Below, one piece after another: positions 1-64,000 of a stretch of DNA of 64,000 bases. This DNA comes from Corynebacterium vitaeruminis DSM 20294 (lineage in GTDB: Bacteria; Actinomycetota; Actinomycetes; Mycobacteriales; Mycobacteriaceae), in NCBI RefSeq assembly GCF_000550805.1, contig NZ_CP004353.1, positions 2,480,001 to 2,544,000 on the forward strand, given 5' to 3'. Made by a program: the position numbers and the translations under genes. How positions within the stretch are numbered: position 1 is the first letter of the stretch; each line of letters begins with the position of its first letter. The notes under the pieces are model-generated. The model made no database searches. It saw only the letters and a list, made by a program, of their open reading frames with translations, and was not told where the DNA came from.

Positions 1-765
1 CGGGACCTTGCCGTTGACGATGTCGAGCGCGAGACCCTCCACCACGGCGGTCTTACCAACGCCGGGCTCGCCGATGAGCACCGGGTTGTTCTTGGTGCGG
101 CGGGAGAGCACCTGCATGATGCGCTCGATCTCCTTGTCGCGGCCGACGACCGGATCCAGCTTGCCCTCCTTGGCCGCCTGGGTCAGGTTGCGGCCGAACT
201 GGTCGAGCACCAGCGAGTTGGAGCGCTCGCCCGCGTTGCCGGAGCGGCCGCCGGTGGTGCGGCCAGCGCCGGTGCCAGCGCCCGCGAGGTTCTCGCCGCC
301 CTCGTTCTCCGGGCTGTTCTGCCCGCCCTCGTAACCGGAGAGCAGCTGAATAACCTGCTGGCGCACGCGCGGCAGATCCGCGCCGAGCTTGACCAGCACC
401 TGGGCGGCCACGCCGTCGCCCTCACGGATGAGGCCGAGCAGCAGGAACTCGGTGCCGATGTACTTGTGGCCCATCTGCAGCCCCTCGCGCAGCGAGAGCT
501 CCAGGACCTTCTTGGCCCGCGGGGTAAAAGGAATGTGGCCGACCGGCGGCTCGGCGCCGTGGCCGATGATCTCCTCGACCTCCTGGCGCACGGCCTCCAG
601 GGAGATGCCCATGGACTCCAGCGCCTTGGCGGCAACACCCTCACCCTCGTGGATGAGGCCGAGCAGGATGTGCTCGGTGCCAATGTAATTGTGGTTAAGA
701 CCTCGCGCCTCTTCCTGCGCGAGCACGATGACGCGACGTGCGCGATCGGTAAACCGCTCGAACAT
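1..765 (-). CDS. clpC: ATP-dependent Clp protease ATP-binding subunit ClpC (N-terminal part, runs off the window)
   Basis: ClpC is the AAA+ unfoldase that feeds substrates to the ClpP protease in the cytoplasm. The visible 255 codons begin [20 protein letters not shown] and carry the two Clp_N repeats (about residues 1-145, with the pair [13 protein letters not shown] and [13 protein letters not shown]), a Gly/Asn-rich linker, and the start of AAA+ domain 1 with the Walker A motif GEPGVGKT near residue 235. The end of the gene lies before base 1. The ATG at 763-765 is preceded by AAGGGGAAG with good spacing, so the start is firm. lysS lies just upstream on the same strand but is separated by a terminator, so clpC probably has its own promoter between 766 and 995. 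Regulators such as ClgR or SigH would be expected from the family, but I do not see a convincing site. Confidence 0.97.
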
Positions 766-961
766 GCCTTCTTCCCCTTACTGTCTACTTTTGTTTAGTG
801 TCACCCACTCTAACGCGCCCACGCGACATTTCCTTGCACTCCGGGAAATTGAGTGCCAGACGCCCGCTCAGATTTCCGCATTTACGCAGGTAAATAGCAT
901 CTTTTCGCCCTGTACGCCGGTAGCGAACACGTGCGGTTCTCGCCGCTTCAGGTGGCTTCTT

Positions 962-972
962 GCTTGTCGACG
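962..972 (+). repeat. Dispersed word GCTTDTCGACG
   Basis: Exact copy (GCTTGTCGACG) in the clpC-lysS intergenic region, 24 bp before the lysS terminator stem. Confidence 0.8.
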
Positions 973-995
973 TTCAGCCTTCGGCGGGCATGCCA

Positions 996-1029
996 AAGCC
1001 CCCGGCGGATCGTCGTCTTCCGGGGGCTT
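996..1029 (-). terminator. Intrinsic terminator of lysS
   Basis: AAGCCCCCGG (996-1005) and CCGGGGGCTT (1020-1029) form a perfect 10-bp stem with a 14-nt loop, 15 bases past the lysS stop codon. On the minus strand the stem is followed by only a short T tract. Confidence 0.8.
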
Positions 1030-1043
1030 GGAAAGTAAGGGGC

Positions 1044-2612
1044 CTAGTTCTCGGGCTTGACCATCGGGAACAGCACGGTCTCGCGGATGCCGAGACCCGT
1101 GAGCGCCATGAGCAGGCGGTCGATGCCCATGCCGCAGCCGGCCGTCGGCGGCATGCCCTGCTCCATCGCGGCGAGGAAGTCCTCGTCGAGCACCATGGCC
1201 TCGTCGTCGCCGCCGGCGGCAAGTCGGGCCTGGTCCTCGAAGCGCTCGCGCTGGATGATCGGGTCGACCAGCTCGGAGTAGCCGGTGGCCAGCTCGAAGC
1301 CGCGCACGTAGAGGTCCCACTTCTCGGTCACGCCCGGCAGAGAGCGGTGCTGGCGGGTCAGCGGCGAGGTCTCCACGGGGAAGTTCTTGACGAAGATCGG
1401 ACCGTAGAGCTGGTCCTCGCAGAGTACCTCCCAGATCTCCTCGACGAGCTTGCCGTGGCCCCAGCCGCCCTTCTCCGGAACCTCCAGGCCCACCACCTTG
1501 GCGAGCGCCTTGAGCTCCTCGACGGTGGAGTCGATGGTGACCTCGGGCTGGCCGGGGAACTTGCGGGCCAGCGCCTCGTTGAGGGAGGGGTACATCTCGA
1601 TAACCTTCCATTCCCCGCCGAGGTCGTACTCTGTGCCGTCGGCAAGCGTCACCGTCGTGGAACCGAAGACCTCCATGGCGACGTTCTGGATCAGGTTCTT
1701 GATGGTGCGCGCGCCGTCCTCGTAGGTGCCCCACGCCTGGTAGGTCTCGAGCATGGCGAACTCCGGCGAGTGTGAGGAGTCCACACCTTCGTTGCGGAAG
1801 TTGCGGTTGACCTCGAAGACGCGCTCGATGCCGCCGACCACGCAGCGCTTGAGGTAGAGCTCGGGCGCGATGCGCAGGTAGAGGTCGATGTCGAGGGCGT
1901 TGGAGTGGGTGATGAACGGGCGTGCCGCGGCGCCGCCGTGCAGGGTCTGCAGCATCGGGGTCTCGACCTCGAGGAAGCCCTGAGATTCGAGGTAGTTGCG
2001 CAGCGCGCGCATGACCTTGATGCGGGTGAGCGCGTTGGTGCGGGCCTGCTCGCGCATGATGAGGTCGGTGTAGCGGTGACGAACGCGGGAGTCCTCGCTC
2101 ATGTCGGCGAACGCGACCGGCAGCGGGCGGATCGCCTTGGACGCCATGTGCCAGGTCGTGGCCATGATCGACAGCTCGCCGCGGCGGGAGGAGACGACGC
2201 GGCCGCGGATGGAGACGATGTCGCCCAGGTCGACGTCGGCCTTCCACGCGGCGAGCTGTTCCTCGCCGACCTCGGCCAACGAGAGCATGGCCTGGATCTG
2301 GGTGCCGTTGCCCTCCTGCAGCGCGGCGAAGCAGAGCTTGCCGGTGTTGCGCACGAACAGCACGCGGCCGGCGACGGCAACCTCGACGTCGGTCTCCTCG
2401 CCCGGGGTCAGGTAGGTAACGCCTTCCGCCGGGTCCTCCGGCTTCTCGGCGACCGCCTCGAACTTCTGACGCAAATCGGTGATGCTGATGGTGCGGTCGA
2501 CCACAACCGGGTACGCCTCGCCGCCGTTGTCGATCAGGCGCTGGCGCTTCTCACGGCGGATGCGGAGCTGCTCAGGTACATCATTTGCTGGGGTCTTGTT
2601 TGCGTCAGTCAC
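1044..2612 (-). CDS. lysS: Lysyl-tRNA synthetase, class II
   Basis: Charges tRNA-Lys with lysine in the cytoplasm. The 522-residue protein has the family's usual length. It has an N-terminal OB-fold anticodon-binding region (about residues 60-190), then the class II catalytic core with [13 protein letters not shown], motif 2 around [15 protein letters not shown], and motif 3 [15 protein letters not shown] near residues 494-508. The reading frame stays open further upstream, but the start is taken as GTG at 2610-2612 because the protein then begins [21 protein letters not shown] -10 hexamer TACCCT (plus-strand 2621-2626) sits 8 nt before it, which points to a leaderless transcript. It is the first gene after the divergent kinase and ends in its own terminator. 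Confidence 0.96.
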
Positions 2613-2666
2613 GGCTATCAAGGGTAGTCGATGCCAGCGCGATTGAGTAACACAAGGCCTGCATTT

Positions 2667-2677
2667 GCTTTTCGACG
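2667..2677 (+). repeat. Dispersed word GCTTDTCGACG
   Basis: Exact copy (GCTTTTCGACG) between the divergent lysS and kinase genes, 44 bp before the kinase -10 box. Confidence 0.8.
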
Positions 2678-2733
2678 TCCTGCCTTTGCTTTTACCCCTC
2701 TCCCGAAGGGTAGGAAACAGTAGACTGGGAACC

Positions 2734-3633
2734 ATGACAAACGCCAGCACAGTCACAGTTTGCGGCGAGGGTCTGGTCGACCTCGTCCCCACCGCCGCGG
2801 GCGGCCTGAGCCCGCTGGTTCCCGCCCTCGGCGGCGGCCCTTTCAACGCGGCCATCGCGGCCTCCCGCCTGGGTGCGCCGGTGAAGTTCCTCTCCCGGCT
2901 GTCCACCGACGGCTTCGGCTACGAGCTGGTCTCCCGGCTCGAGGCCGAGGGCGTGGACACCGCGCTCGTGCAGCGCGGCCCCGAGCCCACCACGCTCGCG
3001 CTCACTTCCATCGGCGCAGACGGCTCCGCCAGCTACACCTTTTATATCGAGGGCACGGCGGACCGGATGGTCCAGCCGCCGGAATCGATCGAGACCGACA
3101 TCGCCTGCTTCGGCACGGTGTCCCTGGCGCTCGACCCCGGCGCGAGCCGCTACGGGGAGCTGCTCCACCGGCTGTCGGCCGCCGGGACCTTCATCGCCCT
3201 GGACCCGAACATCCGTCCCTTCTACGCCAACGACGCGCACAAGGCCTTCCTCGAGTCCCTGTATCCCTCCGTCGACCTGCTCAAGCTGTCCGATGAGGAA
3301 GAGGAGTTCCTCGACTCCCCCACCGCCCCGATCAAGGTGATCACCCGCGGCGGCGACGGGGTCTCCATCATCGTCGACGGCAAGGACCCGATCGAGGTGC
3401 CGGGCAGGAAGATCACCGTGGCCGACACCATCGGCGCGGGCGACACCGTCATGGGCGCGCTGCTCGCACAGATCGCCCGACGCACGGGCGGCCAGGACGT
3501 GCGCGCCGCAGTGGCCGCCTTCAGCGCCGATGACTGGGCCGAGATCGGCGCGTTTGCCGTCACCGCCGCGGGCATTACCTGCTCGCGCGTGGGGGCCCAG
3601 CCTCCGACGGCGGCGGAGGTAGCCGAGTTCTAG
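2734..3633 (+). CDS. PfkB-family carbohydrate kinase (fructokinase-like)
   Basis: Phosphorylates a sugar or sugar-like substrate with ATP; fructokinase is the likeliest role but the substrate cannot be read from sequence. The 299-residue protein shows the ribokinase/PfkB hallmarks: an N-terminal [15 protein letters not shown] substrate-binding segment and the C-terminal signature [13 protein letters not shown], whose GAGD Asp is the catalytic base. The start ATG at 2734 is preceded by TAGACT (2721-2726) at 7 nt, so the transcript is probably leaderless. It is divergent from lysS and convergent with the esterase gene; both stop codons share one CTAG at 3630-3633. Confidence 0.88.
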
Positions 3634-4820
3634 AACCGCGAGAGCGCGTCCGCGAGGGAGGCGACCAGCTCCTCGCGCCACCAGGCGAGGTCGTGACCGC
3701 CGTCGATCAGCCGCACGCTGTTGCGCCAGCCGATCGAATGCATCTCTCTGCTCAGCGAGAGGACGTGGGCGACGCTGTGACCTTCACGCAGGCCGACCGA
3801 GAGGTAGGCCTGCGGTAGCTGTTCGCCGTCGTCGAGGGTCTCGATGACCTCCTCGACCAGCCACGGCTGGATCTGCGCGGCGAGATCGTTTGGGCTGGCG
3901 TCGTGCGCAGGCGTCCACCACAGCGAGGGCGAGGTGGCGATGAGCGCGCGGAACCGCTCGGGCTCCTGGGTACCGATGACCAACGCCACGAGCCCGCCGA
4001 GGCTCTGGCCCGCGAGGATCTCGCCCGACGGCGCCGCGACGCAATGGCGTTCCTCCAGCCTTTCGCCCGCCCAGGCCCGAAGGGGATGCAGTACCTCGTC
4101 GACCAGGTTCCTCCCGGGATCGAGGATGTTCCTTCGCTGCTCGGTCGAGCGGAAGCCGACCCCGACGACGGCGCAGGCGGGCAGCAACCCGGTCGAGATG
4201 GCGCGCTCCAGCGCGGATGCTAGGTGCATCTGATCGAACCAGACGTCGGCATCGAAGAGGATGACCAGGGGTAGCTCCCCCTTCGCCCCGGCCGGGGCGT
4301 AGAAGTAGCCTTCGAGTTCATGCGGCCCGATGACGCCCCTGCCGAATGAAGCCTCAGTTTCCGCTAGACATTCCCACGCCACGCCCACATGCGCCCGCGC
4401 GCCGAGGAGCAGGCTGGTTCCCAGCGGCGAGCCAGCCTCGCCGACGAGCCGTCCGCCGCGCGCGTGGGGATCCGCGAGGTGCGGCCCCGTCGCCCGGCGA
4501 AAGCAGTAGGAGGCCATGAGGTCCGGCGGCACGGTGACGGTCTTGGCCCAGTAGGGCAGGCCCTCGGCCTGCAGCATCACGCCGTGCCGATGGCGCTCCT
4601 TATCGGTGAGCCGGTTGATCCACAGGTGCACGGGTTCGTGCGATTCAAAGAGGAACGTCATACGCCGTGAGCCGGGATCCGCAAGCGGCGTCCCCGCGGA
4701 CACGAGCTCGCTCCAGGTGCGTGCGGGGTCGGCAGCCCTCTCGAGGAGGGCCGCTACCTCGTGATCTTCGTAGAATCGGTCGGCCACCGCTCGGGAGTGA
4801 TCGCCTTGAGGCACGTTCAT
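3630..4820 (-). CDS. Enterochelin esterase-like (Fes/IroD family) alpha/beta hydrolase
   Basis: Family members hydrolyse the ester bonds of ferric catecholate siderophores in the cytoplasm to release iron. The 396-residue protein has an N-terminal beta-sandwich region typical of Fes (including TFLFESHEPVHLWINRL) and a C-terminal hydrolase domain with the nucleophile motif GQSLGGL and a histidine in GGHDLAWW. The start ATG at 4820 follows AAAGGA closely; an in-frame TTG at 4865 is less likely because it lies almost on the expected transcription start. A strong DtxR box upstream (4871-4889) indicates iron repression. No siderophore uptake or synthesis genes adjoin it, so it acts on material imported by genes elsewhere, or on another ester. 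Confidence 0.85.
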   Translation of the reverse strand: MNVPQGDHSRAVADRFYEDHEVAALLERAADPARTWSELVSAGTPLADPGSRRMTFLFESHEPVHLWINRLTDKERHRHGVMLQAEGLPYWAKTVTVPPDLMASYCFRRATGPHLADPHARGGRLVGEAGSPLGTSLLLGARAHVGVAWECLAETEASFGRGVIGPHELEGYFYAPAGAKGELPLVILFDADVWFDQMHLASALERAISTGLLPACAVVGVGFRSTEQRRNILDPGRNLVDEVLHPLRAWAGERLEERHCVAAPSGEILAGQSLGGLVALVIGTQEPERFRALIATSPSLWWTPAHDASPNDLAAQIQPWLVEEVIETLDDGEQLPQAYLSVGLREGHSVAHVLSLSREMHSIGWRNSVRLIDGGHDLAWWREELVASLADALSRF

Positions 4821-4870
4821 GTCCTTTCGTAACCGTCGCGCGGGAGGCCGCGCGTTCAATTCCAAACACT

Positions 4871-4889
4871 TTAGGGTAGCCTTTCCTAG
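4871..4889 (-). promoter_or_regulatory. DtxR box upstream of the enterochelin-esterase gene
   Basis: TTAGGGTAGCCTTTCCTAG closely matches the 19-bp DtxR consensus (TTAGGTTAG-S-CTAACCTAA): the left half is nearly perfect and the right half keeps CCTA. It overlaps the likely -10 region (TACCCT on the minus strand) of the esterase gene, so iron-bound DtxR would block that promoter. Confidence 0.8.
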
Positions 4890-5023
4890 CCATTTACATG
4901 GGGTGGGATTAACTCAAAGTTCATGTAGGGGTCCCTTGCCCGCCATGTGGCGACCGTAGGTTCTCTTTTCGTCGTAAAGCGACGCAAACCTCACCTTTAT
5001 CTCTCGCAAAGGCCCAAAAATCC

Positions 5024-7090
5024 ATGATCGGCAAGAACCTGCTTAACCTGTTCGCTTCCTCGCGATCCACCACCACCTGCACCTACAAATGCGGCAACGC
5101 CTGCTTCGGTGAGGACGAGAACAGCTCCTCCAACCTCTACTTCGGCGAGATCTCCCGCCGCAGCGCGCTCAAGGCGGGCGGGCTGACCGTCCTCGCCGTC
5201 GGCACCGGAACCGCCATGGCGCGCGGCACCGCCGCCGCTCAGGGGCTCAGCTCCTCCTCGAGCATGTTCGGTTCCTCCGGATCCTCCACCGGCGGCGCGA
5301 CCGACGGCGCTTACCAGGGCATGCAGTTCGACGCCGTCGAGCCGAACAAGGAGGACGCTATCGTCGCCCCCGCGGGGTATGCCTCCTCCGTGCTCATCGC
5401 CTGGGGCGACCCGGTCATCGAGGGCGCACCGGAGTTCGACTTCGACAACCAGACCCCCGAGGCCGCTGAGCAGCAGTTCGGCTTCAACAACGACTTCGCG
5501 GGCCTCATCGAGCACCCCTCCGACCCCAGCCGCATGCTGTACATGTGCTCCCACGAGTACACCACCGAGCCGATGATGTTCCACGGCTACGACGCAGCCA
5601 GCCCGACCCTCGAGCAGTTCAAGATCGGCCTCGCCGCGCACGGACACACGATCCTCGAGGTCTCCAAGGTTCCGGGCTCCGGCGACCTGAAGCGCGAGTT
5701 CGGCCCGCTCAACCGCCGCATCACCGCGTCCACCCCGTTCGAGCTCCGCGGACCCGTCGCTGGCTCCACCTACGCCAAGACCGACACCGACCCCGCGGGT
5801 ACGACCGTGCTCGGCACCCTCAACAACTGCTCCGGCGGCGTCACCCCGTGGGGCACCATGCTCTCCGGCGAGGAGAACGTCGATCAGTACTTCGGCAACG
5901 CCGAGTTGCTTTCCGACGCTGACGTGAAAGACAAGCTCAAGCGCTATGGAATCGCCGGCGGCGAGACCCAGCGCAAGTGGGAGCGCTTCGATTCCCGCTT
6001 CGACGCCTCGCTGACCCCGAACGAGCCGAACCGCTTCGGCTACGTCGTGGAGATCAACCCCTTCGATCCCACCTCCACCCCGGTCAAGCACACCTCCATG
6101 GGCCGCTTCAAGCACGAGGCCGGCAACATCTACGTCACCGGCGACGGCACCGTGGTCTGCTACTCCGGCGACGACTCCCGCTTCGAGTACCTGTACAAGT
6201 TCGTCTCCACCCGCAAGATGATCCCGGGCGACATGGACAACAACATGCGCATCCTCGACGAGGGAACCCTCTACGTGGCCAAGCTCGAGGGCAACTCGCC
6301 CGCCTCCGAGATCGACGGCTCCGGCCAGCTTCCCTCTGACGGCGCCTTCGACGGCACCGGCACCTGGATCCCGCTGGTCACCGTTCCCGAGCACGGCCCC
6401 GCCGTCTCGCACGTCGACGGCATGGACGCCGTCGAGGTCTGCGTGTACACCCGCCTGGCCGGCGACAAGGTCGGCGCCACCAAGATGGACCGCCCCGAGG
6501 ACGTCCAGGCCAACCCGAAGAACGGCAAGGTCTACGCCGCGCTGACCAACAACTCCTACCGCGGCGCCGCCGGCAAGGACGACGTCGACGAGTCCGCGCC
6601 GATCCGCGAGAACAAGAACGGCCTCGTCCTCGAGATGGACGACGACCACGCGGGCACCGCCTTCACCTGGAACCTGCTGCTGGTCTGCGGCGACCCGAAC
6701 ATGGCCTACTCCTACTTCGGCGGCTTCGACAAGACCAAGGTCTCGCCGATCTCCTGCCCGGACAACGTGGCCTTCGACTCCTTCGGCAACCTGTGGATCT
6801 CCACCGACGGCAACGCACTGAAGAGCAACGACGGCCTCTACGCCGTCGCCGTCGAGGGCGACCGTCGCGGCGAGGTCAAGTGCTTCCTCACCGTCCCTGC
6901 CGGTGCCGAGACCTGCGGCCCGATCGTCACCGACGAGCGCGTCATGGTTAACGTCCAGCACCCGGGCGAGTCCGACAGCGCCACCGCCGAGGCTCCCACC
7001 TCCCACTGGCCCGACGGCGGCAGCTCCCAGCCCCGCCCGGCCGTCGTGGTGGTCTTCCCCGAAAACGGCGGCAAGGTCGGCATCGCCTAA
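5024..7090 (+). CDS. PhoX-family phosphatase (DUF839), Tat-exported
   Basis: Predicted extracytoplasmic alkaline phosphatase that frees phosphate from organic esters. The 688-residue protein has a twin-arginine motif SRRSALKAG at about residues 45-53 and a hydrophobic stretch after it, giving folded export through Tat as is typical for metal-containing PhoX. The rest matches the PhoX/DUF839 pattern: GLIEHPSDPSRMLYMCSHEY, NNCSGGVTPWGTMLSGEEN (metal and substrate ligands), and GRFKHEAGNIYVTGDGTVV. The start ATG at 5024 is not preceded by a strong Shine-Dalgarno sequence, and I could not identify a clear PhoR site. The gene stands alone between the divergent esterase and a convergent panC-like gene. 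Confidence 0.88.
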   Translation: MIGKNLLNLFASSRSTTTCTYKCGNACFGEDENSSSNLYFGEISRRSALKAGGLTVLAVGTGTAMARGTAAAQGLSSSSSMFGSSGSSTGGATDGAYQGMQFDAVEPNKEDAIVAPAGYASSVLIAWGDPVIEGAPEFDFDNQTPEAAEQQFGFNNDFAGLIEHPSDPSRMLYMCSHEYTTEPMMFHGYDAASPTLEQFKIGLAAHGHTILEVSKVPGSGDLKREFGPLNRRITASTPFELRGPVAGSTYAKTDTDPAGTTVLGTLNNCSGGVTPWGTMLSGEENVDQYFGNAELLSDADVKDKLKRYGIAGGETQRKWERFDSRFDASLTPNEPNRFGYVVEINPFDPTSTPVKHTSMGRFKHEAGNIYVTGDGTVVCYSGDDSRFEYLYKFVSTRKMIPGDMDNNMRILDEGTLYVAKLEGNSPASEIDGSGQLPSDGAFDGTGTWIPLVTVPEHGPAVSHVDGMDAVEVCVYTRLAGDKVGATKMDRPEDVQANPKNGKVYAALTNNSYRGAAGKDDVDESAPIRENKNGLVLEMDDDHAGTAFTWNLLLVCGDPNMAYSYFGGFDKTKVSPISCPDNVAFDSFGNLWISTDGNALKSNDGLYAVAVEGDRRGEVKCFLTVPAGAETCGPIVTDERVMVNVQHPGESDSATAEAPTSHWPDGGSSQPRPAVVVVFPENGGKVGIA

Positions 7091-7129
7091 AGATCCGGCG
7101 TTCGTGGGAGCCCCGGGCCTTGGTCGTCG

Positions 7130-7948
7130 CTAGTTCTCTTCGACGTTCTTGAAACCAATGCCGACGGGGACGCCCACGTTGTCGATGAGGCGCACGCCGC
7201 CGATCTCTGCCGCGACGAAGAGGCGCCCGTCCCCTTGGGCCGGGGCCTCCTCGAGCCCCAGTGAGCGCAGCTCGACGTACTCCGGGGTGATCCCGGCGGC
7301 GTCGAGGACCTGCCTACACGTGTCGAGGATCGCCTCCTTGCCGCCCTCCGCGGCGTGCGCCCCGGCGGTGAGCGCGGCGGACAGTACAAGCGCCTGCTCT
7401 CGGGCCTCGGGGGCCACCTCCGCGTTACGCAACGATATCGCCAGCCCATCGGGCATGCGCACCGTCGGCACCGAGTGCACGGTCACGGGGACGCGCAGAT
7501 CGGTGACCATGCGCTGGACGCCCACGAGCAGTTCGTAGTCCTTCTCGCCGATCACCACGTCGCTGGGGGCGACGATGTGCAGCAGCGTGAGCAGCTCCGT
7601 GGCCGCCTGCGACAGCTCCCTGGCGGGTTCCATCCCGTGATCCGGGATCGTCACGATCGTGCGTGCCCCCTTCGGCCACAAGTCCTCGATGCGGTAGCTG
7701 AAGACCGCATCGACCTTCTCCTCGCGGAGGATCTCCAGCGAGTCCGGTTTCGCCTCTTCTAGCGATGCGATGACGACCGAGCCAGGGATCCGCTTCGCCG
7801 CCCTGATGAGTGCGCGGTGGCCTGCGTGAACCCCGCCGCCGAGCGGAACGAAGACCACCGGCTTGCCCTGCTTGCGAAACGCGCTGGCCACCATGCCAAT
7901 CTGACGGGATTCCTCAAAGACTCGCGCGGTTCCAAATTTAAACGCCAC
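7130..7948 (-). CDS. Pantothenate synthetase-like protein (PanC family)
   Basis: PanC joins pantoate and beta-alanine with ATP to make pantothenate, the coenzyme A precursor. The 272-residue protein keeps family landmarks: a nucleotidyltransferase HxGH-type motif in GGGVHAGHRALIRAA (VHAGH), GEKDYELLVGVQRMVTDL, and MPDGLAISLRN, which corresponds to the pantoate-binding PDGLAMSSRN segment. It is divergent from housekeeping PanC (for example VPLGGGVHAGH instead of TMGALHEGH), so it may be a second copy or altered in activity. The GTG start at 7946-7948 follows AAGGAG. Only 4 nt separate it from the upstream Rossmann-fold gene, so the two are translationally coupled. Confidence 0.78.
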   Translation of the reverse strand: MAFKFGTARVFEESRQIGMVASAFRKQGKPVVFVPLGGGVHAGHRALIRAAKRIPGSVVIASLEEAKPDSLEILREEKVDAVFSYRIEDLWPKGARTIVTIPDHGMEPARELSQAATELLTLLHIVAPSDVVIGEKDYELLVGVQRMVTDLRVPVTVHSVPTVRMPDGLAISLRNAEVAPEAREQALVLSAALTAGAHAAEGGKEAILDTCRQVLDAAGITPEYVELRSLGLEEAPAQGDGRLFVAAEIGGVRLIDNVGVPVGIGFKNVEEN

Positions 7949-7952
7949 TGCG

Positions 7953-8645
7953 TTACTCCTTGTCCATTCCTTCGTTCATCGCCCACCACTCCACGTCATG
8001 CGCGCGGTAGGCCTGCGCCATCCGCTTGGCTAGGTGGCGGAAGGTTTCCCGATCCGCTGGCTCCGGTATGACCTCCACACAGCGCTCGAGGGTTCCCACG
8101 TCCATCAATGCTCGAGACCCCGCCGCGTTGTCGACGATCTCCACCTGGGTTTCCGTATCCGTCACCGCTTGGTCCAGCAGCTGGTAGGCGATGATCTCGA
8201 CCTGGTTCCGGAAACTCGCGAAGGCCACCCCGGCGACGAATTCCTGCAGCTTCGACTCCGGCACCGAAATCGACCTCAGCTGGCATTCCGCGAGCAGCAG
8301 CTCCCCCACCGTCGCCGTGACCTCGTCGCTAGCAGTGACCGACCACGCCTCATGCGTGGTCTCGATGCTGACGAAGCACAAGGCGCCCAGCTCCACCAGA
8401 GGGCGGAACACCTCCAGCGTGTAACGAGGGCACGAGTGCAAGAAGAGTTGTCCACGCTTTGCAAACACAGCAAGCTTCTCGACGAAAAACTCCATCTGCT
8501 CGGGCGACACACCCAAAACGACGAGCTGCGCCGACTCGATCTCCCTCGGCTCACTGGCCTGAAAGACCTCATGCCCCGCTTCTCGCAGCCGTTCGCTCAG
8601 CTCGCTGAAGCCGAACACGGCAATCCTCATGCGAGGCGCCTGCAC
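7953..8645 (-). CDS. Rossmann-like / DUF2520-type protein next to panC
   Basis: Function unknown. The 230-residue protein opens with a dinucleotide-binding beta strand (MRIAVFGFSELSERL) and resembles the Rossmann-like/DUF2520 proteins related to ketopantoate reductase and 6-phosphogluconate dehydrogenase folds. The constant neighbour of panC-like genes in corynebacteria is such a protein (memory), which suggests a link to pantoate metabolism. The classic GxGxxG is degenerate (GFSELS), so NAD(P) binding is uncertain. The GTG at 8643-8645 has AGGA about 10 nt upstream and lies 3 nt from the preceding gene's stop; an internal ATG at 8628-8630 is the alternative start. Confidence 0.7.
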   Translation of the reverse strand: MQAPRMRIAVFGFSELSERLREAGHEVFQASEPREIESAQLVVLGVSPEQMEFFVEKLAVFAKRGQLFLHSCPRYTLEVFRPLVELGALCFVSIETTHEAWSVTASDEVTATVGELLLAECQLRSISVPESKLQEFVAGVAFASFRNQVEIIAYQLLDQAVTDTETQVEIVDNAAGSRALMDVGTLERCVEVIPEPADRETFRHLAKRMAQAYRAHDVEWWAMNEGMDKE

Positions 8646-8648
8646 AGC

Positions 8649-9902
8649 TTAGCTATCCTTCCTGCTTCGCTTGAGCAGGTCGGCCACGGACACCGCACCG
8701 CTGTGCTCGTCTCGGCGGCGCCGGCCATGGGAAGCTGCGACGTCCTCGGCCGCATCTTCTTTTTGATCCGCGGCAGGCTTCTCACTTGCAGGAGTCACGG
8801 GGCTTTCCTCGCCACTCCCTTCGGGTTCCGATAGTGGCTGAGCCTTCGGCTTGGTGGAACTTGCCTTCACGTCCTTTGCCGCGTCGTCATTGCTTGCGGG
8901 GGCGGATACCGACGGCGACGGCTGTTCCTTGGAAGGCTCCTCGCCTTCATTGGCTTCATTGCCTTCATTGTCGGCACTCAGCGAGGAATCGGTGTCCTTG
9001 TGGACGCCGCCTTGCACCCAGTCGAGCTTGGGCATAGAACCCGTATCGAATCGGGGCGCCGCCTTTTCCTGAGTGGAATCAGTTTGTTCTTCGGCTTCGT
9101 GGGTTCCTTCAAACTCCGGTTTAGCCTCAGGTTTGCGGCGCTTGCCGCCGATGTAGGGAGACTTGGATGCCGCCGTCGCCGCAAGCTGAGAGACGGAAAG
9201 CTTTCCTTCTTCTTTCTTCTCATCGCTTCGGTGCTCCGCATGCTTTTCTTCCACCGGCTCTTCACGCTGAGCTGTGGCTTTGGCTGGCTCGCGCACCTCG
9301 GAGGAGCGGCGCGGAGGCTCCGGGGCAACGACCTTGTCGATGATCGTGGTCTCGGAATCTAAGTCGACCTTGGGGATCACGGTCGTCTCCGCTTTGTCAG
9401 TAGCAGTCTCGATCTCCATGATCCGACGTGCCTGCGCCCGAAGCATTCCGGGTTCAGCCAAAGACTGACCGGTAAGGTACTCGAGCTGCGCGCGCAAATC
9501 TTCCAATTGGGAGCGGATAGCCTTGAGGGTTTCCTCTTCGTTCTCGCGGAGCTGCTTTTCAAGGTCCACCTTCAGCTGGGCCTTATCGGCCGCAAACCGC
9601 TGCTCTGCCTCATGCAAACGAGCCTCGCCGAGAGCCTTCTCAGACTCGAGCGCTGCTTGCGACCGAGACGCTTGGACGCGATAGCGGCTAACGAGGAACA
9701 GCCCAATGATGGCGGCCCAGAGAGCGGCCAGTAAGGCCAACTTGAGCACGCCGACGCTTCCCGTAAAAAGCATCACGATGCTTGCCAGTAGTGCCAGCAC
9801 CACCAAGGCGACGAGCAGGCGCTGTCCCTGCTCCGTTGCGGCATCCTCGCGCTGTGCGGCGTCCGATGCAGTCATGTCGTTCCCCTGATTCTCGGCACTC
9901 AT
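8649..9902 (-). CDS. Membrane-anchored coiled-coil protein (DUF6779-like)
   Basis: No known function. The 417-residue protein has two close membrane segments (about residues 27-66, LLVALVVLALLASIVML and LALLAALWAAIIGLFLV), then a charged coiled-coil region (residues about 75-145, rich in Glu/Lys/Ala/Leu), and a long low-complexity acidic Ser/Pro/Glu tail interrupted by SKSPYIGGKRRKP. This is the architecture of corynebacterial DUF6779 proteins. The ATG at 9900-9902 is preceded at 7 nt by TAGTTT, consistent with a leaderless transcript; a second ATG at 9873-9875 has AGGGGAA upstream and is a credible alternative. It is the first gene of the DUF6779-DUF2520-panC group. Confidence 0.72.
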   Translation of the reverse strand: MSAENQGNDMTASDAAQREDAATEQGQRLLVALVVLALLASIVMLFTGSVGVLKLALLAALWAAIIGLFLVSRYRVQASRSQAALESEKALGEARLHEAEQRFAADKAQLKVDLEKQLRENEEETLKAIRSQLEDLRAQLEYLTGQSLAEPGMLRAQARRIMEIETATDKAETTVIPKVDLDSETTIIDKVVAPEPPRRSSEVREPAKATAQREEPVEEKHAEHRSDEKKEEGKLSVSQLAATAASKSPYIGGKRRKPEAKPEFEGTHEAEEQTDSTQEKAAPRFDTGSMPKLDWVQGGVHKDTDSSLSADNEGNEANEGEEPSKEQPSPSVSAPASNDDAAKDVKASSTKPKAQPLSEPEGSGEESPVTPASEKPAADQKEDAAEDVAASHGRRRRDEHSGAVSVADLLKRSRKDS

Positions 9903-10043
9903 GGCTACCAAACTACCCCACACCCCCACTTCACGGGTGTTGACGCACGACGTCACCATCCAGAAACCCCTTCAAATTCCCCGATTTCACACGATCGCTG
10001 CCCCAGCTAACGCAAAGATAGCACACATGTTCTAAATTGTCTA

Positions 10044-10072
10044 TTGACACCAGTAATCATTCCCCATATTAT
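10044..10072 (+). promoter_or_regulatory. Consensus sigma-A promoter of the HNH gene
   Basis: TTGACA at 10044-10049 and TATTAT at 10067-10072 are separated by exactly 17 nt, close to the ideal housekeeping promoter. The predicted start, 7-8 nt downstream, falls on the ATG at 10080, so the mRNA would be leaderless. Confidence 0.85.
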
Positions 10073-10079
10073 CGAATGT

Positions 10080-11492
10080 ATGAACGAATGGGGTGGGGAT
10101 CTCAACGTAACGTCCGACGGCATTAAGGCAATGCTCAAGCAGGCGTGCGCCGCGTTTCAAGCAACGGTTGGCGCCCTCATTCCGCAGTTGTTCGCGGATG
10201 AGCTCACTCTCTCCGACCACGAGGAAATCTCCACGATCATCGGCGCGATCACCAGTACCGCCGACCGGCTTCAACTTGGTTACATAGAGGCGTTCGACAG
10301 GCGCATTGAGCCTGGGACCGGCGCTCAACTCAAGAAGGAGATCGCGGCCAACCTGCGCATTCCGGTTGGCAAGCTCCGCTACCTTACAAACGTCGCTAAT
10401 AACGCCAATCTCAATGGCACAACGGGACGTCCTCGCCTAGAACGCGCAGATGTTCTCTTCAACGACTCAGTCATTGGCTTGCCCGCGCTCAGCGCGATCA
10501 CTGAGACGCTGGCGAAGATCCCGGTTAGCGAGTACGAGGCACGAAAGGGCATCGAGGAAAAGCTCTGCCTCCTAGCAGAGGCTAGTGCGCCGGAAGGGCT
10601 TCGTACGGCAGGTATCAAGTTGCTGCAGGATCATGGTTTTGGTGCGGACGAGGAAGCCCGCCGCGAACAGGCCAGCTTCCGTATCGGGACGCAACGCCCC
10701 GACCTCATGACTCCGGTGCGAGGCCTACTTGAGCCACGTGCGGCGGCGCTTCTCAATCGGGTTTTCCACGACTATGCGGGGCCGGGTGATCTGCTGGAAG
10801 AGAAGGCTGACGATGATCGCTCGCCTGATCACCGGCGCCACGATGCTCTCGAAGCCGCCCTTCGCAGCGCGGTCGATCATGAACTGAAACCAAGCCGGCC
10901 GGGCTGCGCGGCAGTGGTCGCAACACTTACTCTGCAGGAACTATGCGAGTTCAACGGAGTCGCGGTTACGGATGTCGGAACAACCCTGCCGCTGGACGAG
11001 CTGCTCAAGATGGGGGCCGAAAAGCACTGGTACCTGGCCATCTTGGATCACAAGAACGGAAATCTCCTCCATCTGTCTCGCACCAAGCGCACCGCTGACC
11101 TCCACATGTACCTCGGTCTGCTCGCATCGCAAGGAGGGGATCAGACCCCGGGTTCCGGGTTGCCAGCGGCGGCGTGCGAAGTCCACCACGTCGAAGCATG
11201 GGCCGACGGTGGCCTCACCACCCCGGATAACCTCGTCTTCTTGAATCCACGCACCCACCGCCAAGTGGACGAAAACCGGATAGACAGAAGCTGTTACTGG
11301 ACAGTGCAAACGGGTGACCGCACAGTCGCGGTGCGAAGACCATGGGGCCAAGATCCGTCGCGATCGGCCTGCTCCAACATCCATCCGGCGCTGTGGTTGG
11401 TACCGGGGATCAGGCTAAAACACGGAGTCAGACCCCCACCCCTCAAGCCAAGCGTCCTTAGCCCTCCAAAGTTGAAGGGGGTCAGTGGCTAA
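10080..11492 (+). CDS. DUF222 / HNH endonuclease domain protein (13E12-repeat family)
   Basis: Presumed DNA nuclease of the 13E12/DUF222-HNH family, which occurs in several scattered copies in actinobacterial genomes. The 470-residue protein has the helical DUF222 region (about residues 20-330) and a C-terminal HNH segment EVHHVEAWADGGLTTPDN followed by LVFLNPRTHRQ. The HH pair, the Gly-Gly-x-Thr and the last His are present, but the usual Cys before the final His (LCPRHH in relatives) is replaced by Asn, and a 30-residue variable tail follows. The frame extends upstream to 10044, but the promoter fixes the start at ATG 10080. It lies antisense between DUF3180 and DUF6779, genes that I recall as neighbours in relatives, so it looks inserted. 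Confidence 0.87.
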   Translation: MNEWGGDLNVTSDGIKAMLKQACAAFQATVGALIPQLFADELTLSDHEEISTIIGAITSTADRLQLGYIEAFDRRIEPGTGAQLKKEIAANLRIPVGKLRYLTNVANNANLNGTTGRPRLERADVLFNDSVIGLPALSAITETLAKIPVSEYEARKGIEEKLCLLAEASAPEGLRTAGIKLLQDHGFGADEEARREQASFRIGTQRPDLMTPVRGLLEPRAAALLNRVFHDYAGPGDLLEEKADDDRSPDHRRHDALEAALRSAVDHELKPSRPGCAAVVATLTLQELCEFNGVAVTDVGTTLPLDELLKMGAEKHWYLAILDHKNGNLLHLSRTKRTADLHMYLGLLASQGGDQTPGSGLPAAACEVHHVEAWADGGLTTPDNLVFLNPRTHRQVDENRIDRSCYWTVQTGDRTVAVRRPWGQDPSRSACSNIHPALWLVPGIRLKHGVRPPPLKPSVLSPPKLKGVSG

Positions 11493-11557
11493 TGCGAGAG
11501 CAACCAGAACACCTGCTCAGGTGTCTACTTGGTATGCCCAAGAAGGGGCTGCAGGTC

Positions 11558-12031
11558 CTAAGCAGGCTCGCCGTCGGTAGGCGGTGGCACCGAGCAATTT
11601 CGCTCCAGCCACACGCCAGCCGCGGACATCGCCATCCCTCCCAGCGCGGCCGCGATGACTACCGGCGCTTCCTCGGCAGCGGCACTGAGCTGTCGGATCT
11701 GGGAGACAACGTAGACCGCCATGCCCAGGTACACGCCCCCGAAGATAGAGCCCGTCCAACCCGAGGCCTTCCCGATCACCATGAACAGGGCTGCAGAAAG
11801 TGGGTTCAGTTGGCTGCGATCCATGCCGATCCGATTCTCATCGATCCGGTCCTTCACCCGGTAGGCGAGGATCACGCACAACACTGCCATTGCCCACAGT
11901 GTTATCGCGACAGTGACGGGTACGGGCCCCAAGAGCCCATAGAAGCGAGACACCACGATGAAGCTGGCTGCTGCACAGAATCCTCCCGTGGCAACGAGCG
12001 AGGCGATGGTGGTTGGCTGCATGGGTTGCAT
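11558..12031 (-). CDS. DUF3180 family membrane protein
   Basis: Function unknown. The 157-residue protein has four predicted membrane helices: about residues 8-27, 36-58, 83-108 and 122-140. This fits DUF3180, a family that sits directly after folK in many actinobacteria. The ATG at 12029-12031 lies 7 nt past the folK stop with GGAG upstream, so it is the last gene of the folE-folP-folB-folK transcription unit. A second ATG three codons in is possible. No catalytic motif is visible. Confidence 0.8.
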   Translation of the reverse strand: MQPMQPTTIASLVATGGFCAAASFIVVSRFYGLLGPVPVTVAITLWAMAVLCVILAYRVKDRIDENRIGMDRSQLNPLSAALFMVIGKASGWTGSIFGGVYLGMAVYVVSQIRQLSAAAEEAPVVIAAALGGMAMSAAGVWLERNCSVPPPTDGEPA

Positions 12032-12037
12032 AAGCGG

Positions 12038-12529
12038 CTACTCCGAATCAGTGGGGACAACCCCGTCGACCTCTGTCTGCGGAAGCCCAGCGACAAGCTC
12101 CGCAACGGGCGTCTCCCGGAGCCTCGCCTGAGGATCGGCGTCCAACCACGGCACCAGCACGAACGCACGAGCATGGGCCCACGGGTGAGGCAGGGTCAGT
12201 TCTGGGGAATCAGATACCACCTGCTCCCCGTCCACCCATGCGCAGACGATATCTACGTCGAGGGTTCGCGGGCCCCAGTGACGAAGGCGCTTCCGTTCGG
12301 CCTTCTCTTCAAGCTTCTGGCAGCGACGAAGCAATTCCATCGGGGTCAGGTCCACCTCGACGATGAGGATCGCGTTAAGGAACTCGTCCTGGTCCTCAAC
12401 ACCCCACGGCGGCGTCGAAAAGATCCTAGAGCTGGCCACCAGCTCGTTCCTGAACTCCTCGAAGACGCTGAGGATCAACCCGTAGCGGTCGTTCATGTTC
12501 GACCCCACGGACAGAACTGCCCGAAGCAC
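12038..12529 (-). CDS. folK: 2-amino-4-hydroxy-6-hydroxymethyldihydropteridine pyrophosphokinase (HPPK)
   Basis: Transfers pyrophosphate from ATP to 6-hydroxymethyl-7,8-dihydropterin, the step before dihydropteroate synthesis. The 163-residue protein keeps the HPPK pattern: SVGSNMNDRYGLI at the N terminus, STPPWGVEDQDEFLNA, and the catalytic/metal segment WGPRTLDVDIV with the Asp pair at about residues 90-97, plus LPHPWAHARAFVLVPW. It starts at GTG 12527-12529, 3 nt beyond the folB stop codon, so translation is coupled. Confidence 0.94.
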   Translation of the reverse strand: MLRAVLSVGSNMNDRYGLILSVFEEFRNELVASSRIFSTPPWGVEDQDEFLNAILIVEVDLTPMELLRRCQKLEEKAERKRLRHWGPRTLDVDIVCAWVDGEQVVSDSPELTLPHPWAHARAFVLVPWLDADPQARLRETPVAELVAGLPQTEVDGVVPTDSE

Positions 12530-12532
12530 GAT

Positions 12533-12904
12533 CTACACCCTTCCTCGCGAGCGGCGCGCCACCACGGCGACGTCTGCAAAGTCCAGCGGAATCGGCGCGC
12601 TTGGCTTGTGAACGGTGACTTCCACCGCAAAGAGCTGGCCAAAGCTCTCCATCACTCGATCCGCTATCGTCGCCGAAACCTTTTCAATCAGATCATACGG
12701 TTCTCCCGTGATTACGTCATGGGCAATCTGCGCGAGCTCTGCGTAGTTGATGGTGTCGGCGAGATCGTCGCTCTTGGCGGCGGCAGAAAAGTCCAGCCAG
12801 CAGACCATGTCCACGACGAAGTCCTGACCCTCACGCTTTTCGAAGTCGAAGACGCCGTGGTAGCCGCGCGCTTTGAGGCCTGTGAGTTCGATGCGATCTG
12901 CCAT
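12533..12904 (-). CDS. folB: Dihydroneopterin aldolase
   Basis: Splits 7,8-dihydroneopterin to 6-hydroxymethyl-7,8-dihydropterin and glycolaldehyde. The 123-residue protein has the family's length and motifs: GLKARGYHGVFDFEKREGQDF (conserved Tyr and Glu), INYAELAQIAHDVITGEPYDLIEKVSATIA with the catalytic Glu-Lys region, and VHKPSAPIPLDFADVAV with the active-site Lys. The ATG at 12902-12904 follows a GGGAAG-type site and lies 5 nt from the folP stop. Longer upstream frames only read folP in another frame. Confidence 0.93.
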   Translation of the reverse strand: MADRIELTGLKARGYHGVFDFEKREGQDFVVDMVCWLDFSAAAKSDDLADTINYAELAQIAHDVITGEPYDLIEKVSATIADRVMESFGQLFAVEVTVHKPSAPIPLDFADVAVVARRSRGRV

Positions 12905-12909
12905 GCTGA

Positions 12910-13785
12910 TTATCTTCCCATCTTCCAGCGGGCCGCGACGTCCACGGCATCGCGCGACACGGCCACGTCGTGGACGCGCACGCACCAGGCGCCCTCCGAG
13001 GCGGCGATGGCAGTCACAGCCGCGGTTGCTGGGTCGGCATTTGCGGCGATGTCCTTGGCGTCGACAAGCGAAGAAGCAAAACCGCGCTCAGGGCGCAACG
13101 CGGCGAGGAAGCGCTTGCGGGAGGCACCCACGAGAACGGGGAACTCACCCGCGATGAACTCGGGGAGTGCCTTGAGGAGGGCCCAGTTGTCCTGCGCTGA
13201 CTTGGCAAAGCCGAGGCCGGGATCGAGCGTGATGGCGGATTCCTTCACCCCTGCGGCCAGGGCCTTCTCGACGAGGCGATTGAGCGTTGCGCGCACGTCG
13301 GCCACCACGTCGCCGCCGTGGTCGGCCTGCCCCGCGGCGTCGCCAAAACGCACGGTCTTCCAGTGCATGAGGCAGACCGGCACCTTCGCATCCGCCATGA
13401 CAGCGAACATCTCGGGATCCGCGAGCCCACCGGAAACGTCGTTGATGAGATCGACGCCAGCCTCCGCTGCCGCGGCCGCGACAGACGCGCGCATGGTGTC
13501 CACAGAGGTGCGGATTCCCTCAGCGTGCAGCGCTTCGATCACCGGAACCACGCGTTGCTTTTCGACGCCCGCCTCCACCCGGCTCGCCCCAGGACGGGTG
13601 GATTCGCCGCCGACGTCGATGATGTCCGCGCCCTCGGCCACGAGCTGCTTCGCGTGCGCGACCGCCTTGGCGGGGTCAAGGTACCGGCCCCCGTCCGAGA
13701 ACGAATCTTCGGTGACGTTGACGATGCCCATCACGAGGCAGCGATCGGGCAGGGTCGTTTCAATTCCAAGGACGGGATCACGCAT
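12910..13785 (-). CDS. folP: Dihydropteroate synthase
   Basis: Condenses dihydropterin pyrophosphate with p-aminobenzoate; this is the sulfonamide target. The 291-residue protein has VMGIVNVTEDSFSDGG near residues 19-33, DIIDVGGESTRPGA at about 54-68, DPGLGFAKS in the middle and GASRKRFLA near residue 213, all standard pterin- or phosphate-binding motifs. It lies 25 nt after folE in the operon. Two copies of the dispersed 11-bp word (13059 and 13557) sit inside this gene in opposite orientations. Confidence 0.95.
   Translation of the reverse strand: MRDPVLGIETTLPDRCLVMGIVNVTEDSFSDGGRYLDPAKAVAHAKQLVAEGADIIDVGGESTRPGASRVEAGVEKQRVVPVIEALHAEGIRTSVDTMRASVAAAAAEAGVDLINDVSGGLADPEMFAVMADAKVPVCLMHWKTVRFGDAAGQADHGGDVVADVRATLNRLVEKALAAGVKESAITLDPGLGFAKSAQDNWALLKALPEFIAGEFPVLVGASRKRFLAALRPERGFASSLVDAKDIAANADPATAAVTAIAASEGAWCVRVHDVAVSRDAVDVAARWKMGR
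13059..13069 (-). repeat. Dispersed word GCTTDTCGACG
   Basis: Inside folP, in frame as S-L-V-D-A-K; the extended match GCTTGTCGACGCCAAGG is shared with copies at 38863 and 62802. Confidence 0.8.
13557..13567 (+). repeat. Dispersed word GCTTDTCGACG
   Basis: Second copy in folP, opposite orientation (GCTTTTCGACG), in frame as V-E-K-Q on the coding strand. Confidence 0.75.
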
Positions 13786-13810
13786 AGAAGGTCATGTTAC
13801 TAGCCGAGGT

Positions 13811-14386
13811 CTAGCTGCGAATCAGCGCGAGCGCCTCTGCGCGGCTGGCGGCGTTGCGCTGGAAACCGCCTCGGACCGCGGAGGTGGTCGTCGTGGCGCC
13901 CGGCTTGCGGATGCCGCGCATGGCCATGCACAGGTGCTCGCACTCGATGACCACGATGACGGACTGTGCCTGGAGCTTCTCCACCAGCGCATCGGCCACC
14001 TGCGAGGTGAGGCGCTCCTGGACCTGCGGGCGCTTGGCGTACAGGTCCACCAGCCGCGCGAGCTTGCTCAGCCCGGTCACCTTGCCGGAGTCGCCGGGGA
14101 TGTACCCGATGTGCGCCTTGCCAAAGAATGGGACCAGGTGATGCTCGCAGGTGGAGTAGATCGGGATGTCGCGCACGAGGACGAGCTCACGATGTTCCTC
14201 GTTGAACACCTTGCTGAGCACCTCCTTCGGGTCGGTGCGCAGGCCAGCGAAGCACTCCTCGTAGGCGCGGGCCACGCGGGCGGGGGTCTCGATGAGCCCC
14301 TCGCGGTCCGGATCCTCGCCGACGGCGATGAGCAGTTCACGAACAGCAGCTTCAGCACGCTCGCGGTCAAAGGTTCCGGTGGCCAT
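13811..14386 (-). CDS. folE: GTP cyclohydrolase I
   Basis: Converts GTP to dihydroneopterin triphosphate, the first step of folate synthesis. The 191-residue protein has the zinc and catalytic residues in [20 protein letters not shown] (Cys and His ligands) and [13 protein letters not shown] (second Cys), with [20 protein letters not shown] between. The start ATG overlaps the ftsH stop codon by one base (TAATG at 14384-14388), so the two genes are translationally coupled. Confidence 0.97.
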
Positions 14387-16899
14387 TAATGTTCTTCTTT
14401 CTCGTCATCAATCTTGGGGATCACCTGGGTCTCGTCGTTTTCCCGGGCGTGGGGGGCGCGGTGGCGCCCGCCCTCGTCCCCGTCTTCCTGCCCATCCTGC
14501 TCACCCTGCTGGGAGGGCTCGTCGTTCCAGGCGTGCTCGGTGCGCTCGTTCTCCGGAAGCCGGAAGCCGATCTCCTCCACGGGTGCGGCGGGTTGAGCGG
14601 GCGCGGCGGGAGCCTCCGGAGCCTCTTCGCCATACGCCTTCAGCCCTGGGTGCGGCTTGGCGGCGTAGGGGTTCTTCTCCGTCTGCCCCTCGGTCGGCGC
14701 TGGCGGCCACCCCGGCGCGGTCCAGCCTGCGGGCGGCGGGGTCCCGCCGTAGCGACGCTGGGGATCCGGCTGTTCGGGCAGGACAGTATCGGCAGGCATC
14801 TCCGGCTGCGCCATGGAGCCCAGCCCCTTCTCCTCCTCGGTGGCTGGCCCCTGGACGGGAGCGACCGGGGACAACCCCTGGTTGCGGGCGGCGAGCTCGG
14901 CCTCGCGCTTGGCGCGGGCGGCCTTGGATGCCTCGAGGAGGCTAAACGGCTTCGGCGGCTCCTCGCCACGCTCGAGCGCGAGCTCCGTCGGGGTCTTGAC
15001 CGGCTCGCGACCAACCTGACGCGGGAAGCGAAGGTCCTCGTTCGGGAAGACGTCGCCGACCTCGCGCGGGGTAATCCCGTCGAAAAGGGCCTCGAGATCG
15101 GGGCGGCGCAGGGTCTCCTTCTCCAGAAGCTTCTCGGCAAGCTTATCCAAGTAGTCGCGGTGCTCCGCGAGGATGTTGTAGGCCTCCTCGTGCGCCTTGT
15201 CCATCAGGTACTTCATTTCCTGATCGATCTGCGCGGCGGTCGCCGGGGAGTACTCAAGGGTGCCCTGGCTGCCTCGGCCGGAGAACGGGTCGCCCTGCTC
15301 GTCGCCGTACTTGACCAGGCCGAGCGACGGGCTCATGCCGTACTCGGTGAGCATGGACTTGGCGATCTTCGTGGCCATTTCGATGTCGGCGGACGCGCCG
15401 GTGGTGGGCTCGCCGAACACGAGCTCCTCGGCGGCACGGCCGCCCATGGCGAACACGAGGCGAGCGTAGAGCTCGTCGCGGTTGTACATGCCCTTGTCAT
15501 CCTCGGACGCGGTCATGGCGTGGCCGCCGGTGCGGCCGCGGGCCAGGATGGTCACCTTGTACACGCGCTCGATGTTCTTCAGCGCCCACGCGGCGAGGGT
15601 GTGGCCACCCTCGTGGTAGGCGGTGACCTTCTTCTCCTTCTCGGAGATGACCTTGCTGGAGCGGCGCGGTCCGCCGATCACGCGGTCGGTGGCCTCCTCG
15701 AGGGAGTCGGCGGTGATCACGTTGCCGCCGATGCGGGCGGTGAGGAGGGCGGCCTCGTTGAGGACGTTGGCGAGGTCGGCACCCGACATGCCAGCGGTGC
15801 GGCGGGCCAGCGCCTTGAGGTCGGCGTCCTTAGCCAGCGGCTTGCCCTTGGCGTGGACCTCGAGGATCTGCTCGCGGCCCTTGAGGTCGGGGTTGCCCAC
15901 CGGGATCTGGCGGTCGAAGCGGCCCGGGCGCAGGAGCGCCGGGTCGAGGATGTCGGGACGGTTGGTGGCCGCCATGAGGATGACGCCCTCGCGGTCGCCG
16001 AAGCCGTCCATCTCCACGAGCAGCTGGTTGAGCGTCTGCTCGCGCTCGTCGTGGCCGCCGCCCATGCCGGAGCCGCGCTGGCGGCCCACGGCGTCGATCT
16101 CGTCGACGAAGATGATGCATGGGCTGTGCTCGCGGGCTTGCTTGAACAGGTCGCGCACACGAGAGGCACCGACGCCGACGAACATCTCCACGAAGTCGGA
16201 GCCGGAGATCGAGTAGAAGGGCACCCCGGCCTCGCCGGCCACGGCGCGGGCGAGCAGGGTCTTACCGGTGCCGGGCGGGCCGTAGAGCAGCACGCCGCGC
16301 GGGATCTTCGCGCCCAGCTCCTCGTAACGAGACGGATCCTGCAGGAAGTCCTTGATCTCCTGGAGCTCGTCCACCGCCTCGTCGGCGCCCGCGACGTCGG
16401 CGAACGTGTTGGTGGGCATGTCCTTGTTGAGCTCCTTGGCGCGAGAACCGCCGAAGCCGAACATGCCCATGCCGCCGCCCTGCATGCGGGAGAACACGAA
16501 CATGAACACACCGAAGATGATGAGCATCGGCAGGATGTAGCTGAGCATGGACATGATGAAGCTGTCCTGCGTCACCTTGGTGGTGTACTTGTCCGTCTGC
16601 GAGCTCTGGACCTTGGAGAAGATGTCATCCGCCGAGCGGGCGGGGTACTTCGCCATGATCTCGGTGATGTTGTCCTGACCGTCCTCGCTGATGCCGCTCT
16701 TCAGCTTCAGGCGCAGGCGCTGCTCGCGGTCGTCGATCTGGGCTTCGGAGACGTTGTTCTGCTCGAGCTGAGTAATGGCGACGCTGGTGTCTACTTCCTG
16801 GTACCCACGCGCGTCATTGCCAAAGAGCGTCAACAGATACAGCGCGATCAGCACGATCGCTGCGGCCGCGCCGATCCGGAGTGTTTTCTTGTTCTTCAT
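14386..16899 (-). CDS. ftsH: ATP-dependent zinc metalloprotease FtsH
   Basis: Membrane-bound AAA+ protease that degrades damaged or short-lived membrane and cytosolic proteins. The 837-residue protein has two membrane helices (about residues 9-27 and 117-136), Walker A GPPGTGKT at 207-214, Walker [11 protein letters not shown] near 261-270, the SRH region around [20 protein letters not shown], and the zinc protease motif HEGGH at 429-433. Beyond about residue 640 comes a roughly 200-residue Pro/Glu/Ala-rich tail without recognisable domain, common in actinobacterial FtsH. It leads the ftsH-folE-folP-folB-folK-DUF3180 unit. ATG at 16897-16899. Confidence 0.97.
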
Positions 16900-17247
16900 T
16901 CAGCCTTCAACTGCCGCAGGAAGCCTGCAGCCCTTTCTCGTGTAACGCTTGAAGCAATCCTCAAACAATACCCTAACGCCCGCCTGAGGCTTTTCGTTCC
17001 CCAGGCGGGCAGTAGAAGAAGGAGTCCCCGAACCCAACCCTCGTCCGCTTCTCGGCCGAAACGCAGCTTCGATATCTCGGTTGTGAAATGTGAGCAATGC
17101 TGCTTACACGTGTACCCAGTTCGGCGCCTGCACTTTGTGTGTTACTCCGTGCGCGATGGAGCTGATCAATGGGTGGTACGCTTCGCCCGCGTTCCATGGG
17201 CTAGATATCCGCCAGATGCGCCGTCGATAAACGAACTACCGACTCTC
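16900..17247. other. Intergenic region upstream of ftsH
   Basis: This 348-bp stretch separates the dac-tilS-hpt-DIP1984 unit from ftsH. A 9-bp inverted repeat (GCCCGCCTG at 16978-16986, CAGGCGGGC at 17002-17010) could terminate the upstream unit on the minus strand, although no strong T tract follows. The ftsH promoter must lie here; no clear regulator site was seen. Confidence 0.5.
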
Positions 17248-17703
17248 CTATTGCAGCTCTGTCATCCAGTTGAGCTGCTGGATGCGCGTATCGAGCAGGC
17301 GATACTCCTTCGACGCCTGATCCGCCTTCGTGCGCAGCTCAGCCACGTTGAGCGCGGAGACGTAGCGGATCTCGTTGCGGCTGAAGCGGTCCTGGCGGGT
17401 GGAGGAGGTGTCCGCCATCTGCGTGTAGAAACGCCGCTTGAGCAGGGCCGAATCGCGCTGGGCGATGGCATCGGTGAGCGTGCGGGTCTCGTCGAAGGCG
17501 GTGTTGAGGTTGGTGGCGTTGATGCGGCGAATGAGCTGTTCGATCGTGCCGAACAGGGCCTCCGCCTCCTCGAGCAGCGCCTGCGGGTCCTCCTCCGGGG
17601 TGTCCCCCTCCTGCACGCGCGCGACGGCCCCCAGCCGCTCGGTGAGCTTCTTCAGCCGGTTCTGGGCCTCGGCGCGCTCGGCGAGCGCCTCTGCGAGCAG
17701 CAT
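17248..17703 (-). CDS. DIP1984 family protein
   Basis: No established function. The 151-residue protein is largely helical and charged (AEALAERAEAQNRLKKLTER at the N terminus, then a Glu-rich linker, then LIRRINATNLNTAFDETRTL and DRFSRNEIRYVSALNVAELR). These are landmarks of the family named after C. diphtheriae DIP1984, related to septicolysin-like proteins. Start ATG at 17701-17703 is preceded by GGGAGG and lies 10 nt after the hpt stop, so it is cotranscribed with hpt and tilS. Confidence 0.8.
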   Translation of the reverse strand: MLLAEALAERAEAQNRLKKLTERLGAVARVQEGDTPEEDPQALLEEAEALFGTIEQLIRRINATNLNTAFDETRTLTDAIAQRDSALLKRRFYTQMADTSSTRQDRFSRNEIRYVSALNVAELRTKADQASKEYRLLDTRIQQLNWMTELQ

Positions 17704-17712
17704 CAATCCTCC

Positions 17713-18300
17713 CTAGTTGTCCCCGTAGACCTGCGGGTTGAGCGTGCCCACGTACGGCAGGTCGCGGTAGCGCTCGGCGTAGTCGAGGCCATAGCCGATG
17801 ACGAACTCGTTGGGGATGTCGAAGCCCACGTCGAGCAGGTCCACCTTCGCGGTGACGGCCTCCGGCTTGCGCAGCAGGGTGACCACCTCGAGCGAGCGCG
17901 GGCCGCGGTTCTTCAGGTTGCGGATCAGCCAGCTGAGCGTGAGGCCCGAGTCGATGATGTCCTCGACGATGAGCACGTCCTGGCCCGCGATGTCGCGATC
18001 CAGATCCTTGAGGATGCGCACCACGCCGGAGGAGGAGGTGGAGTTGCCGTAGGAGCTCACGGCCATGAACTCGAGCTGCGCCGGGATGCTCAGCTTGCGC
18101 GCGAAGTCGGTGATGAAGAAGACGGCACCCTTGAGCACGCACACCAGGACGAGGTCGCCCTCGGTGTCCCTGTACTTCTCGGAGACCATGTCCGCGAGCT
18201 CCTGAATGCGGGCGTGCAGTACCTCCTCGGAGATGAGGATGGATTCGACGTCATTGCCGTAGCGGTTTGCCGGGACATTGAAGTCTTTGGTGTCGTGCAT
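17713..18300 (-). CDS. hpt: Hypoxanthine phosphoribosyltransferase
   Basis: Purine salvage: makes IMP (or GMP) from hypoxanthine (or guanine) and PRPP. The 195-residue protein has [19 protein letters not shown], the PRPP-binding loop [17 protein letters not shown] with the acidic pair, and the C-terminal [20 protein letters not shown]. The start ATG at 18298-18300 overlaps the tilS stop (TAATG), so the shorter N terminus [15 protein letters not shown] is preferred over an upstream in-frame start. tilS-hpt adjacency is conserved in many bacteria. Confidence 0.96.
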
Positions 18301-19247
18301 TAGCTGGTTGCCTTTCTCCTTGCGATAACGCAAAGTTTGCCATCTTTGCGCACTATCTCCAACCTCTCACGCGAATTTCCCCCGACCGCGACTCCGCCCT
18401 GCCCAGACCAGCTGGTCACGAGCGAGTCAATCGATTGCAAGATGGCGGCAGAGACTTTCAGCTTCCGCTCGTGGAGGTACGCGGCCAGAACCCGTCGCCG
18501 TAGCGCTGGCGCAAGCTTTCTTAGCTTGTCGACGACCAACCCCTCCCCCTGGCTGGCCTCCGCGAAGGCGCCGGCCGCGAGCTCGTCCAAAAGCTCCCGG
18601 TCCTCCGCCACGAGCGCCCCGGCCGCCGCCAGCGCCTCGACGGGGTCCCTGCCCGCCAGCTCTCCGAGCAGCGGAAGCACCTCGCGGCGCAGGGCCACGC
18701 GCAGGAAGGCGGGGTCCTCATTCATGGGGTCGTCCCAGGGCTTGAGCCCCAACTCGGCGCAGGCCCCGCGGGTATCGGCGCGGCGCACGCGGAGGAAGGG
18801 GCGGGTGATCTCGCCGTGGACGCTCATCGCGGAGAGCTGGCCGCGCAGGCCGCTGAGCAGCACGGTCTCGGCCTGATCGTCGGCGGTGTGGGCGACCCAG
18901 AGGGCGCGGCCTCGCGCTCGGGCGGCCTCCCGCAGCGCCCGGTAGCGGGCCTCGCGGGCCCTGGCCTCGACGTTGCCCTCCCCCACGATCACCGGGACGA
19001 CCTCGGCGGTGGCGCCGAGCGCCTGGGCCTGCGCGGCCGCCGCGGCCGCCACCTCGGTCGATCCGGGCTGCAGGCCGTGGTCGACGACCACCGCGTGGAC
19101 CTCCCGGCCCTCGGCCCGCGCCGCGGCCACTAGGGCCAGGGAGTCGGCCCCTCCCGAGAGCCCGATCACGGGATTGCCGGGGACGTCGCGAAGCGACCGT
19201 CGACAAGCAAGGAAAAACGGCGAGTGACGAGGCCAGAACGGCTGCAT
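18300..19247 (-). CDS. tilS: tRNA(Ile)-lysidine synthetase
   Basis: Converts the wobble cytidine of the AUA-reading tRNA-Ile to lysidine using ATP and lysine. The 315-residue protein has the PP-loop motif SGGADSLAL at about residues 30-38, [11 protein letters not shown], and [14 protein letters not shown] with the conserved Asp-Asp-Gln. The C-terminal region is short, as in other actinobacteria. The ATG at 19245-19247 immediately follows the dac stop codon (TAGATG). The N-terminal segment includes a copy of the dispersed word (19198-19208) and a second copy lies at 18524-18534. Confidence 0.95.
18524..18534 (+). repeat. Dispersed word GCTTDTCGACG
   Basis: Inside tilS (GCTTGTCGACG); the coding strand reads V-V-D-K-L. 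Confidence 0.75.
19198..19208 (-). repeat. Dispersed word GCTTDTCGACG
   Basis: At the 5' end of tilS; the coding strand reads L-A-C-R-R-S, a different frame from other genic copies. Confidence 0.78.
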
Positions 19248-20495
19248 CTACGACTCGCGAATCGCCGAGGTGAAGCGGTCGAGCGCCTTGCGTGCGGAGT
19301 CGACGTCGGAGCCGTTGGACATGAGCCCGAAGGAGTAGATGTGGCCGGTGGCGTTGGGCACGATGCCGACCAGCGCCGACGTGCCCGTCAGCGTGCCCGT
19401 CTTCGCACGCACCCAGCCGCGGCCGGAGAGATCGGCGTAGCGATCCGCGAGCGTGCCCGTGGCACCTGCCACCGGCAGCGTCTCGATGAGCGGGCGCAGG
19501 GCGCTCTCCTTCACCGTGGCCGTCATGAGCTGGGACAACAGCGCCGGGGTGACGACGTTCGCCGTGCTCAGGCCCGAGGTGTCCTCGATGTAGGTGTTGG
19601 TGAGGTCGAAGCCCGCGTCCTTCAGGATGCTCTGCACGCGGCCGGCCGGATCGGTGGCGTCGAGCTCGCGGCCGATGGCCTCGGCCATGACGTTGTCCGA
19701 CTCCGCCATCATCATCGTCAGCCGCTCCTCCAGCGTGGGCGACTGCGTGCTGGCGACCTCGTCGCCCTCGGAGGAATCGGTGTAGCCGATGGTGTTCGTG
19801 CCGAGCCGCTGCCCCAGCGCCGCCGCGACGTCGAAGGCCGGGGTGTGGCTGCGCGGGACCTCGCCCTCGGTGGCGCCGATGCGCGCGCCGTAGAGCATGA
19901 TCGGCTCCATCGGCGCGATGTACCCGGCCTCGATGTCGGCCGAGTCCCAGCCGCTGGCAAAGCTGGGTGCCTTCCACGCGGAGGTGTCCACCAGCACCTG
20001 ATCCACGGTGGGCACCTTCTGCTTGATCTGGTTGGCAAGGTCGTCGAGGCGCTCGGAGGTCATCCACACATCGCCCGCGGCCTTGATGGTCACCATGGTT
20101 CCGCTGGCCACGACCGTGGTGGTGATCCGGTCCTGCGAGCCCAGCGTCTTGAGCGCCGCGACCGAGGTCAGCAGCTTGGTGGAGCTGGCGGGCTGCAGGG
20201 CGTTCATCGGGACCTTCTCGTAGACGACCTCGCCGGACTGCACGTCGACGACGCGGGCGCCGAAGGTTCCCAACGCCGGATCCTGCGCCAGCTGCTGGAG
20301 GGTGACGGCGAGCTGGGTGTTGTCCACCGGCTGATCCTGGGCGAAGGCCTCGATCTGGCGGGTGGGCGTGGGCAACGCCTGCGCCTCGCCGTGATCGAGC
20401 GCCATGCGCTGGGAGAAGTAAACCCCGCCGGTTACTGTTGCTGCCACCGCGACGGTCGTAACCCCCGTCGCTACCCACCACTTCGTGCCTTTCAT
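19248..20495 (-). CDS. dac: D-alanyl-D-alanine carboxypeptidase / endopeptidase, PBP4 type (peptidase S13)
   Basis: Extracytoplasmic penicillin-binding protein that trims or cleaves peptidoglycan peptides. The 415-residue protein has an N-terminal signal anchor (WWVATGVTTVAVAATVTGGV), then the serine-transferase motifs SSTK (SxxK), SDN (in AESDNVMAEA) and KTG (RAKTGTLTGTSAL), in the order and spacing of S13 peptidases. The frame continues far upstream, but the start is set at ATG 20493-20495, where TAGGCT (plus-strand 20503-20508) lies 7 nt before it. It is divergent from ppa and heads the dac-tilS-hpt-DIP1984 unit. Confidence 0.93.
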   Translation of the reverse strand: MKGTKWWVATGVTTVAVAATVTGGVYFSQRMALDHGEAQALPTPTRQIEAFAQDQPVDNTQLAVTLQQLAQDPALGTFGARVVDVQSGEVVYEKVPMNALQPASSTKLLTSVAALKTLGSQDRITTTVVASGTMVTIKAAGDVWMTSERLDDLANQIKQKVPTVDQVLVDTSAWKAPSFASGWDSADIEAGYIAPMEPIMLYGARIGATEGEVPRSHTPAFDVAAALGQRLGTNTIGYTDSSEGDEVASTQSPTLEERLTMMMAESDNVMAEAIGRELDATDPAGRVQSILKDAGFDLTNTYIEDTSGLSTANVVTPALLSQLMTATVKESALRPLIETLPVAGATGTLADRYADLSGRGWVRAKTGTLTGTSALVGIVPNATGHIYSFGLMSNGSDVDSARKALDRFTSAIRES

Positions 20496-20579
20496 CCCCA
20501 CTAGCCTAACCCGCAGGGCCGAGCGGGTAGGATATTGACAGATAATCCGTCTCTCTTTTGACACAAGGAGTATTCCCAC

Positions 20580-21056
20580 ATGAGCATTGAGGTCACCATC
20601 GAGATCCCGAAGGGCTCCCGCAACAAGTACGAGGTCGACCACGAGACCGGCAAAGTCTACCTCGACCGCTACCTGTTCACCCCGATGGCTTACCCGCTCG
20701 ACTACGGCTTCATTGACCACACCCTCGGCGAGGACGGCGACCCGCTGGACGCCCTCGTCATCCTCCCGGAGCCGGTGTTCCCGGGCGTGATCGTCAAGGC
20801 CCGCCCGCTCGGCGTGTTCAAGATGACCGACGAGGCCGGCGGCGACGACAAGCTCCTCTGCGTCATCGACGACGTCCGCTGGAACCACCTGCAGGACATC
20901 GCGGACGTCTCCGACTTCCTCAAGGACGAGATCGAGCACTTCTTCGTTCACTACAAGGACCTCGAGCCGAACAAGGAAGTCACCGGCTCCGGCTGGGGCG
21001 ACAAGGCCGAGGCCGAGAAGATCCACGCCGAGGCTATCGCTCGCTTCCAGGGCTAG
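20580..21056 (+). CDS. ppa: Inorganic pyrophosphatase
   Basis: Hydrolyses pyrophosphate released by biosynthesis. The 158-residue protein is a type I enzyme with the signature DGDPLDALV (three catalytic Asp), [34 protein letters not shown] and [18 protein letters not shown] precedes the ATG at 20580 by about 8 nt. It is a single-gene unit followed by a strong terminator. Confidence 0.97.
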
Positions 21057-21064
21057 TTTTAAGG

Positions 21065-21104
21065 GCCGCCCGGCGCGCCGCGAAGGTGCGCCGGGCGGCT
21101 TTTT
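21065..21104 (+). terminator. Intrinsic terminator of ppa
   Basis: GCCGCCCGGCGC and its complement (ending GGGCGGC at 21099) form a long GC-rich stem with a short loop, followed by TTTTT (21100-21104), 9 nt after the ppa stop. Confidence 0.9.
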
Positions 21105-21129
21105 CGTGCGCTCCCGTGGGCTCCCGTGG

Positions 21130-21224
21130 GCTCGGTCGAAGTCAGTCGGTCGAAGGCACGGTTTTTCAATACCCCCCTGGGGTATATTTTTCCTTGAGTT
21201 CGACCCACTGAGTTCGACCGAACC
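21130..21224. repeat. Palindromic intergenic element, copy A
   Basis: A 95-bp imperfect palindrome is centred on ATACCCCCCTGGGGTAT (21169-21185). The left arm (GCTCGGTCGAAGTCAGTCGG onward, from 21130) matches the reverse complement of the right arm (ending at 21224) at 26 of 32 positions. Each arm contains GGTCGAA-type words twice. It lies past the ppa terminator and before the DUF559 gene. A second element of the same architecture is at 58581-58671. The core resembles CsoR/RcnR-type operators, which is only a resemblance. Confidence 0.8.
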
Positions 21225-21296
21225 CCGTTCCCCATGCGATTCCCCTCCCACCTCGGTACCCTGACAAGGGCACCAACGACTTTTGGGGGAATCTCG

Positions 21297-22313
21297 TTGA
21301 ATCGACCGCGCCTTGCTCCGCAATTTCTCAGGGATCGCCGCACTGGCAAGCTCCTACCAAGCCGGAGCAATTGGATAGAAGAATATGGCCTGATCGAGCT
21401 CCGCAAGAAGCCTTGCTCCGACGCACAGTTTTGGGCCGAACGCCGGGAAGGCAAATGGCCTGCGCTCATACCCGAAATCGCGCATGACCCGGATCGTCAC
21501 CGCGAATTGCCGCCTTGGGAGAGGATGCGAGCTCTAACCGCAGCCCAGGCCCTCGTTACCACCAGCGCGACTGTCTGCAGCTTGAGCAGCGCACTCCTGT
21601 GGAACCTATGGGTGCTGGGCACTCCCAAGAAGGTTGAGCTGAACTACGTCGGCAGCGTGAAGCCCCCAGGGAAAAGCACACGGCGCGATTATCAGCACTA
21701 CCGCAGCGCCTTCCTCCCGGAGGAATCAGTGATCACCGTGGGCGGCGCTCGGATGACCTCGCTGCCCCGCACGCTCATCGACGTCACGAGGTTCCACGGC
21801 GTGACCGCGGGAGTCGTGGCCATGGACTCGTTGCGGGCAAGCCTGCCGCGCTTCGACCGCAAGGCCCTAGAGAAACTCCTCCTCGACGGCCAGTCCTACC
21901 GCGGAAAACCCAAGGTCCGCGAGGCGATCGCGCTGTCGACGGGGAAGTCGGAAAGCCCGCTCGAGTCGCGGGCGCGCGTGGCACTGCTCACAGCCAAGGT
22001 CAAGGGCCTAGAAACCCTAGAGTTCCAGAAGGAGATCACCGTCGCCCCGCACCTGTTCCGCGCGGACTTCCTTATCAACGGCTGGCTCGTCGTCGAGGTC
22101 GACGGCAGGGCGAAGTACGACGGCGCCACCTTCTCGCAAAGCGCCGAGCAGGCCATCCGCGAGGAGCGCGAGCGCGAGGTCCACCTCTCGAGGCAGGGGT
22201 TTCGCGTGCTACGCGTCCACGACGAGGACATCGACAACCCCGCGCGGCTGGTCGCCCTCGTGGAGCGCGAACTCAGCTCGCTAGCATCCCCGAAACCAGC
22301 CCGACCAGCGTGA
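21297..22313 (+). CDS. DUF559 / PD-(D/E)XK nuclease-fold protein with AbiEi-like N-terminal region
   Basis: Function unknown; relatives are annotated as DUF559 proteins or type IV toxin-antitoxin-like regulators. The 338-residue protein has a central part (SALLWNLWVLGTPKKVEL, ARMTSLPRTLIDVTRF) resembling AbiEi-family antitoxins. Its C-terminal Vsr-like fold reads FRADFLINGWLVVEVDGRAK, EEREREVHLSRQGFRVLRVHDEDI with the Asp and Glu-x-Asp expected of PD-(D/E)XK enzymes. The start is uncertain: TTG at 21297 has GGGGGA 6 nt upstream and is preferred; an in-frame ATG at 21234 sits beside the palindromic element. No partner toxin gene is adjacent. Its 3' end overlaps the next, convergent gene by 41 nt. 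Confidence 0.65.
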   Translation: MNRPRLAPQFLRDRRTGKLLPSRSNWIEEYGLIELRKKPCSDAQFWAERREGKWPALIPEIAHDPDRHRELPPWERMRALTAAQALVTTSATVCSLSSALLWNLWVLGTPKKVELNYVGSVKPPGKSTRRDYQHYRSAFLPEESVITVGGARMTSLPRTLIDVTRFHGVTAGVVAMDSLRASLPRFDRKALEKLLLDGQSYRGKPKVREAIALSTGKSESPLESRARVALLTAKVKGLETLEFQKEITVAPHLFRADFLINGWLVVEVDGRAKYDGATFSQSAEQAIREEREREVHLSRQGFRVLRVHDEDIDNPARLVALVERELSSLASPKPARPA

Positions 22314-22692
22314 ACCACACCCCCAGGGCCAGCACCACGATGAGGGCGGGCTGGCCGGGAGCCACGACCAGACCAAGCACCCCGACGATATCCCCCGCGA
22401 CGCCGAGCCATAACAGGATGCGGGGGAGGCGGTCGATCGGGACCCGGAGCGCCCAGCAGGCGGTCGCGAGCAGGGCCAAGGGGGCGGACAGGCCGCTGAT
22501 GGTCGCGAGCGAGCCGCCGATAGGCGTCGACAAGCGAGAAAACAGGAACGCAGCGGCGACGGCGCCGGTGACGAGAACCACGACCCACAGGCGCCAGGCG
22601 AGCTGACCCGTCAGGCGCCGCTTGTCGCGCGCGGTGGGGCCGACGAGGCGGGCGAGCAGCGCCTGTTGCTGCGGGGTCAGCTCTTTGCTCAT
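22273..22692 (-). CDS. Small four-helix membrane protein, unknown function
   Basis: I do not recognise the family. The 139-residue protein has a short charged N terminus (MSKELTPQQQALLARLVGPT) and four hydrophobic segments at about residues 33-53, 61-80, 92-110 and 116-136. The ATG at 22690-22692 lies 12 nt after the tannase-like gene's stop, so the two are probably cotranscribed. Its last 41 nt overlap the 3' end of the DUF559 gene on the other strand. A dispersed 11-bp word lies inside it (22525-22535, reading SRLSTP). Confidence 0.6.
   Translation of the reverse strand: MSKELTPQQQALLARLVGPTARDKRRLTGQLAWRLWVVVLVTGAVAAAFLFSRLSTPIGGSLATISGLSAPLALLATACWALRVPIDRLPRILLWLGVAGDIVGVLGLVVAPGQPALIVVLALGVWFTLVGLVSGMLAS
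22525..22535 (-). repeat. Dispersed word GCTTDTCGACG
   Basis: Inside the small membrane protein gene; the coding strand reads S-R-L-S-T-P. Confidence 0.78.
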
Positions 22693-22703
22693 GGGCTAAT
22701 AGC

Positions 22704-24545
22704 TTAGCCCTGGACCCACTTGATGAAGTTGGTGGAGGCGTCGCCTTCGAGCTCCGCCATCGTGTGGCCGAGGCCCCAGATGGTGCCGAAGTCCACGTCC
22801 GAGATACCCATCTGCGTCAGCGCGAGCGCAATGTTGAGCTCGACCGGGGTGGCCGTGTCGCCCTGCTTGATGCCGGTGCGGATGCGCCACCGCGGGGCGA
22901 CGGTCGACTCGCCGAAGCCCGGGTAGGTCTTGTTGATGTAGTACATCGGGTTGTACATGTCCTGGCGGGTGGTCACGTCGATGCCCACCGCGTCCTTCTT
23001 GGCGAAGTCGGAGTCGTAGCCGTCGGCGCCGTAGTCGCTGGACCAGTCGGAGTAGCTGGAGTAGTCGGCCTTCTCGATGACGTCGCGCGACGGCTCGGAG
23101 AAGTGCAGCGGGTCGGAGGCGCCGATGCCCATCACGGTGTTCTCGGTCTGGCCGCGGGAGACGCCGTCGAGCGCGCCGACATCCTTGGTGGCGTTCTTCT
23201 GGCTGTTGATGAATCCGCGCAGGTTATCCACCTTCGCCGTGTTGGTGGCGGAGTCGTAGATGGCCCAGGTCTCGGACTCGTTGAGCTTGGCGAAATACTC
23301 CTCGACCGTGTTGTAGGTGGTCGTGTCTTCCTCCTGCTGTCCCATGCCGGCGGGGGCACCGCCCCCGGACGGCATCGCGCCCGACGCCCCGGCAGCACCT
23401 GCGCCAGCCGCGTCAGACGGCGAGGCACCCGAGGAGGAACCGCTCTGCGCCGCAGCACCAGTCCCGCCGACCCCGACGCTCATGCCCGCCATCGTCGTGT
23501 TCGACGGCGTGTACGGGAACGTGGTCACGGACAGGAAGTCGTTGAGCGACTTCTCCACCACGGCGACGATCTTGTCGTAGTAGCTGCCCGCGAGGAAGTA
23601 GCCGTCGCCGGACTGCTCAAGGGACATCCGCTTCCCGCCGTCCTCGAGTCCGAGCCCGTTGAGGTAGTCGCCGAAGGCCTTGGCCAGGTCGTTGGAGTAG
23701 GCCTTGGTCCAGGTTCCGTCGGCACGCGTGCCGGTGGTGGCAAACTGCCCCATCTGCCACTCGTAGGCGAGGTTGGCAAAGTCCAGGCTGGTGATCGGGC
23801 ACCAGCACATGGCGCCGGCGATGGCGTCGGAAAGCTTCTCGCCGTTCGCGCCGGTCATGGCCGCGCCGATGGTCTCGAGGTACGGCGTGTACAGGTCAGA
23901 GTCGCCGGAGGCGCCCATGACCGCCGACTGCGCGCCGCCGCCGGAGTGGCCGAAGGTGTAAACCTTCGAGGTGTCGGCGGGGATGAACTCGGCGTTGAGG
24001 CGGATGAACCGCACCGCCGCCTTGAGGTCGGTAACGCCCCACGGCGCGTTGCCCACGTAGGAATCGGACATGGAGTCCCTACCGCGCATGCCCGCGTGCG
24101 CGTACACGAGCCCGGCCTCGATGTACTCCGACACCGTGTCCCAGGAGTACTCGGTCATCGGCGCCTGCGCCGCGTAACCAGGAGTGTTCAACGGCATGAC
24201 CACGGCGGCGGTCGTCTGCTTCGGCTTCAGCGAGTAGGTGCCGTCACCATTGTCGGTGGCGTCCACGCTCGCGCCCGGCACGATGAGCGACAGCGTCTCA
24301 TAGTCGGTCGCCTGCGGCTTGGAGCAGTACGTGAGCCCCAAGATGTAGTAGGCGTTATTGGTCTCGTCGTAGGACCAGCCCTTGCCGTCCATGGAGAGCT
24401 CGGTTGCATTATTGCTTGCCGACGTCGTGCCTGCGGCGGAGGTCCCCGAGGACGAGGAGTTGGACGAACACGCCGCCAGCGCCCCCGCCCCGGCGACGAC
24501 GGCCGAACCAAAAAGGAAATTTCTGCGGTTGATGAGAGTGGTCAT
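22704..24545 (-). CDS. Secreted alpha/beta hydrolase lipoprotein, subtype A tannase-like
   Basis: Predicted surface esterase. The 613-residue protein starts MTTLINRRNFLFGSAVVAG, with a twin-arginine-like pair followed by a lipobox LAACSS (Cys at about residue 26), so it is probably exported and lipid-anchored. The nucleophile motif GHSGGGAQ is near residue 199, preceded by APWGVTDLKAAVRFIRLNAE. A low-complexity Ser/Gly/Ala insert (about residues 365-410) interrupts the domain, and the candidate catalytic His is in GLGHTMAELEG. The overall plan matches tannase subtype A lipoproteins, but substrate is not shown. GAGGAG precedes the ATG at 24543-24545. Confidence 0.68.
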   Translation of the reverse strand: MTTLINRRNFLFGSAVVAGAGALAACSSNSSSSGTSAAGTTSASNNATELSMDGKGWSYDETNNAYYILGLTYCSKPQATDYETLSLIVPGASVDATDNGDGTYSLKPKQTTAAVVMPLNTPGYAAQAPMTEYSWDTVSEYIEAGLVYAHAGMRGRDSMSDSYVGNAPWGVTDLKAAVRFIRLNAEFIPADTSKVYTFGHSGGGAQSAVMGASGDSDLYTPYLETIGAAMTGANGEKLSDAIAGAMCWCPITSLDFANLAYEWQMGQFATTGTRADGTWTKAYSNDLAKAFGDYLNGLGLEDGGKRMSLEQSGDGYFLAGSYYDKIVAVVEKSLNDFLSVTTFPYTPSNTTMAGMSVGVGGTGAAAQSGSSSGASPSDAAGAGAAGASGAMPSGGGAPAGMGQQEEDTTTYNTVEEYFAKLNESETWAIYDSATNTAKVDNLRGFINSQKNATKDVGALDGVSRGQTENTVMGIGASDPLHFSEPSRDVIEKADYSSYSDWSSDYGADGYDSDFAKKDAVGIDVTTRQDMYNPMYYINKTYPGFGESTVAPRWRIRTGIKQGDTATPVELNIALALTQMGISDVDFGTIWGLGHTMAELEGDASTNFIKWVQG

Positions 24546-24682
24546 TTCTGCTCCTCAGGCGGATGAGATTGTGCGAACGAAACCAGTTAAACACCCAATT
24601 TGCCCGATTCAGCCCGGTTGCACACTCCTCCCAGCAACCTTCTTTAGCATTCACAGGTTTGTTTCTGGCTAAGATGTCCCAC

Positions 24683-24973
24683 ATGAGAGAAGTCACCGTC
24701 ACCGAAGTCCCCGAGAACGCCCAGCTTATCGACGTCCGCGAGGTCGATGAGTTCGCCGCCGTCCGCGCCCGCGGCGCCAAGAACATCCCGCTGTCCGAGT
24801 TCGTCTCCCGCGTCGGCGAGATCGACGACGAGCAGGACATCTACGTCATCTGCAAGGCCGGCGGCCGCAGCGCCAAGGCCTGCGAGTACCTCGCCACCCG
24901 CGACATCGACGCCATCAACGTCGCTGGCGGCACCGACGGCTGGGTCGCAGCTGGCCTGCCGACCGAGAGCTAG
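24683..24973 (+). CDS. Rhodanese-like domain protein
   Basis: Single-domain sulfurtransferase-type protein of 96 residues. The Cys-containing active-site loop is YVICKAGGRSAKACEYL (CKAGGRS), and the CH2A-like region is ENAQLIDVREVDEFAAVRARGAKNIPL. It likely moves sulfur between thiols in the cytoplasm; the partner is unknown. The ATG at 24683 is 7 nt after an extended -10 (TGGC-TAAGAT, 24670-24675), giving a leaderless mRNA; an ATG at 24674 overlaps that -10 box and is less likely. A terminator follows. Confidence 0.88.
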   Translation: MREVTVTEVPENAQLIDVREVDEFAAVRARGAKNIPLSEFVSRVGEIDDEQDIYVICKAGGRSAKACEYLATRDIDAINVAGGTDGWVAAGLPTES

Positions 24974-24989
24974 GATTCGTACGAACGCT

Positions 24990-25015
24990 GCCCGTCCCGG
25001 TCTTCCGGGACGGGC
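24990..25015 (+). terminator. Intrinsic terminator after the rhodanese gene
   Basis: GCCCGTCCCGG and CCGGGACGGGC form a perfect 11-bp stem with a 4-nt loop TCTT, followed by GTTTCG, 16 nt after the stop codon. Confidence 0.85.
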
Positions 25016-25063
25016 GTTTCGGCGTTTAGGATGCAGTATGTTCCTCCTCACAAGGAGTCACTT

Positions 25064-26269
25064 ATGCGCCGAACCCTCTTCGCCCTCCTCGCCGCCTGCG
25101 CGGCGCTGGCCCCCACCAGCGCGAACGCGCTGCAGATCGTCCCCAACACGGACCCGGGCGGGTTCTATTCCACGGTCCCCGCTCCCAGCAGCGAGGCCCC
25201 CGGCGCGGTGCTGAGCGTCCAGGACGTGCCAGCCGGGGTGCTGGACGGCGTCGTGGAGGCCAAGCGCTTCTCCTACGCGTCGACCCACCCGACCGGCCGA
25301 ACGGTGCCGGTCACGGGCATCATCATGGTGCCGTCCGCGCCATGGACCGGCCCCGGCGGGCGCCCGGTCGCGCTGTTCGCCCCCGGTACCCAGGGCGCGG
25401 GCGACGCGTGTGCCCCGTCGAAGCTCATCGGCTACGGCACCGAGTACGAGGAGCTGCCTGTCTCCGTCCTTTTGCAGCGCGGCTTCGCGGTGGCCATGAC
25501 GGACTACCAGGGCATCGGCACGCTCGGCGCGCACACCTACATGAACCGCTTCGCGCAGGGCGCGGCGGTGCTTGACATGGGCCGCGCCATTACCCAGCTG
25601 GGGATCCCGGGCATCGACGCCTCGACCCGCCAGGTCACCTGGGAATACTCGCAGGGCGGCGGGGCGTCCGCGGCCGCGGCGGAGATGCACGCGAGCTACG
25701 CGCCGGACGTCAACCTAGTCGCGGGGTTCGGGGGCGGCGTCCCGGCCGACCTGCTCACCACGGCGCGGTCGCTGGAGGGCTCGCCGCTCATCGGCGCGGT
25801 TGGCTACGCCGTCACGGGGCTCTACGAGGTGCACCCCGAGCTGCAGCAGATGGTAGAGAGCACGCTTAACGACGCTGGCGTGGCGTGGCTCCATCAAGGC
25901 GGGAGCGACTGCATCTTCGAGACCTTCGCCACCATGCCCGTCCCAGACTCGAGCATCTACACCCGCTCCGGGCAGCGGATCACGGACGTCCTCGCCGAGG
26001 AGCAGTTCCGCCCCTACTTCGAGGAGCAGCGCCTGGGAACCGTTGCGCCGGACATCCCGATGTTCATCATGCAGGGCACCAACGACGACATCATCCCGGC
26101 CGCCCAGGCGCGGGAGATGGTGGCGGGCTGGCGCGAGCGCGGCGCGGCCGTGGACTACCAGGAGGACCCGGCGCCGCTCCTCGTGCGCATGCAGGGGCAC
26201 GTAGGTCCGCTGGCGTCGTCCTTCGAGCCCGCTTTCGCGTGGGTCATGGGGCAACTCGCCGAAGGCTAG
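25064..26269 (+). CDS. Secreted lipase (LIP family)
   Basis: Predicted extracellular lipase/esterase of 401 residues. A signal peptide (MRRTLFALLAACAALAPTSA, cleavage near NA-LQ) is followed by a LIP-type hydrolase: ALFAPGTQGAGDACAPS, VAMTDYQGIGTLGAHTYMNR, and the nucleophile region TWEYSQGGGASAAAA. In most relatives the Ser lies in GYSQGG; here the first Gly is Glu (EYSQGG), while Ser is kept. The C-terminal part has FIMQGTNDDIIPAAQAR (Asp) and a His in RMQGHVG. AAGGAG precedes ATG 25064; an in-frame upstream ATG at 25031 has no ribosome binding site. A dispersed word follows immediately after the stop codon (26271-26281). Confidence 0.86.
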   Translation: MRRTLFALLAACAALAPTSANALQIVPNTDPGGFYSTVPAPSSEAPGAVLSVQDVPAGVLDGVVEAKRFSYASTHPTGRTVPVTGIIMVPSAPWTGPGGRPVALFAPGTQGAGDACAPSKLIGYGTEYEELPVSVLLQRGFAVAMTDYQGIGTLGAHTYMNRFAQGAAVLDMGRAITQLGIPGIDASTRQVTWEYSQGGGASAAAAEMHASYAPDVNLVAGFGGGVPADLLTTARSLEGSPLIGAVGYAVTGLYEVHPELQQMVESTLNDAGVAWLHQGGSDCIFETFATMPVPDSSIYTRSGQRITDVLAEEQFRPYFEEQRLGTVAPDIPMFIMQGTNDDIIPAAQAREMVAGWRERGAAVDYQEDPAPLLVRMQGHVGPLASSFEPAFAWVMGQLAEG

Positions 26270-26270
26270 G

Positions 26271-26281
26271 CGTCGATAAGC
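26271..26281 (-). repeat. Dispersed word GCTTDTCGACG
   Basis: Two bases after the lipase stop (CTAGG-CGTCGATAAGC); non-coding copy. Confidence 0.8.
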
Positions 26282-26369
26282 AAAGAAAATGAAATAAAAG
26301 ACCCCACAAAAGGTGGGTTCGCCCCATCAATCCCAGCGAAACCTCAGCTCCTGCCTTAACGTATGGGGC

Positions 26370-26882
26370 ATGACATTTCCCACCTTTCCCGCAGACCTGC
26401 TCGAGTCGCCGTCGTTCCAGCTCGAGAGACTGCGCCGACGCACCCGCGACGAGGTCGAGGCGGCGCTGGGCCAGAGGGGGCTCACGCTGCGCGAGTACTG
26501 GGTGCTCACGTGCCTGACCACCAGCCACGCGTCGAGCCAGTCGGCGCTGTGCGAGGTGCTGGCCATCGACGCCTCCGACATGGTGCGGCTCATCGATTCG
26601 CTGGAGAACAGGCAGTGGGTCAAGCGCGAGCGCGACCCCAAGGACCGCCGCCGACAGATCGTCACCTCGACGAAGAAGGGCCGCAACAACCAAAAGAACC
26701 TGCTCGTACTCGTCCGCGAGGCCGAGGACCGCGCCCTCGACGAGTCCACCTCCAAGCAGCTCAAGCACCTGCGCAAGCTCGCGCAGTCGATCATCGGGGC
26801 GCCTGTTGAGAACACTGAGAATACTGCGACCACAGCGCCCGCAGAGACCACAGGCACCCCTGAGGAAAACACGCCCGCCTAG
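26370..26882 (+). CDS. MarR-family transcriptional regulator
   Basis: DNA-binding regulator of 170 residues with the winged-helix pattern: LTLREYWVLTCL, SQSALCEVLAIDASDMVRLIDSLE (recognition helix region), KRERDPKDRRRQIVTSTKKG (wing with the Asp-Arg-Arg motif of MarR). A low-complexity Thr/Glu/Pro tail ends the protein. ATG 26370 lies 7 nt after TAACGT (26357-26362), so it is likely leaderless. The Pls/PosA synthetase begins 29 nt downstream, so this protein probably controls that gene and itself. No other target is apparent. Confidence 0.85.
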   Translation: MTFPTFPADLLESPSFQLERLRRRTRDEVEAALGQRGLTLREYWVLTCLTTSHASSQSALCEVLAIDASDMVRLIDSLENRQWVKRERDPKDRRRQIVTSTKKGRNNQKNLLVLVREAEDRALDESTSKQLKHLRKLAQSIIGAPVENTENTATTAPAETTGTPEENTPA

Positions 26883-26911
26883 CCCCGTTACTTTAAGGAC
26901 GCCCCTCTCCC

Positions 26912-29900
26912 ATGCGCATGTCTTCCTACCCCTCCCAGTACCTGCGCGGCAGCCATGCACCCGCGCCCCGCACGCTCTACGACATACTCCTTGCCACCGC
27001 GCGCGAGCACCCCGAGGCCGCCGCCATCGACGACGGCACCGTCATCACCTACTCCGAGCTCATCGACGAGGTCAACAACCTCGCCGCCTTCCTGCACAAG
27101 CAGGGCATCAAGCGCGGCGACCGCATCGGCGTGCGCATGCCCAGCGGGCGCAAGGAGCTCTACATCGCGATCCTGGCCACCATCGCCGCGGGCGCCGCCT
27201 ACGTGCCCGTCGACGCCGACGACCCCGACGAGCGCGCCGAGATGGTCTTCGGCGAGGCCGCGATCAACGGCGTCTTTACTGCCGCCGGGTTCCAGATGCT
27301 TCGGCCCACCCCGGGCGGCGACACGCGCACGCCGCGGCTGGACAATCACGCCTGGATCATCTTCACCTCGGGTTCGACGGGCAAGCCCAAGGGCGTTGCC
27401 GTCTCCCACCGCAACGCCGCCGCCTTCGTCGACGCCGAGGCGCAGATGTTCCTCGTCGACTCCCCCGGTGGCCCGCTCGGCCCCGAGGACCGCGTGCTCG
27501 CCGGGCTGTCCGTCGCCTTCGACGCCTCCTGCGAGGAGATGTGGCTGGCCTGGGGCCACGGCGCCTGCCTCGTGCCCGCCCCGCGCTCGCTCGTGCGCTC
27601 CGGCATGGACCTGGGCCCCTGGCTCATCCGCCGCGACATCACCGTCGTATCCACCGTCCCCACGCTGGCCGGCATGTGGCCGGCGGAGGCGCTGGACAAT
27701 ATCCGCCTGCTCATCGTCGGCGGCGAGGCCTGCTCGGCGGAGCTGGTGGAGAAGCTTTCCACCCCGGACCGCGAGGTGTGGAACACCTACGGCCCCACCG
27801 AGGCCACCGTCGTGGCCTGCGGCACGCAGCTCTACCCCGGCAAGGACGTCTCCATCGGACTGCCGCTTCAGGGCTGGGACCTCGTGGTCGTCGACGCCGA
27901 GGGCAACCCGGTGCAGGTCGGCGAGGTCGGCGAGCTCATCATCGGCGGCGTGGGCCTTGCCCGCTACCTCGACCCGGAAAAGGACCGGGAGAAGTACGCG
28001 CCGATGCCCTCGCTCGGCTGGGCGCGCGCCTACCGCTCCGGCGACCACGTGCGCCTTGAGGAGGACGGCCTCTACTTCGTCGGCCGCATCGACGACCAGG
28101 TCAAGATCGGCGGGCGCCGCATCGAGCTGGGCGAGGTCGACGCGAACCTCGCCGCGCTGCCCAACGTGCGCCAGTCCACCGTCGTGGTCCAGGAGGCCGC
28201 GGGGCAAAAGGTGCTGGTCGGCTACGTCTCCCTCGAGGACGAGCGGGCGGGCTTCGACCAGGACGACGCTCACGCGCGCCTGGTCGACACCATGCCTGCG
28301 GCCCTCGTCCCGCGCATCTGCGTGATGGAGGACCTGCCGGTGACCACCTCCGGCAAGGTGGACAAGAAGGCCCTGCCCTGGCCGCTGCCTGGCACCACCG
28401 TCGAGGCGGAGGGGCTTCGCCCCACGGAGAACTGGCTGGCCACCCTGTGGGTCGACGTGCTCGGCGCCTCGGTGGCGGACGTCGACGCGGACTTCTTCAC
28501 CTTGGGCGGCACCTCGCTGGCCGCGGCCACGCTGGTCGGCCGCATCCGCGAGCGCGTGCCCACCGTCTCCGTCCGCGACCTCTATGACCACCCGCGCCTC
28601 GGCGCCCTGGCCGAGCGCGTGGAGGCCATCGCCGAGGAGTCCGGCTTCGAGCTCGCCTTCGACGACGCCAGCGATGCCGACGGGGCCGACGGAGCCGCCC
28701 ACCGGGAAAGGAAGGACCTGCGCGCGGTCAGGCCCGTGGGGGCCGGCACCCGCATTGCCCAGGCGCTCATCCAGGTCCCGATCATGACGCTGCAGGCCAC
28801 CAACTGGCTGGCCTGCCTGCTGCTCATCAACAACGTCGCGGCCGCCGTCGGGGTGACCTGGGCGAAGGCGGTCCCGTGGTGGCTGGTCATCGCCGCGCTT
28901 CTCGTGTTCTCCACCCCGCTCGGCCGCCTGCCCATCGGCGGCTTCGGAGCGCGCGCCCTCACTGCCGGCATCGTCCCCGGCGACTACCCGCGCGGCGGCA
29001 GCACGCACCTGCGCATCTGGGCCGCGGAGCGGCTTTCCGACGCCTCCGGTGCCCGCGCCATCTCCGGCGCGACCTGGGTGAACTACTACGCCCGCGCGCT
29101 CGGGGTGAAGATCGGCCGCGGGGTCGACCTGCACTCCCTGCCGCCGGTCACCGGCCTGCTCACCCTGGGCAAGCACTCCTCCATCGAGCCCGAGGTGGAC
29201 CTGTCCGGCTACTGGGTCGACGGCGACGTCGTGCACGTGGGCCGCGTCGAGGTGGGCAACAACGCCCGCGTCGGCGCGCGCTCCACCCTCCTGCCGGGCA
29301 CCGTCATCGGCGCCGACGCCCACATCGAGGCGGGCTCCACCGTCACCGGCGACAAGCACGTCAAGGCGGGCGCGCGCTGGTCGGGCTCGCCCGCCCACAA
29401 GGTGGGCCGCTCCAAGCACCGCTTCCCGGACATGCACCCAGCGCGGCGCTCCCGGTGGGTGCCCATCTACGGACTGTCCTCGCTGCTGCTCGCACTCCTG
29501 CCGCTGGTGGCGCTCGCGCTCGGCGGGGCGGCGATGGTGGCGGCCACCCACGCCCTCGGCGGCAATCCCTTCCTGGGCATGCTGGTCTTCTCCCCGGCGG
29601 GCGCGCTCGTGGCCTTCGGCTCCTACATGGTCCTCATCTGGGTCATGGTTCGTTTGCTCTCCATCGGCGTCAAACCCGGCGTGAACCCCGTGCGCTCGGC
29701 GGCGGGCTGGCGCGTCTGGCTCATCGAGCGCCTCATGGACGACGCTCGCGGCCACCTCTTCCCGCTCTACGCCTCCCAGCTCACCCCGGTGTGGCTGCGC
29801 AGCCTAGGCGCGAAGATCGGCAAGGACGTGGAGATCTCCACCGCGGTCATGGTGCCCCGGCTCGTGGAGGTGCGCGACGGCGCCTTCCTCGCCGACGACA

Positions 29901-30835
29901 CCCTCATCGGCGGCTACGAGCTCGGCGGCGGCTGGATGCTCTCGGGCGAGACCCGCATCGGCAAGCGCTCGTTTGTGGGCAACTCCGGCATCGCGGGGCC
30001 CGAGCGCAAGCTGGGCAAGAACTCGCTGGTGGCGGTGCTATCGTCCACCCCGAAGAAGGCGAAGGCGGGCTCCAACTGGTGGGGCTCCCCGCCGGAGCGC
30101 ATGCGCCGCGTGGAGGTCACCGCCAGCGAGGGCGAGCAGCGCACCTACAACCCGAGCGCGCGCGTCAAGCGCCTGCGCGGCTACGTGGAGACCCTCCGCC
30201 TGCTCGCCCCCATGACCTCCGCGGTGCTGGCCACCGCGTTCATGGGCGCGCTCCAGTGGCTCTACCTGAACTTCGGGATCCTCGTCGCCTGGCTGCTCGG
30301 CGGGCTGGTGCTCATGGCGCTCGGCGTGGTCGCGATGGCGATCACCATCGTGGTCAAGTGGCTGTGCGTCGGCCGCCACACGACCGCCGACCACCCCTTG
30401 TGGAGCTGGTTCGTCTGGCTCAACGAGTTGCAAGACACCTTCGTCGAGGTCGTCGCCGCCCCGTGGTTCCTGCTACCCAACCTGGGCACGGGTTCCCTCA
30501 ACAACGCCCTGCGTCTGCTCGGCGCGCGCATCGGCCGCGGCGCGTGGATCGACTCCTACTGGTTCCCCGAAACCGACCTCTGCCGCGTGGGCAAGGCCGC
30601 GACCGTCGGCCCCGGCTGCGTCGTGCAGACGCACCTCTTCCAGGATCGCGTCATGAGCCTCGATGCAGTCACGCTTGCCGACGGCGCAACGCTGGCAGCC
30701 CACTCGGTGGCGCTGCCCGCAGCCTACATCGGGGAATCCGCCACCGTCGCCCCCGGCTCGCTGGTCATGCGCGGCGACCAGGTGCCCGCGGGGACTAGGT
30801 GGCAGGGCAACCCGATCGAGCCGATGCAGGCGTAG
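26912..30835 (+). CDS. Pls/PosA-family nonribosomal peptide synthetase-like protein
   Basis: Large membrane-bound enzyme of 1307 residues. Residues about 20-500 form an adenylation domain (TSGSTGKPKGVAVSHRN, FDASCEEMWLAWG, NTYGPTEATVVACGT, GRIDDQVKIGGRRIELGEVD, catalytic Lys in TTSGKVDKKALPWP). A peptidyl-carrier domain follows with the phosphopantetheine Ser in DFFTLGGTSLAAATL (about residues 525-540). No condensation or thioesterase domain follows; instead there are several membrane helices and two left-handed beta-helix (hexapeptide repeat) regions of acyltransferase type. This is the layout of Pls/PosA enzymes, where poly-amino-acid or amino-acid transfer occurs in the membrane region. 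The monomer and product are unknown. AAGGA precedes ATG 26912; a second ATG lies two codons in. Confidence 0.87.
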   Translation: MRMSSYPSQYLRGSHAPAPRTLYDILLATAREHPEAAAIDDGTVITYSELIDEVNNLAAFLHKQGIKRGDRIGVRMPSGRKELYIAILATIAAGAAYVPVDADDPDERAEMVFGEAAINGVFTAAGFQMLRPTPGGDTRTPRLDNHAWIIFTSGSTGKPKGVAVSHRNAAAFVDAEAQMFLVDSPGGPLGPEDRVLAGLSVAFDASCEEMWLAWGHGACLVPAPRSLVRSGMDLGPWLIRRDITVVSTVPTLAGMWPAEALDNIRLLIVGGEACSAELVEKLSTPDREVWNTYGPTEATVVACGTQLYPGKDVSIGLPLQGWDLVVVDAEGNPVQVGEVGELIIGGVGLARYLDPEKDREKYAPMPSLGWARAYRSGDHVRLEEDGLYFVGRIDDQVKIGGRRIELGEVDANLAALPNVRQSTVVVQEAAGQKVLVGYVSLEDERAGFDQDDAHARLVDTMPAALVPRICVMEDLPVTTSGKVDKKALPWPLPGTTVEAEGLRPTENWLATLWVDVLGASVADVDADFFTLGGTSLAAATLVGRIRERVPTVSVRDLYDHPRLGALAERVEAIAEESGFELAFDDASDADGADGAAHRERKDLRAVRPVGAGTRIAQALIQVPIMTLQATNWLACLLLINNVAAAVGVTWAKAVPWWLVIAALLVFSTPLGRLPIGGFGARALTAGIVPGDYPRGGSTHLRIWAAERLSDASGARAISGATWVNYYARALGVKIGRGVDLHSLPPVTGLLTLGKHSSIEPEVDLSGYWVDGDVVHVGRVEVGNNARVGARSTLLPGTVIGADAHIEAGSTVTGDKHVKAGARWSGSPAHKVGRSKHRFPDMHPARRSRWVPIYGLSSLLLALLPLVALALGGAAMVAATHALGGNPFLGMLVFSPAGALVAFGSYMVLIWVMVRLLSIGVKPGVNPVRSAAGWRVWLIERLMDDARGHLFPLYASQLTPVWLRSLGAKIGKDVEISTAVMVPRLVEVRDGAFLADDTLIGGYELGGGWMLSGETRIGKRSFVGNSGIAGPERKLGKNSLVAVLSSTPKKAKAGSNWWGSPPERMRRVEVTASEGEQRTYNPSARVKRLRGYVETLRLLAPMTSAVLATAFMGALQWLYLNFGILVAWLLGGLVLMALGVVAMAITIVVKWLCVGRHTTADHPLWSWFVWLNELQDTFVEVVAAPWFLLPNLGTGSLNNALRLLGARIGRGAWIDSYWFPETDLCRVGKAATVGPGCVVQTHLFQDRVMSLDAVTLADGATLAAHSVALPAAYIGESATVAPGSLVMRGDQVPAGTRWQGNPIEPMQA

Positions 30836-30914
30836 GTCTAGCTCTCATCGCCTTCATCCTCTACGATTTAGGACGCAGTGGCGGCGTTGAAACACACGTA
30901 CCGCGCTAATTCCG

Positions 30915-30945
30915 GCGGCCAAATCACCTCGTATGGTTTGGCCGC
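30915..30945 (+). terminator. Hairpin downstream of the Pls/PosA gene
   Basis: GCGGCCAAA (30915-30923) and TTTGGCCGC (30937-30945) form a 9-bp stem about 80 nt after the stop codon. The following tract (TGAGCTTTGC) is poor in T, so termination is plausible but not certain. Confidence 0.55.
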
Positions 30946-30990
30946 TGAGCTTTGCGTCGTCAGATTGGCTACCCCAAGCGCGGCACCAAA

Positions 30991-31022
30991 AAGCGGAACC
31001 TCTCGGAAAAGAGGTTCCGCTT
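30991..31022. terminator. Bidirectional terminator between the Pls/PosA gene and the thioester adhesin gene
   Basis: AAGCGGAACCTCT (30991-31003) pairs with AGAGGTTCCGCTT (31010-31022), a perfect 13-bp stem with a 6-nt loop. The minus-strand exit has a TTTTTT run, so it mainly terminates the adhesin gene; the plus-strand exit reads TTCTTG. Confidence 0.88.
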
Positions 31023-31035
31023 TTCTTGTGATCTC

Positions 31036-33108
31036 CTAGCCCTTACGGCAGCGCGCGATCACGAGCGCCCCGCCGATGATGAGCGCCACGGAGATCCCGA
31101 GGATCCCCAGCACGCTCGCGCCGGTCGTCGCGAGCCGAACGGCGGGCGACGTGGGCGTGGGGGCAGGAGCAGAGGTGGTCGCGGCCTCCACCGGCGCCTG
31201 CGACGAGGCCGGTGCGGCCGGCGAAGCGTCAGCGGCGGCGGAGCCAGCAGGCGCCGACGAACCCGAAGATCCCGAAGAACCAGGCGACACAGCCGACCCG
31301 GCCAGCAGCGCACCACCGATGAGCGCGCCGCCGATGGCCAGCGGGATCACCCAGCCGAAGGCCTCCTTCTCGCTGGCGACCATGATGGTCTGCGTGGCGG
31401 CACCGAGGTCCTTGTGCGAGGCGGCCTCGAGGTGGTCGGGGTCGATGATTGTTTCTAAGACGACGAGGTCGTGGCCCGCCCACTCGCCGCCGACGGTGAA
31501 GTCGAGGGAGACCTCGCCGTCGGGGCCAGAAAGCTCGTCGACGTCGAACTTCTTCTCCGCGGTGATGCCGGTGGAGGCGCCGGTGCGCTTGTCCATGAGC
31601 TCGCCGCGCAGGGTGTAGGTGTGCCCGGCCTCCAGGCCGGTGTAGGTCACGGTGTCGGTGATGCTGCCGCCGCTGGCGGGCAGGATGTTGCTTGCGGAGT
31701 CGCCGGTCACGGTCGCCTTAGTCGAGATCGCCGCGGGGATTTCGGGCGAATCCACGAGCACGGTCTGCGCGGCGGAGTCGCGGTCGGCGTGCTGGACCAC
31801 GACGCGGCTTTCGTCGTCGGCGGCGTAGATCGCCTCGTAGGCCACGAGCGAGGTCCCCGCGAGGGAGGCAGGCACGTCGAAGGTTACGGTGCGGCTGCCG
31901 TCGGCGGTCTCAGCGACAAAGGTTTCTTGCTTCTCGACGCCTGTCGGCTGGCCGGTCGCCTTGTCCACGAGCTGCCCGCGGACGACGTAGATCTTGCCCG
32001 CCTCGAGCCCGGTGTAGGTGAGCGTTTCGGCGACCTGGCCGCCGGTCGACGGCAGCAGGTTGTCGCGATCGCCGCCTGCCGCGTCGTAGGCGTTGGTGAC
32101 GAGCGTCGGCTGCGACTGCTTCTTGTTATTCACCACGAGGGTCTTGCCCTCGAGCGCGACAAGCGGCGAGTGCTCGCCGAGCGTCACGGTGCCGTCCTCG
32201 GCGATGGTGACGGTGGCCAACGGAGCGGTGCCCGGCTGCTCGCAGCCGGCGGGCGCGGCGGTCTCGGAAAGCCGGTACTCGCCCGGCTCCAGCTGGAGGT
32301 TCTCCTTGGTCGCGGCGCTGTCCCACGCGTAGGTGTCGCCGGCCGCAGAACGCAGCTGCAGGCTCGCGCCCGGCAGGGTTTCCTTGGTTTCGGCGTCGCG
32401 TTTTTCGACGCTAAAGCTCTCCTCGCGAGGGACGATGACCTCGCGGGGGGACGGGTGGCGGAAAGAGGCGCCGAGCAGCGTCTGCCAGCGGGTGCCGGAG
32501 TCGTTCGGGGTGTAGACGTAGAGCACCGCGTCCGACGGGTACTCCGCAAGCGTCATCTCCTCGCCCGCCCTGGCCTGGTGGGTCATCTGGCGGTAGAGCT
32601 TCGCGGACTCGGAGGTGCCGTCGAGCAGGCCCTGTGAGATGTAGCCGTCGGTGTAGTACCACAGCGACTTCTGGGTGACCCGGCGGAGCTCATCGGCGGT
32701 GAGCACACCGGAGTCGACCAGCCCCAGGGCGTCGTTGGGGGCGTCGTTCCAGAGGATGGTCAAGAGCTTGGAGTCGAGGTCGCCCTCGCCTTTCTTCTCG
32801 GTGTAGGCGGCGAAGTCACCTGTGGCGTCGACACGCGAAAACTGCGGGAGGGCGGCCTCGGGGTTCTGTGTCGGCGGCGGGGCGAAGTGGACGTTCATGC
32901 AGTAGGCGATCTCGGCGGCGTCCTGGCCGAGCGGGCGGACGTTGTAGAAGCCGTCCTGGGTGGTGCCGGTGGCGTAGGCCTCGTAGGTGCTGTCGGCGCG
33001 GGCCAGCGCGGGCTGCACGACGGCGGCGACCAGCACGATGACGAGCGCGATGAGCCCGGCGAGGGTGAGGCCGCGGCGCGTGGCGAAGGGTGGGGCATCG
33101 AAGTTCAC
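31036..33108 (-). CDS. Sortase-anchored surface protein with thioester (TQXA) domain and VaFE repeats
   Basis: Predicted cell-surface adhesin of 690 residues. A signal peptide (about residues 1-37) precedes a thioester domain with Cys70 in IAYCMN and Gln146 in the TQKSLWYY motif, the pair that forms an internal Cys-Gln thioester able to bind host or surface amines. A SpaA-like prealbumin domain follows (SVEKRDAETKETLPGASLQL, GEYRLSETAAPAG), then two VaFE repeats (VAETLTYTGLEAGKIYVVRG and ITDTVTYTGLEAGHTYTLRG), a Ser/Pro/Ala spacer, and a sorting signal LATTG with hydrophobic stretch and a RCRKG tail. The motif is LAxTG rather than LPxTG, a known corynebacterial variant. GTG start at 33106-33108. 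No sortase gene is in the window. Confidence 0.87.
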   Translation of the reverse strand: MNFDAPPFATRRGLTLAGLIALVIVLVAAVVQPALARADSTYEAYATGTTQDGFYNVRPLGQDAAEIAYCMNVHFAPPPTQNPEAALPQFSRVDATGDFAAYTEKKGEGDLDSKLLTILWNDAPNDALGLVDSGVLTADELRRVTQKSLWYYTDGYISQGLLDGTSESAKLYRQMTHQARAGEEMTLAEYPSDAVLYVYTPNDSGTRWQTLLGASFRHPSPREVIVPREESFSVEKRDAETKETLPGASLQLRSAAGDTYAWDSAATKENLQLEPGEYRLSETAAPAGCEQPGTAPLATVTIAEDGTVTLGEHSPLVALEGKTLVVNNKKQSQPTLVTNAYDAAGGDRDNLLPSTGGQVAETLTYTGLEAGKIYVVRGQLVDKATGQPTGVEKQETFVAETADGSRTVTFDVPASLAGTSLVAYEAIYAADDESRVVVQHADRDSAAQTVLVDSPEIPAAISTKATVTGDSASNILPASGGSITDTVTYTGLEAGHTYTLRGELMDKRTGASTGITAEKKFDVDELSGPDGEVSLDFTVGGEWAGHDLVVLETIIDPDHLEAASHKDLGAATQTIMVASEKEAFGWVIPLAIGGALIGGALLAGSAVSPGSSGSSGSSAPAGSAAADASPAAPASSQAPVEAATTSAPAPTPTSPAVRLATTGASVLGILGISVALIIGGALVIARCRKG

Positions 33109-33523
33109 GAATACCTGCCTTTCTGTGCTTGGGGATTCCTTGTGAGAAAATCGAGGGCTGACTATCAGAAAAGAAATATACAGACATCACTTTGTGGAAA
33201 AAAACCCCATTCACCCAGCTCACAGGCGTGCCAGCATTCCCAACCGGGCCGCAAATCGGGCCCCCATTTCCGATAGCTAGGACTACGGTTCCACCCGGCA
33301 GCTTCGATCCTCGCCAATATAACGTGCCCACACCCCTTGTGGTCCGACCATAAATGACCGCGGCCGCCTGCCCCCGCATCCGATCACTCCGACGCGCCGC
33401 CACCCCCGCAACGGCCAAGAAATTGGCACAAGAAAATCCCCCACCCCTCCCCCGCGCGGCACCCAAGCTGACCGATGGGGCACCGCGCGTGCGGAATGAG
33501 GTGGGGGCCAATCCCCCAAAGGG
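33109..33523. other. Intergenic region between the adhesin gene and ppk2
   Basis: The 415-bp stretch must hold the adhesin promoter. Its part near the adhesin gene (about 33120-33220) is AT-rich; the middle is GC-rich without an open frame that I trust. A short GGGGG-CCAAT-CCCCC hairpin just past the ppk2 stop (33505-33520) may terminate ppk2. No regulator site was recognised. Confidence 0.5.
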
Positions 33524-34420
33524 TTAGTCGCCGATCTGGTCGCGACCGCGCATGACGATGAGCGGGTCCGGCTCGCCGACGACCTCGTGGTCCTTGTTCG
33601 TGTACTCGAACTTGGAGAGAATGTAACGCATCGCGTTGATGCGGGCGCGCTTCTTGTCATTCGAGCGGATGGTGATCCACGGCGACTCGTCGGTGTCCGT
33701 GTAGCGGAACTGCTCCTCCTTGGCGCGGGTGTAGTCGTCCCAGCGATCGAGCGAGGCTAGGTCCATCGGGGACAGCTTCCACTGGCGGACCGGGTCCACC
33801 TGGCGGATGGCGAAGCGGGTGCGCTGCTCCTTCTGGGAGACGGAGAACCAGAACTTGGTCAGCGAGATGCCGGAGCCCAGGATCATGTTCTCGAGCATCG
33901 GGACCTCGCGGAGGAACTCCGCGTGCTGTGACTCGGTACAGAAGCCCATGACGCGCTCGACGCCGGAGCGGTTGTACCAGGAGCGGTCGAAGAAGACGAT
34001 CTCACCGGCGCACGGGAAGTGCTGGATGTAGCGCTGGAAGTACCACGAGGTGGACTCGCGCGGGGACGGCTTCTCTAGCGCCACGGTGCGGGCACCACGC
34101 GGGTTGAGGTGCTCGTTGAAACGCTTGATGGAACCACCCTTGCCGGCGGCGTCGCGGCCCTCGAAAAGAATGATGTGGCGCTGGCCGGTGTCCTTGGTCC
34201 AGTTCTGCCACTTCAGCAGCTCGATCTGGAGCGCGCGCTTGATCTTTTCGTACTCATCACGCGACATGCGCTCTTCGTAGGGGTAGTCCTGACGCCAGGT
34301 GTTGATGGGGGACCCATCGGGGGCGAGCAGTACCGGGTCATCCTCATCCGAGTCGTCGACGATGTAGCCTTCCGTCGCAGCAAGGTCGATGACGGGGAGA
34401 TCAGTATCAGAGTCAGCCAT
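33524..34420 (-). CDS. ppk2: Polyphosphate kinase 2 (PPK2)
   Basis: Transfers phosphate between polyphosphate and nucleoside diphosphates or monophosphates. The 298-residue protein has Walker A in FEGRDAAGKGGSIKRF (about residues 87-102), Walker B in FFDRSWYNR, the lid-type RSGVERVMGF, and the C-terminal WSPMD-like WKLSPMDLASLDRWDDY. This is the single-domain class I type. ATG at 34418-34420 lies 7 nt after TAAAAT (plus-strand 34428-34433), so it should be leaderless. With nptA and the PhoX-type gene it is one of three phosphate genes in the window, but they are not adjacent. Confidence 0.94.
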   Translation of the reverse strand: MADSDTDLPVIDLAATEGYIVDDSDEDDPVLLAPDGSPINTWRQDYPYEERMSRDEYEKIKRALQIELLKWQNWTKDTGQRHIILFEGRDAAGKGGSIKRFNEHLNPRGARTVALEKPSPRESTSWYFQRYIQHFPCAGEIVFFDRSWYNRSGVERVMGFCTESQHAEFLREVPMLENMILGSGISLTKFWFSVSQKEQRTRFAIRQVDPVRQWKLSPMDLASLDRWDDYTRAKEEQFRYTDTDESPWITIRSNDKKRARINAMRYILSKFEYTNKDHEVVGEPDPLIVMRGRDQIGD

Positions 34421-34590
34421 GCTTAAAATTTTAGCGCCCTACGCCTAGCAATGTTCGCCTTCCACCCGAAGTCGCAACCACCCCCTAGCCGATTACCCCC
34501 ATAGGTAATACGAGGCACACAATCCCTCCCCCACACGGCACCCGCCCCTTACGCTTTTCACTTTCCGACGCCCATGGCCCCCACCACACG

Positions 34591-34621
34591 CCACAACCCC
34601 GGCACAAGGCCGGGGTTGTGG
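34591..34621 (-). terminator. Terminator after the porin genes
   Basis: CCACAACCCCGGC (34591-34603) and GCCGGGGTTGTGG (34609-34621) form a perfect 13-bp stem with a 5-nt loop, about 30 nt past the PorA-like stop on the minus strand. Confidence 0.82.
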
Positions 34622-34651
34622 AAGCTTAAAGCTGAAACGTCAGCGCATCAC

Positions 34652-34762
34652 TTAAGCGAAGATGCCGATCAGGTCAGCGATAGCACCAGCGATAGCGCCA
34701 GCAGGCGCCAGAACCTTGAAAATGTCATCGAAAGCAGAGGACAGCGCGATGAGAGACTCCAT
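34652..34762 (-). CDS. PorA-like mycomembrane porin subunit (36 aa)
   Basis: Tiny amphipathic helical protein, 36 residues, sequence start MESLIALSSAFDDIFKVLAP and end IADLIGIFA. In C. glutamicum, PorA (45 aa) and PorH (57 aa) are encoded together beside groEL2 and form a heteromeric cation channel in the mycolic-acid outer membrane; both position (second gene after a PorH-like gene, next to groEL) and composition match here. There is no signal peptide, as in known PorA/PorH. Serines at positions 3, 8 and 9 are possible mycoloylation sites (inference). The ATG at 34760-34762 is preceded by AGGAG (GGAGTC). It is too short for most gene finders. Confidence 0.82.
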   Translation of the reverse strand: MESLIALSSAFDDIFKVLAPAGAIAGAIADLIGIFA

Positions 34763-34828
34763 TTTGACTCCTATGTCTATGAAAGTTGATTTTGATCAGA
34801 CAGAAACTAGCCAGAGGCTAGAATCAGA

Positions 34829-35023
34829 CTACTCAGCAGAGGAAAGACCCTTGACGGTGGAGGAGAGACCCTCGAGGTTGGAAGAGAGGGTATTAGACGG
34901 AGTCTTAGACCCATCCAGACCGAAGAGGTTGGCAATGAACTGCGGAACCTCGGTCAGGGTGTGGAAGGCAGCCAGGCCGTCCTTGAAGTTGTCGAGCTGA
35001 TCAGCAATGTTAGAAAGATCCAT
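34829..35023 (-). CDS. PorH-like mycomembrane porin subunit (64 aa)
   Basis: Small helical protein of 64 residues beginning MDLSNIADQLDNFKDGLAAF; C. glutamicum PorH begins MDLS as well (memory). It ends with a Ser-rich tail (NLEGLSSTVKGLSSAE). It should pair with the 36-residue PorA-like protein encoded 66 nt downstream to form an outer-membrane channel. AGGAG lies 6 nt before the ATG at 35021-35023. The upstream region is long and AT-rich with a DtxR-type box. Slightly longer than the C. glutamicum protein (57 residues). Confidence 0.85.
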   Translation of the reverse strand: MDLSNIADQLDNFKDGLAAFHTLTEVPQFIANLFGLDGSKTPSNTLSSNLEGLSSTVKGLSSAE

Positions 35024-35420
35024 GAAAATCTCCTCTGATGGGGGCCAGCGAACGCTGGCAAGTTTTCCAGTTTCCTGACACCCCACCGGGGCGTCACTCC
35101 TGTAAGTGTGCCACAGATTCACAACATTTCAAGTGGTGCGGCGAAAAAAGTTTTGTGATGAATCCGTGAGGGTGTGAAGGTTTCCCATAACAAAATTAAC
35201 TTTGTCGAAACATGGGGTGAACTGGGACTATAACAATAGAGTCAAGGTTACCCTAACCTGCAGTTTATGGGAATGTTACCGAAAGTGTAACGATTGTAAA
35301 TGGCAATCCGATTGTGAACTTTCTTGCGAAACCCTTCGGAAATTCCTATGCAAATTGTTTTCAAAATACCCTCAAACGGGGGACATTTTGTGGATAGTTT
35401 GACTTAAATGAAAAACAAAA
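35024..35420. other. Long AT-rich upstream region of the porin genes
   Basis: This roughly 400-bp stretch is markedly richer in A/T than its surroundings. It holds the porin promoter: on the minus strand TATAGT (about plus 35227-35233) could be a -10, giving a 5' leader of about 200 nt, and a DtxR box at 35243-35261 lies at its -35 position. A plus-strand frame of 66 codons (35202-35402) is present but not supported. Confidence 0.6.
35243..35261 (-). promoter_or_regulatory. DtxR-type box upstream of the porin genes
   Basis: AGGTTA-CCC-TAACCT (35245-35259) is a perfect 6-bp inverted repeat with a 3-nt centre, the core of the DtxR consensus. Outer bases (CA left, GC right) deviate from TT/AA. 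It lies about 220 nt before the PorH-like start, near the -35 position of a candidate minus-strand promoter. Confidence 0.65.
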
Positions 35421-35455
35421 AATCCCCGCGGGTGTATGGCACACTCGCGGGGATT
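35421..35455 (-). terminator. Terminator of groEL
   Basis: AATCCCCGCG...CGCGGGGATT with inner GTGT/ACAC pairing forms a long stem with a 5-nt loop, 19 nt after the groEL stop. On the minus strand it is followed by TTTTTTG and TTTTTC tracts. Confidence 0.92.
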
Positions 35456-35473
35456 GGCGCTTGGGGCGCGGGA

Positions 35474-37210
<1,737 letters not shown>

Positions 37211-37280
37211 TCACAAGAAAAGAACATGCAGAAAATCAACGCCCTAACGTAGGGGATGGTTCCTGCGCGTGTGCTGTTAT

Positions 37281-37307
37281 TTAGCACTCCATTTAGTCAA
37301 GTGCTAA
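37281..37307 (-). promoter_or_regulatory. CIRCE operator (HrcA) upstream of groEL
   Basis: TTAGCACTC (37281-37289), 9 nt, AAGTGCTAA (37299-37307): the canonical CIRCE inverted repeat with a single changed base (GAGTGCTAA would be exact). It places groEL under the heat-shock repressor HrcA. Confidence 0.94.
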
Positions 37308-37440
37308 CTTCGTTTTTAGCAGTCGACCCTTGCGAGTGCAAGGTGGCGCGGTACGCCGAGAGCAAACGCCGGGGATGGGGCGCCGAGGCCGTAGGCGTCG
37401 GAAAGCGACGGCATGGGGAAACTGCCTACACTGGGAAACT

Positions 37441-38814
37441 ATGAGTACCGACGAGACGAACAACCTGGAAGCGCTTCGCGCCCGCATCGAAGCCGACCGC
37501 CCCGCGATCTGGAGCGACCTTTCGCAGATCACCTCCTTTAACTCCGTGCACTCCGTGCCCGAGTGCGCCGAGGACCACGCCAAGGCCTGCGCGTGGGTGG
37601 TGGACAGCATGAAGAAGGTGGGGCTAGAGGTCACCGAGTACCCCTACGAAGGCGGCGCGACCACCGTCTTCGGCACCAAGCCCGCGGTCGGCGACGCGCC
37701 GACGGTGCTGCTCTACTCCCACTACGACGTCGTCCCCGCCGGCGACCCGGCCAACTGGACCGCCGACCCGTTCACGCTCACCGAGCGCGACGGCCGCTGG
37801 TACGCGCGCGGCGCGGCCGACTGCAAGGGCAACCTGGTCATGCACTTCGCGGCGCTGCGCGCGATCAACGAGGCGGGCGGCACCGACCTGGGCATCAAAT
37901 TCCTCGTGGAGGGCTCAGAGGAGCAGGGCGGCGCGGAGCTGACCGCGCTCATCGAGAAACAACCGGAGCTCTTCGATACCGACGTCATCCTCATCGCGGA
38001 CTCCGGCAATGCCGCCGTCGGCGAGCCGACGCTGACCACGACCCTGCGCGGCGGGGCGCAGCTGACGGTCACCCTCAACACGCTCAAGGCGGCCGTTCAC
38101 TCCGGCTCCTTCGGCGGCGCCGCGCCCGACGCGGTGGCGGCGCTCGTGCGCCTGCTGGACACCCTGCGCGACGAGCACGGCCGCACCCAGATCGACGGCG
38201 TGGACTGCACCGCCAAGTGGGAGGGCGCGCAGTACGACCCGGCGACCTTCCGCGAGGACGCGGGCATGCTGGACGGCACGGAGATCATGGGCACCGCCGA
38301 CGACAACCCAGCCGACATGGTCTGGGCGCGCCCGGCCGTGTCGATCACCGGCTTTACCTCCACCCCGGTGGACAAGGCCGTCAACGCCGTGCCCGCCACC
38401 GCCTCCGCGCGGCTCAACCTGCGCGTGCCGCCGGGAATGGACGCCGCCACCGTCGCCTCGGCGCTCGAGGCGCACCTGCGCGCGCACGTGCCGTGGGGCG
38501 CGCACATCGACGTGCTTGTCGAGGACATCAACGACCCGTTCACCGCGGACATCACCGGGCCCGCCATGCAGGAGTTCGCCGCCTGCCTGCGCGCCGCCTA
38601 CCGCGACAAGGAGCTGACCATCATCGGCTCCGGCGGTTCCATCCCGCTGTGCGCGGAGCTGCTCGAGGCCGTGCCGGGCGCGGAGCTCGCGCTGTTCGGC
38701 GTGGAGGAGCCGCAGTCGACCATCCACTCCCCCGACGAGTCCGTCGACCCCCGCGAGATCGTCGACATCGCCGTCGCCGAGGCGTCCTTCCTGTTGAACT
38801 TCGCCCGTTCCTAG
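37441..38814 (+). CDS. M20-family dipeptidase / metallopeptidase
   Basis: Cytoplasmic zinc peptidase of 457 residues, probably hydrolysing dipeptides. It has metal-binding and catalytic motifs of the M20 family: LLYSHYDVVPAG (His and Asp), RGAADCKGNLVMH (bridging Asp), VEGSEEQGG (catalytic Glu), and the C-terminal STIHSPDESVD with a His ligand. The dimerisation domain lies between about residues 200 and 320. Start ATG 37441 follows TACACT (37427-37432) at 8 nt, implying a leaderless mRNA; upstream in-frame starts would cross the CIRCE/promoter region. A terminator lies at 38827-38857. Confidence 0.9.
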   Translation: MSTDETNNLEALRARIEADRPAIWSDLSQITSFNSVHSVPECAEDHAKACAWVVDSMKKVGLEVTEYPYEGGATTVFGTKPAVGDAPTVLLYSHYDVVPAGDPANWTADPFTLTERDGRWYARGAADCKGNLVMHFAALRAINEAGGTDLGIKFLVEGSEEQGGAELTALIEKQPELFDTDVILIADSGNAAVGEPTLTTTLRGGAQLTVTLNTLKAAVHSGSFGGAAPDAVAALVRLLDTLRDEHGRTQIDGVDCTAKWEGAQYDPATFREDAGMLDGTEIMGTADDNPADMVWARPAVSITGFTSTPVDKAVNAVPATASARLNLRVPPGMDAATVASALEAHLRAHVPWGAHIDVLVEDINDPFTADITGPAMQEFAACLRAAYRDKELTIIGSGGSIPLCAELLEAVPGAELALFGVEEPQSTIHSPDESVDPREIVDIAVAEASFLLNFARS

Positions 38815-38826
38815 GCATCGCCGCCG

Positions 38827-38857
38827 CCCCTGCCCCAGCGCCCGCTGTGAGCAGGGG
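38827..38857 (+). terminator. Terminator after the dipeptidase gene
   Basis: CCCCTGC (38827-38833) and GCAGGGG (38851-38857) with a 17-nt loop, followed by TTTTCG, 12 nt past the stop codon. A dispersed word starts 6 nt later. Confidence 0.7.
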
Positions 38858-38862
38858 TTTTC

Positions 38863-38873
38863 GCTTTTCGACG
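38863..38873 (+). repeat. Dispersed word GCTTDTCGACG
   Basis: Non-coding copy right after the dipeptidase terminator (GCTTTTCGACGCCAAGG). Confidence 0.8.
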
Positions 38874-38985
38874 CCAAGGTCCCCATCGGGCGGGTGTGGT
38901 CATACCATGGGCGTTTTTACCCCCGAATGTCAACCCCCATGAGGCGTAGTTGCACGCTCGTGTGACCGTGGTTACTATTCAACTT

Positions 38986-39084
38986 GTGACTTACACCATT
39001 GAACTCTCCAAGCGGGCACTAGTGCTCGGCGACGCCGCGCGCGTAGCCCGAGTGCTTAAGGCTACGTACCCGTTTGTGGGATAG
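38986..39084 (+). CDS. Putative leaderless leader peptide (32 aa) ahead of the LeuA-domain gene
   Basis: A 32-codon frame starts at GTG 38986 and ends at TAG 39084. It begins exactly 7 nt after the -10 box TACTAT (38973-38978), so the transcript would start on the GTG. The peptide (MTYTIELSKRALVLGDAARV and on to TYPFVG) holds four Leu (CTC, CTA, CTC, CTT) and five Val codons in 32. Downstream is a strong hairpin (39086-39114) and 140 nt of leader before the gene for a LeuA regulatory-domain protein. This is the arrangement of a branched-chain amino acid attenuator; the Leu codons are dispersed rather than consecutive, so it is a candidate only. Confidence 0.55.
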   Translation: MTYTIELSKRALVLGDAARVARVLKATYPFVG

Positions 39085-39085
39085 G

Positions 39086-39114
39086 GACTGACTCCCCACA
39101 TTCGGGGAGTAGTC
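39086..39114 (+). promoter_or_regulatory. Hairpin in the leader of the LeuA-domain gene
   Basis: GACT-g-ACTCCCC (39086-39097) pairs with GGGGAGT-AGTC (39104-39114): 11 base pairs, one bulge, 6-nt loop, beginning 2 nt after the leader-peptide stop codon. It lacks a T tract, so it may be an antiterminator or pause hairpin. A T7 run occurs later at 39220-39226, near a CTCA/TGAG pair. Confidence 0.6.
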
Positions 39115-39254
39115 GTTATAACCCAAACCCAGAGAGTCGGTCCACCTTAACCGAATGATCCCCGCTCAGGACCTCACCCTAGGCCGCCGGGCGGAACGGA
39201 TCGCTAAGCTTTACCCTCATTTTTTTGAGACCTATATATAAGGACCGAAATTCA

Positions 39255-39821
39255 ATGTCTGCTCCGATCTTCACCCGCACCCGTTCCGGCTTCACCTCCA
39301 CCTTCACCAACTTCCACCGTCCGCAAGTCACGCCGGCGAGCCAGGAACCCCAGCAGTCGACTACCCGAATCTTCGCCGACGACCCGTTCCGGGCTCGCTT
39401 CGGCCACAAGCTGCCAACCGGTCTGCGCCAGGAGGCCCGCGGAATGCAATGGCGAACCTTCGTCTCTACCTACGCACCAGCTACCGACCTTCGGATCCAG
39501 TTCACCGACATCACCAAGCTGCGCGGCTCGCACCTGCGCTACACCGCTGACATCACCCGCACCGACGGCGCGGGACGCACCACCGAGACCCGCGAGATCG
39601 TCGCCTCCGGCCCGATCTCCGCGTGCACCAACCTGCTGGCGGACATGGGCCGCCGCATCGAGATCCACTCCTTCCACCAGTTCGAGATCTTCGAGGCCAC
39701 CGTCACCTTCATCTACGCCGGTAACAACAACAAGAAGCACTGGGCCATGGGCTTCGGTGGCACCCCGGAGCAGTCCGCGGCCGCCGCCATGGCCTCCGCC
39801 GCGGAGCTCATCTACGGCTAG
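39255..39821 (+). CDS. LeuA allosteric (dimer) domain-like protein
   Basis: The 188-residue protein resembles the regulatory C-terminal domain of 2-isopropylmalate synthase: TDGAGRTTETREIVASGPIS, CTNLLADMGRRIEIHSFHQF and AMGFGGTPEQSAAAAMASAA. That domain binds leucine in LeuA. There is no catalytic TIM barrel, so it cannot make isopropylmalate itself; it might sense leucine or bind LeuA (inference). The N terminus (about residues 1-60) is unrelated and Thr/Phe/Arg-rich. AAGGA lies about 10 nt before the ATG at 39255. The upstream leader-peptide arrangement supports a branched-chain amino acid role. A full leuA must exist elsewhere. Confidence 0.62.
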   Translation: MSAPIFTRTRSGFTSTFTNFHRPQVTPASQEPQQSTTRIFADDPFRARFGHKLPTGLRQEARGMQWRTFVSTYAPATDLRIQFTDITKLRGSHLRYTADITRTDGAGRTTETREIVASGPISACTNLLADMGRRIEIHSFHQFEIFEATVTFIYAGNNNKKHWAMGFGGTPEQSAAAAMASAAELIYG

Positions 39822-39837
39822 GCTTCCCCGTTTTTAT

Positions 39838-39874
39838 TCCTCCCCGAGCCTTCTGGGTTCGCGGGAGGATTTTT
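39838..39874 (+). terminator. Terminator after the LeuA-domain gene
   Basis: CCTCCCCGAGCC and GGGTTCGCGGGAGG pair with minor mismatches around a TTCT loop, then ATTTTTG (39869-39875), 17 nt past the stop. Confidence 0.82.
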
Positions 39875-39887
39875 GCTGGCTGCGTAG

Positions 39888-39898
39888 CGTCGATAAGC
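39888..39898 (-). repeat. Dispersed word GCTTDTCGACG
   Basis: Non-coding copy after the LeuA-domain gene terminator, before mnhA. Confidence 0.8.
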
Positions 39899-39990
39899 AA
39901 GGGCAATAACAACGGCCGCAAGCGATAATAGCTACCTTTCGCTAGACTGGGGCAGGTGTAACAACCCTCGATCCCTCGGAAGGACCCCCG

Positions 39991-42900
39991 TTGCTCCCGC
40001 TGCTCATCGCGCTCGCCGCCGCCTCGCTTGCCGCCCCGCTGCTCGTGCGCGCGCTGGGGCAACGAGCGTTCGGGGTGCTGGCGCTGGTGCCGGCGGCGGG
40101 ATTCGTGTGGCTGGCGCGGGAGTTTGCCACCGGCCGCTTCGCGCATGGCGGAGCGATCACCGCGCACTACGGCTGGCTGAGCTCCGCGCACCTCGATCTC
40201 ACCTTCCGGCTCGACTCGCTGGCGGCGCTGTTTAGCCTCATCATCCTAGGCGTCGGCACGCTCGTGCTCGTCTACTGCCAGGGCTACTTCGGGGCGGCGC
40301 CGAGGCGCCTGCGGTTCTTCGCGGCGCAGATGACCGGGTTCGCGGGCGCGATGTACGGGCTGGTCATCGCCGACAACCTCCTGCTCATGTACGTGTTCTG
40401 GGAGGTCACCTCCATCCTGTCCTTCCTGCTCGTGGGCTACTACGGCGAGCGCGCCTCCTCCCGGCGCGCGGCGGAGCAGGCGCTCATGGTCACCACCCTA
40501 GGTGGGCTGGCGATGCTCGTGGGGATCATCGTGCTGGGCCGCCAGACCGGCGCGTGGAACCTTCACGAGCTGGCCTTTTCCCACCTCGCCGGCACCCACC
40601 ACATCACCTACGCGGTGGTGCTCATCCTGGCGGGCGCGCTGTCGAAGTCCGCGATCGCGCCCGCGCACTTTTGGCTGCCGGGCGCGATGGCCGCGCCCAC
40701 CCCGGTGTCGGCCTACCTGCACTCCGCGGCGATGGTGAAGGCGGGCGTCTACCTGGTCGCGCGCCTCGCGCCGGACTTCCACTTCACCCCGGCCTGGCAC
40801 CTGGTCATCCTGCCGCTCGGGGTGATCACCATGGTCATGGCGGGCTGGATGTCGCTCAAGCAGAAGGACCTCAAGCTGGTGCTGGCCTACGGCACGGTGA
40901 GCCAGCTGGGGTTTATTGTGTCGATCGTGGGCATCGGCTCGCGGGAGGCGCTCCAGGCGGGCCTGGCGCTCACCTTCGCGCACGCACTGTTCAAGGCGGC
41001 GCTGTTCATGGTGGTCGGCGCCATCGACCACGCCACGGGCACCCGCGACTGCCGGGAGCTCTCCGGCCTCGGCCGCACCCAGCCGGGGCTGTTCCTCCTC
41101 GCGCTGGTCGCCGCCGCCTCGATGGCGGGGCTGCCGCCGCTTCTGGGATTCGTGGCCAAGGAGACCACGCTCGCCGCCGTGCTCGACGAGGGGCTGCTCG
41201 CGGGCATGCCGGGGAAGATGCTGCTGGTGGGCATCACCGCGGGCTCGATCATGACGGTGGCCTACTCGCTGCACTTCCTCCACGGGGCGTTCGCCACCAA
41301 GCCGCCCGCGCACGCCTCGGGCGGCGGGGTCTCCTCGGCGGTGGCCGGGATGCACGGCATCGGGCCCGCGCTGTGGGTACCACCCGCCGTCCTCGTGGCG
41401 GCGTCCGTGGTGCTGGGCGTTGCGCCGGGGCCGCTGGATTTTGTCATTTCCGAGCACCTCGGCTCGGTGTTCCCCGCAGAATCGGGCGAGCACCTCGCGC
41501 TGTGGCACGGGCTCACCGTGGCGCTGGCGATCACCGCGTTCGTGCTGCTCGCGGGTGCGGTGATCTTCTGGCAGCGCGCGCTGGTGTCCAGGCTCTACTT
41601 CAGCGAGCCCGCACTCGGCAGCGCCTCGGCGGCCTACGACAGGGTCATCGACTTCCTGCGCTTCCTCTCGCTCAAGCTCACCGCCTCCACGCAGCGCGGC
41701 TCGCTCATGATCAACCTCGCCACGATCTTCATCGTGCTCGCCGTGGTCCCCATGGCGCTGCTGCTCACGGGCGAGCGCACGGACATCCGCATGCGACTGT
41801 GGGACTCGCCCATCGAGGGCGTGGTCGCGGGCATCATGATCGTCATGGCGATCGCCGCGGCCGTCACCCACAACCGGCTCTCGGCGCTCGTGTTGGTCGG
41901 CGTCACCGGCTTCGGGCTGTCGTTCATCTTCGCCACCTACGGCGCGCCCGACCTCGCGCTCACGCAGCTGCTCGTGGAGACGGTCACGGTGGTCGTGTTC
42001 ATGCTGGTCCTGCGCCGCCTGCCGCCGTCGACGCAGTGGCGCTCCGGCCCGAAGCTGACCAGGGCGCGGGCGTGGCTGTCGGTCGCCGTGGGCGTCGCCG
42101 TTGTCACCTACGTCGTCTTCGCGCAGAACGCGCGCACCGCGGTGCCGGTGTCGGAGTGGATCCCGGGCCTGGCGCACGAGATCGGGCACGGCCGCAACGC
42201 CGTCAACGTCCTGCTCGTGGACATCCGCGCGTGGGACACCGTCGGCGAGATCACCGTGCTGGTCATCGCGGCCATCGGCGTCGCCTCGCTCGTCTACCGC
42301 ACCCGGCGCTTCGCCCGCGACTCGCGGCGCCCCACCCTGCGCGTCGCGGGCCGTAGGTGGCTGGCCGTCTCATCAAGCAGCGAGAAGGCACGCAATCGCA
42401 GCTTGCTTGTCGACGTCACTACGCGGGTGCTCTTCCCGTCGATGATCGTGCTCAGCCTGTACCTCTTCTTCGCCGGCCACAACGGCCCCGGCGGAGGGTT
42501 CGCGGGCGGGCTGGTCGCGGGGCTGGCCATCACGCTGCGCTACCTCGCCGCCGGGCGCGAGGAGCTGGAGGAAACCCTGCCCGTGGACGCCTCGCGGGTG
42601 CTCGGATCGGGGCTTGCGCTCAGCGTGATCACGGCGCTTATGCCTTTGGCCGTCGGAAAGCCAGCTCTGACGAGTCTGTACCAGCAGCTCGACCTGCCGC
42701 TGGTGGGCCCGGTGTCGCTGACGAGCGCGATGGCCTTCGACGCGGGCGTGTACCTCATCGTGGTGGGGCTGACGCTGCGGATCCTCGACTCCCTTGGGGG
42801 GCAGCTCGACCGCGACGAGGACATGCGCAAGCAGCGCGCCCGCGACCGCGCGCGGACGCTGAGAAAGAACGCCCAACGGCTGGAAGGACGCAAGAAATGA
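39991..42900 (+). CDS. mnhA: Mrp/Mnh Na+/H+ antiporter subunit A, fused to MnhB domain
   Basis: Largest subunit of the multi-protein monovalent cation/proton antiporter. The 969-residue polytopic protein has a complex I NuoL-like core (VFWEVTSILSFLLVGYYGER, SKSAIAPAHFWLPGAMAAPT, AYLHSAAMVKAGVYL with conserved Lys, QKDLKLVLAYGTVSQLG), a DUF4040/MbhE-like part, and a C-terminal MnhB domain (RVLFPSMIVLSLYLFFAGHN, GPGGGFAGGLVAGLAI). No separate mnhB gene follows, so A and B are fused, as in other corynebacteria. It begins with TTG at 39991 after GGAAGGA (6 nt). A dispersed word lies at 42405-42415 where the reading frame gives LLVDV. Confidence 0.93.
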   Translation: MLPLLIALAAASLAAPLLVRALGQRAFGVLALVPAAGFVWLAREFATGRFAHGGAITAHYGWLSSAHLDLTFRLDSLAALFSLIILGVGTLVLVYCQGYFGAAPRRLRFFAAQMTGFAGAMYGLVIADNLLLMYVFWEVTSILSFLLVGYYGERASSRRAAEQALMVTTLGGLAMLVGIIVLGRQTGAWNLHELAFSHLAGTHHITYAVVLILAGALSKSAIAPAHFWLPGAMAAPTPVSAYLHSAAMVKAGVYLVARLAPDFHFTPAWHLVILPLGVITMVMAGWMSLKQKDLKLVLAYGTVSQLGFIVSIVGIGSREALQAGLALTFAHALFKAALFMVVGAIDHATGTRDCRELSGLGRTQPGLFLLALVAAASMAGLPPLLGFVAKETTLAAVLDEGLLAGMPGKMLLVGITAGSIMTVAYSLHFLHGAFATKPPAHASGGGVSSAVAGMHGIGPALWVPPAVLVAASVVLGVAPGPLDFVISEHLGSVFPAESGEHLALWHGLTVALAITAFVLLAGAVIFWQRALVSRLYFSEPALGSASAAYDRVIDFLRFLSLKLTASTQRGSLMINLATIFIVLAVVPMALLLTGERTDIRMRLWDSPIEGVVAGIMIVMAIAAAVTHNRLSALVLVGVTGFGLSFIFATYGAPDLALTQLLVETVTVVVFMLVLRRLPPSTQWRSGPKLTRARAWLSVAVGVAVVTYVVFAQNARTAVPVSEWIPGLAHEIGHGRNAVNVLLVDIRAWDTVGEITVLVIAAIGVASLVYRTRRFARDSRRPTLRVAGRRWLAVSSSSEKARNRSLLVDVTTRVLFPSMIVLSLYLFFAGHNGPGGGFAGGLVAGLAITLRYLAAGREELEETLPVDASRVLGSGLALSVITALMPLAVGKPALTSLYQQLDLPLVGPVSLTSAMAFDAGVYLIVVGLTLRILDSLGGQLDRDEDMRKQRARDRARTLRKNAQRLEGRKK
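42405..42415 (+). repeat. Dispersed word GCTTDTCGACG
   Basis: Inside mnhA at the start of its MnhB domain, read as L-L-V-D-V. Confidence 0.75.
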
Positions 42901-43388
42901 TCGCGAACCTCTCCCTCTTGCTCGCCGCGGGCGTGCTCGTCGCCGCGGGTGTCTACCTCGTGCTCGACCGCGCGATGACCAAGATGATGCTGGGGCTGCT
43001 GCTTTTGGGCAACGGCATCAACCTCATCCTGCTGCTCAGCGGCGGCGACCCCGGCTCCCCGCCGATCGAGGGGCGCGCGTCCGCGCTATTCGGGGACCGG
43101 ATCGCCGACCCGCTGGCCCAGGGCATGATCCTCACGGCGATCGTCATCTCGATGGCGATGACCGCCTTCATCTTGGCGCTCGCCTACCGGCAGTACCGCT
43201 ACCGCACCGAGGACCTCATCGAGGACGACACCGAGGACGCCGCCATCGCCGCGCGCCCCAGGGCGGCCTCCGCGGCGCCCGACCACGACGCCTCCGCCGA
43301 CCCGGACACCGGGCGCGCGACCAGCCAGGGCGACGACTTCGGCCCCCGCTCCTTCGAACAGCCGATCAAGGAGGACACCAGTGACTAG
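42897..43388 (+). CDS. mnhC: Mrp/Mnh antiporter subunit C
   Basis: NuoK-like membrane subunit of 163 residues: three helices (residues about 3-22, 28-47, 81-105) with the family segment RAMTKMMLGLLLLGNGINLI (conserved Glu/Asn-type polar residues in helix 2) and LAQGMILTAIVISMAMTAF. A 55-residue acidic cytoplasmic tail (Asp/Ala/Glu-rich) extends beyond the usual end. ATG 42897 overlaps the mnhA stop (ATGA). Longer frames upstream only read mnhA out of frame. Confidence 0.93.
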   Translation: MIANLSLLLAAGVLVAAGVYLVLDRAMTKMMLGLLLLGNGINLILLLSGGDPGSPPIEGRASALFGDRIADPLAQGMILTAIVISMAMTAFILALAYRQYRYRTEDLIEDDTEDAAIAARPRAASAAPDHDASADPDTGRATSQGDDFGPRSFEQPIKEDTSD

Positions 43389-45093
43389 CCAGCTCTACGA
43401 CCTCCTCGTGTCGATCCTGCCCGACCTCATCCCGCTGCCCATCCTGCTGCCCGCCCTCGGCGCGGCGCTGGCGCTGATTTTCGCGCGCTCCCCGCGGGCG
43501 CAGCGGGCGATCACCGTGGGCATCCTGTTCGCGCTCATCGCGCTGTCGGTCACGCTCGTGCTGCTCGTCGACCGCGAGGGCATCCAGACCCTGCAGGTCG
43601 GCGGGTGGGACGCGCCCGTGGGCATCACGCTGGTCGCCGACCGGCTCTCCGCGCTCATGCTCGCCGTGAGCTCGCTCGTCTTGTTCTGCGTCATGTGGTA
43701 CGCCATCGGCCAGGGCGTGCGCGACGGCGACGAGGAGGACCCGGTCGCGGTGTTCCTGCCCACCTACCTGCTGCTTTCCATGGGCATCAACGTCTCCTTC
43801 CTCGCCGGCGACCTGTTCAACCTCTACGTCGGCTTCGAGATCTTCCTGGTGGCCTCCTACGTCCTGCTCACGCTCTCGGCCTCCCCGGCGCGCGTGCGCG
43901 CGGGCGTGTCCTACGTGATGGTGTCGATGGTCAGCTCCGTGGTGTTCCTCATCGGCCTGGGGCTGGTCTACGCCGCGGTGGGCACGCTCAACATGGCGCA
44001 GATCTCCCAGCGCATGGCGGACGTGCCGGGCGGGACGCAGTCGATGATCTTCGCCGTCCTGCTCGTGGCGTTCGGCATCAAGGCGGCGGTGTTCCCGCTG
44101 GACAGCTGGCTTCCCGACTCCTACCCCACCGCCCCCTCGCTGGTCACCGCGGTGTTCGCGGGACTTCTGACCAAGGTGGGCGTCTACTCGATCATCCGCA
44201 TGCGCTCGGTGGTGTTTACCTCCGGCACCCTCGACACCCTGCTCATGTGGGTCGCGCTGGCGACGATGCTCGTGGGCATCCTGGGCGCCATGGCGCAAAA
44301 TGACATCAAGCGCCTTTTGAGCTTCACGCTGGTCAGCCACATCGGCTACATGATCTTAGGGCTGGCGCTCGGCACCGCGCAGGGGCTGTCCGGCGCCATC
44401 TTCTACGCCATCCACCACATCCTCGTCCAGACCGCGCTGTTCCTGGTGGTGGGGCTCATCGAGCGCCAGGCGGGCTCCTCCTCGCTGCGCAGGCTGGGCT
44501 CGCTGGCCAAGGCGTTCCCGCTGCTCGGCGTCTTGTACATGTTCCCGGCCATGAACCTGGGCGGCATCCCGCCGTTTTCCGGGTTCCTGGGCAAGGTCAT
44601 CGTGCTGGAGGCCGCCGCCAGGGCCGGCGGCCCGCTGTCCTGGCTGCTCATCGGCGGCGCGGTAGTCACCAGCCTGCTCACCCTGTACACCATGGTCGTG
44701 GTGTGGTCGAAGGCCTTCTGGCGCGACCGCGCCGACGCTCCCGAGGGCGACACCGCGCTCGTGCGCCCGACCGTGCTCTCGGACGTCACCGCCACCACCA
44801 CCGTCGCCGAGCGCGCCGACGTGGGCCGCGCGCCCGCGGGCATGCTGGCCGCCACCTCGGTGCTGGTGGCCTGCTCGCTAGGGCTGACGATCGTGGCCGG
44901 GCCGGTCACCGCCGTGACCACGCGCGCGGCGGAGTCCGCGCAGGACACCAGCATTTACCAGGAAGCCGTGCTGGGCATCAACCCCGTGCCCTCGCGGACC
45001 GTGGATCAGGAGTCCAACTCCGAGCGCTCCGACTCCCTCGATGAGCGCAGCCAGGCCGAGCGGCAGGCGTCGACAAGCAAGGGGGCGCGATGA
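43381..45093 (+). CDS. mnhD: Mrp/Mnh antiporter subunit D
   Basis: NuoM/N-like membrane subunit of 570 residues, about 14 helices, carrying a proton/cation path. Family features include LYVGFEIFLVASYVLL (conserved Glu), KAAVFPLDSWLPDSYPTAP, VTAVFAGLLTKVGVYSIIR (conserved Lys) and DIKRLLSFTLVSHIGYMILG. The GTG start at 43381 overlaps mnhC by 8 nt. The C terminus is a charged Ser/Arg/Glu-rich tail in which a dispersed word (45068-45078) encodes ASTSK. Confidence 0.93.
   Translation: MTSQLYDLLVSILPDLIPLPILLPALGAALALIFARSPRAQRAITVGILFALIALSVTLVLLVDREGIQTLQVGGWDAPVGITLVADRLSALMLAVSSLVLFCVMWYAIGQGVRDGDEEDPVAVFLPTYLLLSMGINVSFLAGDLFNLYVGFEIFLVASYVLLTLSASPARVRAGVSYVMVSMVSSVVFLIGLGLVYAAVGTLNMAQISQRMADVPGGTQSMIFAVLLVAFGIKAAVFPLDSWLPDSYPTAPSLVTAVFAGLLTKVGVYSIIRMRSVVFTSGTLDTLLMWVALATMLVGILGAMAQNDIKRLLSFTLVSHIGYMILGLALGTAQGLSGAIFYAIHHILVQTALFLVVGLIERQAGSSSLRRLGSLAKAFPLLGVLYMFPAMNLGGIPPFSGFLGKVIVLEAAARAGGPLSWLLIGGAVVTSLLTLYTMVVVWSKAFWRDRADAPEGDTALVRPTVLSDVTATTTVAERADVGRAPAGMLAATSVLVACSLGLTIVAGPVTAVTTRAAESAQDTSIYQEAVLGINPVPSRTVDQESNSERSDSLDERSQAERQASTSKGAR
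45068..45078 (-). repeat. Dispersed word GCTTDTCGACG
   Basis: At the 3' end of mnhD, read as A-S-T-S-K, 12 bp before the mnhE start. Confidence 0.8.
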
Positions 45094-45602
45094 ACGGGAT
45101 CCGGCGACGCTTCCGCCCGTACTTCACGGCCTGGGCGGTGGTGATGTGGGTGATGCTGCAGGGCGAGCTGACGGTGGGCAACGTGCTCGCGGGGCTGTTC
45201 ATCGGGCTGGCCGTGTCCCTGCTGCTGCCGCTGCCCGCCATCCCCAGCGGGGCCATCCACGTGCACCTTCGACCCCTGATCGGGCTCGGGTGGCACTGGC
45301 TCGGCGGGCTGTTTCGGGGCGCGTTCGCGGTCGCGTGGATCTCGCTTCGGCCCGCCCCGCCGCCGACCACCGCCATCGTCACCGTGCCCATGCGCGTGGA
45401 GTCCGAGCTCATCCTCGCGCTGGCCACCGCGCTGTACAACCTACAGCCCGGCGGCACCGTCACGGACATCGACGTGGGCAACCGCGAGTGGACCATCCAC
45501 CTGCTCAACGCCGGGTCGGACTCCGACATCGAGCGCCAGAAACGCGCCGTCGCCGAGCTCGAGCGGCGGCTCATCGCCACCTTCGAAAGGGGACTTAAGT
45601 GA
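45090..45602 (+). CDS. mnhE: Mrp/Mnh antiporter subunit E
   Basis: Subunit of 170 residues with N-terminal helices (WAVVMWVMLQGELTVGNVLA, GLFIGLAVSLLLPLPA) and a soluble C-terminal part containing MRVESELILALATALYNLQP and the basic-acidic end ERQKRAVAELERRL. ATG 45090 overlaps the mnhD stop (ATGA), so translation is coupled. Confidence 0.9.
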   Translation: MNGIRRRFRPYFTAWAVVMWVMLQGELTVGNVLAGLFIGLAVSLLLPLPAIPSGAIHVHLRPLIGLGWHWLGGLFRGAFAVAWISLRPAPPPTTAIVTVPMRVESELILALATALYNLQPGGTVTDIDVGNREWTIHLLNAGSDSDIERQKRAVAELERRLIATFERGLK

Positions 45603-45874
45603 ACCCGACCGCCTACAACGCAGCGCTTCTGGTAATCGCCTGCGTGTTTGCCTCCTCCTTCCTGTTGACCAGCTACCGGATCCTCGCCGGCCCCAACTCG
45701 ATCGACCGGCTGCTCGGCATGGACGCGATCGCCGCGATGATGCAGTGCGCGCTGGCCACCTACATCTGCTGGACGCTGGACACCTCGGTCTCCTACGCCA
45801 TGATCGTCGTGGCCCTAGTGGGGTTCATCTCCACGGTGGCCGTCGCCCGCTTCCGCAAGAGGGACGATGCCTGA
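45599..45874 (+). CDS. mnhF: Mrp/Mnh antiporter subunit F
   Basis: Small membrane subunit of 91 residues with three helices and the family pattern RILAGPNSIDRLLGMDAIAA, followed by TSVSYAMIVVALVGFISTVA and a basic end RFRKRDDA. It starts with GTG 45599, overlapping the mnhE stop by 4 nt (GTGA). Confidence 0.92.
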   Translation: MNPTAYNAALLVIACVFASSFLLTSYRILAGPNSIDRLLGMDAIAAMMQCALATYICWTLDTSVSYAMIVVALVGFISTVAVARFRKRDDA

Positions 45875-46245
45875 TGCTCACCGACGTCATCTCCCTCGTG
45901 TTCATCGGGCTCGGCGCCTTCTTCGTGTTCTCCGCGGCGGTGGGGCTCGTGCGGCTGGGCGACACGCTATCGCGAGTGCACGCGGTGACCAAGCCGCAGA
46001 CGGTCGGGCTCATCCTCACCGTCATCGGCGCGATCGTGCGGGTGGTGGGCTCGCCGTCCTTCGACATCAGCCAGCGCGGGGATCTGGGGATCTTGGTCCT
46101 GCTCGTGCTGTTCGCGCTCATGACCGGGCCGGTGACCGGCCAGCGGCTCGGGCGCGTGAGCCGCCGCGAGGGGCTCTACGGGCCGCCGGATCACTTAAGC
46201 GCGAACGAGGCGCCGGCGCAGCGGGCGGTGCGGAGGAAGCCTTAG
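45874..46245 (+). CDS. mnhG: Mrp/Mnh antiporter subunit G
   Basis: Last subunit of the complex, 123 residues, with three helices and the conserved segment AVGLVRLGDTLSRVHAVTKP and QTVGLILTVIGAIV. The tail is Arg/Glu-rich. ATG 45874 overlaps the mnhF stop by one base (TGATG). The operon mnhA(B)-C-D-E-F-G is complete; a GC-rich repeat region follows. Confidence 0.92.
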   Translation: MLTDVISLVFIGLGAFFVFSAAVGLVRLGDTLSRVHAVTKPQTVGLILTVIGAIVRVVGSPSFDISQRGDLGILVLLVLFALMTGPVTGQRLGRVSRREGLYGPPDHLSANEAPAQRAVRRKP

Positions 46246-46275
46246 GCCTTTCGCTGGGTGTTTTCCGGGACGCGG

Positions 46276-46370
46276 TCCTTATCCCCGGGCGTTCCTAATC
46301 CCCGGGCGCGGTTCCACGTTTCGGGCGCGGTTCCGTTCCCCCGGGCGCGGTTCCGTTCCCCCGGGCGCGG
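46276..46370 (+). repeat. Degenerate tandem repeat, about 20-bp unit
   Basis: Units of TTCC-N6/7-CCGGGCGCGG follow head to tail: partial 46276-46291, then 46292-46311, 46312-46330 (19 bp), 46331-46350 and 46351-46370. The last two are identical (TTCCGTTCCCCCGGGCGCGG). The array lies between mnhG and the GT87 gene. Confidence 0.85.
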
Positions 46371-46385
46371 TCTGTGACCGCGCCC
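46363..46385 (+). terminator. Hairpin closing the tandem repeat
   Basis: GGGCGCGGT (46363-46371) pairs perfectly with ACCGCGCCC (46377-46385) around CTGTG. The final repeat unit thus forms a hairpin that may terminate mnh transcription; only CTCTC follows, with no T run. Confidence 0.6.
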
Positions 46386-46443
46386 CTCTCAGGTGCGTCG
46401 GCTATCCTGTAGTTCATTTCCCTCACGTGCTTATTTGGAGCAG

Positions 46444-47697
46444 ATGTCCGTGCGTTCCCTCCGCAGCCTCCCCACCCTCCTCGTCATCTTCGCGGCGATC
46501 GCGGCCTTCGTGATCTACCGCGAGGCCTTCATCTACGACGAGGCCCACGCCTTTCAGGCCGCGCCGATAGACCTACAGGTCTACCGGCTCGCGGGCCAGC
46601 AGGTGGCAAGCGGCGGCAACCTCTACGACGGCGACTTCATTCCGGGCCTGCCGTTTACCTACCCGCCGTTCGCGGGCATGATCTTCTCTTGGTTCGCCTC
46701 CTGGTCCACCACGGCGACCACCTGGGGCTGGCAGGGGCTCAACTTCTTCTCGATGGTGGCGGTCATCGCGATGGTCTTCGGCACCAAGGTGCGCGCGGGC
46801 TTCGGCGTGTGGCTGCTCGCCGTGCTCATCGCGATCAGCTCGTTTGGCCTCGACTCCATCCACGGCAGCTTCTTCTACGGCCAGATCAACCCGCTGCTCA
46901 TGCTGCTTGTCGCCCTCGACTTCCTCCCCAAGCGCAACCTGGGCGGCATCGGCGTGGGGCTGGCCGCGGGCCTCAAGCTCACCCCGGCCTTCTTCGTCAT
47001 CGTCTTCCTCGCGCAGAAGCGCTACCTGGCCGCCCTGACCAGCTTCATCACCTTCCTGGCCACCGTGGCGCTCGGCTTCGCCACGATCCCGGACGCCTCG
47101 AGGTTCTGGACCAACGCCATCAGCGACTCCTCGCGCGTGGGCGAGCACACCAACCCCGGCGCGCAGTCGCTGCGCTCGGTCATGCTGCGCGTGTTCGGCG
47201 TCGACAACATGGCCGCCTGGCTGGTCGCGGCGATCATCACCGTGGTGCTCATCTGGGTGGGGCTGCGTTATGCGACCAAGCACCACTCGCCCGCCGTGGC
47301 CATGTCGCTGGCGGGCATCGGCGCGTGCCTCATCTCCCCGTTCACGTGGTTCCACCACTGGGTGTGGGTGGTCCCCGCGATGGCGTGCCTCATCGTGTGG
47401 GTCGACGGCCTCGCCACCCGCGCGTCGAGCGGGCTTGTCCGCCAGGCCAGCGCGTTCGTGGGCGCGGGCGCGGTGGTGGCGATCACCCTGCCGCAGCTGA
47501 CGTGGATCATCTCCAAGCCGCTGAACTTCTTCTCCCAGGCCGACTACCCCGATCGGCTCTACAACGCGGCGTTTAGCGCCGTGGGCGCGGCGATCATCGT
47601 GGGTTACGTCGCCTTCAACGTCGCGCTGACGCTTACGCGGCGGTTCGGACGCAAGGCGGTCGTCGCGGGAGCGGCGTCCGCGGTGGCGCCCAGCTAG
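46444..47697 (+). CDS. GT87-family (C-type) mannosyltransferase
   Basis: Polyprenyl-phosphate-mannose-dependent glycosyltransferase likely acting on lipomannan, lipoarabinomannan or PIM at the outer face of the membrane. The 417-residue protein has about ten helices; the first extracytoplasmic loop has AAPIDLQVYRLAGQQVASGG with the Asp that is catalytic in PimE-type enzymes, followed by NLYDGDFIPGLPFTYPPFAG. Other segments are YGQINPLLMLLVALDFLP and SPFTWFHHWVWVVPA. Which acceptor is used cannot be told. ATG 46444 follows TTGGAG. The stop codon shares CTAG (47694-47697) with the convergent hydrolase gene. Confidence 0.85.
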   Translation: MSVRSLRSLPTLLVIFAAIAAFVIYREAFIYDEAHAFQAAPIDLQVYRLAGQQVASGGNLYDGDFIPGLPFTYPPFAGMIFSWFASWSTTATTWGWQGLNFFSMVAVIAMVFGTKVRAGFGVWLLAVLIAISSFGLDSIHGSFFYGQINPLLMLLVALDFLPKRNLGGIGVGLAAGLKLTPAFFVIVFLAQKRYLAALTSFITFLATVALGFATIPDASRFWTNAISDSSRVGEHTNPGAQSLRSVMLRVFGVDNMAAWLVAAIITVVLIWVGLRYATKHHSPAVAMSLAGIGACLISPFTWFHHWVWVVPAMACLIVWVDGLATRASSGLVRQASAFVGAGAVVAITLPQLTWIISKPLNFFSQADYPDRLYNAAFSAVGAAIIVGYVAFNVALTLTRRFGRKAVVAGAASAVAPS

Positions 47698-48218
47698 GCG
47701 GTCGCCTCCCGCGCGATGATGCCGGCCAGCCGCGCCGGGTCGGCGTCGAAGTAGGGGCGCTCGCCGCGCGGCAGCGCGGTCACGGATGCGTCTTCCAGGC
47801 CTTGGCCGTCGACAAGCAACGCCAGCGTGCGCTCCGGTAACGGTTTTCCTGGCCAATCGATGTCGGCGAGCAGCTTCAACGCTTTTCGACGCTCACCAAA
47901 GGCGGGAACGAACCGCAACCCGGCGCGGCCGGGCAGGATGCCCGCGGGGTGGGAGAGGACGAGCGCGCGGACGCGGCCCGGCGAACGGACCGCGACGGTG
48001 GCGACGACGTCCGCGCCCGTGCCGTGACCTGCGAGGACCACCCGGCGCAGCTCGTTCTTGTCGAGGAAGCGCTCCACCGCCGCGACCTGCTCCTTAAACG
48101 ACAGCCCGAAAGTGGAAGGCAGCCACGGCTTCACCCCGTTCGGCAGCGCCTGGACGACCTGAGTCCAGCAGTCCGGGTGGCGGCCCGAGGGCGAGACGAG
48201 GACGACGTCAGCGCTCAT
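47694..48218 (-). CDS. Alpha/beta hydrolase-fold protein with altered nucleophile elbow
   Basis: Small hydrolase-fold protein of 174 residues: [20 protein letters not shown], then [20 protein letters not shown], then [20 protein letters not shown]. At the nucleophile elbow the usual G-x-S-x-G reads GHGTG, so Ser is replaced by Gly; a shifted nucleophile (Thr) is unlikely. It may bind a ligand rather than hydrolyse, or be decaying. ATG at 48216-48218 overlaps the end of the GCS2 gene by 11 nt. It contains two dispersed words (47807 and 47881) only 63 nt apart, in opposite orientation. Confidence 0.65.
47807..47817 (-). repeat. Dispersed word GCTTDTCGACG
   Basis: Inside the hydrolase-fold gene, read as L-L-V-D-G. 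Confidence 0.78.
47881..47891 (+). repeat. Dispersed word GCTTDTCGACG
   Basis: Second copy in the same hydrolase-fold gene, opposite orientation, read as E-R-R-K-A. Confidence 0.78.
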
Positions 48219-49389
48219 CTGCGTCTTCCTTGTGGCCTTGCCCGCTGGCTACCTCGCCGCCTGCGAGCGGGCGCAGCGTGTTCATCTCCGCGCAGGTGGC
48301 GTCGACGGCGGCCTCCCACGAGCCGGTCTGCTGGAAGATCGCGCGCTGGCGCTGGTAACCCGCGCCGCGCTCCATGATCTCGCGGACGAGCCCCAGCTCG
48401 CCCTCGCAGTCGAACTCCTTGGCCAGGGGGGCGAGCTTTTCAAGCCAGTCCTCGAGGTCCTCGGTGACCAGCCGCTCGTCGGTGTCGCGGGAGGTGATGA
48501 TGAGCGCCTCCATGCCGTAGCGGGCGGCGCGCCACTTGTTCTCGGCCACGTGCCAATCCTGCAGGCTGGGCAGGGCCTCCCCGCGGTCGATCATGCGGTC
48601 GAAGTAGATCACGAGCAGGTGGGTGAGCGCCACGACGGCCGAGAGCTCGCGCAGGTTGCTCGTCGCGTCCGAGACGCGCACCTCGATGGTGCCCCACTTG
48701 CCCGCCGGGCGGATGTCGAAGTGCATGGAGCCGGTGTGGTTGATAACGCCCGACTTGTCCTGGTCGTCCATGTAGGACTCCCACTCCTGCCAGTTGCGGA
48801 ACTGGTACGGCAGGCCCGCGGTGGGAAGCTGCTGGTAGAGCATGGTGCGGTTGGAGGCGTACCCGGTGTCGATGCCATCCCAGCCGGGCGAGGAAGCCGT
48901 GAGCGCCAGCAGGTGCGGGTACATGGTGAGCATCGCGTTGATGATCGGCCAGACGCGGTCCTTGTCGGAGATGCCGACGTGGACGTGGATGCCCCAAATG
49001 AGCATCTGGTTGCCCCAGTACTGGGTGCGCTCGATGATCTCCTTGTAGTGGCCCTTCTCGCTCACCGGCTGCGTGCGGAAGTCGGAGAACGGGTGCGAGC
49101 CGGAGGACCAGAGCTTGAGCCCCAGCTCGTCGGTGGCCTCCTTGATGGCCCGGAGGCAGGAGTCCAGGTAGGCGGTGGCCTCGCCCGCGTTGCGGCAGAC
49201 CGGGGTGACCAGCTCGACGGTGTTGGCGAGGAACTCGCGCTCAAGGTGGATCTCCGGGTGGGCGGCGGCGACCTTCTCGATCACCTCGCCCGCGCGCGGG
49301 ACCAGGTCCCGGGTCTGGGGATCGACGAGCGCGATCTCCCACTCCACGCCCAGGGTTGGCCGTGCGGAGGCGTGAAACGGCTGGGGCAT
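48208..49389 (-). CDS. Carboxylate-amine ligase, glutamate-cysteine ligase type 2 (GCS2/YbdK family)
   Basis: ATP-grasp-like ligase predicted to join glutamate to an amine such as cysteine. The 393-residue protein shows [68 protein letters not shown] and [21 protein letters not shown], all characteristic of GCS2. Actinobacteria usually use mycothiol, so the real product may not be gamma-glutamylcysteine; ergothioneine or other roles are possible (inference). The ATG at 49387-49389 is chosen because GGAAGG is 8 nt upstream; the in-frame GTG at 49396-49398 would overlap that site. Confidence 0.88.
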
Positions 49390-49455
49390 GTGCGTCACCT
49401 TCCGGTTGAAAATCCCAGTAGAAGTTCCCAGTTAAGGGGCCTTAAAGAAAACTCT

Positions 49456-49487
49456 AGGCCACTCGTTCACACTGTAACGAGTGGCCT
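49456..49487 (-). terminator. Terminator after the LytR_C gene
   Basis: AGGCCACTCGTT (49456-49467) pairs with AACGAGTGGCCT (49476-49487), a perfect 12-bp stem with an 8-nt loop. The minus-strand exit reads AGAGTTTTCTTTAA. It stands between the LytR_C stop and the GCS2 start. Confidence 0.82.
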
Positions 49488-49550
49488 TGGGTTTCGGGGC
49501 ATCGGGGAAGCAATTAGATTCACTCCCCCACCCCGGTTGCGCGGCGGCCG

Positions 49551-50150
49551 CTACTTGACGGTGGTCTCCGTCGCCAGCACCAGAACCAGCGAGTTCGGGT
49601 CGTCCGTGCCCGCAGGCAGGTTGTCCGGGCGCACGGCGGCGACGCCGCCCACCTTGTCCGCCAGGGTGCGCGCGGCCTGCTCGGCGGCGGCGTTGCCCGC
49701 GGTGTAGTAGACGGTGTTCTCCGGGACGATGGTGTCGGGGAAGTTGCCCACCTCGCCGGTCTCGTAGCCCTTGGCCTTGAGCTGGTCCGCGACGCTGGCG
49801 GCCAGCCCCTGGACGGTGGAGTTGTTGAGGACGTGGACCTGCTTGATCTCCGACGCCTGGGCGGCCGGGGCCTGGGCGTCGGTGGCAGGTGCCGCGGCGG
49901 CGGAGGAGGCGGGCGCGGGGGCCGCGCTGCTGGCCGGGGCCTGGGCGTCGGTGGTGGCCGCCTGGCTTGCTGGCGCGGCGGTGCTGGTGGCCGGCGCGGT
50001 GACCGTCGGGTCGTCCGAGTTGTCGCGGGTCATGGAGTAGGCACCCCACGCGGCGAGCAGCAGGGCAACGGCGATGAGGATCATGGCCATCCCGCGGAGC
50101 GGGAGGCGCTGGTCCTCGGATGGTGCAGGTTGTGGGGAAGAGTTAGTCAC
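49551..50150 (-). CDS. LytR_C-domain membrane protein
   Basis: The 199-residue protein has one membrane helix (about residues 20-40, MAMILIAVALLLAAWGAYSM), a roughly 70-residue Ala/Ser/Pro/Thr linker, and a C-terminal LytR_C domain (VHVLNNSTVQGLAASVADQL, ANFPDT-type GEVGNFPDTIVPENTVYYTA). Such proteins work at the cell wall with LCP ligases, or as VirR-like envelope regulators in mycobacteria. The GTG start at 50148-50150 is 8 nt after TAATAT (plus-strand 50159-50164), so the mRNA is likely leaderless. A terminator follows. Confidence 0.82.
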   Translation of the reverse strand: MTNSSPQPAPSEDQRLPLRGMAMILIAVALLLAAWGAYSMTRDNSDDPTVTAPATSTAAPASQAATTDAQAPASSAAPAPASSAAAAPATDAQAPAAQASEIKQVHVLNNSTVQGLAASVADQLKAKGYETGEVGNFPDTIVPENTVYYTAGNAAAEQAARTLADKVGGVAAVRPDNLPAGTDDPNSLVLVLATETTVK

Positions 50151-50161
50151 GGCTACTCATA

Positions 50162-50476
50162 TTAGTCGCTGTGGGCCCCTGACCTGCGATCGGCGCGAGA
50201 ATCGCGCTTGCGGCGCAGCCTGGCCGTGAGCAAGGGGAACTCCTGCATCGCCTCGGGCGTATCGATGGCCCGGTTGAGCTTCTGGTAGTAGCGAATGGGG
50301 GAAATCCCCAGCTCAGCACGGATGGCGTCCTCCTTGGCGCCCAAGGTGCGCGGCGCGGTGGACTCGAAGCGGAGCAGGTTGGTGGCCGAGAGGAGGTCCT
50401 CGACGCGGGAGGGTTGCTGCTCGCGGGGCTCCGCCGGGCTGGGCTCTCCAGTTTGCTCCGCTTCCTTTCTTGTCAT
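50162..50476 (-). CDS. DUF3263 family protein
   Basis: Cytoplasmic protein of 104 residues, function unknown. The core LGAKEDAIRAELGISPIRYY and FPLLTARLRRKRDSRADRR matches DUF3263, a small helix-turn-helix-like family preserved next to def in corynebacteria and mycobacteria. ATG at 50474-50476 is 7 nt after TAAAGT (plus-strand 50484-50489); leaderless. It stands 11 nt from the LytR_C gene, which has its own -10 box overlapping this gene's end. Confidence 0.8.
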   Translation of the reverse strand: MTRKEAEQTGEPSPAEPREQQPSRVEDLLSATNLLRFESTAPRTLGAKEDAIRAELGISPIRYYQKLNRAIDTPEAMQEFPLLTARLRRKRDSRADRRSGAHSD

Positions 50477-50479
50477 TCT

Positions 50480-51211
50480 TCACACTTTAGGCGATGACCT
50501 CGACGCGGGATGTGTCGCTTCCATCCACGCGACGACGTCGAAGACCCTCAGCAGCGGGACGCTGGCTGGCAGCGCTGCAGCCTCGCGCAGCGCTGCCAGC
50601 TTTTCCCCGAGGTCCGTCTCGCGCAGTGTCCGGTGCAGCGGGTGCAGGTAGTGCCTGCTGGGTAGGGCGAGCGCCGCGACCTCGCGGTCATAGACGGGAT
50701 AGATGTGCGGCAGTTTGTGAGCGATGAGCTTGCTGGCGGAAACCGGCCCGATCCCACGGATTGCGCGGAGCATGCGTTCGAGTTGCAGCGGCGCCCACCT
50801 TTCGTCCGGGGGAAGGGCACCTTGGATCTCTGGGTCGGTCAACTCGAGGGGGACGTCCTTAAGCGTGGCGTAGTCCGTGCACTCGACGACAGCGCGGGCG
50901 AGGCACTCGTTAAGTTCCGGCGCGCGGAACTCGAGCAGCTCCACGATCGCGCGGGCCGGGATGACCACGCTCAGGTAGCTGACCGCGACGATGTCCTCCG
51001 CGGTGAATTTGCTCGCACGCTGGGGAATTGGCTGGTCGTTCCACTCGTCGAAGAAGGCACCCGTGAAATACTCGCCGTTTTCCGGCCAACCCTCCCGGCG
51101 CACCCGGTAGTAGCGCTCAAGCAGGCGTAGAGCGTCAGATTCCGGGGCGGTGAGCATGGCGACGGAACCCGTGAGAGCCGCGGGCAGGCGCAGTGCGCGA
51201 GGTGTGCTCAT
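50480..51211 (-). CDS. DUF6308-like protein with helix-hairpin-helix motif
   Basis: No known function; the family assignment is from memory. The 243-residue protein contains a DNA-binding-type helix-hairpin-helix GIGPVSASKLIAHKLPHIYP in the middle (about residues 154-175), followed by YDREVAALA and a C-terminal helical part. The N-terminal part (YYRVRREGWPENGEYFTGAF) is conserved in type. ATG at 51209-51211 lies 7 nt after TAGCAT (plus-strand 51219-51224); the longer upstream frame is discarded. It is divergent from def. Confidence 0.6.
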   Translation of the reverse strand: MSTPRALRLPAALTGSVAMLTAPESDALRLLERYYRVRREGWPENGEYFTGAFFDEWNDQPIPQRASKFTAEDIVAVSYLSVVIPARAIVELLEFRAPELNECLARAVVECTDYATLKDVPLELTDPEIQGALPPDERWAPLQLERMLRAIRGIGPVSASKLIAHKLPHIYPVYDREVAALALPSRHYLHPLHRTLRETDLGEKLAALREAAALPASVPLLRVFDVVAWMEATHPASRSSPKV

Positions 51212-51282
51212 CTTCTCGATGCTACCCGCGTATGTGGCACCGGAACTTCCTGACCTGCAACGTCCTTGCATAGACTGTATGC

Positions 51283-51930
51283 ATGACTGTTCGTCCCATC
51301 GTTATCTACGGCGACCCCGTACTGCACAACCCCACCGAACCCGTGACCGAGGACGTCGCCGAGCTGCGCGAGCTCATCGATGACATGTACGAGACCATGG
51401 ACGTCGCCAACGGCGTGGGCCTCGCCGCGAACCAGGTGGGCGTGGCCAAGCGCCTGTTCGTCTACGCCTGCCCCGACGTGGAGGGCCCGAACGGTGAGCT
51501 TCTGCCCGAGGACCAGCAGGTCATCCGCCGCGGCTGCGTGATCAACCCGGTGCTCGAGACCTCCGAGATCCCCGAGACCATGCCGCGGGTCGACGGCAGC
51601 GACGAGGAGGGGTGCCTGTCCCTGCCGGGCCTGGGCTTCCCCACCGGCCGCGCCGACTGGGCGCGCGTGACCGGCCTCGACGAGGAGGGCAACGAGGTCA
51701 GCATTGAGGGCTACGGCTTCTTCGCCCGCTGCCTGCAGCACGAGGTGGGCCACCTCGACGGCTTCGTCTACGCCGACGTGCTCATGGGACGCTGGAAGCG
51801 CGCGGCGAAGAAGGCCGTCAAACGCAACGGCTGGACCGAGGCGGGGCTGACCTGGATGCCGGGCGTGGACCCGGATCCCTTCGGCCACGACGAGGACGAA
51901 CCAGACACCCAGGACACCCAGGACAACTAA
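51283..51930 (+). CDS. def: Peptide deformylase
   Basis: Removes the formyl group from nascent proteins. The 215-residue metalloenzyme has the three motifs: [19 protein letters not shown] (Cys ligand) and QHEVGHLDG (HExxH metal site). An acidic tail rich in Asp/Thr/Gln ([12 protein letters not shown]) follows. ATG 51283 lies 6 nt after TAGACT (51271-51276), indicating a leaderless mRNA. The acetyltransferase gene follows after 22 nt. Confidence 0.96.
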
Positions 51931-51952
51931 TAACGCCGGAAAGGCAGGCTGA

Positions 51953-52939
51953 ATGTCCTACATCTTCCGCTCCGACGAGGTTTCCCCCGGCGAGCGCGTG
52001 GTCGTGCGCCGGGTCATCGAAAACGCCCACACCGACGTCATCGGCCACGTGGTGTCGGTCGGCGACGACGAGCTGGTCATCCGCCCGCAGGAGGTCGGCG
52101 GCTACCCATCCTTCCTCCCGGAGGTGCGCATCCCGCGCGCGGAGATCCACATCGTGAAGAAGCTCTCGCCCAGGCGCGTGCGCAACTCCGAGATCCGCGA
52201 CATCGAGATCGCCTACTCGGAGGCCTTCCCCGGCATCGAGCACGCGTGGGCCAGCGACGGGCAGTGGCTCTTGCGCGCGGGCGACGGCATCACGGAGCGC
52301 TCCAACTCCGCCGCGCCGCTGGGTCCCTCGGTGGTGTTCACGCCCGTGCCGGTCGACGAGATCACGGCGTTCTACGCCCGCCACAACCTGCCCGCGAAGG
52401 TGCTCATCCCGGAGCGGATCGGCAAGCAGGCCGAGCGGCTCGCGCTCGAGCGGGGCTGGGAGCTGGGCCCGGAAATCATCGTCATGACCCGCGACCTCAC
52501 CGACCTACCTCAAGCCGACGAGGGCGCCGCCTTCCGCATCGACGCCCAGCCCGACCGCGACTGGCTCGACCTCTACCACTTCCGCGGCCAGCCGCTTCCC
52601 GAGCAGGCGCTCAACCTCCTGCGCGAGAAGATCAACGGCCACATGGGCTTTGGCCGCCTGCTCGCCCCCAGCGGCGAGACCATCGCGATCACCCGCGGCA
52701 CCATCACCACGGCTGGCAGCACGCAGTACCTCGGCTACTCTGCCGTCGAGGTTGCTTCCGCTTATCGACACCAAGGCTTCGGAACCCAACTCGGCATCCA
52801 TATGCTCGCCTGGGGCGCCCAAAGCGGTGCGACCAAGGCCTACCTGCAGGTCATCGCCTCGAACGCCGCGGGCATCGGGCTGTACGAGAAGCTTGGCTTC
52901 GTCGAGCACCACCGGCACCGCTACGCCAGCATCGCCTAG
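51953..52939 (+). CDS. GNAT acetyltransferase, probable N-acetylglutamate synthase (Cg3035-type)
   Basis: The 328-residue protein has an N-terminal beta-rich domain (VVRRVIENAHTDVIGHVVSV, DDELVIRPQEVGGYPSFLPE) and a C-terminal GNAT fold with acetyl-CoA-binding motif YRHQGFGTQLGIHMLAWG and ASNAAGIGLYEKLGFVEHH. In C. glutamicum a protein of this build, encoded beside xthA, is the N-acetylglutamate synthase of arginine synthesis (from memory); synteny with def and xthA here supports the same role. It is cotranscribed with def. A dispersed word follows at 52966. Confidence 0.75.
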   Translation: MSYIFRSDEVSPGERVVVRRVIENAHTDVIGHVVSVGDDELVIRPQEVGGYPSFLPEVRIPRAEIHIVKKLSPRRVRNSEIRDIEIAYSEAFPGIEHAWASDGQWLLRAGDGITERSNSAAPLGPSVVFTPVPVDEITAFYARHNLPAKVLIPERIGKQAERLALERGWELGPEIIVMTRDLTDLPQADEGAAFRIDAQPDRDWLDLYHFRGQPLPEQALNLLREKINGHMGFGRLLAPSGETIAITRGTITTAGSTQYLGYSAVEVASAYRHQGFGTQLGIHMLAWGAQSGATKAYLQVIASNAAGIGLYEKLGFVEHHRHRYASIA

Positions 52940-52965
52940 GACGGGCTTTGGCCGCCCGCCGTAGG

Positions 52966-52976
52966 CGTCGACAAGC
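52966..52976 (-). repeat. Dispersed word GCTTDTCGACG
   Basis: Non-coding copy between the convergent acetyltransferase and LPXTG genes; flank GCCGTAGG is shared with 58674. Confidence 0.8.
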
Positions 52977-52991
52977 GCAAGCAGCAAACTT

Positions 52992-54488
52992 CTAGGCGCC
53001 GCGCTTTCTTGCGGCGAGGGCGCCGATGCCAACCAGCAGCAGGCCCGCGGCCACGAGCGGCCACTGCCCCATACCACCGGTCTTGGGCAGCATCTCGACG
53101 ACGCGGCCGATGTCGGTGATCGCGCCGATGTCAAGGTCGGCCTTGTCCGCGGTCAGCTCCCCTTCCCAGGCCGCCTCAGGTAGGAGCTCGTAGCCCGCGG
53201 GCGACTTCGTCTCGATGAGCGTGTAATCGCCGGTGGGAAGATCGGTGATCTTGAACAGCCCGGCTGCCGGATCCTTGTCCGGGCCCGAACAGGCCGCCGC
53301 GCTGTCCGCAATACAGTCTGTGATGACGAGATCGATCTTTGGGTCGCGCGCACCGCCCGTGAGCTTCCATTCGGAGCCCGACAACGGGTTCCCGCTGGGG
53401 TCGACCTTCTTCCACGTCACCGAACCCAGGGTGTTGGTGATCTTTCCGCCCTGCGTGGCGTTGACCTGGCCGTCAAGCTTGTCCAGCGCGATCGTTCCGG
53501 TAAAGGAATCCTTGGCGGGAACAAAACCGGTCGGCGGAGTTTTCTCCGTCACCGTGTACGTACCCGTCGGGAGTCCCTCGAGCTTGAACACGCCCGGCGC
53601 CGGGTCCTTGTCGAGCCCGCTGCATCCCACCTGGATACAGTCCTCGACATCGCCCACGGGCCAACCCGCCTCGGGGCTCTTCACGGTAGCCGGATCAGGG
53701 CCGGAGACGGTGAACACAGCACCGCCGACCGGGTTGCCCGAAGGATCGACCTTCGTCCAGTTCAGAGTGCCCTGAACAAACTTGACCTTCGCGTCATCCG
53801 GGCCGTCGAGACGCTTGATATCGCTGAAGTTACCGTTCGGCTTGCCGTTGGTGTATTCCTTCGACTCCAGAGAGGTGACCTTCACCTTGATGTCGCAGGA
53901 CTTCTGCCCCTGGTTGAGGACGCCTCCGGTCACGCTCAGCTTGCCGGTGGCAGGATCGACGGTGATGCTGCTGGCAGTGCAGGTGGACTCGTAACTGTTG
54001 CTTGTGAACTGCAGCCCCGCGGGCAGGGTGTCGGTGAAGGCCCAGCCGTCCTTCTTGCCCAGATCCGTGCGATTGACGATGGAAATCGTCATCGTCGACT
54101 CGCGGCCGATCGACTCCGTTGCGGGGTCGAAACTCTTGACCATCTTGGGGGTCACATCCACGATGCGGATGTTGTCGATGGCGCCGTCGTTGCCGTTCGC
54201 AGAACCCACAGTGTACGACGAGGTCCACGGCGCTACGTACGTCTTCCCGTAGGGGAGTTCGGGTAGGTCCCCGAAGACCCGTTTGCAATGCCACGACCGG
54301 TCGAGCTCGCGTAGGAGCTGTTCTGCAGAATCAAGCCGACGGACGCGCTGTTGTCGAGGGCAAAGGCGCCACTGTAGAAGGTGCCCACCTTTCCGGTGGC
54401 GATCCACCCGCTTTGGGTGCCCCACGACCCACCTTGGTATCCATACTGGGCGGTGACATCGAACTGCCTCGAGTCGGGGCTCGAGCAC
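52992..54488 (-). pseudogene. C-terminal part of a frameshifted LPXTG surface protein
   Basis: This frame is the downstream part of a cell-wall protein broken by a frameshift. Its authentic sequence starts near 54285 (VFGDLPELPYGKTYVAPWTS); upstream of that the frame reads nonsense. It continues with NDGAIDNIRIVDVTPKMVKS and DUF11-like text (WAFTDTLPAGLQFTSNSYES). Two SpaA-like prealbumin domains follow (LNWTKVDPSGNPVGGAVFTV and VTWKKVDPSGNPLSGSEWKL), each with TGTYT/TGDYT and a Gly-Tyr pair. The protein ends in LPKTGGMGQWPLVAAGLLLV and RKRGA, a standard sortase signal. Without the N-terminal signal peptide this part cannot be exported. Confidence 0.8.
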
Positions 54489-55489
54489 GGGTCGATATTG
54501 CCGTTGTTGGGGAGTGAAATGGTCTTCCCACCCTGAACCATCTGGAAATACATGTTAGGGTTGACCTGCCCGCTGTTGCCGGAGCCGGTGTTCGAGCAAC
54601 CGGTGACAGCGGCGTCGACGGAGAAGGCATAGAATCGCCCGCCCGAGGAGCCAGGGAGCACGATATCCTTCGTCGTCTGAAACATCACACCCGACGGAGT
54701 TCCGCCGGAGGTATTAGTGGACAGCGCGTGGTTGAACTTTCCAGTTGCGGACTCGTTGCCAGTGACGATGGTTCCTGCGGGAACGTTGCTAAAAGAGCCC
54801 AGCGCAAGCACCTTTGATCTAACCGCCCAGTAGTCGCCTGGGTCGAAGCCGCCGTTCCTACCGCAGTACAGCTTGTCGATGTTGTCCTGGCTGAGGTTGG
54901 TGGCAAAGCTGGTGATGAATCCGTTGCAGTACCCCGGGTTCAGCCAGTAACCGGACGCTGAGTAGGTAGTGCTGTTTGTTGCTCCTATGTAGTCTGACAG
55001 CTTCGTCGGCGTCGTGTTGTTCGTGCCGTTTTCGAAGTCCTCCGTGAACACGGGGGTCGGGGCAAAGGGATCGGTCACGGCCATCGGCGCGACGAACGCC
55101 AACTGTGGGCCAAAAGCAAGGCCCGTCGCGGCATCCAGCTCTCCGATGCTCTGTCCCACGCCTTGTAGCGACTGGTCGATAAGGGCGGCGGCACCGGGAT
55201 CGACGGAAACGGCCTCCGCCGAATCGGTGATATCAGCTGCGTCCACCGAAGCCGAGACATCGAGTCCGGTGGCGTCCGTGGTGTCGGCCGCGTTCTGGTC
55301 GTCGAGCGCCGTAGCGAGATCAGTAAGGGCATCCCCCAGCGAAGGATCCGTGAAGGAATCCTGCGCACTGGCGCTGGCTGGGGAAAAGACCGTCAATCCG
55401 GTGACCATCACGCTGAGCAACAGCGCGGTGGTTTTCCTTCGCAAGCCCTGTGACTGAAAAGGGCGCGTCGAACGTGACCTGCGGGGCAT
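54233..55489 (-). pseudogene. N-terminal part of the same frameshifted surface protein
   Basis: The frame begins at ATG 55487-55489 after a strong AGGAGG with 6-nt spacing. It has a signal peptide (KTTALLLSVMVTGLTVFSPA, cleavage after ASA near residue 40), an Asp/Ala-rich segment, and a secreted domain with PVFTEDFENGTNNTTPTKLS, Cys pairs and KDIVLPGSSGGRFYAFSVDA. It runs to GIANGSSGTYPNSPTGRRT and stops at 54233-54235. The two frames overlap between 54233 and 54488; the switch is best placed near a GGGG run in CGGGTCTTCGGGGACC (about 54268-54283). Joined, the protein would be roughly 830 residues. Confidence 0.82.
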
Positions 55490-55899
55490 GAAACCTCCTC
55501 GACTTCCATTCCCGGCACGTCGCGTGCCGGGACGTTGCATCGGGGCCCTAATCAGCCCCAAATGAAACTATTTAAGCACAATTCAGCTGCATTTCCATTC
55601 CCGCTCATCGCACACCAATGTCCCATTTGGTCTGTTTTCGGCCCCGCCGAAGGGAAGGCTTGGCACCAGACCGGAAAATAGCTCGTGGATACTTGATCAA
55701 AAAGGCCTACACACTGCCATGATGTGGAATCCAACGAAAAACAACCACCATCACCATGTGGCGGCTGCCACCTCCCAACGTGACACAGGTTGTACCCATT
55801 CGGGGCTGAATTCCCCTTTCAGTTTCCCTCTTCCGGCCCCGAGGTAACCACGGCAAGCAAACCAGGCGCCGCAGCTACCTAACCATTAGAAACGCGACT
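55490..55899. other. Upstream region of the LPXTG gene
   Basis: This stretch is AT-richer than average between about 55560 and 55760. It must hold the minus-strand promoter for the surface protein. No open frame, repeat or known operator that I trust is visible. Confidence 0.45.
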
Positions 55900-56010
55900 A
55901 TGAACGCCATCGTCAGTCGATCCAACGCCTGTCTGGTTGACGCCAGCGTCGTTTTTGTCGTCTTCCTTGTTATGTGGGCCATTGCCTTCCTGGTCGGCGA
56001 CGAGAACTAG
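55900..56010 (+). CDS. Possible small membrane protein (36 aa)
   Basis: A 36-codon frame (start MNAIVSRSNACLVDASVVFV, end LVGDEN) encodes one strong hydrophobic helix, ASVVFVVFLVMWAIAFLVG, then an acidic end. ATG 55900 is preceded by TAGAAA at 7 nt, a poor -10 match, and no Shine-Dalgarno sequence is present. It stands alone upstream of xthA. The helix composition is more convincing than the start signals. Confidence 0.35.
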   Translation: MNAIVSRSNACLVDASVVFVVFLVMWAIAFLVGDEN

Positions 56011-56284
56011 GCAGCCCTCGTCCCGGCGTGTTACCAGTGTTGTCCCTCTACCGCGCGGCGGGGATACGCTTGAGCGCAAGGTCCTTGGGCTGCACGTCGA
56101 GTATGGCGACCATCGAACTTTAGTAAGCGTCGTCAAGCGAAATGCGTGGGTGCTAATCGCCGCGACGCTGGCGACGGTCTGGCACACCGTCGACGTCGCC
56201 TTGTGGGTGCTGCTCGTGGCAAACGTCGCGCTCGACCGCGACCACCGCCACGTTTTCGAGCGCTGGGCAGGTACTGTGTAAGCC
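56011..56284. other. Region between the small ORF and xthA
   Basis: A plus-strand frame ending at 56281 reads VLIAATLATVWHTVDVALWV and LDRDHRHVFERWAGTV, which looks membrane-like, but its only in-frame start is GTG 56150 without promoter or binding site. A one-mismatch copy of the dispersed word is at 56127-56137. The xthA -10 box (TACTGT, 56272-56277) lies here. Confidence 0.45.
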
Positions 56285-57055
56285 ATGCGCATTGTGAATT
56301 GGAACGTCAACTCGATGAGGACCCGTGTGGAACGCGTGCAGGCCTTCCTCACGCGCCACGACGTCGACGTTCTCGCAGTGCAGGAAACCAAGTGCAAGGA
56401 CGAGCAGTTCCCGTACCTGGCCTTCGAGGAGCTCGGCTACGAGGTGGCCCACTTCGGGCTCAACCAGTGGAACGGCGTGGCGATCATCTCCCGCGTCGGC
56501 ATCGAGGACGTGGCCACCTCCTTCCCCGGGCAGCCGGGCTTTAACAAGGACCCGGGGAAGAAGCAGGCCATCGAGGCCCGCGCGCTGGGCGCCACGTGCG
56601 GCGGGGTGCGCGTGTGGAGCCTGTACGTGCCCAACGGCCGCGAGATCGCCGACCCGCACTACGACTACAAGCTGCGCTGGCTCTACGCCCTGTCCTGCTA
56701 CGTCGGCGCCGCGCCCGACGAGCGCATGGTGCTGCTGGGCGACTACAACATCGCCCCGCGCGACCAGGACGTCTGGGACATCCGCGCCTTCGAGGGAAAG
56801 ACGCACGTCACCGAGCCGGAGCGGCAGGCCTTCGAGTCGCTTCTCGACGCCGGACTTGACATCACCAGCCCCCTGGAAGGCTATTCCTACTGGGACTACA
56901 AGGGCGGGCGCTTCCAGCGCGGCCAGGGCATGCTCATCGACTTCCAGCTCTCCCGGGGGCTCAGGCCCACCAACTCCTTCATCGATGTCGACGAGCGCCG
57001 CGGCACCGGCGCCTCCGACCACGCCCCCGTCGTGGTGGACTACGAGCTGGCTTAG
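56285..57055 (+). CDS. xthA: Exodeoxyribonuclease III
   Basis: DNA-repair AP endonuclease and 3'-5' exonuclease. The 256-residue protein has NWNVNSMRTR, VLAVQETKCKDEQFP (metal-binding Glu), YVPNGREIADPHYDYKLRWL, LLGDYNIAPRDQDVWD (Asp/Asn pair) and the C-terminal GTGASDHAPVVVDYEL with the catalytic Asp-His. ATG 56285 follows TACTGT (56272-56277) at 7 nt, so the transcript is leaderless. cls starts 9 nt after the stop and is probably cotranscribed. Confidence 0.96.
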   Translation: MRIVNWNVNSMRTRVERVQAFLTRHDVDVLAVQETKCKDEQFPYLAFEELGYEVAHFGLNQWNGVAIISRVGIEDVATSFPGQPGFNKDPGKKQAIEARALGATCGGVRVWSLYVPNGREIADPHYDYKLRWLYALSCYVGAAPDERMVLLGDYNIAPRDQDVWDIRAFEGKTHVTEPERQAFESLLDAGLDITSPLEGYSYWDYKGGRFQRGQGMLIDFQLSRGLRPTNSFIDVDERRGTGASDHAPVVVDYELA

Positions 57056-57064
57056 GGGGCGTGC

Positions 57065-58561
57065 ATGATGATCTCCTGGAACCTCGACCTATCCACCTGG
57101 CAGACGATCGGGCTCATCGTCGACTACACCCTCAAGGTTGCAGCGGTCGGCTTCGTACCGGAGGGCCGCCGGCCGAGCTCCTCGACGGCGTGGCTGCTGG
57201 TCATCTTGCTGCTGCCCTACATCGGCCTGCCGCTGTTCCTGCTCATGGGCAGCCCCTACATCAACCGCCGGCGCCACCGCATCCAGCAGGAGGCGAACTC
57301 GGCGATCACCGACGTCCAGGCCATCGAGCCGGACTACCCGGAGGGCTCGGTGCAAAACACGGAGATCGCCTCGATGATCCGGCTCAACCGCAGGCTAACG
57401 GCGATGCCCGCGGTGAGCAGCACCAACCTGGGGCTGCACACCAACTACCGCGAGTCGATCCTGCAGATGGCCCGTGCCGTCGACTCCGCGACCAAATACG
57501 TCCACGCCGAGATCTACATCATCGCCTGGGACCCCACCACCGAGGTGTTCTTCCAGGCGCTCGAGCGCGCGGTCAAGCGCGGGGTGGACGTGCGCGTGCT
57601 CTTCGACCAGGTGGGCAGCTGGAAGTACCCGGGCTACCTCAAGCTGGGCAAGCGCCTCGACTCGATCGGCGTGAACTGGCAGCTCATGCTCCCGCTGCAG
57701 CCGCATCGCTGGCGATTTAGGCGCCCCGACCTGCGCAACCACCGCAAGATGCTCATCATCGACGGCGAGCGCGGCTTCCTCGGCTCGCAGAACATCATCG
57801 ACTCCAGCTACCTCAAGCGCGCCAACGTCAAGGTCGGCCGGCACTGGGTCGACGTCATGGTGGAGCTGTCCGGCCCCGTGGTGGCGTCGATGAACATGGT
57901 CTTCGCCGTGGACTGGTACCTCGAATCCGAGGAGCTCATCCCCATCGACGATGACATCCTGGGCCCCGGGATCCCCACCACCCACAACTCCTCGACCAAC
58001 ATCGTGCAACTCGTGCCGTCGGGCCCCGGCTACACCACGGAGCCGAACCTGCGCCTGTTCAACTCGATCATCCACCACGCCAAGGAGCGGCTGGTGATGT
58101 GCTCGCCGTACTTCATCCCCGACGAGTCCATGCTCGAGGCCGTGACCACCGCCTGCTACCGCGGCGTGGAGGTGGAGCTCTACGTGAGCGAGAAGGGGGA
58201 TCAGTTCATGGTCCACCACGCGCAGTCGTCCTATTACCAGGCGCTCCTGGAGGCGGGCGTGCGGATCTTCATGTACCCCAAGCCCGCGGTCCTGCACTCG
58301 AAGTACATGCTCGCCGACCCGGAGTCCGGGTCCGCGGCGGTGGGCGTCGTTGGCTCGTCGAACATGGACATGCGCAGCTTCGGCCTCAACTACGAGGTCT
58401 CGCTCATGGTCACCCGCGGCAATATCATAGGCGAGCTCAACGAGCTGACCAAGGAGTACAAGGAGCTTTCCGACGAGCTGACGCTGGAGGAGTGGAACCA
58501 GCGCAGCTGGGGCCGCCGGTACGTGGACAACGTCATGCGGCTGACCTCGGCGCTGCAGTAG
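57065..58561 (+). CDS. cls: Cardiolipin synthase
   Basis: Membrane enzyme joining phosphatidylglycerol molecules to cardiolipin. The 498-residue protein has two N-terminal membrane helices (about residues 12-30 and 42-62), then two phospholipase D half-domains with HKD motifs: NHRKMLIIDGERGFLGSQN (HxKxxxxD) and LHSKYMLADPESGSAAVG with VGSSNMDMRSFGLNYE. The ATG pair at 57065/57068 follows GGGGG; either may be the start. It lies directly after xthA and ends before the second palindromic element. Confidence 0.94.
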   Translation: MMISWNLDLSTWQTIGLIVDYTLKVAAVGFVPEGRRPSSSTAWLLVILLLPYIGLPLFLLMGSPYINRRRHRIQQEANSAITDVQAIEPDYPEGSVQNTEIASMIRLNRRLTAMPAVSSTNLGLHTNYRESILQMARAVDSATKYVHAEIYIIAWDPTTEVFFQALERAVKRGVDVRVLFDQVGSWKYPGYLKLGKRLDSIGVNWQLMLPLQPHRWRFRRPDLRNHRKMLIIDGERGFLGSQNIIDSSYLKRANVKVGRHWVDVMVELSGPVVASMNMVFAVDWYLESEELIPIDDDILGPGIPTTHNSSTNIVQLVPSGPGYTTEPNLRLFNSIIHHAKERLVMCSPYFIPDESMLEAVTTACYRGVEVELYVSEKGDQFMVHHAQSSYYQALLEAGVRIFMYPKPAVLHSKYMLADPESGSAAVGVVGSSNMDMRSFGLNYEVSLMVTRGNIIGELNELTKEYKELSDELTLEEWNQRSWGRRYVDNVMRLTSALQ

Positions 58562-58580
58562 CGCGCGGCGCGCTAGCAAA

Positions 58581-58671
58581 AAGGCCGACTTCACTCACTA
58601 GACTTCACCCCGTTTGTATACCCACCCGGGGTATTTTTTGGCGTGAGGTCGAATGTGCGAAGTCGGCCGTA
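58581..58671. repeat. Palindromic intergenic element, copy B
   Basis: A 91-bp imperfect palindrome centred on ATACCCACCCGGGGTAT (58618-58634). GGCCGACTTC (58583-58592) pairs with GAAGTCGGCC (58659-58668), and the arms match at 24 of the first 31 positions. Arm words (CGGCCGA-N-TTC, TCGACCTCA) line up with those of copy A at 21130-21224 at the same distances from the core. It lies between the convergent cls and exporter genes; a dispersed word follows directly (58674-58684). Confidence 0.8.
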
Positions 58672-58673
58672 GG

Positions 58674-58684
58674 CGTCGACAAGC
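58674..58684 (-). repeat. Dispersed word GCTTDTCGACG
   Basis: Directly beside palindromic element B; the last base is the first base of the exporter's stop codon complement. Confidence 0.8.
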
Positions 58685-59871
58685 TAGCTGGCGCGGGAGG
58701 CGACCCGCAGGCCGGCGACGGCAACCAAGTAGGAGATGATCATGCACACCGCCATGGAGAAAGCGCGGTTGCTGCCGATGCCCACCAGCGGCGAGACGAT
58801 GCCCGCCAGCATGAACTGCGCGCAGCCGAGCACCGCGGAACCGGCACCCGCGCGCTCGCGGACGAGCCCGGTGGCCAGCGCCGTGGCGTTGCCCATGACC
58901 ATCGACATCGGGGCGATGGCGAAGAACAGCGCGGGCAGCATGACCCACGAGGTCAGCGCGAACTTGGAGCCGAAGGCCAGCACGATGATGGCCACGCCGA
59001 TGACCGCGATCGCGGCACGCAGGATCTGCGCCGGGGAGTAGTGGTCCATGAGGCGGTTGTTCAGCGCGCCGCAGACCATCATGCCGATCGCGTTGAGCGC
59101 GAAGATGAGCGAGTAGGTGGTCACGCTAAAGCCCAGCTGGTTCTGGATGAGGAACGGCGAGGCCGAGATGTAGGAGAACATGACGCCGAAGATGAACGCG
59201 AAGGTGATGCCGTAGCCCACGAAGCCGCGGTTCTTCAGCACGTACGGGTAGCCGCGCAGGGTGTTCGCGAACGACGCGCCCTTGCGCTTCTCCTTCGGGT
59301 GCGACTCCTTGACCTGGAACACCGCCACGAGCAGCTGCAGCGCGCAGATCCCCGTGAGGACCCAGAAGACGCCGCGCCAGCCGATCGGCCCCACCAGCAG
59401 GCCACCGAGCACCGGCGCCAGCACCGGGGCGATGCCCTGGATGATCATCATGAGCGTGAACGCCTTCGCGGCGGCCACGCCCTTGGCGAGGTCGGGGATG
59501 ACGGTTCGGGCGAGCACCACGCACGCGCCGGAGCCAAGCCCCTGCACGAGGCGGGCCGCGATGAGGATGCCCACGTTGGGCGTGATCGCGCAGACCACGG
59601 AGGCCGCCACCGCGAGCGCCGCGCCGCCGATCATGAGCCCGCGGCGGCCGAGCGAGTCAGACAGCCCGCCGATGACGAGCTGGCCGATCGCCATGCCGAC
59701 CATGAACCCGGACAGGGTCAGCTGCACCAGCGCGGCGGTGGTGCCGAGGTCGGTAACGATCGTCGGCAGCGCCGAGAGGTACATGTCGGTGGCGAAGGGG
59801 CCGGAGGCCGACAGCAGCGCCAGGCCGGTGAGGAGGGCGGGGGTGAGCTTCTGTGGAGAAGCGGAAGTCAA
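58684..59871 (-). CDS. Multidrug efflux MFS transporter, Bcr/CflA type
   Basis: Proton-driven exporter of 395 residues with 12 helices. Family features are ASGPFATDMYLSALPTI (motif typical of Bcr/CflA near the N terminus), GGLSDSLGRRGLMIGGA (motif A), LVQGLGSGACVVLARTVIPD and VLGGLLVGPIGWRGVFW (motif C-like). The substrate is unknown. The start is weak: TTG at 59869-59871 gives MTSASPQKLTPALL, and no clear ribosome site precedes it. The stop TAG overlaps by one base a dispersed word. It is divergent from nptA. Confidence 0.87.
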   Translation of the reverse strand: MTSASPQKLTPALLTGLALLSASGPFATDMYLSALPTIVTDLGTTAALVQLTLSGFMVGMAIGQLVIGGLSDSLGRRGLMIGGAALAVAASVVCAITPNVGILIAARLVQGLGSGACVVLARTVIPDLAKGVAAAKAFTLMMIIQGIAPVLAPVLGGLLVGPIGWRGVFWVLTGICALQLLVAVFQVKESHPKEKRKGASFANTLRGYPYVLKNRGFVGYGITFAFIFGVMFSYISASPFLIQNQLGFSVTTYSLIFALNAIGMMVCGALNNRLMDHYSPAQILRAAIAVIGVAIIVLAFGSKFALTSWVMLPALFFAIAPMSMVMGNATALATGLVRERAGAGSAVLGCAQFMLAGIVSPLVGIGSNRAFSMAVCMIISYLVAVAGLRVASRAS

Positions 59872-60070
59872 TAGGGGTGCCTCGTTTCCAAGAGATCCGA
59901 AAGGGGCCGCACATTAGGCGACCCAAACATTTTAGTCCGCTTGGCTGAAAGTGCCAGTCGGCCGCTGCGCCATTCGGGTTGGGGGCCGATGTTTCCACTT
60001 CCGCCGCCAACTGGGTAAGTTTTAGATGAACGGGCTGAGAAAAGCTCATGAAGGGAAGGAGAACGCGCGG

Positions 60071-61282
60071 ATGTCGTACACCACCTCGCGCTCGTCCTCC
60101 CTGGACCCCTCCCACTTCACCCGCTACCAGGAGTTTCAGCACCCCACGCACATCGACGTCCACGACCTCGACCTCAACGGGCCCACCTCGTGGACGCGCG
60201 CCGGCGCGCTCCTCAACTGGGCCACCATCGTGGCCGCGTTCGCGCTCATGACGATCGGCTTGCACTTCATCGTTGACGCGCTGACCGCACTGTTTCCCAC
60301 CACCCAGGGAACCGTCTTCCGCGAGGGGCTCGGCCCCTTCACCGGATTAGCCGCAGGCATCCTGGCCACGGCGCTGCTGCAGTCGTCCTCGGCGGTGACC
60401 GTCTCCCTCGTGTACGGCGTGGGCACGGGGATGCTGAGCACCGAGGCGGCCATCTCGGCGATCTTCGGCGCCAACATCGCAACGACCATGAGCCCGCTCT
60501 TCCTCACCTTCTGGCTGGGCCCGGACCGCGAGCGCGCCGAGCGAGCGCAGCGGATGGCGTTCATGCACGTGTGGTTCAACATCCTCGGCGTGGCCGTGTT
60601 CTTGCCCCTCGAGCTGGCTTTCCATCCCCTTGAGACGGTTGCCCACAGGTTGGTTGCCCCGGTCAATGACCTGGTTCAGTCCGAGGACGTCTTCCAAGGC
60701 ATCTCCCGCCACTATTGGGGAAACTCCTACTCGACCGGATCCGGCATGATGTGGCTGGAGTTCGTGGGGGGATCCGTGCTGGCGGTCGCTGCGGTCGTGC
60801 TGTTGCAGCACCGGATCAAGGCGCTCATCGGGGGTACGGGGTTTGCCATCCTCGAGCGCGCGGGAGGGATCACCGACGTCGCGGGGCTCACGCTGGGAGT
60901 GCTCGCAACCATGGCCTCCGGGTACTCCTCCGCGACGGTCACGGCCGTGGCGGGCGCCGCCAGCGTCAAGGCGATACGCGACCGCGCGGCGCTTCCCATC
61001 ATCATGGGCGCGAACATCGGCACCACGCTGACGGGCATCCTCATCGCGTTCCAGCTCGGCTCGCCCGCGGGGTCGGTGGCGCTGCGCGTCGCGCTCGTGC
61101 ACCTGCTGTTCAACCTGACCGGCACGCTCGTGGTCTTGCTCGTCCCGTTCGCGCGCCGGCTCATCGTCGCGCTTGCTACGCGGTCCGCTTCCGCTTTTCG
61201 ACGTTCCTACGCGGCCGGACTCGCGATCATGGTCCTTACCGGCTGGGTCATCCCGCTCATCATCTTGAGCGTGTTCCGCTAG
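60071..61282 (+). CDS. Na+/phosphate cotransporter (NptA/PNaS family)
   Basis: Sodium-dependent phosphate importer of 403 residues. The hallmark ILATALLQSSSAVTVSLVYG carries the QSSS motif with GANIATTMSP after it, and the inverted second half has ATMASGYSSATVTAVAGAAS and IMGANIGTTLTGILIAF, with the second QSSS degenerate. About eight helices; a 40-residue hydrophilic N terminus precedes them. AAGGAG lies 9 nt before the ATG at 60071; an upstream ATG at 60026 is less likely. Its stop shares CTAG (61279-61282) with the convergent ABC permease gene. A dispersed word lies near its 3' end (61193). Confidence 0.88.
   Translation: MSYTTSRSSSLDPSHFTRYQEFQHPTHIDVHDLDLNGPTSWTRAGALLNWATIVAAFALMTIGLHFIVDALTALFPTTQGTVFREGLGPFTGLAAGILATALLQSSSAVTVSLVYGVGTGMLSTEAAISAIFGANIATTMSPLFLTFWLGPDRERAERAQRMAFMHVWFNILGVAVFLPLELAFHPLETVAHRLVAPVNDLVQSEDVFQGISRHYWGNSYSTGSGMMWLEFVGGSVLAVAAVVLLQHRIKALIGGTGFAILERAGGITDVAGLTLGVLATMASGYSSATVTAVAGAASVKAIRDRAALPIIMGANIGTTLTGILIAFQLGSPAGSVALRVALVHLLFNLTGTLVVLLVPFARRLIVALATRSASAFRRSYAAGLAIMVLTGWVIPLIILSVFR
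61193..61203 (+). repeat. Dispersed word GCTTDTCGACG
   Basis: Near the 3' end of the Na/Pi cotransporter gene, read as S-A-F-R-R-S. Confidence 0.78.
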
Positions 61283-62037
61283 GCGTCGCGACGGTTGAGC
61301 AGGACGAGCCCCACGATGTAGAAGCCAACGGCCCACGCCGCGAAATAGAGGCCGCTTCCGGCAACCCCCCACGGGCCGTCCGCGATGGCGGAGTCGGTAA
61401 TGAAGGCCGACATGTTGCTCATCGGGCCGTACTTGCCCACGTAGGTGCCCACCTTCGGGACCAGCGTGAGCAGGCTCTCGAGCGTGGTCATCCAGAGCAG
61501 GAGCAGCGCCACCGCACCCGCGGTCTGGCGGACGATGAATGCGATGGCCTGGCCGAGCACGGTGAGCAGGAAGGCCACCAGCGGGTAGGCCCACATGATG
61601 CGGCGGGCGGCGGGGTCGTTCCAGACGTCGAGGGTGGCGCTTTCCTCCGCCGTGGCCAGCATCTTAGCCAGGTAGAAGGACGCCAGGACCGTGAGGAAGG
61701 TGAGCACTGCGGCGATGACACCGTAGAGCACCAGCTTGGCGAGTGCCACGACGGTGCGGTTCGGGGTGGCCATGAAGGTCACCGACTGGTACTTGTGCCG
61801 GTACTCGGCGGTGACCACCATGATCGCCTGGATCGCGATGACGATGATCGACATCCCCTGGACGCCGGAGACGGCGTCCTTGGCCTGGAGCATCTTGACG
61901 CCCATGATCTCCGTGACGTTCTTGCCCACAAAGGCCGCCAGGATGAGGCCGAAGGCGACGATGAGCAGCGAGGTCCACCAGAATGCCTTGGTGGTGTGCA
62001 GCTTGGTCCACTCGGCGCGAAGCGTATTGAGAAACAT
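61279..62037 (-). CDS. ABC transporter permease (ABC-2 type)
   Basis: Membrane component of 252 residues with six helices: LRAEWTKLHTTKAFWWTSLL at the N terminus is typical of ABC-2 exporters (TKLxT pattern), as are MSIIVIAIQAIMVVTAEYRH and ATPNRTVVALAKLVLYGVIA. It pairs with the ATPase encoded 18 nt upstream. The substrate is unknown; antibiotic or lipid export is possible. The stop codon overlaps that of nptA on the other strand. Confidence 0.87.
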   Translation of the reverse strand: MFLNTLRAEWTKLHTTKAFWWTSLLIVAFGLILAAFVGKNVTEIMGVKMLQAKDAVSGVQGMSIIVIAIQAIMVVTAEYRHKYQSVTFMATPNRTVVALAKLVLYGVIAAVLTFLTVLASFYLAKMLATAEESATLDVWNDPAARRIMWAYPLVAFLLTVLGQAIAFIVRQTAGAVALLLLWMTTLESLLTLVPKVGTYVGKYGPMSNMSAFITDSAIADGPWGVAGSGLYFAAWAVGFYIVGLVLLNRRDA

Positions 62038-62055
62038 GTATTGATTCCTTCCCTG

Positions 62056-63042
62056 TTACTTTCGCACCCGGTGGCTGCCCGCCCGGCGGGGCGCTGGCTT
62101 GCCTGCGAGGCTGCCCTGCTCCGGGGTGATCGTCGAGTGGTACTGGACGGCGTCGCCGGTCAGCTGCATGAACGCTTCCTCCAGCGAGGCGTGGCGCTGC
62201 TCGAGCAGCGCGAGCTCTATGCCCTTCTCGAAGGCAATGGCGCCAACCTCGTCGGAGGTGCGCTCCGGGATGGTGAGCGTGGGGCGCTCCTCCTCGTCGG
62301 TGCCCTCCTGGACCTCGAAGCCGCGGCTAATAAGCTCGTCTCGGAGCGTGCCGAGGTCGCCCGCGCGCACGACGACGGCGGTGCTGGCGTAGTTCTTGAT
62401 GAACTCGTACGTCGTGGAGTTGGCCACGAGCTTGCCGCGGCCGATGACCACGAGCTCGTCGGCGGTCTGCGACATCTCCGACAGCAGGTGGGAGCTGACC
62501 AGCACGGTGCGTCCCTGCTCCGCGAGCGAGCGCAGGAAGTCGCGCACCCAGCGGATGCCCTCGGGGTCGAGGCCGTTGACCGGCTCGTCGAGGATGAGGA
62601 CCTCGGGGTCGCCGAGCAGCGCGGCGGCGAGGCCTAGGCGCTGGCCCATGCCGAGCGAGAACCCGCCCGCCTTCTTGCCCGCGACGTCGCTCAACCCAAC
62701 CAGCCCCAGGACCTCCTCCACGCGGGAGGTGGGGATGCCGTTGGTCTGGGCGATCCACTTGAGGTGGTTGGCGGCGCTGCGATTGGGGTGGACTGCCTTG
62801 GCGTCGATAAGCGCCCCAACGGTGCGAAGCGGCTGCTTGAGCCTGCGGTAGGCGGTGCCGTCGATGGTGGCGGTGCCGGCTGTGGGCGTGTCGAGCCCCA
62901 AGATCATCCGCATCGTGGTCGACTTGCCCGCACCATTGGGGCCGAGAAAGCCGGTGACGATGCCGGGTTTCACGTCAAAGGTGAGGTCGTCGACGGCACG
63001 CACCGCGCCGTATTGCTTGGTCAAGCCGCGCACTTCAATCAT
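62056..63042 (-). CDS. ABC transporter ATP-binding protein
   Basis: ATPase of 328 residues for the adjacent permease. Walker A GPNGAGKSTTM (about residues 36-46), signature FSLGMGQRLGLAAALL, Walker B VLILDEPVNGLDPEG and the H-loop SSHLLSE are all intact. The C-terminal 110 residues form the extension seen in bacitracin/daunorubicin-type exporters, with a basic tail. The start is placed at ATG 63040-63042, 7 nt after CAGACT (plus-strand 63050-63055), in preference to the GTG at 63046-63048. A dispersed word at 62802 encodes LIDAK. Confidence 0.93.
   Translation of the reverse strand: MIEVRGLTKQYGAVRAVDDLTFDVKPGIVTGFLGPNGAGKSTTMRMILGLDTPTAGTATIDGTAYRRLKQPLRTVGALIDAKAVHPNRSAANHLKWIAQTNGIPTSRVEEVLGLVGLSDVAGKKAGGFSLGMGQRLGLAAALLGDPEVLILDEPVNGLDPEGIRWVRDFLRSLAEQGRTVLVSSHLLSEMSQTADELVVIGRGKLVANSTTYEFIKNYASTAVVVRAGDLGTLRDELISRGFEVQEGTDEEERPTLTIPERTSDEVGAIAFEKGIELALLEQRHASLEEAFMQLTGDAVQYHSTITPEQGSLAGKPAPRRAGSHRVRK
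62802..62812 (-). repeat. Dispersed word GCTTDTCGACG
   Basis: Inside the ABC ATPase gene, read as A-L-I-D-A-K, with the extended CCAAGG flank. Confidence 0.8.
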
Positions 63043-63116
63043 GCCCACCAGTCTGGCACAGGTTAACCCGCGCCCGCCGGGGCGAGCTGAAGGTTTCGCT
63101 CACAGCGAACGCCGCG

Positions 63117-63647
63117 CTAGGCGCCGAGCGCCTCGATGAGCAGGTCCTTGACCCGCGGCCACGACTTGGCGAAGGCGGGCATGAGGTCGAGCGCCGCCAC
63201 CTGGTCGACGGGCACCCAGCGCAACTCGCAGGACTCCTCGTTGGCGGTGGTGGCGAGCTCGCCCGGCGCGAGCGCGAAGACGGTGGTGTAGGTCCAGCCG
63301 CCCGCGAGCGAGGGCCGGGCAGGGTCGGAGGCGAAGGGCCCCGCGGTCACGGCCCAGGACAGCACGCGGTAGGAATCGGGGCTGATGCCGGTCTCCTCCT
63401 CGACCTCGCGGCCCGCGGCCTCGGCGACGGTCTCGTGCTCCTCGCGCGCGCCGCCCGGCAGCGCCCAGGTGTCCCCGTTGCTGGTCCAGGCCGCGCGGTG
63501 CTGCATGAGGATGACCCAGCCGTCCTCCCCCGGCGCGGCCAGCGCGAGGCCCGCGGCGCCGTGGCGCCCCCACATGCGCGCGCCGCCCGGGCCCGCCGCC
63601 CAGCCTTCCCCGTGGAAAGACGCGCTCAAGCTCTCGATTCCAGCCAT
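63117..63647 (-). CDS. NUDIX hydrolase
   Basis: Cleaves a nucleoside diphosphate linked to another group; substrate unknown. The 176-residue protein has the NUDIX box as GGAREEHETVAEAAGREVEE with ETG following (Gly, Glu and the REVEE core all present, at about residues 68-90), and ALPGG before it. The start ATG at 63645-63647 lies 7 nt after TATGCT (plus-strand 63655-63660), so it is leaderless; an in-frame ATG at 63659 lies within that -10 box. A dispersed word lies just upstream at 63670. Confidence 0.92.
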   Translation of the reverse strand: MAGIESLSASFHGEGWAAGPGGARMWGRHGAAGLALAAPGEDGWVILMQHRAAWTSNGDTWALPGGAREEHETVAEAAGREVEEETGISPDSYRVLSWAVTAGPFASDPARPSLAGGWTYTTVFALAPGELATTANEESCELRWVPVDQVAALDLMPAFAKSWPRVKDLLIEALGA

Positions 63648-63669
63648 GTTTCCCAGCATAAGCGTTTTC

Positions 63670-63680
63670 GCTTGTCGACG
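63670..63680 (+). repeat. Dispersed word GCTTDTCGACG
   Basis: Non-coding copy 10 bp upstream of the NUDIX -10 box. Confidence 0.8.
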
Positions 63681-63714
63681 GTTACCTTCGGCTTGCGGCC
63701 GAACGCGTCACGAT

Positions 63715-63860
63715 TAACCCCATAGCATTACTCCCGTCACATCGGTATCGGTTATGCTGGGGAAAAGCGCGTCCCCTCCCCGGAGGGCGCAAGTTTTTCT
63801 ATCCTGGTAAGAAGGTGTCGGCCACGGTGGGCTCACACCTAGTGAGAAAAGTAGGCATGG
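63715..63860 (+). promoter_or_regulatory. Promoter and structured leader of the last gene
   Basis: A -10-like TATGCT (about 63755-63760) precedes roughly 95 nt of leader. Inside are a GCGC...GCGC hairpin around CCCTCCCCGGAGGG (about 63769-63790) and AGGTGT/ACACCT halves (about 63812-63840). There is no Shine-Dalgarno sequence at the ATG. I cannot match this to a known riboswitch. Confidence 0.4.
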
Positions 63861-64000
63861 ATGTCCGAAGATGAGGATTTCGGTCAGCGCCGGAGCCGCG
63901 AGGACCACGACAGCTTCAGCCCCGGTGTGGGAACCCCCACCGGGGATTTCATGCTGCATACCTTGAGCCCCATGCGCCCGGTGCCCACCAACGCCGAAGA
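63861..64000 (+). CDS. Unidentified gene, N-terminal part (runs off the window)
   Basis: An open frame starts at ATG 63861 and continues past base 64000. The visible 46 residues are hydrophilic: acidic start MSEDEDFGQRRSREDHDSFS, then PGVGTPTGDFMLHTLSPMRP. No domain can be seen. In C. glutamicum the NUDIX-type gene is followed by glnX-glnH-pknG (memory), so this could be glnX, but the sequence does not show it. An overlapping ATG at 63856 closes after five codons. Confidence 0.5.
   Translation, partial: MSEDEDFGQRRSREDHDSFSPGVGTPTGDFMLHTLSPMRPVPTNAE

Follow-up and report, generated by a model that had tools for sequence, protein, structure and literature searches.

A dispersed DNA word as a putative uptake sequence of Corynebacterium

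The word in the 64-kb window

The window, the whole stretch of 64,000 nucleotides analyzed from Corynebacterium vitaeruminis DSM 20294, contains 20 exact copies of the word GCTTDTCGACG, 10 per strand. In 100 dinucleotide shuffles, the mean number was 0.18 and the maximum 2, as anticipated in an earlier note on this DNA, which had put the chance expectation well below one. All 19 positions listed in that note are correct, but its total (19 copies, 9 plus and 10 minus) overlooked the site at 24724 on the plus strand. When any base is allowed at the variable position, 23 copies result, with C at 8474, 31929, and 56839; the first two had been noted as C-variants, the third had not.

The sharp motif is GCTTNYCGACG, which consists of nine fixed bases and one two-way base, often followed by an extra C two bases downstream. 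It occurs 32 times in the window (Table 1), and its copies at 29032, 30673, 31929, and 37396 fill the interval of 26.3–38.8 kb that had been described as free of the word. A small palindrome is often found 3′ of the word core in the C. vitaeruminis genome.

Table 1. Copies of GCTTNYCGACG in the window
Word	Position	Strand	Remark
GCTTGTCGACG	962..972	+	
GCTTGCCGACG	1637..1647	-	
GCTTTTCGACG	2667..2677	+	
GCTTTCCGACG	5908..5918	+	
GCTTCTCGACG	8474..8484	+	
GCTTGTCGACG	13059..13069	-	
GCTTTTCGACG	13557..13567	+	
GCTTGTCGACG	18524..18534	+	
GCTTGTCGACG	19198..19208	-	
GCTTGTCGACG	22525..22535	-	
GCTTTCCGACG	23825..23835	-	
GCTTGCCGACG	24414..24424	+	
GCTTATCGACG	24724..24734	+	overlooked earlier
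GCTTATCGACG	26271..26281	-	
GCTTTCCGACG	29032..29042	+	
GCTTGCCGACG	30673..30683	+	
GCTTCTCGACG	31929..31939	+	
GCTTTCCGACG	37396..37406	-	
GCTTTTCGACG	38863..38873	+	
GCTTATCGACG	39888..39898	-	
GCTTGTCGACG	42405..42415	+	
GCTTTCCGACG	42651..42661	-	
GCTTGTCGACG	45068..45078	-	
GCTTGTCGACG	47807..47817	-	inverted pair with 47881
GCTTTTCGACG	47881..47891	+	inverted pair with 47807
GCTTGTCGACG	52966..52976	-	
GCTTCTCGACG	56839..56849	+	
GCTTTCCGACG	58465..58475	+	
GCTTGTCGACG	58674..58684	-	
GCTTTTCGACG	61193..61203	+	
GCTTATCGACG	62802..62812	-	
GCTTGTCGACG	63670..63680	+	

Abundance, dialects, and placement of the word

The C. vitaeruminis genome carries 1305 copies of GCTTNYCGACG (637 and 668 on the two strands), against 40 for the reversed-word control. 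For GCTTNTCGACG, 916 copies were counted against 23 for the reversed word, the opposite of the near-background count that the earlier note had named as evidence against its proposal. In 504 kb, 262 copies of GCTTNYCGACG compare with 8.5 expected under Markov models of order 3–4, which took the place of high-order contrasts because these masked the word, its sub-words being enriched as well. Over-representation of this size relative to composition, on both strands, is a trait of the class formed by the DNA uptake sequences (DUS) of Neisseriaceae and the uptake signal sequences (USS) of Pasteurellaceae. Counting in related genomes, as had been proposed, extended the finding to the genus: 168 of 242 Corynebacterium genomes are word-rich, with equal strands (47,782 forward and 47,741 reverse copies). 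The presumed C. glutamicum genome (G361) has 1030 copies. None of 149 genomes sampled elsewhere in the order is word-rich, the word reaching at most about 2.6 times its control. On a tree from which loci with too little sequence were left out, one word-free clade is set apart from the remaining Corynebacterium, and single species also lack the word; word status was read there from loci of 12–21 kb, and single losses are uncertain. Forms with a single mismatch show little enrichment: of 29, 24 stand at 0–1.9-fold and five at 2.5–5.8-fold. Only 11–13 bases are conserved at the sites. Hundreds of copies of one word in most Corynebacterium species examined, in two dialects and almost missing from the phages and the plasmid tested, look like a tag that marks self DNA against foreign DNA, a device known from two Gram-negative families.

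A second dialect, GCTTNYCGATG, is dominant in 18 genomes (the T form was counted in 149). Fourteen of these T-dominant genomes contain 376–889 T-form copies and four contain 107–151, and the C form does not exceed 117 in any of the 18. At 13 gene positions common to at least three copies, ATG is present in all eight cells from T-labeled genomes and also in three cells from C-labeled genomes. No third dialect with up to two substitutions stood out in the eight word-free genomes G152, G133, G163, G014, G148, G147, G128, and G033 (40–140 kb each). Among 2836 word-free orthologous windows, 2294 are ungapped and 542 gapped (15 genic sites with alignment gaps were left out of the comparison), and 1635 of the ungapped windows differ from the word by 1–5 mismatches. 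Insertion gaps of the REP or MITE type are thus not the rule at empty sites. Origin by point mutation and dialects that track lineages, apart from the three C-labeled cells with the T form, are traits shared with DUS and USS.

Genic copies had been described as spread over different frames. On the contrary, in 464 kb a single frame accounts for 47 of the 50 genic copies of GCTTNTCGACG on the same strand as the gene and for 23 of the 34 on the opposite strand. The claim that selection acts on DNA and not on protein nevertheless holds, because the leucine codon CTT is rare overall yet dominant in the word context: 6.7% of all leucine codons in C. vitaeruminis are CTT, against 45 of 69 (65%) in the word. 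The corresponding values are 16% and 25 of 27 in G361, and 7.9% and 29 of 34 in another genome (G180). The word dictates codon choice, and selection acts at the DNA level. By a simple purpose-made gene caller, which called 76.6% of the sequence coding and probably misses genes, 134 of 241 copies lie inside genes and 107 in the ∼23% not called coding. The proposed clustering at gene ends is real but moderate: the final tenth of the gene holds 24 of 127 genic copies, and intergenic copies lie less than 60 bp from a neighboring stop codon in 64 of 109 measured distances, as against 32 of 104 for start codons.

The word is largely missing from mobile and foreign DNA, as is the case for DUS and USS, although few elements were examined. 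It has no copy in a 47.8-kb region with a prophage. In G361, low-GC DNA totaling 200 kb likewise holds none, compared with 71 in 200 kb elsewhere in that genome; three phages and one plasmid (203 kb) contain 3 copies versus about 59 expected from genome densities. Some low-GC 10-kb bins have normal word counts.

No replichore polarity was found in three segments of the C. vitaeruminis genome, and no clear origin-to-terminus gradient in segments covering 904 kb of 2.93 Mb. The word thus resembles DUS and USS in lacking polarity (strands in whole genomes, replichores in the three segments) and does not have the polarization along replichores that characterizes KOPS. The earlier note had argued from missing strand bias against a Chi- or KOPS-like role; the segment counts bear out the absence of polarity, whereas overall balance alone is insufficient because polarity could reverse between replichores, and a Chi-like role that needs no polarity keeps some probability.

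Orientation does matter for spacing. Of the C. vitaeruminis pairs 100–1500 bp apart, 63 have the same and 160 the opposite orientation, and none of 1000 strand shuffles gave as low a number of same-orientation pairs. The other species pooled, with L143 left out as a duplicate of G178, gave 117 versus 189 pairs (0 of 2000 shuffles), the 1.5-kb limit having been set after inspection of the C. vitaeruminis genome. The exclusion is not significant in any of three subsets taken alone: the T genomes (15 same, 27 opposite; 68 of 1000 shuffles), G180 (6 and 13; 139 of 1000), and 14 other C genomes (46 and 51; 310 of 1000). The new feature is that same-orientation copies avoid one another within about 1.5 kb and opposite ones do not. 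This fits any orientation-specific reader and suggests that the word is read in an orientation-specific manner. A simple model of one-sided coverage found no support (76 convergent versus 84 divergent pairs at 100–1500 bp). Pairs less than 100 bp apart are mostly inverted (24 of 28), and only 20 neighbor pairs among 431 sites lie within 60 bp. Inverted pairs and gene-end bias, a moderate effect, are again features of DUS and USS.

Uptake machinery and explanations of the word

ComEC was found in 80 of 80 genomes, and TadA and Flp homologues (Tad pilus cluster) share a common location in all 30 genomes compared; C. vitaeruminis carries comEA and tad genes. Hosts of DUS and USS likewise possess DNA uptake machinery, but in Corynebacterium ComEC and the tad cluster also occur in word-free species, so that the machinery does not explain the distribution of the word. 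In the assemblies of three word-rich genomes, TadA gives a weak match only (G021) or ComEC is split (G114) or short (G138). ComEC is short in most word-rich genomes and long in many word-free ones; however, neither ComEC length nor TadA score, both of which resembled correlates of the word, is independent evidence, because the tree sets one word-free clade apart. As candidate receptors, TadE1 and TadE2 showed no clean association with the word in a sequence comparison, and the pilin-like TadE1 is similar in the word-free genomes G133 and G152. The RecC family was detected in none of the 80 genomes and was detected in the E. coli positive control; a classic RecBCD reader is therefore absent. 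Another actinobacterium, Micrococcus luteus, transforms via comEA-comEC and a Flp/tad pilus, as described in a section of PMC8467076.

We propose that GCTTNYCGACG, with GCTTNYCGATG as its second dialect, is a putative DNA uptake sequence of Corynebacterium (probability about 0.68). The uptake-like role, which the earlier note had offered beside a protein-binding or a modification-related one while knowing of no description, is supported by the abundance of the word across the genus, its equal use of both strands, its dialects, the lack of gaps in word-free orthologues, its absence from mobile DNA, and the Com and Tad genes; near-background one-mismatch forms and machinery in word-free species speak against it. 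A surface receptor belonging to the competence machinery (the Tad/Flp pilus) would bind free DNA that carries the word; this DNA would pass via ComEA and the ComEC channel, thereby entering preferentially, and would recombine into the chromosome. The word would arise by point mutation and spread by biased uptake (molecular drive), because word-bearing fragments would enter more often. Spread might continue until there is one copy per orientation in every 1.5 kb or so, a second same-orientation copy adding nothing. Phages and plasmids would be almost word-free because they are not spread by this route. What we infer is that uptake involves reading of the word, that the reader is a pilus protein, that reading is orientation-specific, and that molecular drive spreads the word. 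A wider reading, to which we give even odds, is that Corynebacterium has a self-DNA uptake code of its own outside the Gram-negative families, that its dialects set the genetic boundaries of species, and that the code is polar, each copy working for a single strand or direction across roughly 1.5 kb, so that the chromosome would bear two sets of tags, independent of each other and each evenly spaced.

The main rival is a Chi-like site, an orientation-specific signal for a helicase-nuclease other than RecBCD (e.g. AdnAB) resecting broken DNA, which would protect self DNA and start recombination. A resection signal that has to be met in either direction would be consistent with the orientation-specific spacing, the many copies, and the absence from the prophage, the phages, and the low-GC region. 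The missing RecC family (80 genomes) and the missing replichore polarity (three segments) make this reading improbable, however, as does size, known Chi sites having 5–8 bases against nine fixed and one two-way base here. Moreover, we know of no dialect change at conserved gene positions for Chi. Such a change is a DUS trait (part of PMC3630211). A protein that organizes or segregates the chromosome and binds through most of it is a more distant candidate: the fairly even spread and the absence from foreign DNA would suit a chromosome mark, but neither strand polarity nor a clear origin–terminus gradient (904 kb of 2.93 Mb) was found, the 1.5-kb same-orientation exclusion would not be expected, and the lack of the word in a whole clade and in single species makes a needed segregation site unlikely.

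The predominance of inverted orientation among pairs below 100 bp, the many intergenic copies just past stop codons, and the palindrome 3′ of the core recall a mobile or transcript-level repeat, such as a REP-like element or a family of terminator hairpins. This reading is very unlikely, as it is largely contradicted by the genic copies, which are more than half of the total and mostly in a fixed frame, and also by the short conserved stretch (11–13 bases), the predominantly ungapped word-free windows, and the scarcity of neighbor pairs below 60 bp. The preferred frame would also be seen if codon or dipeptide preference, or a mutational habit, had generated the word incidentally. This we can hardly credit, given the rarity of CTT outside the word context, the 107 copies in sequence not called coding, the background levels of the reversed word and of most single-mismatch words, and foreign DNA without the word.

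Significance and comparison with known systems

Among the matches listed for open-licence PubMed Central, we found no account of the word in Corynebacterium and no report of natural competence in the genus. PMC6475665 (C. glutamicum) contains GCTTGTCGACG once, and the pairs given for three Corynebacterium species in the accessible part of a motif survey (PMC5217627) are all CRISPR-related. Should the word prove to be an uptake code, the genus would have natural transformation as a common process, now or until recently, and a between-species barrier would be written in its DNA. With 1030 copies in the presumed C. glutamicum, a harmless species in wide use, the idea is testable there at once, and a method for natural transformation could follow. 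It would also be a separate case in Actinobacteria, separately evolved beside the DUS and USS of two Gram-negative families, and would allow the origin of uptake codes, and the sufficiency of drive as their explanation, to be studied in a further lineage. From the same-orientation exclusion follows a quantitative prediction to check in DUS and USS systems.

Chi sites (RecBCD/AddAB) are over-represented, read in one orientation, and rarer in phages, but are shorter than the Corynebacterium word, which has no polarity in the segments read and no RecC family beside it in the 80 genomes. KOPS/FtsK, matS, and similar segregation motifs are likewise short and chromosome-wide; these are polarized or regional, whereas the Corynebacterium word is neither in the segments read. 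The Cod-2 stem-loop family of C. diphtheriae (PMC2267715) is set apart from the word as far as its length (32 bp) and copy number (43) go.

The pilus of Neisseria is of type IVa, compared with Tad/Flp in Corynebacterium. DUS and the Corynebacterium word are both short, non-palindromic, and present in hundreds to thousands of copies, but they are different words from different phyla. The DUS receptor is ComP, whereas the comparison of TadE1 and TadE2 yielded no receptor for the Corynebacterium word, whose uptake role is proposed from sequence pattern and genes. DUS dialects follow phylogeny, and one species has a mixed genome (PMC3630211, in part), and DUS distribution is atypical in mobile elements (PMC7371117, in part).

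USS differ from the Corynebacterium word in sequence, length, and machinery and resemble it in abundance, relatively even distribution, and close inverted pairs at gene ends. In H. influenzae, the copies of each USS orientation reportedly lie at even intervals (Karlin, 1996). A graded enrichment of forms with one mismatch, a reported trait of DUS and USS though not part of their definition, was found in H. influenzae and N. gonorrhoeae (part of PMC1939737), whereas such forms of the Corynebacterium word are near background. According to sections of PMC7811141, USS are relatively evenly distributed and form close inverted pairs at gene ends, and sections of PMC2346458 describe one favored orientation in reading frames together with a gene-end bias.

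Abundance, shape and dialects of the word

The motif GCTTDTCGACG occurs 20 times in the window, 10 times per strand, where 0.18 copies are expected; the 19 positions listed in the earlier note are correct, and one further copy starts at 24724. The same note had named counts across the genome and in related species as checks. The single contig of C. vitaeruminis DSM 20294 (G000; 2,931,780 bases), of which the window covers positions 2,480,001–2,544,000, carries 453 + 463 copies of GCTTNTCGACG versus 23 of the reversed word, and the enrichment extends to 168 of 242 Corynebacterium genomes. These word-rich genomes (defined by ≥100 copies of GCTTNTCGACG and a count ≥4 times that of the control, the word read backwards) have a median of 567 copies and a maximum of 1533. 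Strand totals of GCTTNTCGACG, summed over genomes, are 47,782 versus 47,741. An order-wide sample spanning 56 genera, Corynebacterium included, contributed 149 other genomes, and in these the word never exceeded about 2.6 times the control.

The form GCTTNYCGACG has 1305 copies in G000 (637 and 668 on the two strands; control, 40). A single-substitution scan of 504 kb (262 copies observed versus 8.5 expected) demonstrates that it is a sharply defined motif: 24 of the 29 single changes drop to 0–1.9 times expectation, and the remaining five reach 2.5–5.8 times, A at the Y position being the highest. A C two bases downstream of the core is present in 59–95% of copies in the sets examined. Intergenic copies of G000 are T-rich on the 5′ side, and a small palindrome, e.g. 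GCCTACGGC, often lies behind the core; in the other sets, little or no T run is seen. The palindromes (GCC-TAC-GGC, GCC-AAA-GGC, GC-TTC-GC) vary in loops and stems.

Word counts also revealed a one-base dialect, GCTTNYCGATG (T form), in word-poor genomes. It reaches at least 100 copies in 21 of the 149 Corynebacterium genomes counted for it and is dominant in 18: G143 (850 T, 117 C), G179 (822 T, 50 C) and 16 of the 63 genomes in which the C form is scarce; G379, G380 and G389 are mixed. On a tree built by a quick method from 85 loci, with word scores from 12–21 kb per species, the word is found throughout one large clade of 59 rows (37 C, 8 T, 3 mixed, 11 none). It also occurs in a single row next to C. 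xerosis, and none of the 18 rows in the C. urealyticum/C. variabile/C. glyciniphilum clade scored positive for it. At the same sampling depth, the T form is nested in the C. macginleyi and C. phoceense clade, where C. tuberculostearicum is mixed.

Other words are over-represented in stretches of single genomes (TACCCGGACGG in G180, TGGGTAAACCT in G091, CGTGTACACG in G138, TTAGGAAGTG in G029). G147, G128 and G148, which belong to the word-free clade, show mildly over-represented words of the type GCGGCGTCC, CCGGACGCCG and GTGGCGTCGG, which might be codon-driven or another clade signal. About 20 copies of a repeat with CCGCGCACGCGG in 60 kb of G152 (L050, L061, L062) are perhaps a CRISPR array.

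Positions of features in the window and in two genomes
Feature	Position	Strand	Sequence
1307-aa protein with AMP-binding, carrier and hexapeptide-repeat domains	26912-30835	+	window
Example of an intergenic copy with palindrome	52956-52976	-	window
Largest word-free gap (47.8 kb)	173,981-221,781		G000
Prophage (L010, L181), outside the window	181-218 kb		G000
tad cluster	311-316 kb		G000
comEA adjoining comEC	about 2.179 Mb		G000
Candidate genomic island (18.4 kb)	2,849,400-2,867,824		G000
Low-GC DNA, presumably prophage	1.78-1.98 Mb		G361

Selection on the DNA and distribution in mobile elements

In a codon alignment of seven genes, from which 15 sites were dropped because of gaps, 125 copies map to 48 positions, the most used being one in proA (16 loci) and one in comEA (15 loci). 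Word-free orthologue cells are ungapped in 2294 cases, 1635 of them with 1–5 mismatches, and gapped in 542. At shared columns, the dialect mostly matches that of the genome: at the 13 positions that three or more copies share, ATG is found in all eight cells from T-labelled genomes and also in three from C-labelled ones. Within the context G-Leu-[VIFL]-Asp-G, the leucine codon CTT, rare in G000, is used in 45 of 69 cases (6.7% overall), in 25 of 27 in G361 (16%) and in 29 of 34 in G180 (7.9%); word-free G148 (one occurrence) and T genome G006 (none) offer too few to compare. Because CTT choice in the word context lies far above overall use, this shows that selection acts on DNA.

A 904-kb sample of G000 contains 431 copies. 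Its largest gap has none, versus about 23 expected, and encodes integrase, terminase, portal, capsid, tape-measure and endolysin. The prophage there matches phage Poushou, which was isolated on C. vitaeruminis, and its kin with 100% identity in the terminase and major capsid proteins. Of the 10-kb bins, 11 with GC <0.61 hold 21 copies and 79 others hold 407, so some low-GC bins do carry the word. The candidate island (GC 0.557) has zero copies.

By its GlxR, which is 100% identical to a PDB chain, G361 is presumably C. glutamicum ATCC 13032. Its chromosome carries 71 copies in 200 kb (1.2 expected); 200 kb of low-GC DNA, which we take to be the large prophage CGP3, carries none. Poushou has no copy of GCTTNTCGACG, and phages BFK20 and P1201 and plasmid pCGR1 have one each; about 59 would be expected in these 203 kb if the G361 density holds for the hosts of the latter three. 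A further phage, Troy of C. xerosis, carries one copy in 44.6 kb.

Spacing and orientation of copies

Replichore polarity is absent from three G000 segments (plus/minus 56/65 at 0–200 kb, 18/14 in the window, 44/44 at 1.3–1.5 Mb); GC skew is opposite in sign between the first and the window. Copies are spaced more evenly than random (CV 0.75–0.90), and each strand alone is also evenly spaced (CV 0.70 and 0.77).

Unexpectedly, same-orientation copies avoid each other. At 100–1500 bp, a limit picked on G000 itself, there are 63 same-orientation and 160 opposite pairs (none of 1000 strand shuffles as low), versus 466 and 505 at 1.5–6 kb. By rising distance, the bins hold 4, 16, 16 and 27 same-orientation and 20, 22, 48 and 70 opposite pairs, with a Poisson expectation for each class of 22.5, 33.7, 44.9 and 56.2. 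For 11 other G000 words at 100–1500 bp, same pairs exceed or about equal opposite ones; a neighbor test gave a slight opposite excess in one of six (z 2.2). Below 100 bp, 24 pairs are inverted and 4 direct. At 700 sites in other species, 117 same and 189 opposite pairs were counted (0/2000 shuffles as low). The strength varies between single sets: G361, 6/19 (12/1000 shuffles); named loci, 25/48 (3/1000); T genomes, 15/27 (68/1000); G180, 6/13 (139/1000); and 14 other C genomes, 46/51 (310/1000).

Uptake machinery and comparison with known systems

We searched 80 genomes for ComEC (40 word-poor, nine T genomes among them, 38 word-rich, G120 and G180) and found it in all of them. TadA matches above the Pfam cut-off occur in 79 of 80, the exception being word-rich G021. 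ComEC frames span about 460–640 amino acids in most word-rich genomes and 650–880 in many word-free ones; that of G000 hits no Pfam domain other than Competence. The G000 tad cluster encodes T2SSE and T2SSF proteins and a DUF4244 pilin. TadA and Flp homologues occupy the same location in 30 of 30 genomes examined, single smaller cluster genes going undetected in five (G014, G163, G117, G147, G033). In the word-free clade the cluster is divergent. Word-rich and word-free species cannot be told apart by the presence of the machinery. In the actinobacterial model Micrococcus luteus, comEA-comEC and a Flp/tad pilus are required for transformation (PMC8467076).

The word is probably an uptake sequence of the kind known as DUS in Neisseriaceae and USS in Pasteurellaceae, a reading to which our analysis would assign a probability of about 0.7. 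Same-orientation exclusion can be read as saturation, in which one copy would already import the surrounding 1.5 kb and a second would bring no gain; under this reading, the exemption of opposite copies would make uptake strand- or direction-specific. The same geometry is expected from a Chi-like signal, an orientation-specific site for a helicase-nuclease, but the RecC family was found in none of 80 genomes, which removes the classic Chi reader, though not AdnAB, and we consider such a signal unlikely.

No description of the word in Corynebacterium was found among the matches listed from open-licence full texts. Cod-2, a small-repeat family in C. diphtheriae genes, may be an early glimpse of it.

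Taken as an uptake sequence, the Corynebacterium word differs from DUS and USS in its one-mismatch forms, which are near background, in the Tad pilus and in same-orientation exclusion. Similar to them, it is non-palindromic, strand-symmetric and of substitution origin. Further likenesses are dialects, of which DUS has eight in Neisseriaceae (PMC3630211), an atypical distribution in mobile elements (PMC7371117), and close inverted pairs with a gene-end bias (PMC7811141, PMC2346458).
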